A stretch of DNA of 37,044 nucleotides, taken from Lachnospiraceae bacterium. GTDB lineage: Bacteria > Bacillota > Clostridia > Lachnospirales > Lachnospiraceae. Position numbers and translations under genes: made by a program. Position 1 is the first letter of the stretch; every line of letters begins with the position of its first letter. Below are positions 1-37,044 of this stretch, one piece after another. The notes under the pieces were generated by a model that made no database searches, had not been told where the DNA came from, and saw only the letters and a program-made list of their open reading frames with translations. The DNA is taken from NCBI GenBank assembly GCA_024699045.1, contig JAILQK010000051.1, positions 1-37,044 of the forward strand, given 5' to 3'.

Positions 1-233
1 AGCCTCTTCAGCGCCTCCTGATAAGCTCTGTACACGGGTTCGCACTGCATCAGCATCCCCGCTCCCCCGCCGTAAGTGTATCCGTCTATGGATCCATAGG
101 AGTTGGTACTGTATTCACGTATATTCACGGTATCAAGCCCGATAAGGCCTTCCCCTTCGGCCCTACCCGTGACTCCTGTCCGAAAAGCCGGGCCGACCAT
201 ATCCGGAAATATAGTAAGAACCTCAAATCTCAT
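1..233 (-). CDS. trmD: tRNA (guanine-N1-)-methyltransferase TrmD, N-terminal part, cut by the window edge
   Basis: The minus strand from 233 reads MRFEVLTIFPDMV and continues open to the window edge for about 77 codons. It contains YGGGAGM, which matches the YGGGxGM stretch of the SAM-binding trefoil-knot enzyme TrmD. TrmD methylates G37 of tRNAs that read codons starting with C or G and so prevents frameshifting. The ATG overlaps the rimM stop by one base (TGATG). The Shine-Dalgarno GGAGGGG lies inside the last codons of rimM, eight bases upstream, so translation is probably coupled. rplS would be expected next, outside the window. The C-terminal two thirds cannot be assessed. Confidence 0.95.
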   Translation of the reverse strand, partial: MRFEVLTIFPDMVGPAFRTGVTGRAEGEGLIGLDTVNIREYSTNSYGSIDGYTYGGGAGMLMQCEPVYRAYQEALKR

Positions 234-757
234 CAAAGAAGCCCCTCCATCACATGGATGGTCATTACTCCGTTTTCTACATCCACACCCTTTATACAGT
301 CTTTTATCGCGGGGATAAGAAAAGACTTTTTGTCTTCTCCCTCCGGCTCCACCTCATACACATCATTTGCCCCGGTATGAAGCACCCTCGACAATACACC
401 GAGATGCTCTCCCTCATCCGATACGATCTCCATACCGATAAGATCCGCCTCGTAGTACTCGTCAGGCCCGAGCGCCTGGGCATCATCCCTTGGCACGCAT
501 ATATAGGCTCCCTTGTACCTCTCGACGGCATCTATCCCGTCAAGCTCATCGAATTTCAAAAGGGCCAGGTTCTTGCTGAACCTGACCGATCTGACATTTA
601 CCGTGATTTCCTCCCTCGGGGTCTTTATGACCACTTCCTTAAGTTCCCTGAAACGCTTTTGAGGATCGTTCGTTGTGGGAAATACTTTGACCTCGCCCTT
701 AAGACCGTGAGTGGAGGTGATCTGTCCTACAGATAAAAGCTCAGCTCTCTTCCTCAT
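233..757 (-). CDS. rimM: 16S rRNA processing protein RimM
   Basis: A 174-residue protein of usual RimM length. RimM binds ribosomal protein S19 and assists maturation of the 30S head. The N-terminal beta-barrel starts LLSVGQITSTHGLKGEVKV, the standard RimM opening. The second half is a PRC barrel beginning near residue 100 (YYEADLIGMEIVSDEG). It lies between khpA and trmD, as in most Firmicutes. Its ATG sits 17 bases inside the end of khpA, and the upstream ribosome site is weak, so it is probably translated by coupling. No better internal start is visible, because the conserved GQITSTHG begins only about ten residues from this ATG. Confidence 0.95.
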   Translation of the reverse strand: MRKRAELLSVGQITSTHGLKGEVKVFPTTNDPQKRFRELKEVVIKTPREEITVNVRSVRFSKNLALLKFDELDGIDAVERYKGAYICVPRDDAQALGPDEYYEADLIGMEIVSDEGEHLGVLSRVLHTGANDVYEVEPEGEDKKSFLIPAIKDCIKGVDVENGVMTIHVMEGLL

Positions 758-983
758 CGGCTATATCCACGTTCACCCGTTTTTCCGTTTTGGTAGCTGC
801 CGCCTTCACCACAGATCTCATTGCCTTGGCGATGCGTCCTGATCTGCCTATGACTTTCCCCATGTCATCCTTGGCAACACGGAGCGTCACATTTATCTCC
901 CTGTCGTTCTCCTCCTCGGTCACTACGACCTTATCGGGGTTATCGACGAGAGCTCTGGCTATTACCTCAACCAGTTCTTTCAT
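741..983 (-). CDS. khpA: KhpA, single KH-domain RNA-binding protein
   Basis: An 80-residue protein that is almost entirely one KH domain. The RNA-binding GxxG loop is visible as GKVIGRSGR around residues 42-50. KhpA (YlqC) in Gram-positive bacteria pairs with KhpB/Jag and influences cell division and sRNA-related regulation; that role comes from other species. The ATG at 983 is preceded by AGAGGAG with a seven-base spacer. It is encoded between rpsP and rimM, the classic position for this gene. The tail is acidic (DEEES). Nothing in length or composition is unusual. Confidence 0.95.
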   Translation of the reverse strand: MKELVEVIARALVDNPDKVVVTEEENDREINVTLRVAKDDMGKVIGRSGRIAKAMRSVVKAAATKTEKRVNVDIADEEES

Positions 984-1020
984 GTCTATTCTCCTCTAAA
1001 TTCTTTCTAAATGCTAAGTC

Positions 1021-1263
1021 TTACCTGGTTATGCCGGCATTCTTGAAAAGGCGGGCTACGGTCTCAGTGGGCTGTGCACCGTTTGAAAGCCATTTACGGG
1101 CTTCTTCCTCATTGATCTTAACCTCAGCAGGCTCCTTCAGGGGATCATATGTGCCGATCTCGGCGAGTGAAGTACTGCTGGTTGTCCTTCTCGCATCCGA
1201 TACGATTATCCTGTAAAAAGGAGCTTTCTTCTTTCCGATTCTCTTAAGTCTGATCTTTACCAT
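1021..1263 (-). CDS. rpsP: 30S ribosomal protein bS16
   Basis: An 80-residue protein beginning [19 protein letters not shown], the standard bS16 N-terminus. bS16 is a 30S assembly protein that binds 16S rRNA. A longer frame opens at 1278, but that ATG overlaps the ribosome-binding sequence. GGAGGA is placed eight bases before the ATG at 1263, so 1263 is chosen. bS16 length and the C-terminal [14 protein letters not shown] are normal. It heads the rpsP-khpA-rimM-trmD series. The 196 bases separating it from ffh contain a degenerate 15-bp array and no convincing terminator, so read-through from ffh is likely. Confidence 0.97.
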
Positions 1264-1332
1264 TTTTCTTTCCTCCATATATTGATCATTGATTATATAA
1301 ATCCTACCGTATCTGCCGCTTATGGCAGTATA

Positions 1333-1426
1333 CCGTATTATTTCATACAGTATTATTCATTTCATGCAGTATTATTTCGTATGTTATTATTTCGCACGGC
1401 ATCACTTCGTAACGTATTGTTTCGTA
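1333..1426. repeat. Degenerate 15-bp tandem array between ffh and rpsP
   Basis: About six units are visible on the plus strand at 1333-1347, 1348-1366 (with a four-base insertion), 1367-1381, 1382-1396, 1397-1411 and 1412-1426. The consensus is close to CAGTATTATTTCGTA. Units share mainly the TATT and TTTCGTA parts. No open frame or ribosome site suggests coding. It fills about half of the ffh-rpsP gap. Confidence 0.8.
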
Positions 1427-1459
1427 ACGACCGTTTTTTGAAGTGTCATGTCCTGTGAA

Positions 1460-2815
1460 CTAGATCTTTAACTGCTTCATCAGGTTCTGCATCTGGGCCA
1501 TCTGGCCGAAGCGTCCTCTCTTCTTCCCTCCGCCGGTCATCTGCTTCATGAGCTTCTGCATCTGCTCAAACTGCTTAACCAGTCGGTTCACGTACATTAT
1601 ATCCACGCCTGCGCCTTTGGCGATGCGGTTCTTTCGTTTCGGATTGAGCAGCTTCGCGTCATCCCTTTCCGCCGGTGTCATGCTCATGATTATCGCCTCG
1701 TTCCGCTTGAGCATGCTTTCATCTATCTCGGGAAGACCCTTGCCTCCCATACCGAGCATCGAAATGACCGACCCCATTCCGCCCATCTTATTGACCTGCT
1801 TCATGGAATCAAGATAATCATTAAAAGTAAAGCGGCCCTTCTTCAGACTCTCGGCTGCCTTTCTGGCATCCTCTTCCTCTATAGCCTCCCCGGCTTTTTC
1901 GATCAGGGAAAGGACATCTCCCATTCCGAGGATCCGGCTCGCCATCCTGTCCGGATAGAATATATCAAAATCCTGAGGCTTCTCGCCGCTTGCGGCAAAC
2001 ATGATCGGTTTTCCGGTAACGGCCCTTATTGAAAGCGCTGCTCCTCCGCGGGTATCTCCGTCAAGCTTGGTAAGGATGACTCCGTCGATCCCCACTTTCT
2101 CATCAAATCCGGTCGCCACATCGACCGCAGCCTGACCGGTACCGGCATCTACCACCAGAAGGGTATCATCTACGTGTACTTTCTCCTTGATATCGTGAAG
2201 CTCCTGCATAAGAGCCTCATCTATCTGCTGTCTTCCGGCAGTATCAAGGATAACAACATCAAACCGCTCTTTTCTTGCTTCTTCCACCGCCGCTTCCGCA
2301 ATGATCACCGGACTCTTATCGGTACCCATTTCAAATACCGGAGTCGAGACCTTCTCTCCGTTTACCTTAAGCTGCTCTATCGCAGCGGGCCTGTATACGT
2401 CCAGCGCCGCAAGCATCGGTTTCCTGCCTTTATTCTTAAGATGAAGTGCGATCTTGCCGCAGGTGGTCGTCTTTCCGGCTCCGTTCAGTCCGGCCATCAT
2501 TATGACCGTGGGCTCAGGGGCATTTGCAAACGAAAGCTGTGCTGCCTCATCCCCCATAAGGGATGTCATCTCTTCGTTTACAAGCTTGATCACCTGCTGT
2601 CCGGGATTCAGGCCTTTCATAATGTCCGACCCGATCGCCCGCTCTTCCACAGCCTTGGTGAACTGCTTGACGACCTTGAAATTCACATCCGCTTCAAGAA
2701 GCGCCATCCGGACTTCCCTGAGCGCGGTCTTTACATCATCCTCGGTAAGGGTGCCCTTGCTCCGAAGCTTCTTGAAAACGTTTTGCAGTTTATCGCTTAA
2801 ACTCTCAAATGCCAC
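1460..2815 (-). CDS. ffh: Signal recognition particle GTPase Ffh
   Basis: A 451-residue protein with the full SRP54 layout. An N-terminal helical bundle is followed by the G domain with P-loop GLNGAGKTT (109-117), DTAGRQ (191-196) and TKLDGDTRGG (249-258). A methionine-rich M domain follows, with a C-terminal run of KLMKQM and MAQMQNLMKQLKI that binds 4.5S RNA and signal sequences. Ffh delivers nascent membrane proteins to FtsY at the membrane. The start codon is GTG, sharing one base with the ylxM stop (TAGTG), so the two genes are co-translated. Length is normal. Confidence 0.98.
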   Translation of the reverse strand: MAFESLSDKLQNVFKKLRSKGTLTEDDVKTALREVRMALLEADVNFKVVKQFTKAVEERAIGSDIMKGLNPGQQVIKLVNEEMTSLMGDEAAQLSFANAPEPTVIMMAGLNGAGKTTTCGKIALHLKNKGRKPMLAALDVYRPAAIEQLKVNGEKVSTPVFEMGTDKSPVIIAEAAVEEARKERFDVVILDTAGRQQIDEALMQELHDIKEKVHVDDTLLVVDAGTGQAAVDVATGFDEKVGIDGVILTKLDGDTRGGAALSIRAVTGKPIMFAASGEKPQDFDIFYPDRMASRILGMGDVLSLIEKAGEAIEEEDARKAAESLKKGRFTFNDYLDSMKQVNKMGGMGSVISMLGMGGKGLPEIDESMLKRNEAIIMSMTPAERDDAKLLNPKRKNRIAKGAGVDIMYVNRLVKQFEQMQKLMKQMTGGGKKRGRFGQMAQMQNLMKQLKI

Positions 2816-3144
2816 TATAATGCCTCATCGATATCGTTTATTATCTCCCGGAGCTTCTCCCGGTCTATGGGATCTTCCTTCAATGCTTCCCTGAGGGCAT
2901 CGATCCCCTCCGTCATCTTTCCGGTTTTTTCGATCAGCCTTAATTCCTTCTCATATCCTCTGAGTTTGTCATCCAGACGCTTCAGTGTCTCAGATACTGC
3001 CTGTCTCGAGATCCCGATCTCCTCCGATATCTCGGAAAGGGACATATCATCCACGGCGCAGGCCTCATATATTCGTTTATTCTTCTCACTCAGGAGCCCG
3101 CCGTAGTGATCAAAGAGCAGTCCCCTCTCGATAAACTTTTCCAT
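2815..3144 (-). CDS. ylxM: YlxM/p13-like helix-turn-helix protein, SRP-associated
   Basis: A 109-residue protein of the YlxM family (UPF0122). It starts MEKFIERGLLFDHYGGLLSE and carries a sigma-region-4-like helix-turn-helix, MSLSEISEEIGISRQAVSE, at about residues 34-52, then a charged helical tail. The gene almost always precedes ffh in Firmicutes. The streptococcal homologue has been reported to modulate SRP GTPase activity; whether this holds here is inference. The ATG lies about 20 bases downstream of a sigma-A-like minus-strand promoter (3164-3193), giving a very short leader. The ribosome site is weak (GGTG). It shares one base with ffh. Confidence 0.95.
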   Translation of the reverse strand: MEKFIERGLLFDHYGGLLSEKNKRIYEACAVDDMSLSEISEEIGISRQAVSETLKRLDDKLRGYEKELRLIEKTGKMTEGIDALREALKEDPIDREKLREIINDIDEAL

Positions 3145-3163
3145 ATCATCACACCGGAGATAA

Positions 3164-3193
3164 ATACTATCAGACCGGCCGCCCTGCTGTCAA
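3164..3193 (-). promoter_or_regulatory. Sigma-A-like promoter of ylxM-ffh
   Basis: On the minus strand TTGACA (3193-3188) and TAGTAT (3169-3164) are separated by 18 bases. They lie about 20 bases before the ylxM ATG. The -35 is a perfect consensus match. Its sequence forms one arm of the inverted repeat CTGTCAA/TTGACAG at 3187-3209. Confidence 0.65.
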
Positions 3194-3208
3194 GTTTTTT
3201 TATTGACA

Positions 3209-3290
3209 GCTTTGGTTTTGGCCTTGGTTGTGGGTTTCGCTTTGATTTGGGCTTTTGCTTTGATTTGGGCTTTGGTTTCCTTTTTCCCAC
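3209..3290. repeat. G/T-rich 18-bp tandem array in the ylxM/patatin divergent gap
   Basis: Two nearly identical 18-bp copies lie at 3239-3256 and 3257-3274 (core GCTTTGATTTGGGCTTT). A diverged copy is at 3221-3238 and a partial one at 3209-3220. The plus strand is almost free of A, giving strong strand asymmetry. The minus strand could encode a Lys-Pro repeat (KPKSK-type) from 3290 to 3090, but that frame overlaps ylxM and has no ribosome site, so I treat the array as non-coding. Confidence 0.75.
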
Positions 3291-3298
3291 CCTTTGTA

Positions 3299-3323
3299 TA
3301 TAATATATGTTTGTCTATATAAT
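3299..3323 (+). promoter_or_regulatory. Possible -10 elements upstream of the patatin gene
   Basis: TATAAT occurs at 3299-3304 and again at 3318-3323 on the plus strand, 52-76 bases before the lipase ATG. Neither has a good -35 at 16-18 bases. A perfect plus-strand TTGACA lies at 3203-3208, but the 18-bp array separates it from these -10 boxes by about 90 bases. Either site could start transcription, so this call is tentative. Confidence 0.4.
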
Positions 3324-3374
3324 TCCAACGGGAAAGCGTAAGCTCCCGTGCCGGATGATAAAGGAGCAAAGATC

Positions 3375-4247
3375 ATGGGTACAGGTATAGTGCTTGAAGG
3401 CGGTGCTATGAGAGGCATGTTTACAGCAGGAGTCATTGATGTAATGCTGGAAAACAATATAGAGTTTGCGGGCGCCGTCGGTGTATCGGCGGGCGCCGTA
3501 TTCGGATGCAATCTTAAATCAAAACAGATCGGGCGGGCGATCCGGTACAATAAGAGGTTTGCGAAAGACTGGAGATATTGCTCGGTCAGGTCTCTCCTTC
3601 TTACCGGAGATATGTTCGGCGCCGAGTTCTGCTATGAAAAGGTCCCGTTCCATTACGATCCCTTCGATCTCAAGACCTATCGCAGCAATCCCATGCCGCT
3701 CTATGCGGTGATGACCGATGTCGATACCGGCAAAGCCGTCTACAAAAGGCTTGACGAGGGATCCGGTCTCGATATGCTCTATTTCAGAGCTTCTGCCTCC
3801 ATGCCGTTAGCCTCAAGGCCTGTTGAGATCCTGGGACGAAGCTATCTTGACGGAGGGATGACCGATTCGATCCCGCTCAGATTCATGCAAAAAAAAGGCT
3901 ATGAAAAAAATGTGGTGGTACTGACTCAACCGCAAGACTATGTGAAAGAACCGATGCGTGATATGCGCGTGATTGGGGCACTGCTGAAAAAATACCCGCG
4001 TATGGTCAGAGCTTTAGGCCGACGCCATATCATGTACAATAAAGAAACCGCCTATGTCTATAAATGCCGTGACGAGGGCAGCGTCTTCGTTATACAGCCA
4101 CCCGAACCACTCCACATCAATCATACGGAGCATGATCCCGAAGAGCTCCAGAGAGTCTATGATATCGGACGCAGGACTATGGAAGCGAATCTGGAAGACC
4201 TCAAGGCTTTCATGAACCGTGGGGACGGAGTCAAGGGGCCATTTTAG
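3375..4247 (+). CDS. Patatin-like phospholipase family protein (RssA/YjjU type)
   Basis: A 290-residue cytoplasmic protein with the catalytic dyad of patatin-like lipases. GGAMRG (9-14) forms the oxyanion hole. GVSAG (36-40) carries nucleophile Ser38. LDGG (158-161) carries Asp159. The family hydrolyses acyl esters of lipids; the substrate here is unknown. The frame extends back to 3348, but AAGGAG at 3361-3366 sits eight bases before the ATG at 3375, which decides the start. The last codons (GDGVKGPF and stop) lie within a REP-like repeat that is also found inverted in the convergent DUF454 gene, so the natural C-terminus has probably been replaced. It is the only plus-strand gene in this part of the window. 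Confidence 0.9.
   Translation: MGTGIVLEGGAMRGMFTAGVIDVMLENNIEFAGAVGVSAGAVFGCNLKSKQIGRAIRYNKRFAKDWRYCSVRSLLLTGDMFGAEFCYEKVPFHYDPFDLKTYRSNPMPLYAVMTDVDTGKAVYKRLDEGSGLDMLYFRASASMPLASRPVEILGRSYLDGGMTDSIPLRFMQKKGYEKNVVVLTQPQDYVKEPMRDMRVIGALLKKYPRMVRALGRRHIMYNKETAYVYKCRDEGSVFVIQPPEPLHINHTEHDPEELQRVYDIGRRTMEANLEDLKAFMNRGDGVKGPF
4220..4245 (+). repeat. REP-like element, copy A, at the end of the patatin gene
   Basis: Contains GGGGACGGAGTCAAGGGG followed by CCATTTT. It matches copy B (4291-4324, opposite strand) and copy C (37011-37044). It encodes the last residues and ends at the stop of the lipase gene. With copy B it forms an inverted repeat of about 26 bases with three mismatches. Confidence 0.85.
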
Positions 4248-4316
4248 AAACGAGATCAATCATAAATCCCGCAATATCTCCCTCGTAGGAAAAAATGACC
4301 CCTCAACTCCGTCCCC
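4220..4316. terminator. Inverted REP pair, possible bidirectional terminator between convergent genes
   Basis: Arms 4220-4245 and 4291-4316 are complementary except for about three positions. The plus-strand end of the first arm is CATTTT and the minus-strand end of the second is CATTTTTT, so both directions have a T-run. Both stop codons lie inside or between the arms. The function is inferred from layout only. Confidence 0.5.
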
Positions 4317-4523
4317 CAGGGCCAAATACCGGTCGGCATATTTTGCAAGATACTTTTGATATAGTTTTTTTCCGCGGATCCATCCTCTGAATTTTTTGGA
4401 CACGTTGCAGAACGATACGATGGCTATGATAAAAAACGGTACCTGCGGAAGTACCGGTACAGCCAGACCAATAAGACCCAATATCGTAAATATTATTCCG
4501 GTTATCATAAAAAATATCTTCAT
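4260..4523 (-). CDS. DUF454 (YbaN-like) small membrane protein with a repeat-derived C-terminus
   Basis: An 87-residue protein with two hydrophobic segments (about 3-20 and 28-40). They carry family-typical residues, PVLPQVPFFIIAIVSF and a following KKFRGWI. DUF454 proteins are usually about 115-125 residues, so this one is short. From residue 68 it reads LGDGVEGSFFPTRE, encoded by a REP-like repeat rather than family sequence. The same repeat ends the convergent patatin gene. The gene probably lost its natural 3' end to the repeat; whether the product is still functional is unknown. No strong ribosome site precedes the ATG. It follows the MATE gene by 55 bases on the same strand. Confidence 0.75.
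   Translation of the reverse strand: MKIFFMITGIIFTILGLIGLAVPVLPQVPFFIIAIVSFCNVSKKFRGWIRGKKLYQKYLAKYADRYLALGDGVEGSFFPTREILRDL
4291..4324 (-). repeat. REP-like element, copy B, inside the end of the DUF454 gene
   Basis: On the minus strand it reads GGCCCTGGGGGACGGAG, then a diverged TTGAGGGG, then TCATTTTT. Copy C shows the flanking pairing best: AAAAATGGACC on the left and GGGGTCA on the right. Copies A and B are convergent and could pair as a long stem with a loop of about 45 bases, which may end transcription from both sides. Confidence 0.85.
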
Positions 4524-4578
4524 GAATACAAAGGATAGTACATTATTGTGATCAATATGTGACTTAAAGAGTCCGGGA

Positions 4579-6369
4579 TCAGATCCGTATCGTCAGGACA
4601 TTGAGTCCTAAGATGCTCTGATAATAAACATGCCGCGCAGTATCATATATCAAACGTATCCCGATATTCTTTGTTATATCCTCGGGATCCATGACATCAA
4701 GACGTGCCAGCGGGTCAAACTCCATACAATCATCCCTTATGCGAAGAATAATGTCATCATCCTTACTCACGACCCTGAGATCGATGGAATGCTTTTTATT
4801 ATCCGAATTGAATCCATGCGTCACCACATTCCCGGCCATCTCCTCCAGAGACAGTCCGGCAAAATAAGATCTTCGTGTATCCGCCCCCTTCTTCAGGCAG
4901 AATCCCTGCACGGCTTCCGATACCTTCACGACCTGATCCATATCGGTCAGCGTGATATCCATCCGGTCCTCTTCCGGCACCCCGAAGTCCTGCGGCATCA
5001 CCATAAGCTCGTCCATATTCCGCGGGACATGCCTGTTCCTGATCACCGCGTATATCAGGATATATAAAAGAGAGGTCAGACCGTTTAAGACATTCGCGAC
5101 ATAAACCGCATTCATCCCAATGGTACCGATCAGCAAAAATGTGTATAAGCACACGTTTATCACTCCGTCCAACAAAGAGATAATGTGTAGGAAAAGCAGT
5201 TTATCGGTCACCTGGCCATAGCAGACAAAAGTATTGACAAGAACCGCAAGCGGCATGGCTATCGGAAGAAGTCTGAAGCCCCAGACGGTCATCATATAGA
5301 CCGGATCGCTCATATCACGATAATACATCTGAGTGATCGGCTCGGCAAAGATGATGAGGATCAAAGAAACGACGGCCATGATCGGCAAATAGACCTTTAA
5401 CACAACACGCGTTACATCAGCCGTACTCTTTCTGTCCTCCTCCCCTGTGCTGACGCTCAGCATCATACGGATAACCGCAGCCATTCCCGTGGGCATGCAC
5501 CAGAACAGGCCCAAAAAAGTATTACATGCGGCAAATGCCGAAACCCCTACCGATCCTACATAAGTCAACATGAGACCGTTGACGATGAAGCCACGTATCG
5601 TCTGATAGATATTGATCGCGGCCCCGGGAAATCCTATCTTTACGATCTGCCACATATCACGCCATTCTATATTCCTGAACGTTATCTTAAGCTCTGACTC
5701 ATCGGTAAAATAGTACTGTGCCTGAACCACAAAATAAGCCCACATCCCGAGCGATGACGCAAGGGACAGCCCGAATGCCCCCAGCTCCAGCCAGCTGACA
5801 AAAATCAGATTAAAAATAAGGTTTAGAACTATGAAAACAATGCTGGCGATCGTCGAACGTTTTGTCCTGTTCTCAAGCGAAAGAAACGAAGTCATCTGGT
5901 TCCCGAGGATCAGGGGAATGATACCTATGGCCTGACCTATGATATAGCTGTTAAAGATCTGCCTGACTTCCTGATCGGAAGTGAATATGACCGTAAGGTC
6001 ATTTACCGCCATCACGATGAGGATCAGGGCGAATAAAGCCCCTGTCACAAGTGATACTGCCATATCAAGAGAAAAGACACTTTGGACCTTCTCTCTCTGG
6101 CTTCTGCCCATGTATGTACCGAAAAGTATCGCCGAGCCTCCCACCAGCATACAGGAAACGGATATCACCAGCAGATTGATGGGAGAATATAATCCTACGG
6201 CGCTCATAGCCTGCGTCCCTATCCAGTTGCTGGCAAACAGGCTGGAAATGATACTGTTGATCATCCCTACAACCGCAAGAAGGATCTGAAGCGGCAGCAG
6301 ACGGAGCATCAGATTCCTGACTATCCTCGTATCGTTTTCCCTATTCACAGGCAGACTTATATCACTCAT
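4579..6369 (-). CDS. MATE-family transporter fused to a C-terminal RsbW-like ATPase domain
   Basis: A 596-residue protein. Residues 1 to about 440 form a polytopic MATE/NorM-type exporter with about twelve hydrophobic helices. Residues 465-596 resemble a GHKL anti-sigma-factor kinase domain (HATPase_c_2). The N-box is SLEEMAGNVVTHGF (507-520), with Glu and Asn in place. The G1-like motif is RIRDDCMEFDP, where the usual Gly is Cys548. A G2-like NIGIRLI lies at 568-574. MATE proteins expel cations or drugs using H+ or Na+ gradients. The role of the added domain is unknown; nucleotide sensing or interaction with a partner are possibilities. The start at 6369 is chosen because GGAG lies nine bases upstream, whereas the ATG at 6384 lacks a ribosome site. 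Confidence 0.9.
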   Translation of the reverse strand: MSDISLPVNRENDTRIVRNLMLRLLPLQILLAVVGMINSIISSLFASNWIGTQAMSAVGLYSPINLLVISVSCMLVGGSAILFGTYMGRSQREKVQSVFSLDMAVSLVTGALFALILIVMAVNDLTVIFTSDQEVRQIFNSYIIGQAIGIIPLILGNQMTSFLSLENRTKRSTIASIVFIVLNLIFNLIFVSWLELGAFGLSLASSLGMWAYFVVQAQYYFTDESELKITFRNIEWRDMWQIVKIGFPGAAINIYQTIRGFIVNGLMLTYVGSVGVSAFAACNTFLGLFWCMPTGMAAVIRMMLSVSTGEEDRKSTADVTRVVLKVYLPIMAVVSLILIIFAEPITQMYYRDMSDPVYMMTVWGFRLLPIAMPLAVLVNTFVCYGQVTDKLLFLHIISLLDGVINVCLYTFLLIGTIGMNAVYVANVLNGLTSLLYILIYAVIRNRHVPRNMDELMVMPQDFGVPEEDRMDITLTDMDQVVKVSEAVQGFCLKKGADTRRSYFAGLSLEEMAGNVVTHGFNSDNKKHSIDLRVVSKDDDIILRIRDDCMEFDPLARLDVMDPEDITKNIGIRLIYDTARHVYYQSILGLNVLTIRI

Positions 6370-6451
6370 ATCCAAACACTCCATTCACGCTGATCAGCAG
6401 GCAGACGACAGGTACGATTTTATATCATCTCTTAATCAATACATCTCCTGA

Positions 6452-7363
6452 TCACTTGGCGACGACGGTAAGGATAATAAAGAATATAATACTCAAAAGA
6501 GTTATGACCGAAAGGGAGGACGACACAAAATTCCTCTGGTTTTCATCATCCGCAAATACCGGAAGAACATAAGGCGGTGGCAATATGAACATGATATTGA
6601 GTGCCGGATCGAGCATTTCCCCCATTCCTATGGCGTGTACCACAAGCCCTGCCACAACGCGGAGAAGAACCATGATGATGATCCTCGCCGCTGCAACCTT
6701 GCAGACCGCTTTCCAGGGTATATCGCTGAAGACAAGATCATAGCCTATGGTGATAAGTATGACAGCCCCTGTAGGCGCGCTGACAAAATCGGTACAGGCA
6801 TCTATAAGACTGCTGACTCCTGAAGGAATAAGCGCATTATACAGCCCCGTTGCCCCAAGGATCACGCCGGCGATGATAGCGATGATCGTGGGAGAGTGAA
6901 ACATTTCACTTACCAGCTGCTTCGGCTCCGCCTTTTTATTCCCGTCGTTGCCGAGAAGGATCTTATATACGGTAAAAACGAATAAGACCTGTCCAAGGTC
7001 TACATATGCAAAACTCGATATGTTTTCGGAGCCGTAAAGGAGCATAAAAAGTGAATAACCAAGCATTCCGGCCTCAAAGCCGGTCGTAAGGAAGGGAACG
7101 AATCTGGATCCTCCGGCAAACAGCTTTCCCATAAGAAGAGCCGCCAGACAGACAAGGAACATCAAAGCAGTTATGATTATATTATTAAAGGAATATGACA
7201 TTGTCGCAAAGGCGTTCAGCATGACTGCCGGCAGCGTAATGTTTACGACAACGCTCTTAAGCGCGTTTATGCCCTCCCGTGACAGCAGATTGCTTCTTCT
7301 TGCGATCACACCTATGGCAAGCATAAGTATCACCGGGACTATCGTATTAAGTATTTCTATCAT
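6452..7363 (-). CDS. AEC family (auxin efflux carrier-like) transporter
   Basis: A 303-residue integral membrane protein with about ten hydrophobic segments in two similar halves. It starts MIEILNTIVPVILMLAIGVI, which is typical of AEC/YfdV-type permeases. Family members export or import organic anions such as malate or malonate. No substrate can be read here. The N-terminal LPAVMLNAF and the late ILPPPYVLPVFA stretches, near the helix breaks of both halves, fit the family. The start at 7363 has AGGAG six bases upstream. The 119 bases between it and the upstream VOC gene are largely a 22-bp repeat. The neighbours suggest no shared pathway. Confidence 0.9.
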   Translation of the reverse strand: MIEILNTIVPVILMLAIGVIARRSNLLSREGINALKSVVVNITLPAVMLNAFATMSYSFNNIIITALMFLVCLAALLMGKLFAGGSRFVPFLTTGFEAGMLGYSLFMLLYGSENISSFAYVDLGQVLFVFTVYKILLGNDGNKKAEPKQLVSEMFHSPTIIAIIAGVILGATGLYNALIPSGVSSLIDACTDFVSAPTGAVILITIGYDLVFSDIPWKAVCKVAAARIIIMVLLRVVAGLVVHAIGMGEMLDPALNIMFILPPPYVLPVFADDENQRNFVSSSLSVITLLSIIFFIILTVVAK

Positions 7364-7394
7364 GTCTTTCTCCTATCCGACTATCCGTCTGCTG

Positions 7395-7444
7395 TCCGTT
7401 TACTTACCGATCGCTCTCCGTTTACTTACCGTCCGCTCTCCGTA
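7395..7444. repeat. 22-bp direct repeat between the VOC and AEC genes
   Basis: Two adjacent 22-bp copies lie at 7395-7416 and 7417-7438. Both begin TCCGTTTACTTACCG, with a one-base shift inside. A third begins TCCGTATAAT at 7439, and degenerate TATCCG copies precede at 7375-7388. No gene or ribosome site lies within. Confidence 0.8.
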
Positions 7445-7482
7445 TAATGAGCCCCGGGATTCGATTACGACATCCGGTATCG

Positions 7483-7875
7483 TCAGTTCCTTGTTACTAT
7501 TTCAAGTTCCACTCCGTTAGGATCTTTCACAAGGATATTCCTGAAGCTTAACTTTGGCACATCCTCGGGAGCGGAATCACACTTTACTCCTCTGCTTACA
7601 AGCCTTTCATAAAGCGCATCCACGTCATCGCACTGAAAGGCAAGATGACGGTACATCCCACGGGTCTTGACCGCCGGATGGATCTCTCCGAAATCGTCAT
7701 CATACTCGATGAGCTCAAGCATCAGACTTTCGGTAAGCTCAAAGTAATAAAGCCGGTGATCCCCCATGTCGACGGTTTCCAACTGCTTAAGTCCCAATAT
7801 ATCTCCGTAAAACTCAAGACTCTTCTTAAGGTCTGTCACGTTGATCGTTATATGGTCTGGTCTAAGATTCATCAT
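7483..7875 (-). CDS. VOC superfamily protein (glyoxalase/dioxygenase fold)
   Basis: About 130 residues, a single vicinal-oxygen-chelate domain with two beta-alpha-beta-beta-beta modules. Metal-ligand positions are visible: His in DHITINV, Glu in MLELIEY, His in RHLAFQCDD and Glu in GVELEIVT. The family includes glyoxalase I, methylmalonyl-CoA epimerase and fosfomycin-resistance enzymes. The substrate is not determinable from this sequence, although the layout is closest to lactoylglutathione-lyase-like proteins. A longer frame starts with TTG at 7899, but AAGGAGGAG lies inside it. That ribosome site is about nine bases before the ATG pair at 7875/7872, so the shorter start is preferred. It follows the epimerase gene on the same strand, separated by a 26-bp duplication. 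Confidence 0.85.
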   Translation of the reverse strand: MMNLRPDHITINVTDLKKSLEFYGDILGLKQLETVDMGDHRLYYFELTESLMLELIEYDDDFGEIHPAVKTRGMYRHLAFQCDDVDALYERLVSRGVKCDSAPEDVPKLSFRNILVKDPNGVELEIVTRN

Positions 7876-7928
7876 TTTGATCATCTCCTCCTTGGTCAAT
7901 CATCATTAAAAGTCGTTTGTCAAAGCCT

Positions 7929-7980
7929 CAGCATCAGAAGCGTCCATCCCGCCTCGGTATCAGAAGCGTACATCCCGCCT
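7929..7980. repeat. 26-bp tandem duplication spanning the stop of the epimerase gene
   Basis: Copies lie at 7929-7954 and 7955-7980 and differ at three positions. Both contain ATCAGAAGCGT and CATCCCGCCT. The copy at 7955-7980 holds the last six codons and the stop of the epimerase gene. The other is a non-coding copy just downstream. Confidence 0.9.
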
Positions 7981-9132
7981 TATCACCTCAAGGCACATGC
8001 GTCCGTTATGATACGGACATTTCCAGGGTTCTACCAGAGGCTTATCCTTATAAGGCACCCCATTGGCATCGAGCTGACTGTACCACTCTCCCCCGGATTG
8101 CTCATAGATGAATTTCTCCTTGATATATTCCCACTCGGCAAGGACTGCAGTCTTATATTCCTCCTTGGAAGGATCCTGCAGGTATTTGTTCAAAAAGCCG
8201 TTAACGGTCTCAGCCTGAGCCCACCATATCCTGTCTTCATTCACCTTCCCTTTCTCGCACTCCGCCGGAAGAGAATGCCCGTCAAATGCATTATGCAGGA
8301 TATTATCTGCCAGATCGTCCGTGATCGGGGTCATCTCCCGGGTCAGCTCCTCATCTCCAAGGACCTCCAGTCCTCTGTCCAGGAGCCAGGAGGTTTCGAT
8401 ATCATGTCCGTATGAGACAAGATCCAGCAAAGAGTTGTAATCCTTATCAAAAAATACCTTCTGACAATGCCTTGCGGGATCATACATCCTGTCCTTGAAT
8501 ATCCTGAGCATTTCCTTAATCTTTGGCGCCGTTTCTTCTACCGCTCCCGCCTCATAAAGCTCCGTATATGCTTCGAATACATGCAGCAGCGTGTTCATCG
8601 TCCTCTCGGCTATGACGCCGTTTTCCGACAGCTTATCATTCACTGACGGGCTCAGATCACGGTTAAAGCTTTCAAGATATCCGTTTTCATCCCTGCACTT
8701 TTCTTCGATAAATCCGGTCAGCTCCTTTGCAAGCGCCAGACTCTCTTTATTACCTGAAGCCCTGTAATATGCGGAAAGACCGTATACCGCAAAAGCCTGG
8801 CAGTATGTGTGCTTGCATGTATCGAGAGGATTCCCGTCAAAAGTTGCCGACCAGTACAGTCCGCCAAACTCATCGTCTATATAGGATCTTTTCAGAAAAT
8901 CAAATGCATGACCTGCATAATCAAGACACTTTTTATCATGCAGAAGCAGGGCACAGGTTGAAAAAAACCACAGGATCCTCGAATTCAGCAGGCATCCTTT
9001 GCCTGACCTTTCGGCTATATTCAGATCATTGTCCATAAAACCGAAATATCCGCCGTAATTGTCATCTTTCAGCTTCATCCAAAATGGTATGAGGCTCTCC
9101 CTTAAGTGTTTCTCTGTTTCTTCCCTGAACAT
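7960..9132 (-). CDS. ce: Cellobiose 2-epimerase (AGE family)
   Basis: A 390-residue (alpha/alpha)6-barrel enzyme. It closely resembles the Ruminococcus albus cellobiose 2-epimerase as I recall it: SRILWFFS (51-58), KHTY with AFAVYGLSAYYRASG (107-127), and WKCPYHNGRMC near the end. Likely catalytic or binding residues are in place: His184, His243 in SYGHDIE, Trp303-Trp304 and His375. The enzyme converts cellobiose to glucosyl-mannose, feeding mannan or cellulose breakdown by phosphorolysis; this is known for the family. No phosphorylase or sugar transporter lies nearby, so the context does not confirm it. The stop codon lies inside a 26-bp tandem duplication. The start has a GGTGGT-type ribosome site. 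Confidence 0.92.
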   Translation of the reverse strand: MFREETEKHLRESLIPFWMKLKDDNYGGYFGFMDNDLNIAERSGKGCLLNSRILWFFSTCALLLHDKKCLDYAGHAFDFLKRSYIDDEFGGLYWSATFDGNPLDTCKHTYCQAFAVYGLSAYYRASGNKESLALAKELTGFIEEKCRDENGYLESFNRDLSPSVNDKLSENGVIAERTMNTLLHVFEAYTELYEAGAVEETAPKIKEMLRIFKDRMYDPARHCQKVFFDKDYNSLLDLVSYGHDIETSWLLDRGLEVLGDEELTREMTPITDDLADNILHNAFDGHSLPAECEKGKVNEDRIWWAQAETVNGFLNKYLQDPSKEEYKTAVLAEWEYIKEKFIYEQSGGEWYSQLDANGVPYKDKPLVEPWKCPYHNGRMCLEVIRRDVRF

Positions 9133-9150
9133 TTGATCACCACCGTCCTG

Positions 9151-9999
9151 TTATTGTTTTTTATGAGCATAATCATCCAGAAAATGATGATATTCCCCAT
9201 CCTTTTTATAGGCTATTATCGTAGCGAGATTAACGTTTTCGACACTCTTGAATATATTTGCTTCAGTATAGGGATTTACCTCATGCAGTTTTCTTATGAG
9301 CGCCTTGATCTCTGCTCTTTTTCCGCCGTCTCCGTCATCCTTCAGACCATTCGTGAGCGAACAGGCACATTTAATAAACTCAAGACCGTTGTGCTTTGCC
9401 CATTTTATTATGCTCTCCTCCCGGATAAGATACATGGGCCTTATAAGCTCCATCCCCTGAAAATTGACCGAGTGAAGCTTCGGCATCATAGTCTGTATCT
9501 GGCCCCCGTAGAGCATTCCCATGAGGATGGTCTCTATAACGTCATCGTAATGATGCCCGAGTGCGATCTTATTACAGCCCAGTTCTTTGGCATGAGAATA
9601 CAATGCCCCACGCCTCATCCTTGCGCAGGGATAACAGGGAGACTGCTCACCGGAGTCGACTATCTCAAATATCGGAGACCGGAAGCGGATCAGCTCTATT
9701 CCGAGAAGGTTCGCGTTTTCTTCGACCTTTCTCCGGTTCAGGTCATTATATCCCGGGTCCATCGTCAGATATACCGGTTCAAAATTTCTCTCCCCATGCC
9801 TGTAAAGCTCCTGAAAAAGCTTCGCCATAAGGAAAGAATCCTTGCCTCCGGAAACACATACCGCGATCCGGTCACCCTGACATATAAGCCCGTACTGGTT
9901 TACTGCCCGGGTAAAACGTGACCAGAGATCGCTCCGATACTGTTTTATTATGCTTCGCTCCGCTTCACGCCTGGTGTTTTCGACGTCCGGCTCAGCCAT
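9151..9999 (-). CDS. TtcA-family PP-loop tRNA sulfurtransferase-like protein
   Basis: An ATP-pyrophosphatase of the TtcA group. It shows the PP-loop SGGKDS, CYPC (CxxC), a later CAC cysteine cluster and GHHYDD. In enterobacterial TtcA these cysteines hold a 4Fe-4S cluster used for 2-thiocytidine at tRNA position 32. The Firmicutes branch is less well studied, so the exact modification is inferred. With the ATG at 9999 (AGGA six bases upstream) the PP-loop lies near residue 50, as in E. coli TtcA. The frame stays open back to an ATG at 10155 that overlaps the preceding gene, which would add 52 repetitive residues. I prefer the shorter form but cannot exclude the longer one. Confidence 0.85.
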   Translation of the reverse strand: MAEPDVENTRREAERSIIKQYRSDLWSRFTRAVNQYGLICQGDRIAVCVSGGKDSFLMAKLFQELYRHGERNFEPVYLTMDPGYNDLNRRKVEENANLLGIELIRFRSPIFEIVDSGEQSPCYPCARMRRGALYSHAKELGCNKIALGHHYDDVIETILMGMLYGGQIQTMMPKLHSVNFQGMELIRPMYLIREESIIKWAKHNGLEFIKCACSLTNGLKDDGDGGKRAEIKALIRKLHEVNPYTEANIFKSVENVNLATIIAYKKDGEYHHFLDDYAHKKQ

Positions 10000-10023
10000 C
10001 AAAGTTCCTGAAAGCTTCTCCAT

Positions 10024-10113
10024 ATCCGAAGCGTCCGAAACCCGCTCCACCTCCGAAGCATCCGAACCGCTTGAAACCCACTTCACCTCCGAACCGCCCG
10101 AAGCGTCCAAAAC
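10024..10113. repeat. 36-bp tandem array ahead of the TtcA-like gene
   Basis: On the minus strand two 36-bp copies (10095-10060 and 10059-10024) share about 29 positions, with TTCGGAGGTG and GGGTTTC conserved. A half copy precedes at 10113-10096. If translated it would give SEVKWVSSG and SEVERVSDA repeats in a long N-terminus of the TtcA-like protein. It may equally be a non-coding gene-boundary array like the others here. Confidence 0.8.
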
Positions 10114-10144
10114 GCCAAAACCCTCTTCCGCAGCCTTGCCGACC

Positions 10145-10945
10145 TCACTTCTCATCTGTGATATCGATGCCCAGATATTTATTCGACATTTCCGACAGGG
10201 TCCCCTCTTCCTTTAGTTCACTAAGGGCCCTGTTGACCTCCGCCAGTAACGTGGCTGATTCCCCGCCGTTTCTTACGGGTATCATAAATACCGCCGGATC
10301 ATCCGAAGTTGCAACGATCTTGAGCGCAGCTTCCGGATGCCTCTTCATATAGTCGTAGATCGGAAGTTCGGTATTGATCATTGCATCCGTCAAGCCGGAA
10401 GCAACCATCCCGATCGCATCGGATACTCCCGAGGAATCATGGACCTCCGCTCCGTACTTGGAAGCTATGTTGGCATAGGTGGTACCTTTGGCATTTGATG
10501 TCTTCTTTCCCTTCAGGTCCTCGAATCCTTTGATATCCGTATTGTCCTCGGCAACAACGAGCACCATATTATATTGCCCGTAGGGATCTGAAAAATCATA
10601 TTTTTTTTCTCTCTCTTCGGTCTTCTCAAGGCTGTCTATTATGATGTCGTACTTTCCCTGATCAAATCCTCTGAAAAGATCGTCCCAGTTGCACTCAAAC
10701 AGCAATACTCCCACGCCAAGCTTTTCCGCAACAGCCTGTGCCAGTTCAACATCAAAGCCTGTGAGTTCACCGTTTTCGGCGTGATAACACCAGGGTTCCT
10801 GATTGCTCTCCACCCCTATGGTTATCTTACCGTTTTTCTTTATCTTCCCCAGTGTATCCAGATCATCCTTCTTCCCGCAACCGGTCATAGTCAGCAGAAG
10901 GATCATCGTCAATGATAATGCAGTAACTTTTTTTAATAGCCTCAT
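10145..10945 (-). CDS. Amino acid ABC transporter substrate-binding lipoprotein (SBP family 3)
   Basis: A 266-residue protein with a lipoprotein signal peptide: positively charged MRLLKK, a hydrophobic core and the lipobox LTMTGC (Cys23). The mature part is a family-3 periplasmic-binding fold, with ITIGVESNQEPW, GFDVELAQAVAEKLG, YDIIIDSLEKTEER and DFSDPYGQYNM. Such proteins capture polar amino acids or cystine for an ABC importer. No permease or transporter ATPase gene is adjacent; the ATPase upstream belongs to a different class. It is therefore an orphan receptor, possibly serving a transporter encoded elsewhere. The ATG at 10945 has GGGGGG four bases upstream. Its stop overlaps the first ATG of the long TtcA-like frame. 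Confidence 0.93.
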   Translation of the reverse strand: MRLLKKVTALSLTMILLLTMTGCGKKDDLDTLGKIKKNGKITIGVESNQEPWCYHAENGELTGFDVELAQAVAEKLGVGVLLFECNWDDLFRGFDQGKYDIIIDSLEKTEEREKKYDFSDPYGQYNMVLVVAEDNTDIKGFEDLKGKKTSNAKGTTYANIASKYGAEVHDSSGVSDAIGMVASGLTDAMINTELPIYDYMKRHPEAALKIVATSDDPAVFMIPVRNGGESATLLAEVNRALSELKEEGTLSEMSNKYLGIDITDEK

Positions 10946-11007
10946 GGTTCCCCCCGGTTTAAATAATAATCTGTGTCGTTCCCCTGATCATATCGGAATA
11001 GAAGTCC

Positions 11008-12711
11008 TCAATCAAAACGTAAAAACCTGCATCGGTTCAAAGTTGCGGCGATCTCCTGTCTGCGCGGCCTTGCAAAACCGCAGCAGGTGCATCGCCCGCA
11101 CAAAGCCTCCGTTCCCTCCGTCTCAAGGAGTTTATCCACTCTGTCAAGTATCTCCCTGACATTAAGCTTCCCGTCGGCGATATCCGCAGCGCATATACGG
11201 ACGATCTGAGCGAGGGCAGAAGTCTGCTCCTGATCAACTATCTGCTCCAGATATCTGATGTCGACCTCCTCGCGATCGATGCTGAATCCGTCTCTTCCAT
11301 GAACCCGGACCTTAAGCCTTTCATTCTGCCTGAAAGATCTTACGGGCAGCATGATCCGGTCAAAGACCGGCTCCTTTGCAGATGAGGCCTCACCGATGAC
11401 AAGTCCGGAATTCCTGAATTCCTCCCTGGCCTTATCGGTGATATCACAGGGTTCATACCTGTCCATCTGTATTACCGTATCCGCTGTTCCGAAAAAAGCT
11501 CCGGAGCTTCCCGCCACGAGGACACAGGATATCCCGAGTCCGTCACGGAGATATTTCATCCTCTCGATAAAAGGTGTGATCGGCTCCTTGTCCTTATGGA
11601 TCACCTTCTGCATAAGCTCATCGCGGACCATGAAATTCGTGGCGCAGGTATCCTCATCGATCAGCAGTGTCCCCGTGCCGCATTCAACAGCCTCCATCAC
11701 ATTGGCCGCCTGTGAGGTGCTCCCGCTGGCATCCTCTGACATAAAAGACTTTGCATCCCGACCGTCCGGAAGATTGCCGATAAACAGAGAGATGTCCTCT
11801 TTGTGCACACATCTCCCGTCCTCCGACCGTATCTTTACGGCGGTCTCATCGGTGAGCACAAATTCCCTTCCGTCGCCCCTTATATGATCATACACCCCAC
11901 GCTCCATTGCATGCAAAAGAGTGGATTTACCGTGGTATCCGCCCCCGACGATAAGAGTTATCCCCGTCTTTATCCCCATCCCGGTCACGGTTCCCGCATG
12001 AGGAAGCTCCATGCGAATGCGCAGGCTTTCGGGAGACCTGAAAGGGACCGCTCCCGTCATGGGAAGATCCGAAGCCCCGCTCTTTCTCGGAAGGATCGCC
12101 CCGTCTGCAATAAAAGCGCAAAGCTTTGTCTCCTTCATCTGCTTCCTTATCTCCAGCTGATCATCGGCAAGAAAGACCGTATCCAGGAATGTCTTTTTTT
12201 CTTTATCGTTATAGATAAGCGCTTTTTCCACAAGCTCCGGAAGCCGTTCATAGAGCATATCAATGAGACCTTTTGCATTTATGCTCCTTCCGAAGGCAGG
12301 AAATCCCATCTCCATCCGGAAGATGACGTCTCCGTTTCCGGTTTCTATGCGGCATCCCGTCCTTTCAAGTATTTCCTGTCCCGGACGGCTCGATATAATA
12401 AGTCCGCTCTTACCCGAACCGGAATCTCCCCTTCCGGCTCTGCCCGAAGCTGCGGCAAATCTTCTCATAAGCAGGTCCTGCAGGGCAATCCGCCGATGCG
12501 GTCTGTCATAATGATCCGAAGGAAAGCCGGCATAGCTCCCGTCGATCCGTATACTGACCTTAGAGGGGGAAGCGAACGGATCCCCCTGCACATGGTCTAT
12601 CGAAAGGATATATCCCTTGAACCTGTAGGCGCCCTTCGTCTGTTTATAGGCAGGATAACCCTTTCGGTCGATATCGGACAGAAGTTTTTTCAGATCCTTA
12701 TCGGATTTCAT
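11008..12711 (-). CDS. Predicted ATPase of the ABC class (COG3044/PF09818)
   Basis: About 567 residues, beginning MKSDKDLKKLLSDIDRKGY and soon IDHVQGDPFASPSK, the hallmark N-terminus of this family. Counting from the in-frame TTG at 12735, Walker A is GGGYHGKST (264-272), a signature-like SEDASGSTSQ lies at 333-342 and Walker B is TLLIDED (356-362). A Cys-rich CGRCTCC lies near the C-terminus. The bacterial role is unknown. The related trypanosome protein MRB1590 is an RNA-binding ATPase in mitochondrial RNA editing, so an RNA role is possible. No transmembrane segment is visible, so this is not a transporter. The ATG at 12711 fits the family start. A TTG at 12735 overlaps the LUD gene stop and is an alternative. 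Confidence 0.85.
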   Translation of the reverse strand: MKSDKDLKKLLSDIDRKGYPAYKQTKGAYRFKGYILSIDHVQGDPFASPSKVSIRIDGSYAGFPSDHYDRPHRRIALQDLLMRRFAAASGRAGRGDSGSGKSGLIISSRPGQEILERTGCRIETGNGDVIFRMEMGFPAFGRSINAKGLIDMLYERLPELVEKALIYNDKEKKTFLDTVFLADDQLEIRKQMKETKLCAFIADGAILPRKSGASDLPMTGAVPFRSPESLRIRMELPHAGTVTGMGIKTGITLIVGGGYHGKSTLLHAMERGVYDHIRGDGREFVLTDETAVKIRSEDGRCVHKEDISLFIGNLPDGRDAKSFMSEDASGSTSQAANVMEAVECGTGTLLIDEDTCATNFMVRDELMQKVIHKDKEPITPFIERMKYLRDGLGISCVLVAGSSGAFFGTADTVIQMDRYEPCDITDKAREEFRNSGLVIGEASSAKEPVFDRIMLPVRSFRQNERLKVRVHGRDGFSIDREEVDIRYLEQIVDQEQTSALAQIVRICAADIADGKLNVREILDRVDKLLETEGTEALCGRCTCCGFARPRRQEIAATLNRCRFLRFD

Positions 12712-12731
12712 TGTCGCAGTCGTTTTCCCGT

Positions 12732-13361
12732 TCAAAAGCCCAGATCATCATTTACGAGTATCACATGGATCCTGTCTTTATGCTTCGAGAACCTTGTGAT
12801 CAGGAACTGACAGCAGATGGTATCCGGTGATTTGCAGTCCATGCATCTGCCCAAAGACGAGCAGGGAGTCTTAAGCCCAAATCTCTGCGCGTTTATCGGA
12901 GCGGCTACATTTCTCGCCCTCTTCATGGCGCCGTCGACATCGTCACAGACCTTATTCATTCCCACTATGAAAACCACCTTTTTGGGACCCTGCGCTATGG
13001 CCGATACCCGGTTGGCGTTTCCGTCGATGTTTACAAGGATGCCGTCATCAGTCATTGCGTTGCAGCTTGCGATATATACGTCGGCATCATATGCTTTAAG
13101 CATTGCCGCTCTTTTATCCTCTTCCTTGTCACGGTCAATAAACACATAATCGCCTTCCTTCAGCGCATCCACAAGACCTATTTCGTTTGCGCTCATACAT
13201 CCGCCCATGGTAACAGTGCTCTTCGCCGGGATAAGCGAGAGCGCTTTCTCAAGGGCTTCTCCGGCAGATTCGGCATAATAGCCTGACATATTTCTGGACT
13301 CAAGTCCCTTTATGACCTTCTGCGCCAGTAACCCGTTCCTTTTCGCAACATTTTCATTCAT
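12732..13361 (-). CDS. LUD-domain protein (LutC/YkgG-like)
   Basis: A 209-residue protein with a LUD/DUF162 fold: VTMGGCMSANEIGLVDALKEGDY, then IASCNAMTDDGILVNIDGNANRVSAI and VVFIVGMNKVCDDVDGA. Near the C-terminus five cysteines (CSSLGRCMDC, ICCQF) suggest a metal or cluster site. LutC-type proteins take part in lactate oxidation with LutA and LutB, but neither is present here. Single LUD proteins of this CxxxxxCxxC type are common in Clostridia and lack an assigned reaction. The start at 13361 is favoured by AAAGGAAG eight bases upstream; the frame itself opens at 13385. The stop meets the start of the COG3044 ATPase gene, indicating one transcript. Confidence 0.85.
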   Translation of the reverse strand: MNENVAKRNGLLAQKVIKGLESRNMSGYYAESAGEALEKALSLIPAKSTVTMGGCMSANEIGLVDALKEGDYVFIDRDKEEDKRAAMLKAYDADVYIASCNAMTDDGILVNIDGNANRVSAIAQGPKKVVFIVGMNKVCDDVDGAMKRARNVAAPINAQRFGLKTPCSSLGRCMDCKSPDTICCQFLITRFSKHKDRIHVILVNDDLGF

Positions 13362-13439
13362 GATATATGCTTCCTTTCCATACACTTATACTTGCTTTTC
13401 TCCCTGTATCCGCCTTCTCTGTCCGAACGGATCCCGATA

Positions 13440-14708
13440 TCAGCCGTCCATTTCCTTAAGATACTCCATTCCCTTTTTGACAAAACCCCCCGAAAAAAGA
13501 TTTCGCACCTTCCATGAGTATCTGTTTTCGATATTCGTGAACTTCTTTCTCTGAAATAAAAGAACCTCGTCTACATCCGCATCCAGTTCCCTGAAAAACC
13601 CCCGCATCTCATCGATGATCCTGACTGCCGCCGCGGCGATCGATTCCTTCTGTCCCGAATCACTCACCAGATTGACGGTCTTAAGATCATACCTTGCCGC
13701 ATTCTTGGTATTTGCTATCGCCTTGACCTGAACACTCGCATCCACACTCTCAGGCTCGCTGCAGGCAAGATAGATCAGCAGCAGCTGGAGGAATTTTATA
13801 TCCCTTATATCCATCCCCGCCTCATCCAGCGGATTCAGGTCTATCATCCTCAGCTCGATATGATTGGCTCCGTTTTCCATCAGACTGTACTGTGAATATT
13901 CCCCGGACGGCTTAAGCCTTACCGGGAAATACAATTCCGAAGACGATCTGATAAGATCATATTCCACTATATTTTCGATACTCGCGGTATACGACTTCAG
14001 ATCCGTATAGTCCAGAAGGGGTGTGAAAAAATTCCAGTAACCTATGTCAGAGCACCGGCTTGATGCCATTCCGTTAAAAACATCGTTCCCGTACTGACCC
14101 TTTTCAAAATAAGAGCTGTCCAGCAACGGACTGGCCGCGGACACGGCTACCACGAGCCAGTTGTAAAACTGAGCCATCGCCGCAAGAGCAACATAAAAAC
14201 CGTTTTTGTACCCGGTAAAATCATCCTGACCGGAAAGCCTGAAATCTTCCGCTAACAGAGCATCTCCGAAAGAATAATTAAAATGGATCCCCGAGAAAGT
14301 CATTTTGTATCTGCCGTAGCGCATGGCAAGATACTCTCTGTACTCGGTCTTTTTATGATCCTCTCCCTCAAACTGCGCGATAGGGATATCGTCTTCATTA
14401 AAGATATACGGCGGATTTGAAAAAGGCCAGAGATACTCCCTCTCCGGCATCCGCTTTAAGGTCTCCTTTACCCGTTCGGTATGATACTTAAGTTCCCGAT
14501 AGGCTTCCTCTGCCGTCGGTTCTGGAGAAGTATTGATCTCCGTCTGGTTTTCGCAGAAATCCCGGACGATGAACCGATCCTTAGGATCAAAAGGGTGCGG
14601 CGTATGCGCAAAAAAGCCGTCCTTCGTGACACGAAGCCCTTCCTTTTCTATCCCCATCATTCCGTCAAAAAGATGCTGCCTTACAATTTTTTCCTTAAAA
14701 TGAAGCAT
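13440..14708 (-). CDS. gshA: Glutamate-cysteine ligase
   Basis: A 422-residue protein of the GshA/GshF-N-terminal type. GIEKEGLRV (19-27) provides the ATP/metal-binding glutamates. FENQTE-like CENQTEINTSPEP and FSGIHFNYSF follow. HIELRMIDLNPLDEAGM near residue 290 is the conserved ELR and DLNP block. It joins glutamate and cysteine to gamma-glutamylcysteine, the first step of glutathione synthesis. No glutathione synthetase domain or gene is attached, so the pathway either ends at the dipeptide here or is completed elsewhere. The ATG at 14708 has CAGGG four bases upstream. A strong hairpin lies in the 112 bases before it. Confidence 0.9.
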   Translation of the reverse strand: MLHFKEKIVRQHLFDGMMGIEKEGLRVTKDGFFAHTPHPFDPKDRFIVRDFCENQTEINTSPEPTAEEAYRELKYHTERVKETLKRMPEREYLWPFSNPPYIFNEDDIPIAQFEGEDHKKTEYREYLAMRYGRYKMTFSGIHFNYSFGDALLAEDFRLSGQDDFTGYKNGFYVALAAMAQFYNWLVVAVSAASPLLDSSYFEKGQYGNDVFNGMASSRCSDIGYWNFFTPLLDYTDLKSYTASIENIVEYDLIRSSSELYFPVRLKPSGEYSQYSLMENGANHIELRMIDLNPLDEAGMDIRDIKFLQLLLIYLACSEPESVDASVQVKAIANTKNAARYDLKTVNLVSDSGQKESIAAAAVRIIDEMRGFFRELDADVDEVLLFQRKKFTNIENRYSWKVRNLFSGGFVKKGMEYLKEMDG

Positions 14709-14733
14709 AGAACCCTGCCCGGTTATATTTAAA

Positions 14734-14763
14734 GGGACACTCCGGGATTCCCCGGAATGTCCC
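14734..14763. terminator. Strong hairpin between the channel-like gene and gshA
   Basis: Arms 14734-14746 (GGGACACTCCGGG) and 14751-14763 (CCCGGAATGTCCC) pair over 13 positions, with one G-T wobble and a four-base loop. On the minus strand it is followed by TTTAAATAT, so it could terminate the upstream transcript ahead of gshA. The adjoining TGACCCCCGTTCCG at 14764-14777 loosely resembles the REP-like element. Confidence 0.6.
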
Positions 14764-14820
14764 TGACCCCCGTTCCGTTTTCACCTGAGATCATCGCGAA
14801 TAAAACGACCCGGATGACTC

Positions 14821-16023
14821 TTACTTCTGATCATTCTTTTCCTTAAACTGATCCTCTGTATTCTTTGAGATGTCATCAAGCTTCTTCTTTGCCCAATCCT
14901 TACCGCCGACACCGAAAGCGATCGCAAATGCCGCGCCTGCAGCCACACATATGCAGGTAAAGAGAACCTTGATTATATCCTGTGATATCCCAAGCTGATT
15001 TATCGCCATAAAGCTTGCAAGGACAACGATCACCACTCTTGCCCCGAAAGCAACGGAAGCCGCGCCGGGATATACCTTTATGATAGCTTTCTGAACCCAG
15101 AGTGACGCCGCCCAGGCCGCAAGCAGGATCAGACATGCCGCCAGTACGGAAGGCATATATCCGATAACCATGTTTCCGACATCGGTCAGAACCTCAATCC
15201 CGAGGACCTTAACTCCCGCTACGACAAAGACGATATCGATGACCACGGTGACCACATTGCTTATGATCTTAGAAGCCGGTGCCGCATTCTCGCTGCCGTT
15301 CTGATAGGTGTCCTTCGAGAACTTATCGATCCCCGTGCCCGCAAGGATGGACTGCACGATCCCTCCCGTAAGCCTGCCGAGGAAAATACCGAATGCGATC
15401 AGGATGATCGCGGCGAAAAGTGCCGGAACAAATGCAAATATCTGTCCGACCATCGCTGTTGCAGGTTCACTGATCGCTGCGATCCCGAGCACCTGTATGC
15501 CCGCTATCACAAATACTACCAGGATCATTGCATATACCAGCTTGGATATGATATCGGAAAAACTCATGCCCTCTCCGGGATTGATGTGAGCCTTCTCCTG
15601 AAGCGAATCAAGCTTTGTTTTCTTTAAGAGCGTATTGACGATCTGCGCCACAAGCTTTGACAAAAAGCTGCCGAATGCTATCAGTATGATGCATGCCACG
15701 ATATTGGGTATGAAGTTTAAGAACTGTCCGATGGTGGCAGAGATAGGCTCGATCACACTGTACATGCCAAGCTGCTCCAAAGCCCCGGGCAGGAACAGGA
15801 AAAATATAACGGCAAATACAAGGTTGCCAACGAGATCGACCGTCCCCATCGACTTTGCCTGCACCTCAAGCGGAGTGTTTTTCTGATTCTTGTCAAAAAA
15901 CTTTTTGAGCATCTTCTTTACGATGCTTCTGCAAACAGAAGCAACGACCCATGCAATGATGAGCAGTATCACTGCCCATATTACTTTGGGAATATAATCA
16001 AAAAAAGTGTATCCCGGTTCCAT
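14821..16023 (-). CDS. Mechanosensitive-channel-related TM-helix-repeat membrane protein
   Basis: A 400-residue protein with four similar units, each a helix hairpin beginning with a Pro (YIPKVIWAVILL, FIPNIVACIILIAFG, FVPALFAAIILIAFG, YMPSVLAACLILLAA) and followed by a second hydrophobic helix. This matches the conserved TM-helix repeat (PF05552) seen in CmpX-like proteins related to MscS. The MscS beta domain that forms the cytosolic vestibule is absent, so channel activity is uncertain. The C-terminus is charged and soluble (KKKLDDISKN). AAGGAGGG seven bases upstream supports the ATG at 16023 over the TTG at 16029. It follows the YgjP gene on the same strand. Confidence 0.88.
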   Translation of the reverse strand: MEPGYTFFDYIPKVIWAVILLIIAWVVASVCRSIVKKMLKKFFDKNQKNTPLEVQAKSMGTVDLVGNLVFAVIFFLFLPGALEQLGMYSVIEPISATIGQFLNFIPNIVACIILIAFGSFLSKLVAQIVNTLLKKTKLDSLQEKAHINPGEGMSFSDIISKLVYAMILVVFVIAGIQVLGIAAISEPATAMVGQIFAFVPALFAAIILIAFGIFLGRLTGGIVQSILAGTGIDKFSKDTYQNGSENAAPASKIISNVVTVVIDIVFVVAGVKVLGIEVLTDVGNMVIGYMPSVLAACLILLAAWAASLWVQKAIIKVYPGAASVAFGARVVIVVLASFMAINQLGISQDIIKVLFTCICVAAGAAFAIAFGVGGKDWAKKKLDDISKNTEDQFKEKNDQK

Positions 16024-16096
16024 TATCAATCCCTCCTTAATTCTTTTCCGACAGGCATGAGATCTTAATCCCTGTCAATAACAGTAACCTTAAAAA

Positions 16097-16669
16097 TTAT
16101 ACCACCATCCGGTGCATCAGTGCATCCCCATTTTCCTTAAACCATCTGACGCTTTCCCTGTAGTCCGGAAGAACCCTCTCCACCTCTGCCCAGAATTCTT
16201 TTGAATGATCCATGTGCTTTCTGTGACAGAGCTCATGCACCACTACATAATCACGGTGTTCATCCGGGGCAAGCATGAGCAGACAGTTAAAATTCAGGTT
16301 TCCTCTTGATGTGCAGCTGCCCCAGCGGCTCCTCTGGTTGCGGATCGTTATCCTGCCGTAAGTCACGCCGACTATGGGGGCAAAATGCCTTACCCTCTCC
16401 GGGATGTCCTCCATGGCTTTTTCGGCAAGCTCCCTGATCTCATCCATGGTGAGCCTCGGGATCCCCTCTGTCTCCTTCTGCCGCTGCTCCGCCAGCTTTC
16501 TGTGATTCCGGATCCAGCTCTCGTGATCCAGCAGAAACTTCCTTATCTCGCTTTCCGGCATATGGAGCGGTGCCCTGACCAGGACCGAAAGATCTCTTTC
16601 GATCTCGACCGAAATGGTCTTTCTCCTGCTCCTTTTTACAAATACACGAATATCATCAAATTCATTCAC
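16097..16669 (-). CDS. YgjP-like zinc metallopeptidase (M48-related, DUF45)
   Basis: About 190 residues. It has the family layout: an N-terminal beta-rich RRKTISVEIERDLSVLVRAP, then RNQRSRWGSCTSRGNLNFN, then VVHELCHRKHMDHSKEFW. The HExxH-type zinc site is HELCH (145-149), with a further His155 in the same helix region. YgjP/WLM-type proteins are putative cytosolic metalloproteases. The physiological substrate is unknown. Two starts compete. The ATG at 16675 is only one base from GGGAG, whereas the GTG at 16669 is seven bases away, so the GTG is preferred. Transcription probably begins at a promoter overlapping that of potA. Confidence 0.85.
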   Translation of the reverse strand: MNEFDDIRVFVKRSRRKTISVEIERDLSVLVRAPLHMPESEIRKFLLDHESWIRNHRKLAEQRQKETEGIPRLTMDEIRELAEKAMEDIPERVRHFAPIVGVTYGRITIRNQRSRWGSCTSRGNLNFNCLLMLAPDEHRDYVVVHELCHRKHMDHSKEFWAEVERVLPDYRESVRWFKENGDALMHRMVV

Positions 16670-16711
16670 GGACATGCTCCCTTAACCGCAACTGCAGGCT
16701 TAAATGCGTTT

Positions 16712-16740
16712 TTGACCGTCCCTGCATGTTTATGTATAAT
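16712..16740 (+). promoter_or_regulatory. Sigma-A-like promoter of potABCD
   Basis: TTGACC (16712-16717), a 17-base spacer and a perfect TATAAT (16735-16740) on the plus strand, about 70 bases before the potA ATG. The -10 lies inside the palindrome ATGTATAATATACAT at 16732-16746 and overlaps the -10 of the divergent minus-strand promoter. Confidence 0.75.
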
Positions 16741-16766
16741 ATACATTCGATGTTCATAAAAGACAA
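16738..16766 (-). promoter_or_regulatory. Divergent minus-strand promoter for the YgjP-like gene
   Basis: On the minus strand TTGTCT (16766-16761), a 17-base spacer and TATATT (16743-16738). Both boxes match consensus fairly well (4/6 and 5/6). The -10 shares three bases with the potA -10, so polymerases at the two promoters should exclude each other. Confidence 0.55.
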
Positions 16767-16810
16767 TCAGGACAGTTCTGATAACCCGGGAGCAGGTAAT
16801 ACAGAAACAA

Positions 16811-17908
16811 ATGGCAAAAGAGCTGATAAGATTTGAAAATATCTCCAAATCCTTTGACGGGACCGAAGTCCTGAAGGATCTGACATTGTCCATACACGAA
16901 AATGAATTCGTTACACTTCTGGGGCCAAGCGGATGCGGAAAGACAACTACCTTAAGGATCCTCGGAGGATTTGAGACCCCCGACAAAGGCAGGGTCATGT
17001 TCGACGGCGGCGATATAACCAATATTCCCCCTAATAAAAGACCTCTGAATACCGTCTTTCAGAAATATGCGCTTTTCACCCATATGAATGTGGCCGATAA
17101 TATCGCTTTCGGCCTTAAGATCAAGGGAAAAGACAAGGATCATATCAGGGAAAAGATCGCGTACTCACTCAAACTGGTGGGTCTTGAGGGCTTTGAAAAC
17201 CGATACCCCTCATCCTTAAGCGGCGGCCAGCAGCAAAGGATAGCGATCGCCCGGGCCATAGTAAACGAGCCGCAGGTTCTGCTCCTTGATGAACCCCTCG
17301 GCGCGCTGGATCTTAAGCTCAGACAGGGAATGCAGTACGAGCTCATAAGACTCAAAGAAGAGCTCGGCATAACCTTTGTATATGTCACGCATGATCAGGA
17401 GGAAGCCCTTACGATGTCCGACACCGTGGTAGTGATGAATCAGGGGCTTATACAGCAGATCGGCACTCCCGAGGATATATATAATGAACCACAGAATGCT
17501 TTTGTTGCGGATTTTATAGGCGAAAGCAACCTCATCGACGGCATAATGATACATGACTGTCTGGTCAATATAGGCGGCCTTGATCTCCCCTGCGTTGACA
17601 CCGGCTTCGGAAACAACAATCCGGTAGACGTCGTGATAAGACCTGAAGACGTAGAGCTGGATGCTGACGGAAACGGTCCGATCAAAGGGACGGTCATCTC
17701 GATCGTTTTCAAAGGGGTGCACTGGGAAATGCATGTTGAAAGCAGTATCGGGATCACCTTCCTTGTACAGACGACGGAGCACTTCCCCGTAGGAAGCGTG
17801 GTGGGAATAAATGTGGATCCGTACAATATTCAGATAATGCACAAACCTTCCAGTGAAGATGCGCAGGTTTTCGACCAGCTTGAAACCATTCCCGGAGAAG
17901 ATCTATGA
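16811..17908 (+). CDS. potA: Spermidine/putrescine ABC transporter ATP-binding protein PotA
   Basis: A 365-residue importer ATPase. Walker A is GPSGCGKTT (38-46), the signature LSGGQ (136-140), Walker B VLLLDE (156-161), and an H-loop His lies in [15 protein letters not shown]-type domain follows (about 240-350). It hydrolyses ATP on the inner face of the membrane to drive polyamine uptake through PotB and PotC. This assignment rests on the complete potABCD order as well as sequence, since ATPases of this class look alike. The ribosome site is weak: GGGAGCAGG lies more than ten bases upstream. The gene ends in an ATGA overlap with potB. Confidence 0.93.
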
Positions 17909-18729
17909 ACCGGAGCCGCACGCGTTTTCTTGCAACTCCATATATCATATGGGTCATAGGCTTTACCGTGATCCCTCTGATGTTCATCGTCTCAAAATCC
18001 CTGACCGACGAAAACGGGTCGCTGACGCTTGCCAACCTGCTTGCGATCTTCGATCCCCTTCACCGCAAGGCCCTTGTCATTTCCGTTCTGCTGGCCTTTT
18101 TGAGCACTGTGATCTGTATCCTTATCGCCTATCCTCTTGCGATAATCCTCCGGGGCAGCCGCCTCACCGACAAAAACCTGATACTTTTTATACTGATACT
18201 TCCGATGTGGATGAACTTCATTCTCCGCATCCTGGCGCTCCAGCTTCTCATATCCAATAACGGGATAATAAATAATATGCTGGGACATTTCGGTCTGCCG
18301 CCGCTTGCTATCATAAACACTCCGGCCGCCATCGTCCTCGGAATGGTCTACGATTATCTGCCATATATGATCCTCCCCGTCCTGAACAGTGTGCTTGCCA
18401 TCCCTCAGGATGTGATAGAAGCCGCGCAGGATCTGGGGTCCGACAAAAAACATGTGATCACCAGAATAATCATCCCCCTTTCTCTCGGGGGCGTGGGTAG
18501 CGGGATAACAATGGTGTTCGTCCCCTCGATGACGGAATTTGTCATTGCCAATATACTCGGAGGAGGCAAGATCCAGCTTCTGGGGAATATAATCGAGCAG
18601 GAATTCACCGTCACGAGAAACTGGAATCTGGGATCGGGTCTCAGTGTCACGCTTATGGCCTTCGTCCTTATTACCTCCTTAATCTTCGGAAGAGGTACCG
18701 AAGACACGGCTACGGGTATCACGCTATGA
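17905..18729 (+). CDS. potB: Spermidine/putrescine ABC transporter permease PotB
   Basis: A 274-residue inner-membrane permease with about six hydrophobic helices. The EAA loop, the contact for PotA, is visible as [20 protein letters not shown] near residue 173. The N-terminus [19 protein letters not shown] is typical of PotB, the permease partner with the longer first periplasmic segment. PotB pairs with PotC to form the channel. The gene starts in an ATGA overlap with potA and ends in an ATGA overlap with potC. The C-terminus beyond the last helix ([14 protein letters not shown]) is short and polar. Confidence 0.93.
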
Positions 18730-19541
18730 AAATGAGCCGCATCCTGGGAAAGATATATGTGGGGCTTATACTGATCTTCCTCTATGCCCCGATACTGGTC
18801 CTTATCGTACTGAGCTTCAATTCTTCCAGATCAAGGGTTGTATGGGGAGGCTTTACCTTAAAATGGTACGGCTCGCTTTTGAAGAGCACCACCATCATGA
18901 ATGCGCTATGGACCACTTTCCTCCTGGCCGTGCTCTCTGCCCTCATATCGACCGTCCTCGGGCTTTTCGGAGCTTTAGGGATCTATTCGATGAAAAAGAG
19001 GAGCTACCGCATCATGCTGTTTGGGACAAAGATCCCCATGTTAAATGCCGATATCGTCACCGGCATAGCGCTCATGCTCTGGTTCGTGAGATTCCTTCCT
19101 CTTGGATTCGGCTCGATCCTGCTCGCGCATGTCACCTTCAACATTCCCTATGTCATACTTTGCATACTGCCTAAGCTTCGCACCATGGACATATACCAGT
19201 ATGAAGCGGCGCTCGACCTCGGCGCAGGCAGCCCTTACGCTTTCTTTCACATCCTTATCCCGCAGATATTGCCCGGGATCCTGTCGGGTTTTTTGATGGC
19301 GGTGACCCTTTCGATGGACGATTTTGTCATAACCTATTTCACCAAGGGCGCGGGAATAAATACCCTCTCCACGCTCATCTACGGAGAGATAAGGAAAGGG
19401 ATCAAACCCGAAATGTATGCTTTATCTACAGTTTTGTTCTTTATTGTGCTAGTATTACTTATATTGGTTAATTTGCCGTATGACCGTTTCTTTATGACGG
19501 CAGGCACAGGATCGGTAAGAGAGGTGGAACATGAAAAGTAA
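18726..19541 (+). CDS. potC: Spermidine/putrescine ABC transporter permease PotC
   Basis: A 271-residue permease with six hydrophobic helices. It starts LGKIYVGLILIFLYAPILVL, a PotC-type opening, and then has VLSFNSSRSRVVWGGFTLKW. The EAA loop reads EAALDLGAGSPYAFFHILIP near residue 160. MDDFVITYFTKG near residue 195 is a conserved PotC-like segment. It overlaps potB by four bases and potD by eleven, so the four genes form one tightly coupled unit. The last helix (FIVLVLLILVNLPY) is encoded by sequence a little more A/T-rich than the rest of the gene; I attach no meaning to that. Confidence 0.93.
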   Translation: MKMSRILGKIYVGLILIFLYAPILVLIVLSFNSSRSRVVWGGFTLKWYGSLLKSTTIMNALWTTFLLAVLSALISTVLGLFGALGIYSMKKRSYRIMLFGTKIPMLNADIVTGIALMLWFVRFLPLGFGSILLAHVTFNIPYVILCILPKLRTMDIYQYEAALDLGAGSPYAFFHILIPQILPGILSGFLMAVTLSMDDFVITYFTKGAGINTLSTLIYGEIRKGIKPEMYALSTVLFFIVLVLLILVNLPYDRFFMTAGTGSVREVEHEK

Positions 19542-20586
19542 GATCATTGCCGTTATTTGCGTGATAAGCGCGGTTCTTTGCCTGACATCCGGATGCGGAG
19601 GCGCCGCGGAAACGGGGGAAACCCTCACTGTATTTAATTACAGCGAATATCTTGATCCCGAAATGCTCGAACTATTTACCAAAGAAACCGGGATAAAAGT
19701 AAAATACGAAGAAGCGACCACTCCCGAGGAGCTTTATACAAAGTATATGTCCGGAGGGATCTCCTATGACCTGATATGCACCTCCGATTATATGGTCAAA
19801 CAGCTTATCGGAGAGGGCGAGGCTCAGCCTGTCGATTTCGGATCTATGCAGTATTCCTCCAATATCGGCGACCGTTTCTGGGAAATGTCAAAGTCGATAG
19901 ATCCCGATAACAAATATGCACTCCCCTATTTCTGGGGAACGATCGGTCTGCTCTATGACAGCACCCGGGTATATGAGGATATCGACAGCTGGGATGTGCT
20001 CTTTAACGGCGAATATGCCGGGGATATAATCATGCAGGACTCGATGCGCGACACCTTCATGATCACTCTGAAGCATCTTGGATATTCACTCAACACCTCT
20101 GATGAAAACGAGATAAGGGAAGCGGCTGAAGCCCTCAAGCAGCAAAAGCCCGATGTCCAGGCTTATCTTGTGGATGAGGCGCGGGACGAAGTCGTGGCCG
20201 GCAACGCGACTATGGCAGTGGTATATTCGGGCGAAGCTTATCTGGGGCACGAATATAATTCCAATCTTCGCTATGTCGTTCCGAAAGAAGGCTCAAATGT
20301 CTGGCTTGACTCATGGATCGTGACGAAAAAATGCCAGAATCCCGAAGCCGCAGCCAAATTCCTTGATTTTCTCTGCAGGGAGGATGTCGCGACCGCAAAC
20401 TTCGAATACATATACTACTCCACTCCCAATGAAGCCGTTCTTGCTTCAATGGATCCGGAGCTGAAAGAAGATCCGGCGATAGTCCCTCCGGATCAGGCCG
20501 TCGATAAATGTGAGGTCTGCACACAGTCAGACCCTAAGATAACAGAACTCTACAACGAACTCTGGAAAGAGCTTAAAGCGGAATAA
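19531..20586 (+). CDS. potD: Spermidine/putrescine-binding lipoprotein PotD
   Basis: A 351-residue secreted lipoprotein: MKSK, a hydrophobic core and the lipobox CLTSGC with Cys22 as lipid anchor. The mature protein reads LTVFNYSEYLDPEMLELF, then YDLICTSDYMVKQLI, YFWGTIGLLYDSTRV and WDVLF, which are conserved in PotD/PotF binding proteins. It captures polyamines outside the cell and delivers them to PotBC. GAGGTGG just before the ATG gives a good ribosome site despite the eleven-base overlap with potC. The last codons (Lys-Ala-Glu-stop) lie within the first unit of a 24-bp tandem array. The gene is convergent with panE. Confidence 0.93.
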   Translation: MKSKIIAVICVISAVLCLTSGCGGAAETGETLTVFNYSEYLDPEMLELFTKETGIKVKYEEATTPEELYTKYMSGGISYDLICTSDYMVKQLIGEGEAQPVDFGSMQYSSNIGDRFWEMSKSIDPDNKYALPYFWGTIGLLYDSTRVYEDIDSWDVLFNGEYAGDIIMQDSMRDTFMITLKHLGYSLNTSDENEIREAAEALKQQKPDVQAYLVDEARDEVVAGNATMAVVYSGEAYLGHEYNSNLRYVVPKEGSNVWLDSWIVTKKCQNPEAAAKFLDFLCREDVATANFEYIYYSTPNEAVLASMDPELKEDPAIVPPDQAVDKCEVCTQSDPKITELYNELWKELKAE

Positions 20587-20632
20587 AGCGGAAAAGATAA
20601 ACCGTAATAAACCGGAAGGGATAAACCGGGAG
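20575..20632. repeat. 24-bp tandem array spanning the potD stop
   Basis: Units lie at 20575-20598, 20599-20622 and 20623-20632 (partial). Each is built of a 10-base and a 14-base half starting AAAGCGG or AAACCG. The first unit includes the last three potD codons and the stop. The array fills nearly all of the 50 bases between potD and the convergent panE gene. No terminator hairpin is seen there. Confidence 0.85.
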
Positions 20633-20636
20633 AATG

Positions 20637-21572
20637 TCAGGAGTTATACGTCGCCTCGATCTCCTTTACCCTTCTGTAAAGGAATTCATTGGCCGGGGTC
20701 TTTATATCGTGTTTCCTGCCGAGCGCGATAACCTCCCCGGCAAACATATCCACCTCTGAAGGACGCTTCTGTCTCCTGTCCTGTCCCATTGAAGGAGTTG
20801 CCGAAGGATCAAGCGATGCGATGATATCGAGATACTGGTTGATCTCCTTTTCCCCGAGGGGTATCCCTTCGGCCTGCCCTAATGCAGCGACCTCACGCAT
20901 GGCCGCAACATTCATGGCATACTCTTCCGATCCCGGTCTCGTTACTCCGGCGTAATCCGAATCATATACCATGCAGGTCTGATTTATCCCGACATTGAGC
21001 ATGAATTTGCACCACAGTCTGTACAATATCTCGGGCTCCAATGTATGAGGGACCTTACATCTTTCAAAGAGCTCATCGATGCCGGCAAGCCTCTCCCTGA
21101 GCTTTTGATCCGCTCCGTGAGGCACCCCGATGATCAGCTCTCCGTGCTTGCTGTATACTATCTCCGCCCCTTCTCTTTGGGCGTCCATTCCCTGGGACAC
21201 CGTATAGATAACGTTATCGGCTCCGAACCGCTCCGCTATTATCCTCTCGCTTGAGATCCCGTTGAGCATGGAGACAAAGACCGTATCCTCGTGCGCCAAA
21301 GGGGCGATAAGGTCAAGCGCCTCATTAAGAGTCGGAAATTTCACCCCTACAAGGATCACATCCGCTTTTCCGTTTTCAAGGAATTCTTCGGGGGTTTCGA
21401 TCGTATAGGAAACCTCTCTTCCGTTTATGACATAGCGATCCTTTCTGTGCCGTCCGGCCCTTTCGGGATCCATGACAAACGCAGTATGTCCTTCATGGTT
21501 TTCCGCAAGCTCACCGCCGAACAAAAGCCCCAGGGCTCCCATTCCGACTATCGCTATGTTATCCGTCCTCAT
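20637..21572 (-). CDS. panE: 2-dehydropantoate 2-reductase family protein (PanE/ApbA)
   Basis: A 311-residue NADPH-dependent reductase. The Rossmann motif is GMGALG (residues 11-16). ILVGVKFP follows, then the catalytic-lysine helix LYRLWCKFMLNVGINQ. PSEVDMFAGEVIALG near residue 275 holds the conserved Ser and Glu. PanE reduces ketopantoate to pantoate in coenzyme A synthesis. The family also contains relatives acting on other 2-keto acids, and no other pantothenate gene is nearby, so panE is probable rather than certain. AAGGAGG precedes the ATG. It follows degV by 42 bases on the same strand. Confidence 0.85.
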   Translation of the reverse strand: MRTDNIAIVGMGALGLLFGGELAENHEGHTAFVMDPERAGRHRKDRYVINGREVSYTIETPEEFLENGKADVILVGVKFPTLNEALDLIAPLAHEDTVFVSMLNGISSERIIAERFGADNVIYTVSQGMDAQREGAEIVYSKHGELIIGVPHGADQKLRERLAGIDELFERCKVPHTLEPEILYRLWCKFMLNVGINQTCMVYDSDYAGVTRPGSEEYAMNVAAMREVAALGQAEGIPLGEKEINQYLDIIASLDPSATPSMGQDRRQKRPSEVDMFAGEVIALGRKHDIKTPANEFLYRRVKEIEATYNS

Positions 21573-21614
21573 TTTACCTCCTTATACCGCTGCCTTACTC
21601 CGGTCTTTCCGTAC

Positions 21615-22466
21615 TTATCCTTCACTTACAAACAGGACTCCAAGGGTTCCCGGTCCGCAGTGACATGAGATTATCCCCCCTGCACGGGTCTCCGTGATCT
21701 CCTCAAAGCGTGACAGGGATTCAAGGTAAGCCTTTACCTCCGTGACGATCTCTTTATCCACTCCCGAATGAGTGATGTAGACCGTTCTCCTGTCAGCCTG
21801 CTCAAGCGCTCCCTCCATGTCCCTGACATATTTCATGATGACCTGACGCAGACTTCCCCGGTACTTTTTGTCTACATGCATCTTTCCGTCCTCAACCACG
21901 ATCTTCGGCTTTATGTTCAAAGCTCCCGCAAAGACCTTAGCTACGGATGAGCATCTTCCCCCGCGATGCAGATACTCCAGCGTATCTATCACAAAGCTGG
22001 CCCTGACTCTGGGGATCATCTCATTAAGAGAAGCCGCCGTTTCCCTTATATCCTTCCCCTGCTCGCGGAGTCGCACCGCTTCCATGATCACAAGCCCTAT
22101 CCCTGTGGACAGATTCCTCGAATCTATGACCTCAAAGTGTTCCTCGTATTCATGCTCCTGTACGGCAAGTCTTACCGCCTGACAGGTACTGGAAAAATCT
22201 CCCGAGATGCCGATAAAGACCGCATCTTCGCCTGCACCCTTCAGTTCCTTTATTATGTCCGTGATATCTTCCGGAGAAAATGCCGCGGTCTTTGGAACCG
22301 TTTTGTTAGCCTCCGCCCATTTAAATATCTCATCGGCGCCGATATCGATCCCGTCCTTTCCTGTCCGGTCACCCATAGTGATATAAAGCGGTATTATCCT
22401 GATATCGTTTCTGCTTATATAATCGGGGCTTAGATCGTTGGTGCTGTCAGCATATATCCTGAACAT
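21615..22466 (-). CDS. DegV family fatty-acid-binding protein
   Basis: A 283-residue protein with a complete DegV layout: IYADSTNDLSPDYI at the N-terminus, IPLYITMGDRTGKDG, ISGDFSSTCQAVRLAV with the lipid-binding serines, and IDSRNLSTGIGLVI. DegV/FakB proteins bind a fatty acid and, in the FakAB system, present it to the kinase FakA for phosphorylation. No fakA gene is adjacent; it is usually encoded elsewhere. A C-terminal SCHCGPGTLGVLF is also family-typical. GGAGG lies five bases before the ATG. It lies between the PocR-receptor gene and panE on one strand. Confidence 0.92.
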   Translation of the reverse strand: MFRIYADSTNDLSPDYISRNDIRIIPLYITMGDRTGKDGIDIGADEIFKWAEANKTVPKTAAFSPEDITDIIKELKGAGEDAVFIGISGDFSSTCQAVRLAVQEHEYEEHFEVIDSRNLSTGIGLVIMEAVRLREQGKDIRETAASLNEMIPRVRASFVIDTLEYLHRGGRCSSVAKVFAGALNIKPKIVVEDGKMHVDKKYRGSLRQVIMKYVRDMEGALEQADRRTVYITHSGVDKEIVTEVKAYLESLSRFEEITETRAGGIISCHCGPGTLGVLFVSEG

Positions 22467-22505
22467 ATCTTCCTCCCATATTTCTGCGGACCGTCCCGCA
22501 GTTTT

Positions 22506-23279
22506 TTATTCCGTCAGACTTCCGATAGTCGCGGTCAGCTTTTTAAGCTCATTGTTGATGGCTGCCGCCGATGCCGACATATCCGAAGCGAGGTTCTGAA
22601 CCTCCTGTGCGACGACCGCAAAACCTCTTCCGGCCTCTCCCGCTCTTGCCGCTTCGATCGATGCATTAAGCGCGAGGATCTTCTGTCTGCCGCCAAAGCC
22701 GGAGATCTTATTGTTGATCTCATTGATGTTCTCGATCTGCTCTGCGGCATCACGGATCCCCCCGGTCATCTTTTCCAGAAGGCGTCCGTTCGTCGATTCG
22801 CTGTAGCATGACCGTATATACATATTGAGCGCATCACCGAGCATATGAGCCGAAGCTTCTATCTCTTCCCTTGTCTTTACGCTTACATCCTTGAGAGCTG
22901 TTATATACTTATCCTCGTCTATCCCAAGCTCCCTCGCGTATTCCCTGAACTTTTCCTCATCCGGGTTTTGAGGAAGGACCTGTCCGCCTATGACCGACCC
23001 TAAAACCGTGCCATCGCTGAGCGTAAGCGGGATGCCAAAATCCATCAGTCCGGCGTGACACTCATATACGCCCTCTCCTTCCTGATCGTTCCTGACACAT
23101 CTCCTGCAGCCCTCTTCATTCCCCCTGGTATATTTGATACAAAAATCGGTAAAATTGATGCAATCGGAAATGTATTCGCCGTCAGAGCCTACCGCTACCG
23201 TTGCCAGTCCTGTAGCCTTCCCCCACTGGACCATGATATCATTAAACTTCTTCATGTCACAAAATTCCTGGATCTTCAT
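22506..23279 (-). CDS. Soluble PocR-domain protein with a shortened chemoreceptor signalling tip
   Basis: A 257-residue protein without membrane segments. Residues 1-155 form a PocR sensory domain, with the Cys set FC (47), CRRC (58, 61) and ECH (74-75). PocR domains sense small ligands such as propanediol in the founding member. Residues 165-257 are the methyl-accepting signalling hairpin tip: [20 protein letters not shown] and [10 protein letters not shown] (201-230), the region that contacts CheA and CheW. The usual long methylation helices are missing, so this is a miniature cytosolic receptor. No che gene is nearby. AAGGAGG lies eight bases before the ATG. Cytosolic scaffolding or regulation of another process is possible. 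Confidence 0.85.
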
Positions 23280-23334
23280 TGCAAGTACCTCCTTCGTACC
23301 GATATTGCATTTACTGCATTAAAACTATACTGCT

Positions 23335-23360
23335 GTGTCCGGTATGAGTGTCCGGTCACT
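23335..23360. repeat. 13-bp direct repeat spanning the alaS stop
   Basis: Copies lie at 23335-23347 and 23348-23360, sharing GTGTCCGGT. The alaS stop (23358-23356, minus strand) is in the second copy. This is short and could be chance, but it repeats the pattern seen at the epimerase and potD ends. Confidence 0.5.
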
Positions 23361-26016
23361 TTATCTGGGTTTCAAGGATCTCGGCGGCTTTTTCCAAAGC
23401 TGCGGGGATCCCGGAGGGATCCTTGCCGCCGGCCTGCGCCATATTGGGACGACCTCCTCCGCCGCCTCCCACACACTTTGCAACTTCCTTTATCAGATTG
23501 CCCGCATGCGCCCCGCCGGCTATCGCACCCTCGGTTGCGGAAACCACGACATTCACCTTGCCGCCCGCCTCGGACAAAAGGACCACGACCCCTTCTTTCA
23601 GCTTCGCCTTAAGCTCATCCGAAAGCTCTCTCAGACCGTTCATGTCGACGCCTGCGGGAGATGCGGTGAGAAGCTTTATCCCTTTTATCTCCTTTACACC
23701 GTCCATGACATTACCGAGCGCCTCCTTTGCCGCCCTGGACTTGAGCGAATCGTTTTCGGCCTTCAGCTCTTTTATTTCCTTCTGCATCTTTCCTATATGG
23801 GCTGCAAGCTCCGAAGGGGTGGATCTGGCGGTCTTTGCGGCCTCCTCCAGGGTCTTTTCGACTCCCTCATAGTATTTGATCACATTATCGCCGGTCACTG
23901 CCTCTATACGCCTCACCCCGGCCGATATGCCCGACTCCGAAAGGATCTTGAAATATCTTATGTCCGAGGTGTTGCCAACATGCGTTCCTCCGCAGAGCTC
24001 AATGGACCAGTCACCCATATTGACGACCCTTACCTCGTCACCGTACTTCTCACCGAAAAGCGCCATGGCTCCGGTCTTTTTTGCGTCCTCCATGGACATT
24101 ATCTTCGTATCCACGGAAAGTGATTCCGCTATCTTTGCGTTTACGATGTCCTCGGTCTTCTTTACCTCATCGGGGCTCATAGCTTTTGAATAGCTGAAAT
24201 CAAACCTTGTCCGTAAGCTGTCCTGATATGACCCCTGCTGCTCGACCCCTTCACCGAGAACCTCCTGCAGCGCCTTCTGTAAAAGATGCGTAGCCGAGTG
24301 ATTCCTGCAGGTATTTGCCCTGTTTACGGCATCGACCTCAAAGGAAGCCTTATCACCGGTTTTAAGCTCTCCTGACTTAACGACGCCCACATGTCCCGTT
24401 CTGTCGCCGGGAAGCTTTATGGTGTCCTCCACGACAAACTCTGCGTCTTTTGTGACTATCCTTCCGATGTCTCCCTTCTGTCCGCCCATGGTTGCGTAGA
24501 AAGGAGTCTCCACGGTGATCACGGTTCCGGTCTCACCGGCCTTCAGGGAATCCACGAGCGCTTTTCCGTCGGAAATCGCAACGATACTGTCCTCGGTCTT
24601 AAGCCTGTCATAGCCCTTGAACACACTTACGATACCGGGATCCATCGCATCATACACCGACATATCATTTGAAAGATCCGCCGAAAAGCTCTGATTCTCC
24701 CTTGCCTTCTTTTTCTGCTCTTCCATGGCAGCCTCAAAGCCCTTTTCATCCACTTCAAGGCCTTTCTCTCCGGCCAGCTCTCTGGTAAGCTCAAGAGGGA
24801 AGCCAAAGGTATCGTACAGGTAAAATGCCGACCTTCCGTCGATCGTCCTGTCCGCCCCTCCCTTTTTGGATACTATCTTTTCAAGCTCCTTCATACCGTT
24901 CTCAAGGGCGCTCTCAAACCTGTCGATCTCGTTTCCGAGTTCCCTTATGATAAAGTCACGGCTCTTTGAAAGGAGCGGATAACTTTTCACATAGATCCTG
25001 TCAATATAGATCCCGGCGATATCGAGCAGCTGCTCCTTTTTAAGTCCGAGGATACGCCCGTGTCTTATGGCCCTGCGGATAAGTCTTCTCAGCACATAGC
25101 CTGCACCGGCATTTGACGGTGTAAGCCGTGCCTCATCTCCGATAAGCATCACGGAGGTTCGAAGATGATCCGCCAGGATCCTCATCGACTTCGTCATGTT
25201 CTCATCCTGCTCGTACTTCTTTCCCGAAGCCTTCTCCACATACTCTATGACCGGCACGAAAAGATCCGTCCGGTACACATCCTTCGTCCCGTTAAGAAAA
25301 GCAAGTATCCTCTCAAGCCCCCAGCCCGTATCCACGTTCTTCTGCTTAAGAGGGGTCAGGCTTCCGTCCTTATGCTTTTCGTACTGCATGAAGACATCGT
25401 TTCCGAGTTCTGTGTACTTGCCGCAGTCACAGCCCGGACCGCAGTCAGGCCCGCAATCGGGGACATCCGCGATATAAAACATCTCACTGTCGGGACCGCA
25501 GGGACCGTATTCCAGACCCCACCAGTTGTCCGAAGCCGGAAGATAATAGATATTCTCCTCCTTGAACCCCGACTCTATGCGATATCTGGCGCCTTCCTCG
25601 TCTCTTGGAGCATTGTCATCCCCGGCAAATACCGTAGCCGCAAGATGCTCCCTGTCAAAGCCGAGTACTCCTGTAAGGAGCTCATAGCTCCACCGGCACC
25701 TCTCCTTCTTGAAATAATCACCGAGGCTCCAGCTCCCCATCATCTCAAAGAAAGTCACGTGGCTCTTGTCTCCCACGGAATCGATATCGTTCGTTCTGAC
25801 GCAGCCCTGCACGTTACAAAGCCTCTGCCCCTTCGGATGCTTCTGGCCCAGCAGATAGGGCATCAGAGGCTGCATCCCCGCCACATTGAACAGGACTCCG
25901 GTTGAGCCGTCCGACACGAGCGACACCGCGCCTACGTCCACATGACCTCTCTCCTTATAGAACTCCTTCCACGCATTCCTTAATTCGTCTGATGTAAACT
26001 GCTTCATTGGTATCAT
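23356..26016 (-). CDS. alaS: Alanyl-tRNA synthetase
   Basis: An 886-residue class II synthetase of normal length. The N-terminal catalytic core starts with ELRNAWKEFYKERGH, then LFNVAGMQPLMPYLLG. The editing domain carries zinc ligands HSATH (about residue 570) and CGGTHV (about 672), used to clear Ser- and Gly-tRNA(Ala). A C-Ala domain ends with GGGGGGRPNMAQAGG. The enzyme charges tRNA(Ala). It follows glyS by 18 bases, suggesting a shared transcript. No T-box leader is visible ahead of either gene. A Cys cluster CGPDCGPGCDCG (near residue 190) is an addition in the catalytic region seen in many Firmicutes. Confidence 0.97.
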   Translation of the reverse strand: MIPMKQFTSDELRNAWKEFYKERGHVDVGAVSLVSDGSTGVLFNVAGMQPLMPYLLGQKHPKGQRLCNVQGCVRTNDIDSVGDKSHVTFFEMMGSWSLGDYFKKERCRWSYELLTGVLGFDREHLAATVFAGDDNAPRDEEGARYRIESGFKEENIYYLPASDNWWGLEYGPCGPDSEMFYIADVPDCGPDCGPGCDCGKYTELGNDVFMQYEKHKDGSLTPLKQKNVDTGWGLERILAFLNGTKDVYRTDLFVPVIEYVEKASGKKYEQDENMTKSMRILADHLRTSVMLIGDEARLTPSNAGAGYVLRRLIRRAIRHGRILGLKKEQLLDIAGIYIDRIYVKSYPLLSKSRDFIIRELGNEIDRFESALENGMKELEKIVSKKGGADRTIDGRSAFYLYDTFGFPLELTRELAGEKGLEVDEKGFEAAMEEQKKKARENQSFSADLSNDMSVYDAMDPGIVSVFKGYDRLKTEDSIVAISDGKALVDSLKAGETGTVITVETPFYATMGGQKGDIGRIVTKDAEFVVEDTIKLPGDRTGHVGVVKSGELKTGDKASFEVDAVNRANTCRNHSATHLLQKALQEVLGEGVEQQGSYQDSLRTRFDFSYSKAMSPDEVKKTEDIVNAKIAESLSVDTKIMSMEDAKKTGAMALFGEKYGDEVRVVNMGDWSIELCGGTHVGNTSDIRYFKILSESGISAGVRRIEAVTGDNVIKYYEGVEKTLEEAAKTARSTPSELAAHIGKMQKEIKELKAENDSLKSRAAKEALGNVMDGVKEIKGIKLLTASPAGVDMNGLRELSDELKAKLKEGVVVLLSEAGGKVNVVVSATEGAIAGGAHAGNLIKEVAKCVGGGGGGRPNMAQAGGKDPSGIPAALEKAAEILETQIK

Positions 26017-26034
26017 TCTCCGTTCGGTTTTCTG

Positions 26035-27423
26035 TCAAAGATCAAATCTGCCGTTAAAGTATGCTTCAAGCTCCGCGATCGGAACCCTCTCCTGCTCCAT
26101 GGTATCACGGTCTCTTATTGTTACGGCATTATCCGTTTCGGAATCAAAATCATATGTCACGCAGTACGGAGTGCCTATCTCGTCCTGTCTCCTGTACCGT
26201 TTGCCTATCGCTCCCCTGTCATCAAACTCACAGTTGTAATGCTTTGAGAGCATATCGTATATCTTTTCGGCGCCCTCGTTAAGCTTCTTGGACAGAGGCA
26301 GGACCCCTATCTTAACGGGAGCAAGCGCAGGATGGAAATGCATCACCGTCCTTACATCTCCGCCCTCAAGGGTCTCCTCATCGTAAGCTTCGCAGAGAAA
26401 TGCAAGCACTACTCTGTCCGCTCCGAGTGAAGGCTCGATAACATAAGGCAGATATTTTTCATTGGTCGTATCATCAAAATAAGTCATATCCTGGCCTGAA
26501 GTATTCTGATGCTGGGACAGATCATAATCGGTCCTGTCGGCGATCCCCCACAGCTCTCCCCATCCGAACGGGAATAAGTACTCCAGATCGGTCGTCGCTT
26601 TGGAATAAAAAGCAAGCTCCGCAGGATCATGGTCCCTTGTCTTGATATGCTCCGGTTTCATGCCAAGATCGTGAAGGAAATCTATGCAATACTGTTTCCA
26701 GTATGCGAACCATTCCAGATCGGTTCCGGGCTTACAGAAAAATTCAAGCTCCATCTGCTCGAATTCCCGGGTCCTGAAAGTGAAGTTACCCGGAGTGATC
26801 TCGTTTCTGAAGGATTTACCGATCTGACCTATGCCGAACGGAACCTTCTTTCTTGAGGTCCGCTGTACATTCTTGAAGTTTACAAAGATTCCCTGGGCCG
26901 TCTCGGGTCTTAGATAGACAACGTTCTTTGCATCCTCGGTGACTCCCTGGAAGGTCTTGAACATAAGGTTAAACTGTCTGATATCGGTAAAATTGTGTTT
27001 GCCGCAGGTCGGACACGGGATCGAATTCTTCTTGATGAAATCCATCATTTCTTCATTTGACCAGCCGTCGACCGAGGTCTCCGTGGTTACCCCGTTGGCC
27101 TTTGTCCAGTCTTCGATTATATTATCCGCCCTGAATCTCTCGTGGCACTCCTTACAATCGATCAGGGGGTCCGAGAAGCTCCCTATGTGTCCCGATGCCA
27201 CATATGTCTGCGTATTCATCAGGATCGCGCAATCGACGCCGACATTATATTTATTGCCCGTTACAAAGCGGCTCCACCACGCTTTTTTCATATTGTTCTT
27301 AAGCTCCACTCCGAGATTTCCGTAATCCCAGGTGTTTGCAAGTCCGCCGTATATCTCCGATCCGGGATAGATAAATCCCCTGCCCTTACAAAGATTTACG
27401 ATCTTCTCCATAGAATCAACCAC
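26035..27423 (-). CDS. glyS: Glycyl-tRNA synthetase, alpha2 type
   Basis: A 462-residue class II enzyme of the single-chain (homodimeric) kind, with [22 protein letters not shown] near the N-terminus (about 14-35). [15 protein letters not shown], the motif 2 region [11 protein letters not shown] and a C-terminal anticodon-binding domain ([16 protein letters not shown] end) follow. The enzyme charges tRNA(Gly). A zinc-like set ([15 protein letters not shown]) is present in the insertion near residues 90-145. GTG at 27423 has GAGGG seven bases upstream, and the in-frame ATG at 27411 is a weaker alternative. It lies between an unknown membrane protein gene and alaS. Confidence 0.96.
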
Positions 27424-27456
27424 TTCAAAACCCTCTCTTTCTGTTGATATGATGGC

Positions 27457-27495
27457 GTTCCCGGATGCCGTGATATTTCTCCGGGGACCGGGAAC
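27457..27495. other. Inverted repeat in the leader of glyS
   Basis: GTTCCCGG (27457-27464) and CCGGGAAC (27488-27495) are perfectly complementary with a 23-base loop that itself contains CCGG pairs. There is no T-run on either side and no T-box consensus. It may be a weak structure in the 84-base gap; the function is unknown. Confidence 0.35.
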
Positions 27496-27507
27496 AAATA
27501 CTTAACT

Positions 27508-28155
27508 CTAATAGATCACAAAAGCTATGTTGCCTTCTTCCGTTGTACAATGCGCAAGTTTCGGATTCTCCGGATCGATCGTCACGGAACCTCCGGTATA
27601 CAGTATCTTTTTAGGACAAAGGATATCGAGCGGCTCGGAAACGATCACCGCATGGGATCCTCCCGCCTTTATCGCACCACTGTCAAAACTCACTCCCTGA
27701 GACAAAAGATTATCGATCGTATCGGCATAAAAGACCTCATCATTGAAAGCCGCCACATCATCATCACTTTCATATTCAAGCTCAAGCCATGCCTGTCCGT
27801 CGTCGAAATCAAGATCCTTCATGCTGATCCTGCCTTCGGAAGCCGCCACCCTGTTTTCGATATCCGTCCTCAGGGAGGCTTCATCATAGAATCCGGGATT
27901 GAACTCCTCGATTATCGTCTCCGATATGTTTCCCTTTCTCCCTACGGTTATGGTCGTCACCGTGAAATCCGATGATGTGCCCCCCGCCAAGGCATTGTAG
28001 ATCTGATAGATCCCCAGAAATATAAGGACGATCGATAAGAGCAGCCCCAGTGACAGTAATAATTTCCTGATAAAGATTATCCTGGCGTTTTTCTTTTTTT
28101 TCTTTCTTTTTTTCTTTGTCTGATTATTGCTGTAATGTCTTTTTGTCTGAGGCAT
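27508..28155 (-). CDS. Unknown membrane-anchored protein, Lys-rich N-terminus
   Basis: A 215-residue protein I do not recognise as a named family. It begins with a strongly basic stretch (NNQTKKKRKKKKKNAR), then one hydrophobic helix (about 31-50, LLLSLGLLLSIVLIFLGIYQ). The rest is acidic and predicted extracellular, starting TVTTITVGRKGNISETIIEEF. The layout fits a type II, single-pass surface protein. Proteins of this shape occur next to recO in Lachnospiraceae as far as I recall, but the function is unassigned. AGGTGAG lies just before the ATG, four bases from the recO stop, so it is in the era-recO unit. Confidence 0.8.
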   Translation of the reverse strand: MPQTKRHYSNNQTKKKRKKKKKNARIIFIRKLLLSLGLLLSIVLIFLGIYQIYNALAGGTSSDFTVTTITVGRKGNISETIIEEFNPGFYDEASLRTDIENRVAASEGRISMKDLDFDDGQAWLELEYESDDDVAAFNDEVFYADTIDNLLSQGVSFDSGAIKAGGSHAVIVSEPLDILCPKKILYTGGSVTIDPENPKLAHCTTEEGNIAFVIY

Positions 28156-28159
28156 CTTC

Positions 28160-28816
28160 TCACCTGCAATATCCCAATTCTCTCATAACATCAAGGGATC
28201 TGAAATTTCCCTGGATGTATCTTTTTCTGTATTCATCGGCTATGTCCGAAAGCTCCGCTTCCACATCCTCTTTTACCTTAAAGGAATAAATATCCTTTAT
28301 CCCGGAGCTTACGATATGATCCATGGCTCTTGCCGTGCCCCCAAGGAGCGCCCTTTCGGGGATTCCGGGATAGAGCCCGTTTTCCTGTACCATCCGCAGT
28401 TCATACACCGCGCGTATCAGTCTGTTATCAATGCTCTCCGTGCCGAGGGCCTGGAGAGAGCGGTACAGGAGCAGCAGGATCTCCCTGCCGTCCATATTCT
28501 CCCGGACACAGTATCCCGCCAGATCCGCAAAATATGAAGCGTAGCACATAAGCTCCATATCCTGCCTGATACTCTCAAAATAATTCGTTATCCGGATATC
28601 CGAAAGATTATAAGCATTCTTGCCGGCAAAAACCTTGAACTCTCCGAAAGCGAACGGGTCTGTCATCCCGATGAATTTTGAATTCTGTCTCCTTACTCCT
28701 CTGGCAAAGACCGTGATCCTGCCCAGATCGGAAGTCAGCACCACAAGTCTTTTGTCGTACTCCATATGATCATAACCCGCGATCACCATCCCTGTTGTGG
28801 TTATAAGATCATTCAC
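28160..28816 (-). CDS. recO: DNA repair protein RecO
   Basis: A 218-residue protein with the RecO N-terminal OB fold (TTGMVIAGYDHMEYDKRLVVL, then GRITVFARGVRR) and the helical C-terminal domain. RecO loads RecA at gaps with RecR. Many Firmicutes RecO proteins are about 240-260 residues and carry a four-Cys zinc finger. Here no CxxC pair is visible, so the zinc-finger part is missing or reduced. GTG is the start, overlapping the era stop (GTGA). Gene order era-recO is normal for the group. Confidence 0.9.
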   Translation of the reverse strand: MNDLITTTGMVIAGYDHMEYDKRLVVLTSDLGRITVFARGVRRQNSKFIGMTDPFAFGEFKVFAGKNAYNLSDIRITNYFESIRQDMELMCYASYFADLAGYCVRENMDGREILLLLYRSLQALGTESIDNRLIRAVYELRMVQENGLYPGIPERALLGGTARAMDHIVSSGIKDIYSFKVKEDVEAELSDIADEYRKRYIQGNFRSLDVMRELGYCR

Positions 28817-29724
28817 TTCCGCCCTTTATCCTTATCGGTATAACCGAGGCTCTTCAGCATCATGGGATCCTGTCTCCAGTCCTGTCGCACCTTGACAAAA
28901 AGCTTCAGGTTCACTCTGCTCTCAAGCAGCTGCTCGATATCCTTCCGGCTTTCAGTGCCTATCTTCTTCAACATCGAACCGCCCTTGCCGATCACGATCC
29001 CTTTGTGGGAATCCTTCTCACAGATCACATCAGCCTCTATATCTATAAGTCCGTTGTCTCTTTCCCTGAACGTGAGAACGCTTACCGCTATCCCATGCGG
29101 AACTTCTTCCTTGAGGTTCCTGAGAGTCTTTTCCCGTATGATCTCCGCGACTATGTCTCTTTCGGTCTCATCTGTCACTGTGTCCTCGTCATACAACATC
29201 GGCCCTTCCGGAAGCCGGCTTATGATCGTATCGATGAGAGCATCGGTATTTATCCCCTTCAGGGCGGAAACCGGGACTGCCTCGCAGATCTCAAGCGCTT
29301 CGCGGTATGTCCTTATTGCCGCTTCGATGTGCTCCCCGTCCGTCGTATCGGATTTATTGACCGCAAGTATCACCGGTCTTCCGGCTCTTTTTATCCGCTC
29401 GATCATCCGCTGCTCGCCCTTGCCTATATAGGTCTCGGGCTCGACCACGAATAATATGAGATCCACCTCGGACACCGACTTGTAAGCCGTATTGTCCATA
29501 TACTCCGAAAGCCTGTTGTGCGGAAGATGGATCCCCGGAGTATCTACAAATACTATCTGTCCCTTCTCATTGGTAAAGACTGTCTGCAGTCTGCGACGGG
29601 TCGTCTGAGGCTTCCCTGAGGTTATGGCTATCTTCATGCCGATAAGACGGTTCATGAGCGTGGATTTACCCACGTTGGTGCGCCCGACTATCGCAACAAA
29701 ACCGGAACGGAATGCTTCACTCAA
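28813..29724 (-). CDS. era: GTPase Era
   Basis: A 303-residue protein with the G1 motif GRTNVGKS (14-21), G2 TT, DTPG for G3, NKSD for G4 and SALKG for G5. A C-terminal KH domain follows, with GKGGSMLKKIGTESRKDIE. Era binds the 3' end of 16S rRNA and checks 30S assembly. The start codon is TTG, sharing two bases with the M16 peptidase stop (TTGA); no other start lies before the G1 motif. Translation is therefore probably coupled to the upstream gene. Length and motifs are normal. Confidence 0.97.
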   Translation of the reverse strand: MSEAFRSGFVAIVGRTNVGKSTLMNRLIGMKIAITSGKPQTTRRRLQTVFTNEKGQIVFVDTPGIHLPHNRLSEYMDNTAYKSVSEVDLILFVVEPETYIGKGEQRMIERIKRAGRPVILAVNKSDTTDGEHIEAAIRTYREALEICEAVPVSALKGINTDALIDTIISRLPEGPMLYDEDTVTDETERDIVAEIIREKTLRNLKEEVPHGIAVSVLTFRERDNGLIDIEADVICEKDSHKGIVIGKGGSMLKKIGTESRKDIEQLLESRVNLKLFVKVRQDWRQDPMMLKSLGYTDKDKGRK

Positions 29725-32648
29725 AGCAGATTATCAACCTTTCCGAACAGCTCGCGGTTCTCGTCTATCTTTGACTCGGAGCCGACGACCACAAGAGTAT
29801 TGTCCTCGATAATGGCATCCAGATAAGCTGCAAGCGCCCTGATGCTGTCTTTATTGCAGGCAAGGATCTCATCCCTCTCCTTTTGTATGTCTTCAAAGGA
29901 TATCCCCTGCATATATGCCGAAAGGCTCCTCATTCCCTCGGTCTTCGGCGTAAGCGGTGTATCGATATCGGAGATCGTCCCTATGATGAATTTGACCATA
30001 TCCCTATCGGAAACCTCAAAATTCCTGATATGATCCGCAGCGTTTTCAAAGACCTTTATGGAATTTCTTAAATGCGGATCCCTGTAGGTGCTGAAATATG
30101 CATGCCCCGTTCTTCTGAATGCGGCCCCGCATCCGTAAGCGCCGCCCATCACCCTTATATTGTTCCAAAGATAATCATATCCGAGTATCACGCGAAGCAC
30201 CCTGAGCTCCCCTCTGTAGGGAAGTCCGTGGGTCCTGAAATTACCTGCCTTTGCCACGAACTGAACCTGAGAAGCCGTCCTGAAGCCCTCGTTCTTCCTG
30301 GTCTGTGCAAATACAAAATCGGTCATCTTCGATCTCTTGTCCGAAAGCTTCCCGATAAAACCTTTGACCTGCGAAGTAAAGCTTTCGGCCATCTCCGATG
30401 AACCTGTTATGTCGAGCATCAGATTGTCTTTATGCAGCAGTATGTCCAGGGTCTCCTGCAGACCGGCCTTCAGCTTCGAAGACATGGTCTCGAAATTCTT
30501 CTCGAGGTCATCGATAAAACGGTAAAAGTCGATCCCGTGAACCTTATCACCGTAATAATAAATATCTGAGATATATGAGAGCGCCCTCTCGGTAGCGGTG
30601 ACATTGCCCCCGGCTACAAGCGAAGCCTGAAGCCTTGACTTTATCATCCGGATTATCTCTCTGAGTCTCTTGTCATCCGAAAAATCGGTTGAGAACAATA
30701 TCTCATCGGCAAGCTTCAGGAAATCGGGGATATTGTCCGCAAACACTCTTGTCCTCACCTCAAACTCCTGATCAAAATCAGATCCTGAGACGATATCCGG
30801 GTACGCCGAAGGAACAAAAGCCATCCCGCCCGTAGCAAGGTTGATCTCGGAATTCAGATCCTCGTATGTATGCTTTGCGGTATTCACATTGCCGAGTACC
30901 GCTCCGAGAAGCCCCAGATAGGGAACGAGCCGTTCGGGAACCGCCTGAGCCGAGAACATAAGCCCTATATAGGCTATCCCGTTGGTCTGCACCTCATGAT
31001 GTATGAGCTTTACTCCGGAAACACTGAGTTCGGTGTTCTTAAGCGGAAGTGCCTCTTTGTCGATATCCGATATCTCAAGGAGCGGCACGGTAAGGAGCTC
31101 CTCCTCGGTAGACGGCTCCTCCTGATAGGCTTTAAGCTCCCTGGTCTCCTTTACGATCTCCTGTATCTCTTCCTGAGAAAGGGAAGCCTTGTACTTTCTG
31201 AGCGCGCTTTGGACCGCCTTTTCCCGTTTCAGGGTAAGACCCTTCTCCGGCTTAAGAAGGACTACTGACGAATGCGGATTGTCTATGAGATATTTTTCAA
31301 TAAGCTCCTCAAAATATCTGCTTCCCGATTCGACCTCCTTTTTAAGAAAGGCATAGGTCTGGTTCTGCTCGATATGCATGAAGGGATCGCTGTCCTTATA
31401 AAGCCATGAATCGAGTGATTTAAGGCCGTACATGAGTCCCTTCGGGTAAGACCCGAAATCGGCCTCCCTGTATCTGAATTCGGAGGCATTTATCCCGGCA
31501 AGCAGTGTTTTCCTGTTAAGACCGTTCTTTACGATATCCGTGAGAGTCTTTCTGATCACCCTCAGGAATTTATCCTTGTCCGACACATCGGCGTACTTTG
31601 AAATGACCGCAAAATAAGGCTGAAGTATCCCGTTCTCGTAGGAGCTCTCAACATCCTGTCCGATCTTTGCATCGAGCAGGGCCTGCTTAAGCGGCGCTCC
31701 CGGACTCTCGAGCAGTGCATACTGCAGAATGGAAAAAGCCACATTGAGTCTCGGATCCAGATTATCCTTTATCACACAGTTATAAGAAAGATAGGTGTTA
31801 TGCAGAGTGCTTTCGGAATCGGAAAGTCCGTAGGTCTTCTCGAAGTCCACGGTCTTGGTAAACGGATCCTGTCTTTCTATCGCGGACTTGATCTTCTCGG
31901 CCTTGTATTTTGAAAGATATTCCTTGTCAAGCCATGTCAGGCGCTCCACCATGTCACAATCGCCGTACAGATAGATGTACGAATTGGAAGGATGATAGTA
32001 CTTGCGGTGCATCTCCAGAAACTGCTCATAGGTAAGCTGCGGGATCTCCTCGGGATCTCCGCCGGATTCCAGTGCATAGGCGGTATCCGGATACAGCGAT
32101 GCCAGGATATATCTTTCGAGCACATCATCGGGATTGGAATAAGCGCCCTTCATCTCGTTATACACTACTCCGTTATACTTAAGCTCATCTCTTTCCGACA
32201 TGAGCTCATAATGCCACCCCTCCTGCTGGAAGATCTTTTTATTGCTGTAGATCGCAGGATTGAGCACGGCGTCCATGTATACGTCGGAAAGGTTCGCAAA
32301 ATCCTTGTCATTCGTGCTCGCGACCGGAAATACCGTTTTGTCGGGATAAGTCATCGCATTAAGGAATGTGTTGAGCGACCCCTTTGCAAGCTCGATAAAA
32401 GGATCCTTTGCCTTATATTTTCTCGAACCGCACAGCACTGTATGCTCCAATATATGCGGAGTCCCCGTCGAATCGGAAGGCGGGGTCCGGAACGCGATAT
32501 AAAAGACCTTGTTCCTGTCATCATTTGAAACGACAAAGATCCTGGCTCCGCTCTTTATATGCTGCAAAAGATATCCTTTGGAAGAGATGTCCGGCATCTC
32601 TTTCTTTTTTACTATCCTGTACTGTTTAAGATCTTCTATAGTCTTCAT
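29721..32648 (-). CDS. M16C insulinase-like zinc metallopeptidase
   Basis: A 975-residue protease of the M16C (presequence-protease-like) group. The inverted zinc motif HILEH (65-69) sits in GTPHILEHTVLCGSRKY, with a third ligand Glu165 in VVYNEMKGAY. Later domains (about 510-970) give the second half of the clam-shell, with the conserved GGAYGCGAAF near residue 840. These enzymes digest small peptides in the cytosol. No signal peptide is present. AGGGGG lies four bases before the ATG. The stop overlaps the era start. The sigma-like gene lies nine bases upstream. Confidence 0.95.
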   Translation of the reverse strand: MKTIEDLKQYRIVKKKEMPDISSKGYLLQHIKSGARIFVVSNDDRNKVFYIAFRTPPSDSTGTPHILEHTVLCGSRKYKAKDPFIELAKGSLNTFLNAMTYPDKTVFPVASTNDKDFANLSDVYMDAVLNPAIYSNKKIFQQEGWHYELMSERDELKYNGVVYNEMKGAYSNPDDVLERYILASLYPDTAYALESGGDPEEIPQLTYEQFLEMHRKYYHPSNSYIYLYGDCDMVERLTWLDKEYLSKYKAEKIKSAIERQDPFTKTVDFEKTYGLSDSESTLHNTYLSYNCVIKDNLDPRLNVAFSILQYALLESPGAPLKQALLDAKIGQDVESSYENGILQPYFAVISKYADVSDKDKFLRVIRKTLTDIVKNGLNRKTLLAGINASEFRYREADFGSYPKGLMYGLKSLDSWLYKDSDPFMHIEQNQTYAFLKKEVESGSRYFEELIEKYLIDNPHSSVVLLKPEKGLTLKREKAVQSALRKYKASLSQEEIQEIVKETRELKAYQEEPSTEEELLTVPLLEISDIDKEALPLKNTELSVSGVKLIHHEVQTNGIAYIGLMFSAQAVPERLVPYLGLLGAVLGNVNTAKHTYEDLNSEINLATGGMAFVPSAYPDIVSGSDFDQEFEVRTRVFADNIPDFLKLADEILFSTDFSDDKRLREIIRMIKSRLQASLVAGGNVTATERALSYISDIYYYGDKVHGIDFYRFIDDLEKNFETMSSKLKAGLQETLDILLHKDNLMLDITGSSEMAESFTSQVKGFIGKLSDKRSKMTDFVFAQTRKNEGFRTASQVQFVAKAGNFRTHGLPYRGELRVLRVILGYDYLWNNIRVMGGAYGCGAAFRRTGHAYFSTYRDPHLRNSIKVFENAADHIRNFEVSDRDMVKFIIGTISDIDTPLTPKTEGMRSLSAYMQGISFEDIQKERDEILACNKDSIRALAAYLDAIIEDNTLVVVGSESKIDENRELFGKVDNLL

Positions 32649-32657
32649 ATTACCCCC

Positions 32658-33407
32658 TTATGGGATCAGGCCCTCAATCTGCCCGCCCGAGATCCTCAAT
32701 GCTTCCTGTATCTCGAAAATTTCGATCCCTGTTTCTTCGGAAAGCTCGGCTGCTGTCACCGGTCTTTTCATCTCCTCCGACATGCCCCTTGCTTTCTCGT
32801 TGATATCATTTATGCGCTCCAGCATCTCATCTATCCTCTGTCTGATATCCGTATCTTCATATATCGCGGCATCCATGGCGTCCATGATCAGACCGCCCAC
32901 ATATCCGTCGACCTCGTCCGCATTTTCCAGCACGGTAAGAGACCGTATCGCAGTCATCAGTCCTATATTGCCTTCGCCGATAAGATCCTCTACGGATAGT
33001 GCCTGATACATATACAGTTTTGCGATATCGACCACGTTTCTAAGATAATGGTTCATCAGCACTGTCTGTGCTTCTTCATCATCATCTTCGACCGCCCTGC
33101 TCTTGGCTTCGATTATCTCCTCTTCGGTATATCCGGGCAGAGTTTCAAGATCCTTAAGGTATATCTTCAGATATTCGCCGGCCTCTTTTGTAAGCTCGGG
33201 GGATCCGTCATCCTCCGGACCGGCTTCGCCGAAGCTTATCCCTATATTTTTAAGATAGCCTCTTGTAAGCTCATCTTCCCGTTTATCCATCCCGACCGGA
33301 CCGAGGATCCTGCCATACTCCTCTTCGGTTATATGATTCCGGTTTTCGTGGGCAGTCCTTATGGCTTTCTCAAGCGCCGCTCTGTATTCCGCCTCGACCA
33401 TGCTCAT
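32658..33407 (-). CDS. Sigma-70-like protein lacking promoter-recognition regions
   Basis: A 249-residue acidic protein. Residues 112-152 resemble sigma region 2.1-2.2, with VLMNHYLRNVVDIAKLYM and then SVEDLIGEGNIGLMTAIRSL, the core-RNA-polymerase-binding helices. The following 160-185 segment (YVGGLIMDAMDAAIYED) replaces regions 2.3-2.4, losing the basic and aromatic residues that melt and read the -10. RPVTAAELSEETGIEIFEIQEAL (215-237) resembles region 3.1. Region 4 is absent. It may bind core polymerase as a non-classical sigma or anti-competitor, or have a new role. It starts in an ATGA overlap with the rhomboid-like gene. Confidence 0.8.
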   Translation of the reverse strand: MSMVEAEYRAALEKAIRTAHENRNHITEEEYGRILGPVGMDKREDELTRGYLKNIGISFGEAGPEDDGSPELTKEAGEYLKIYLKDLETLPGYTEEEIIEAKSRAVEDDDEEAQTVLMNHYLRNVVDIAKLYMYQALSVEDLIGEGNIGLMTAIRSLTVLENADEVDGYVGGLIMDAMDAAIYEDTDIRQRIDEMLERINDINEKARGMSEEMKRPVTAAELSEETGIEIFEIQEALRISGGQIEGLIP

Positions 33408-34378
33408 TTTCCGAATTTGACATGTGTATGACTGAAAAGATGGTCCTGGCAGTATTCATAGTTGCCCGCACACTTGCTGCAGAATCTGAACTCAAGTTCA
33501 TCTCCGTCAAGCTCAGTCCGTCCGCATACGGCGCACCTGTGCTTTGTGATCCTGTCATCCGCGGGATGCGTTATCGTATGGAATGCCGATGTATCCTGCC
33601 CGGTCGTCTGACCTGCAGCACCCGATGCAGCGCCGGAATTCTGTCCTCCGTTCACGGAGCTCCAGCCTTTTCGGTTCCTGTTACCCTGATAATAAGGACC
33701 TCTCTCATAAGCCTTCTTAAAATTCTTCTTTCTGGCTCTTTCTCCCGGCGAGATCGAATGATAGTTTCTCGTAGTGAAGAAAAAGATGATGAAGTTCAAA
33801 AGCGAAACTATGATGGCTACCCTCTCCGCCCAGCTAGACACCAGCGCCTGGTATACAAGGAACGCTACATCAACAAACGCCAGATATTTGATCTTGAGCG
33901 GGATCAGGAAATACAGCATGACCTGCATATCGGGGTAGCATGCCGCAAACGCCAGAAAGATCGACATATTGATGTAATAAGTCGTAAACATCCCGTCTAT
34001 GCTGTAGCCAAAGGCATAGAGCACGAAGGCCCCTACCATCATAAGGATAAGCCCCGAAAAGATATAGAAATTGTACTTGAAATCCCCCCAGGTCTGCTCC
34101 AGCGCAGTTCCTATCTGGTAATAAAAAAGAAGCATGATGATGGTAAATATCCCCGGGGCCGACGGAGGCATGAATATCCAGGTAAAAAGTCTCCATATCT
34201 GACCGTGAAGGATCAATTCCGGGCTCAGGTATATGAGCGAGATCACGGGAACGCCCGCAAGATTCAGAAAATACAGTATATACCCTATGATATAGGTGAG
34301 GATCATATATTTTGTAAGCTGCGGTACGGCATATCTGCCAAGTTTACGTTCAATTTTGTTTATCACTGAATTTATCAT
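33404..34378 (-). CDS. Rhomboid-like membrane protein (probable pseudoprotease) with C-terminal zinc ribbon
   Basis: About 324 residues. Six hydrophobic helices (about 20-210) follow the rhomboid/derlin pattern, including the WR of loop 1 (QIWRLFTWIFMPPS). The catalytic GxSG of helix 4 and His of helix 6 are absent; the corresponding region reads YYINMSIFLAFAACYPD. A low-complexity linker rich in Gly, Gln and Asn follows. At the end is a zinc ribbon: CAVCG (282, 285), CSKC (300, 303) and C310. The start at 34378 has AGGA six bases upstream; the frame also opens earlier. It is therefore likely inactive as a protease, perhaps a membrane adaptor. A promoter with a palindrome lies just upstream. 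Confidence 0.85.
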   Translation of the reverse strand: MINSVINKIERKLGRYAVPQLTKYMILTYIIGYILYFLNLAGVPVISLIYLSPELILHGQIWRLFTWIFMPPSAPGIFTIIMLLFYYQIGTALEQTWGDFKYNFYIFSGLILMMVGAFVLYAFGYSIDGMFTTYYINMSIFLAFAACYPDMQVMLYFLIPLKIKYLAFVDVAFLVYQALVSSWAERVAIIVSLLNFIIFFFTTRNYHSISPGERARKKNFKKAYERGPYYQGNRNRKGWSSVNGGQNSGAASGAAGQTTGQDTSAFHTITHPADDRITKHRCAVCGRTELDGDELEFRFCSKCAGNYEYCQDHLFSHTHVKFGK

Positions 34379-34410
34379 CATCAATCCTTCATAACGGGCT
34401 TTCAAACGCA

Positions 34411-34439
34411 AGTCTGACCGCTTAAACAGCGGTCAGACT
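34411..34439. other. Perfect 12-bp palindrome at the rhomboid promoter
   Basis: AGTCTGACCGCT (34411-34422) and AGCGGTCAGACT (34428-34439) pair perfectly around the five-base loop TTAAA. It begins at the edge of the minus-strand -10 box, so it would cover the transcription start. It could be an operator or a transcript stem. It also lies after the PHP gene and may end that transcript, though only a weak T-run follows on the minus strand. Confidence 0.6.
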
Positions 34440-34468
34440 ATTTTAATATAAAAAACGTCTATTGTCTA
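34440..34468 (-). promoter_or_regulatory. Sigma-A-like promoter upstream of the rhomboid-sigma-M16 series
   Basis: On the minus strand TAGACA (34468-34463), a 17-base spacer and TAAAAT (34445-34440). Both are five-of-six matches to consensus. It points to the rhomboid-like gene, whose ATG is about 60 bases downstream, across the palindrome at 34411-34439. Confidence 0.65.
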
Positions 34469-34479
34469 TGGTCTGGATA

Positions 34480-35223
34480 TCATGTCTCAAAACCGATCTC
34501 TTCAAGAATGGTCTTTATCCTTATATCCGATTGGGGCTGGCTTACCTGATCGGGACTGTGAGCATCACACCCGTATATGAGACGGCATCCCATAGACTTC
34601 GCAAGCCTGAAAAAATCCACTCTGGGATACCATCTTCCGGTAATGATCCCGAGTCCGTTGATCTCAAGCGGAACATCATTATCCCGGGCATACTCGCATA
34701 TCCGTGTCATATGCCTTAAATATACCTCCCGGTCTCCGGTGAAATGTATGAGATCGGGATGCGCAAGATACATGAACTCATGTGTTTCCAGCGCTTCTAT
34801 GACTATATCCACATAGTCCTTCAGCCTTTCCTCACTGTCGGTGGCATTGCCGGCATAAAAGCCGTTCTCCTCATCGGGAACATAATGCTGTCCGAGGATG
34901 ATGTAATCAAGCTCCCGGCTTCTGATCTCCTTCATGAGCCTGTCAAAATATCCTTTGAAATACTCGACCTCAAGCCCGATCCGTATGTCGATCCTGTCGG
35001 CATATTCGTATTTAAGGGTCCTGACCGTATCGACATAATCGTCAAGCTGATCCATATCCATACGGATAGGTGATACAAATCCGCTTTCATAAGGCTGCGG
35101 CGTATGATCGGAAAAGCCCAGTACCCTGAACCCGTTTTCTATCGCTTTTTCGACATACTCTCTCTCACTTCCCGTGGCATGCTTGCATCTTACCGTATGT
35201 GTATGATAATTCTCCGTCAGCAT
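34480..35223 (-). CDS. PHP-domain histidinol-phosphatase family protein (HisJ-like)
   Basis: A 247-residue PHP hydrolase. The motifs HTHTVRCKHA (7-16), FSDHTPQ, IGLEVEYF, ILGQHYV, YLAHPDLIH and YGCDAHSPDQV supply the trinuclear metal site. The family removes phosphate from histidinol phosphate or similar small molecules. There is no other histidine gene nearby, so the substrate is not settled. It starts four bases after the stop of the C_GCAxxG_C_C gene, with a weak ribosome site, so it is likely translated from the same message. The gene ends just before a promoter-palindrome region. Confidence 0.85.
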   Translation of the reverse strand: MLTENYHTHTVRCKHATGSEREYVEKAIENGFRVLGFSDHTPQPYESGFVSPIRMDMDQLDDYVDTVRTLKYEYADRIDIRIGLEVEYFKGYFDRLMKEIRSRELDYIILGQHYVPDEENGFYAGNATDSEERLKDYVDIVIEALETHEFMYLAHPDLIHFTGDREVYLRHMTRICEYARDNDVPLEINGLGIITGRWYPRVDFFRLAKSMGCRLIYGCDAHSPDQVSQPQSDIRIKTILEEIGFET

Positions 35224-35227
35224 TGTC

Positions 35228-35635
35228 TCAGCTAATCTTGCCCTTCTCCCTGAGGATATCCTCGACTATGCCGATGCTCTCGTATACCATAGAGTCGCAG
35301 TGGGGTTTCTTGGGAAGACCTTTTTCATGATTGATCCTCAAAAGATCCCGGCACTCTATGAAGCCCTCATGGTTATTTTTTATACGGTTCGCGAAATCCG
35401 CCACGACCTTGGGATCGTCCACACCGAAAAGTCCCAGGGTCATCAGACCTCCGGTAAAAGCCCCGCAAACGGAGGCAAGTCTCATTCCGCTTCCGAAATT
35501 CGCCCCCATCTTCATTGCCGTGTCATGGTCAATCCCCGCCTCCTCGGCGAAAGGGACCAGCACTGACTGTGCGCAGTTGTAATGAGGCGATTCTATCGCG
35601 CGGATCTCTTTTGCTCTGTCCAGATATTTACTCAT
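35228..35635 (-). CDS. C_GCAxxG_C_C family redox-type protein
   Basis: A 135-residue small protein. The conserved cysteines appear as YNCAQSVL, SVCGAFTGGLMTLG (the GCAxxG position), ECRDLL and HCDSMV. The family is frequent in anaerobes and may bind a metal or cluster or act in redox, but its function is not established. The frame extends back to 35719, but the family begins near MSKYLDRAKEIRAIESPHY. The ATG at 35635, which lies eight bases inside the end of the DUF4349 gene, is chosen. It is co-transcribed with the genes on either side. Confidence 0.87.
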   Translation of the reverse strand: MSKYLDRAKEIRAIESPHYNCAQSVLVPFAEEAGIDHDTAMKMGANFGSGMRLASVCGAFTGGLMTLGLFGVDDPKVVADFANRIKNNHEGFIECRDLLRINHEKGLPKKPHCDSMVYESIGIVEDILREKGKIS

Positions 35636-36932
35636 TCTTCCCGGACTCCTCTTTATTCTCCCCGTCATCTTTCTCTTCGTCCTTAGATGAAAGAGGGGTA
35701 TTGCTTGTATAGTGTCCACCCTGCTGACCGTTTCCGGCGGGCTTTCCGGTTATCGGAGGAGGCGCCGGCATCTGAATATCCGCTCCGCCCGCGGCCGTCT
35801 GTCCGTCCGCAGTCGTCTGTCCTGCTGCAGCCTGACTCTGTCCTGCCTGAGCTGTCTGTCCCTGACCCGTGACCGGCCTGCCCTGCATCTTCGCCTGCTC
35901 CTTTGCGGCTTTCTTCTCCTGTCTGCTCATCTTAGGTGTCTTTGATTTTTTCCCCGAGCCGATGATCTTCCTTATGATCCATACCACCAGGTAAGCAAAG
36001 AGTCCAAGGATAGCAAATAACGGAAGCCTTGTGATTATGAACACTGCCACATGGAATGCGATCTCAAGACCGTCGGCAAGCTGCTCCGTGAAATCCTCCC
36101 AGAGCTTCTGACCCAGGGACTTCTCACCGCCGCCCCCAAGATTTACGGTCCTGGTTTCCTCCGCATCGATCTGAACGGTGCTGTAGCTTACCTTGTTCTG
36201 CATGGACTTAAGCTGTCTTTGCAGGCTTTCAAGCTCATAATTGATCTTTGCGATCTCTTCCCTTATCGTGAGTATATCCTTTAACGAGGTCGCCTCTTTC
36301 AAAAGCTCCAGAAGACTGTCCCTCTCCGCCTCATACGTCGCGATCTTTGCCTGTGTATCCACATACTTCAACGTCACGTCTTCGGCGGACTCGCTCTTGG
36401 AAGTGATTATTCCCTCATCATTTACGATGTTAAGAAAATCATCAAGCTTTTCGGAAGGGATACGTGCCGTGAAATATCCGTATCTCGACTCAGAGTATTC
36501 GGAATCATAGGAATTGATATCCATACTCTCCATATATCCGCCATAATCCTTAACTGTCCTCTTAAGGTTGTCCGAAAACTCCTCCAGACTGGAAACTTCC
36601 AGGGAAACACTGGCATTCCGTATGATCTTGCTGCCGTATTCGACCACATCCGTTCCGGCATCGGCTTCAGCCGTAGAGCCGGCATCATCCGTGGTCTCAT
36701 CATAATCTTCGGACTCGTCATACGCCTTATCCTCCGCATATGACGAAGTATCATAATCAGCCGAATAGCCGGACGAGAATTCGTCGGATCCTTCATAATA
36801 AGCTTCTTCGGCTACCGCGGGTTCTGCCGCATATTCATCGCTCCGGTAAGCCGCACTGTTTTCAGATAAACTGCCGCAGCCTGAAAATACAAGAGCCGTT
36901 CCAAGAACCGCTATCACAAGAGATTTTTTCAT
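35628..36932 (-). CDS. DUF4349 domain lipoprotein
   Basis: A 434-residue lipoprotein. MKKSLVIAVLGTALVFSGC gives the lipid anchor Cys19. A Tyr/Asp/Glu/Ser-rich low-complexity stretch (about 20-95) follows, then the DUF4349 core (IIRNASVSLEVSSLEEF, GGYMESMDINSY, VTLKYVDTQAKI). Next are a long coiled coil and one transmembrane helix (FHVAVFIITRLPLFAILGLF, near residue 300), and a Gly/Gln/Ala-rich tail. The function of DUF4349 is unknown. GGGAGG six bases before the ATG at 36932 supports this start over the frame opening at 36953. Its C-terminus is a 6-7-residue repeat, and it is the first gene of this series. Confidence 0.87.
   Translation of the reverse strand: MKKSLVIAVLGTALVFSGCGSLSENSAAYRSDEYAAEPAVAEEAYYEGSDEFSSGYSADYDTSSYAEDKAYDESEDYDETTDDAGSTAEADAGTDVVEYGSKIIRNASVSLEVSSLEEFSDNLKRTVKDYGGYMESMDINSYDSEYSESRYGYFTARIPSEKLDDFLNIVNDEGIITSKSESAEDVTLKYVDTQAKIATYEAERDSLLELLKEATSLKDILTIREEIAKINYELESLQRQLKSMQNKVSYSTVQIDAEETRTVNLGGGGEKSLGQKLWEDFTEQLADGLEIAFHVAVFIITRLPLFAILGLFAYLVVWIIRKIIGSGKKSKTPKMSRQEKKAAKEQAKMQGRPVTGQGQTAQAGQSQAAAGQTTADGQTAAGGADIQMPAPPPITGKPAGNGQQGGHYTSNTPLSSKDEEKDDGENKEESGKNE
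35795..35870. repeat. Short tandem repeat encoding the Gly-Gln-rich tail of the DUF4349 protein
   Basis: Four or so units of 18-21 bases encode segments that each begin with GQT or GQS (GQTAQA, GQSQAAA, GQTTAD, GQTAAG). A shorter related stretch (AAGQTTGQD) occurs in the linker of the rhomboid-like protein near 33590-33640. Confidence 0.65.
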
Positions 36933-36968
36933 ACATTCCCTCCCTTCAGTCATTTCCCGTCAATGCTA

Positions 36969-36997
36969 ATGATATCCTTAAATCACCCCTGCCGCAA
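36969..36997 (-). promoter_or_regulatory. Weak promoter candidate for the DUF4349 gene
   Basis: On the minus strand TTGCGG (36997-36992), a 17-base spacer and TATCAT (36974-36969), about 37 bases before the ATG. The -10 is good (five of six), the -35 poor (three of six). Confidence 0.35.
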
Positions 36998-37010
36998 CCC
37001 ATGCAGACCC

Positions 37011-37044
37011 AAAAATGGACCTGGGGGACGGAGTCAGGGGGTCA
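37011..37044 (+). repeat. REP-like element, copy C, cut by the window edge
   Basis: Begins AAAAATGGACC, then TGGGGGACGGAGTCAGGGGG and TCA at the last base. It matches copies A and B. If the next bases are TTTTT, as in copy B, the two ends would pair. It lies in the gap upstream of the DUF4349 gene. Confidence 0.85.

Follow-up and report, generated by a model that had tools for sequence, protein, structure and literature searches.

The window analysed here, a 37,044-nt stretch of a Lachnospiraceae contig, raises the question of why short tandem repeats of unlike sequence should lie at so many of its gene boundaries, and whether duplications are made at such places or survive there. The initial annotation had named eight arrays, three of them with a stop codon inside a unit. 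Each site was analyzed with TRF and then with 500 dinucleotide shuffles of the local stretch. Results showed that five of the arrays stand, with none of the 500 shuffles as good at any of them. The first, a degenerate array at 1330..1393 (named as 1333-1426) of 15 bp x 4.0 or 19 bp x 2.2, is flanked by ffh (1460-2815, minus strand) and by a minus-strand gene at 1021-1278 that, from its protein, we take to be rpsP. An 18 bp x 2.4 array at 3231..3273 (named as 3209-3290) lies just upstream of the promoter of ffh and of the gene preceding it, presumably ylxM, within the divergent gap to a plus-strand gene at 3375. The third, 22 bp x 2.4 at 7391..7443 (named as 7395-7444), occupies the gap between a Mem_trans gene (6452-7363, minus strand) and a 138-aa ORF (7483-7899, minus strand). 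The two remaining arrays contain stop codons. One, 26 bp x 2.2 at 7925..7980 on the minus strand (named as 7929-7980), includes the TGA at 7960 of a GlcNAc 2-epimerase gene (7960-9132, minus strand), and its first unit consists of the last codons of the gene plus this TGA. The other, 24 bp x 2.3 with an inner 10 bp x 2 repeat, at 20574..20629 on the plus strand (named as 20575-20632), includes the TAA (20586) of an SBP_8 gene (19531-20586, plus strand) that is convergent with a PanE-type gene (20637-21572, minus strand).

The other three sites fared less well. Between the stop of an SBP_3 gene (10145) and the conserved part of a PP-loop gene, the stretch 10024..10113 is real yet very degenerate: it shows 9/27/36-bp periodicity with a lag-36 self-identity of 41/65, and its best-lag score exceeds that of all 1000 shuffles, with no TRF row at score 20. 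The repeat named as 35795-35870 is an 18 bp x 2.2 in-frame repeat at 35784..35861 (minus strand), which was equalled in 4 of 500 shuffles. It lies wholly within the low-complexity C-terminal tail of a DUF4349 gene (35628-36953, minus strand), 156 bp from the stop end, and is no junction array. Finally, the 13 bp repeat at 23335..23360 is unsupported, with no TRF row, so that the stop codon of an 886-aa ORF at 23356 has to be removed from the three said to lie within units.

We then extended the analysis to 45 loci of the same genome with 203 gene gaps (samples A and B pooled; the 20 contigs of sample B were chosen by a fixed rule before inspection). Because genes were taken from a home-made caller, gene starts are approximate. 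At a TRF score of at least 50, arrays were present in 21 of the 203 gaps, compared to shuffle means of 0-0.1, and in 26 of the 203 once arrays running into genes were included. At score 60 there were 18 arrays in 117 gaps versus a shuffle mean of 0.02, and array density per 100 kb fell from 112 in gaps to 10.7 in the outermost 60 bases of genes and 7.7 in gene interiors. The excess at gene ends that the initial annotation had anticipated is thus present in the sampled stretches. The 86 gaps of sample B alone contained 6 arrays at score 50, where shuffles gave a mean of 0.00; per 10 kb of gap there were 5.3 arrays in sample B and 9.7 in sample A, a roughly twofold difference. Gaps containing N were excluded from the shuffle control of the genus and other-family groups; in the latter, 7 of the 9 arrays (score 50) came from a single locus, L125.

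The arrays had been described as not being copies of one element, and their units agree with this. No pair of units was more similar than shuffled ones, giving no sign of a shared unit family, and 37 of 39 arrays had no further copy within the 45 loci. GATC was discarded as a common motif, its density being that of other intergenic DNA (7.95 vs 7.94 per kb) and its occurrence in units being 9/39 vs 7.6 expected. REP/BIME clusters with their RAYT transposases are likewise short, clustered intergenic repeats, built from one dispersed sequence family, and the arrays might be remains of such tandem-clustering mobile palindromes. The genome does have a family of this kind, with 39 matches and Y1 transposase domains, one copy of which is the 29-30 bp element at 37014..37044 (plus strand) at the contig end. 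This element is dispersed and belongs to a different class from the tandem arrays of the window, of which the two searched for in the whole genome (stretch 1333-1426 and the epimerase-end array 7925..7980) occur at one locus only and are mutually unrelated. The REP-like core is present in 3 of the 39 sampled arrays and missing from 36. A REP-like origin is therefore already refuted for most sampled arrays and, as a general explanation, is very improbable. In other genomes of the genus, the G006 and G025 arrays have a common CCCTCAGAATGACAG-like core and look like a dispersed family; they were left out as support for local birth, yet are inside the genus counts of frame and codon overlap given below.

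Comparison of the same junctions in relatives points to local birth. At the ffh/rpsP junction, three unrelated arrays occur in three species (the present one, G010 and G004), and no array was detected there in any of 6 close relatives. The array 3231..3273 was absent from 11 relatives, in two of which (L017 and L023) the place is partly covered, as their sequences end 115 and 108 bases upstream, and L024 carries an unrelated 16 bp array at this place. In the epimerase-end array, the conserved C-terminus of the protein serves as the seed and the extra copy was absent in 5/5 relatives, which supports the claim of local birth and, at this one locus, shows seeding by a gene end. Next to 10024..10113, five of 7 relatives align with the PP-loop gene from query residue 47-62 on, and the other two (L233 and L238) from residue 25-28, with a different upstream sequence. 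Downstream of the PanE-type gene, no array was detected in 4 relatives, and there the adjoining sequence looks like a different gene. In the 6 relatives inspected, the DUF4349 gene has a different tail, which in one of them (L273) is itself made of repeats. All in all, the arrays of this genome are missing in relatives wherever they were compared.

Bacterial tandem repeats can tune the expression of neighbouring genes through copy number, as in phase variation and contingency loci, and the arrays might be kept for a function of this type. The position of array 3231..3273 just upstream of a promoter would suit such a role. However, arrays are unconserved at the orthologous junctions read, units are unrelated, copies have diverged down to 74%, and the genes flanking the window arrays are unrelated in function, so that retention for function appears very improbable.

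A different kind of evidence came from arrays inside genes. Of the in-gene periods in sample A, 27 of 28 at score 50 and 20/20 at score 60 were divisible by three, compared to 12/35 of the intergenic periods (own and genus loci). This frame filter bears on the possibility that metagenome assembly placed strain variants or overlapping contig ends in tandem. In its favour, the assembly consists of 233 contigs, and C82 and the window contig overlap at a repeat, but such an artefact would not respect reading frame. In addition, arrays reach 5.8 copies in this genome and 10.1 in G010, the loci are free of N runs save six all-N loci, and AC3007 (G061), a close relative (Ffh 88%) that is not titled as a MAG, still has 3 arrays in 54 gaps. 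Enrichment at contig ends was unconvincing, with arrays at 3 of 44 ends where interior windows would predict 1.57, six of the 44 ends being from contigs given as all N. We consider an assembly artefact extremely improbable.

Some in-frame arrays lie far from gene ends, and this is relevant to the proposal of the initial annotation that a common process acts at junctions. A junction-aimed process, for example one linked to transcription termination or to replication-transcription conflict at 3′ ends, would agree with the stop codons being included in 19 of 53 genus arrays and start codons in 6, with the corresponding 11/39 and 3/39 in samples A and B, and with convergent gaps being hit more often (5/15) than co-directional (17/166) or divergent ones (4/22). 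Among the 53 genus arrays, 17 included only a stop and 4 only a start (p=0.007). Nevertheless, because 14.0 stop overlaps would be expected by random placement (P=0.056), this asymmetry consists mainly of missing start overlaps, for which 12.9 are predicted (P=0.008). Sample A alone gave no clear departure from random placement (8 stop overlaps, mean 6.4, P=0.28; 2 start overlaps, mean 5.0, P=0.08). The 11 stop-spanning arrays of samples A and B were listed base by base, and 2 of them are of the REP-like class. An excess hairpin, which a hairpin-driven origin would call for, was rare in units (folding z < -2 in just 2/26 from this genome and 2/10 from G010). Since in-gene arrays keep frame, stop overlap is near random and start overlap is depleted, a junction-aimed process is not needed, and we regard it as very improbable. 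Junctions seem to be where duplications persist and not where they originate; a shared generating process is plausible, and the pattern of a stop codon inside a repeat can arise without a targeted mechanism.

The load of arrays, on the other hand, sets this genome apart. Arrays not wholly in a gene numbered 39 in 440 kb, whereas pooled sister species had 6 in 267 kb and AC3007 had 3 in 120 kb (8.9, 2.2 and 2.5 per 100 kb; Fisher p=7e-5 against sisters plus AC3007, this and the other Fisher values being optimistic because arrays cluster in some stretches). Counting gaps, and including arrays running into genes, 26/203 carried an array compared to 4/142 in sisters, or 6/196 once AC3007 was added (p=0.0003). 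The difference exceeded tenfold (21/203 vs 1/142) only when gap sequence alone was counted and AC3007 was excluded. In-gene arrays were also more frequent than in the sister pool (33 in 395 kb vs 9 in 231 kb, p=0.038), but this excess faded once AC3007 (10 per 111 kb) joined the pool (p=0.17), and a genome-wide raised duplication rate is thus not established; the load may come from such a rate or from weaker removal. G010 shows a load outside genes about sevenfold that of its congeners, and G020 and G021 are array-poor. MutS1 and MutL were found in this genome and in the array-rich G004, G006 and G010, and loss of mismatch repair was accordingly rejected as the cause, though other repair defects would still be compatible with this. 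The unusual part is a species-specific load, about 4x that of the sampled close relatives, despite MutS and MutL.

The excess over shuffles, the unrelated units, the absence in compared relatives, the in-gene frame filter and the load above that of sisters together form the basis of our interpretation, which is that the arrays are probably locally born minisatellites, arising by slippage genome-wide and surviving where duplications are tolerated. All over the genome, segments of ~10-95 bp would become tandemly duplicated, slipped-strand mispairing in replication being the most likely mechanism. Some duplications would expand to several copies, which would then diverge through point mutation. 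Selection would remove nearly all arrays that break genes and would leave three classes: arrays in intergenic gaps; arrays that start in the last codons and run past the stop, whose first copy preserves the gene while any further copies land in non-coding DNA; and in-frame arrays inside proteins. Continuing birth and decay would give the observed spread of copy identities from 74 to 100%, the upper end of which is exemplified by a 15 bp array at 18999-19048 of G000:C213 (100%).

Such a fourfold (this genome) to sevenfold (G010) difference between congeners in minisatellites outside genes is a natural contrast which, together with the unrelated arrays born at one junction, can be used to look for the difference in replication, repair or selection that determines the load of such duplications in bacteria. 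We speculate, with considerable doubt, that this species and, apparently separately, G010 are in a heritable tandem-duplication mutator state, brought about by an altered replication or repair function and not by MutS/MutL loss. If so, duplications of 10-95 bp would arise more often than usual along the entire chromosome, and tandem copies would be rebuilding intergenic DNA as well as the linkers of proteins, that of MutL included.

The initial annotation knew of no standard feature type for these arrays; they do belong to one, the bacterial minisatellite. Their units are head-to-tail beyond chance, single-locus and, inside genes, in frame, and they are contiguous, with no spacers between them as a CRISPR array would have. 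As in bacterial minisatellites or VNTRs, units of ~10-100 bp lie in tandem in intergenic or in-frame positions, with slippage as the usual explanation; the differences are a load outside genes ~4x that of the sampled sisters and copies that are often degenerate. For E. coli, a count of such loci is available (18 of 1,037 variable loci; PMC2884548). In lake bacterioplankton, intergenic tandem repeats lie behind deletions, and tandem duplications between genes are ascribed to polymerase slippage (PMC9426551), although those are variants within populations and the present arrays are those of one assembled genome. The closest described pattern is that of the tandem repeats of archaeal Borg elements (PMC9879509). 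The window itself is no Borg extrachromosomal element, as it carries an SRP54 (Ffh) gene for which the best matches among named records are Lachnospiraceae bacteria. Borg repeats were counted as perfect repeats with at least 3 exact units (50 nt or more) and are A-rich (48.4%; PMC9879509), whereas the present arrays are imperfect (copy identities 74-100%, with fewer than 3 copies in 15 of 26 arrays of this genome), lie on a bacterial chromosome and show no A enrichment (A makes up 28.8% of units and 30.5% of gaps). In both systems, however, units are locally unique, of independent origin and rarely conserved, the load is genome-specific, in-gene units are divisible by three and intergenic ones mostly are not, and some first units lie within the end of a gene (PMC9879509).

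Short tandem arrays called by TRF were counted in the window and 24 further loci of the same genome (sample A; 279 kb, 117 N-free gaps between genes). At a TRF score of 50, 19 arrays fell in 16 of the 117 gaps, against a mean of 0.16 over 50 shuffles; at a score of 60, there were 18 against 0.02. Array density at score 60 reached 112 per 100 kb in gaps, compared with 10.7 in the outermost 60 bases of genes and 7.7 further inside. In a further 20 contigs of this genome, picked by a fixed rule (sample B), 86 gaps contained 6 arrays (score 50), where shuffles averaged 0.00. Genes were called with a home-made caller combining codon log-odds and dynamic programming, which places stops exactly and starts approximately, and TRF overlooks most arrays whose copies are less than ~70% alike. 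The excess at gene ends that the initial annotation had named as support held in the samples of this genome, where array density in gaps equalled neither that of shuffles nor that of gene interiors.

The window corresponds to contig C169 in a 2.63-Mb assembly (233 contigs, 81% complete), and the best-matching named records for its Ffh are Lachnospiraceae, among them the close relative Lachnospiraceae bacterium AC3007, which is not titled as a MAG. TRF returned 22 rows over the window at scores of at least 30, and each array was tested singly against 500 dinucleotide shuffles of its own stretch. Five of the eight arrays initially named exceeded all 500 (1333-1426, 3209-3290, 7395-7444, 7929-7980 and 20575-20632). 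An in-gene repeat at 35784-35861 was equalled in 4 of 500 shuffles, the array at 10024-10113 had no TRF row but showed a periodicity, best at 36 bases, above that of 1000 of 1000 shuffles, and the 13-base repeat at 23335-23360, also without a row, was dropped. Two of the three stop codons said to lie within arrays are in supported arrays; the third did not stand. At 9999-10155, ~50 residues at the N terminus of a 334-aa PP-loop ORF have no equivalent in most relatives; either the start is false, or the repeat's 9-base periodicity keeps a leader open.

The arrays did not behave as copies of one element. Units of different arrays resembled each other no more than shuffles did, either in this genome (26 arrays) or in the array-rich genome G010 (10 arrays), and two window arrays searched against the whole genome matched only themselves. 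Only 2 of 39 arrays not wholly in a gene had a second copy within 45 loci of this genome; both carry a dispersed REP-like core, which is also present in a third array. Local birth, as first proposed, was backed by comparison of three junctions. Between ffh and rpsP, 18 of 30 loci were readable (in the other 12 the rpsP start could not be placed), and three had arrays with unrelated units: 19 bp in this genome, 56 bp (5.0 copies) in G010 and 41 bp (2.9 copies) in genome G004. None of six close relatives (Ffh 84-91%) had an array there. The array upstream of ylxM was absent from 11 other loci, nine of which cover the place while two stop short at a contig end; one of the nine (genome G023) has a 16 bp array of its own. 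At the end of the GlcNAc 2-epimerase gene, the second copy was missing in five of five relatives, whose genes terminate at the C-terminus corresponding to the window's first unit; the new copy is thus the one that follows the stop.

Upstream of ylxM, at ~3166-3210, TGTCAA and TTGACA form an inverted repeat around an A-rich loop, and this repeat overlaps the -35 hexamer presumed for the ylxM-ffh promoter. It occurs in 12 of 12 loci, with paired changes adjoining it in some (L019, L021, L024), and may act as an operator or form a hairpin.

The REP-like element (29-30 bp, core GGGGACGGAGTC) has 39 matches in this genome, often close neighbours of each other, including window 37014-37044 and copies on contigs C29, C61, C65, C82, C204 and others. 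On C29, a Y1-type transposase domain (3462-3797) is flanked by copies at 3302-3330 (+) and 4264-4292 (-), an arrangement that resembles a RAYT with its REPs. The window end (36904-37044) is also the start of C82, a 141-base overlap with 115 common 27-mers that terminates in a REP-like array, so the contig break there was probably caused by assembly. Loci of genomes G006 and G025 (L074 and L092) hold arrays whose units are TGTCATCCTGAG / CTCAGAATGACA-like and which probably belong to a further family of dispersed repeats.

Load was compared as arrays not wholly in a gene at score 50. Samples A and B together (455 kb, or 440 kb without six all-N loci) held 39 (8.9 per 100 kb), three of them REP-like, against 6 in 267 kb (2.2 per 100 kb) in a sister-species pool (G020, G021 and loci from nine further genomes of the sister clade), 3 in 120 kb (2.5 per 100 kb) in AC3007 and 10 in 67 kb (15.0 per 100 kb) in G010, whose Ffh identity is ~65%. 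Arrays touched 26 of 203, 4 of 142, 2 of 54 and 7 of 35 gaps, respectively; the test by gaps against pool plus AC3007 gave p=0.0003, an optimistic value as arrays cluster. In-gene arrays numbered 33 in 395 kb, compared with 9 in 231 kb of the pool (p=0.038), an excess that faded once AC3007 was added (p=0.17); for this reason, it is the load outside genes that we describe as species-specific. A small control, one 50 kb segment of E. coli K-12, had no array in 24 gaps. In locus L125, from another family (G038), 12 gaps held seven arrays (score 50); the group's other 21 genomes had two in total. G038 possibly represents another array-rich lineage.

Loss of mismatch repair was ruled out as the cause of the load, because MutS1 and MutL were both found in this genome, G004, G006 and G010. 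In both array-rich genomes examined the MutL linker is lengthened by in-frame tandem repeats: 39 bp x3.8 and 21 bp x3.1 in this genome (L292, 4099-4247 and 4323-4388), and 108 bp x1.9 and 114 bp x2.3 in G010 (L291, 584-786 and 994-1257). We read these as a further tolerant place, not as a cause.

The initial annotation had also suggested a duplication process aimed at junctions. In sample A, the period of in-gene arrays was divisible by three in 27 of 28 cases (score 50) and 20 of 20 (score 60), compared with 12 of 35 intergenic arrays from this genome and genus loci, which indicates that duplications of many lengths arise and frame-breakers are lost. In a set of 81 genus loci (1.12 Mb, without sample B), 53 arrays not wholly in a gene included a stop codon in 19, a start codon in 6 and both in 2; these 53 and the 35 include G006 and G025 arrays resembling dispersed families. 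When the same arrays were placed at random positions touching their own gap, stop overlap was not clearly high (14.0 expected, P=0.056) and start overlap was low (12.9 expected, P=0.008); in sample A alone neither clearly differed (stop 8 vs 6.4, start 2 vs 5.0). A duplication running beyond a stop would leave the gene intact, since its first copy would still terminate the gene, and one over a start or leader often would not. With an in-frame filter within genes, stop overlap near random and start overlap low, the aimed process was not borne out, and we read the junction preference as survival.

All in all, the arrays are bacterial minisatellites at raised load, most likely made by slippage. 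Our search, which left most subscription journals outside, found no description of intergenic tandem repeats in Butyrivibrio or of repeats and slippage in Lachnospiraceae. Intergenic tandem repeats of lake bacteria are put down to slippage (PMC9426551), and minisatellites form a minor class of E. coli variable segments (PMC2884548). The closest described case is that of Borg-element tandem repeats (PMC9879509), which share with these arrays unique units, independent origin, a frame kept within genes, a first unit sometimes in a gene end and a genome-specific load. The Borg repeats counted there are, however, perfect and A-rich, whereas the arrays described here are neither.
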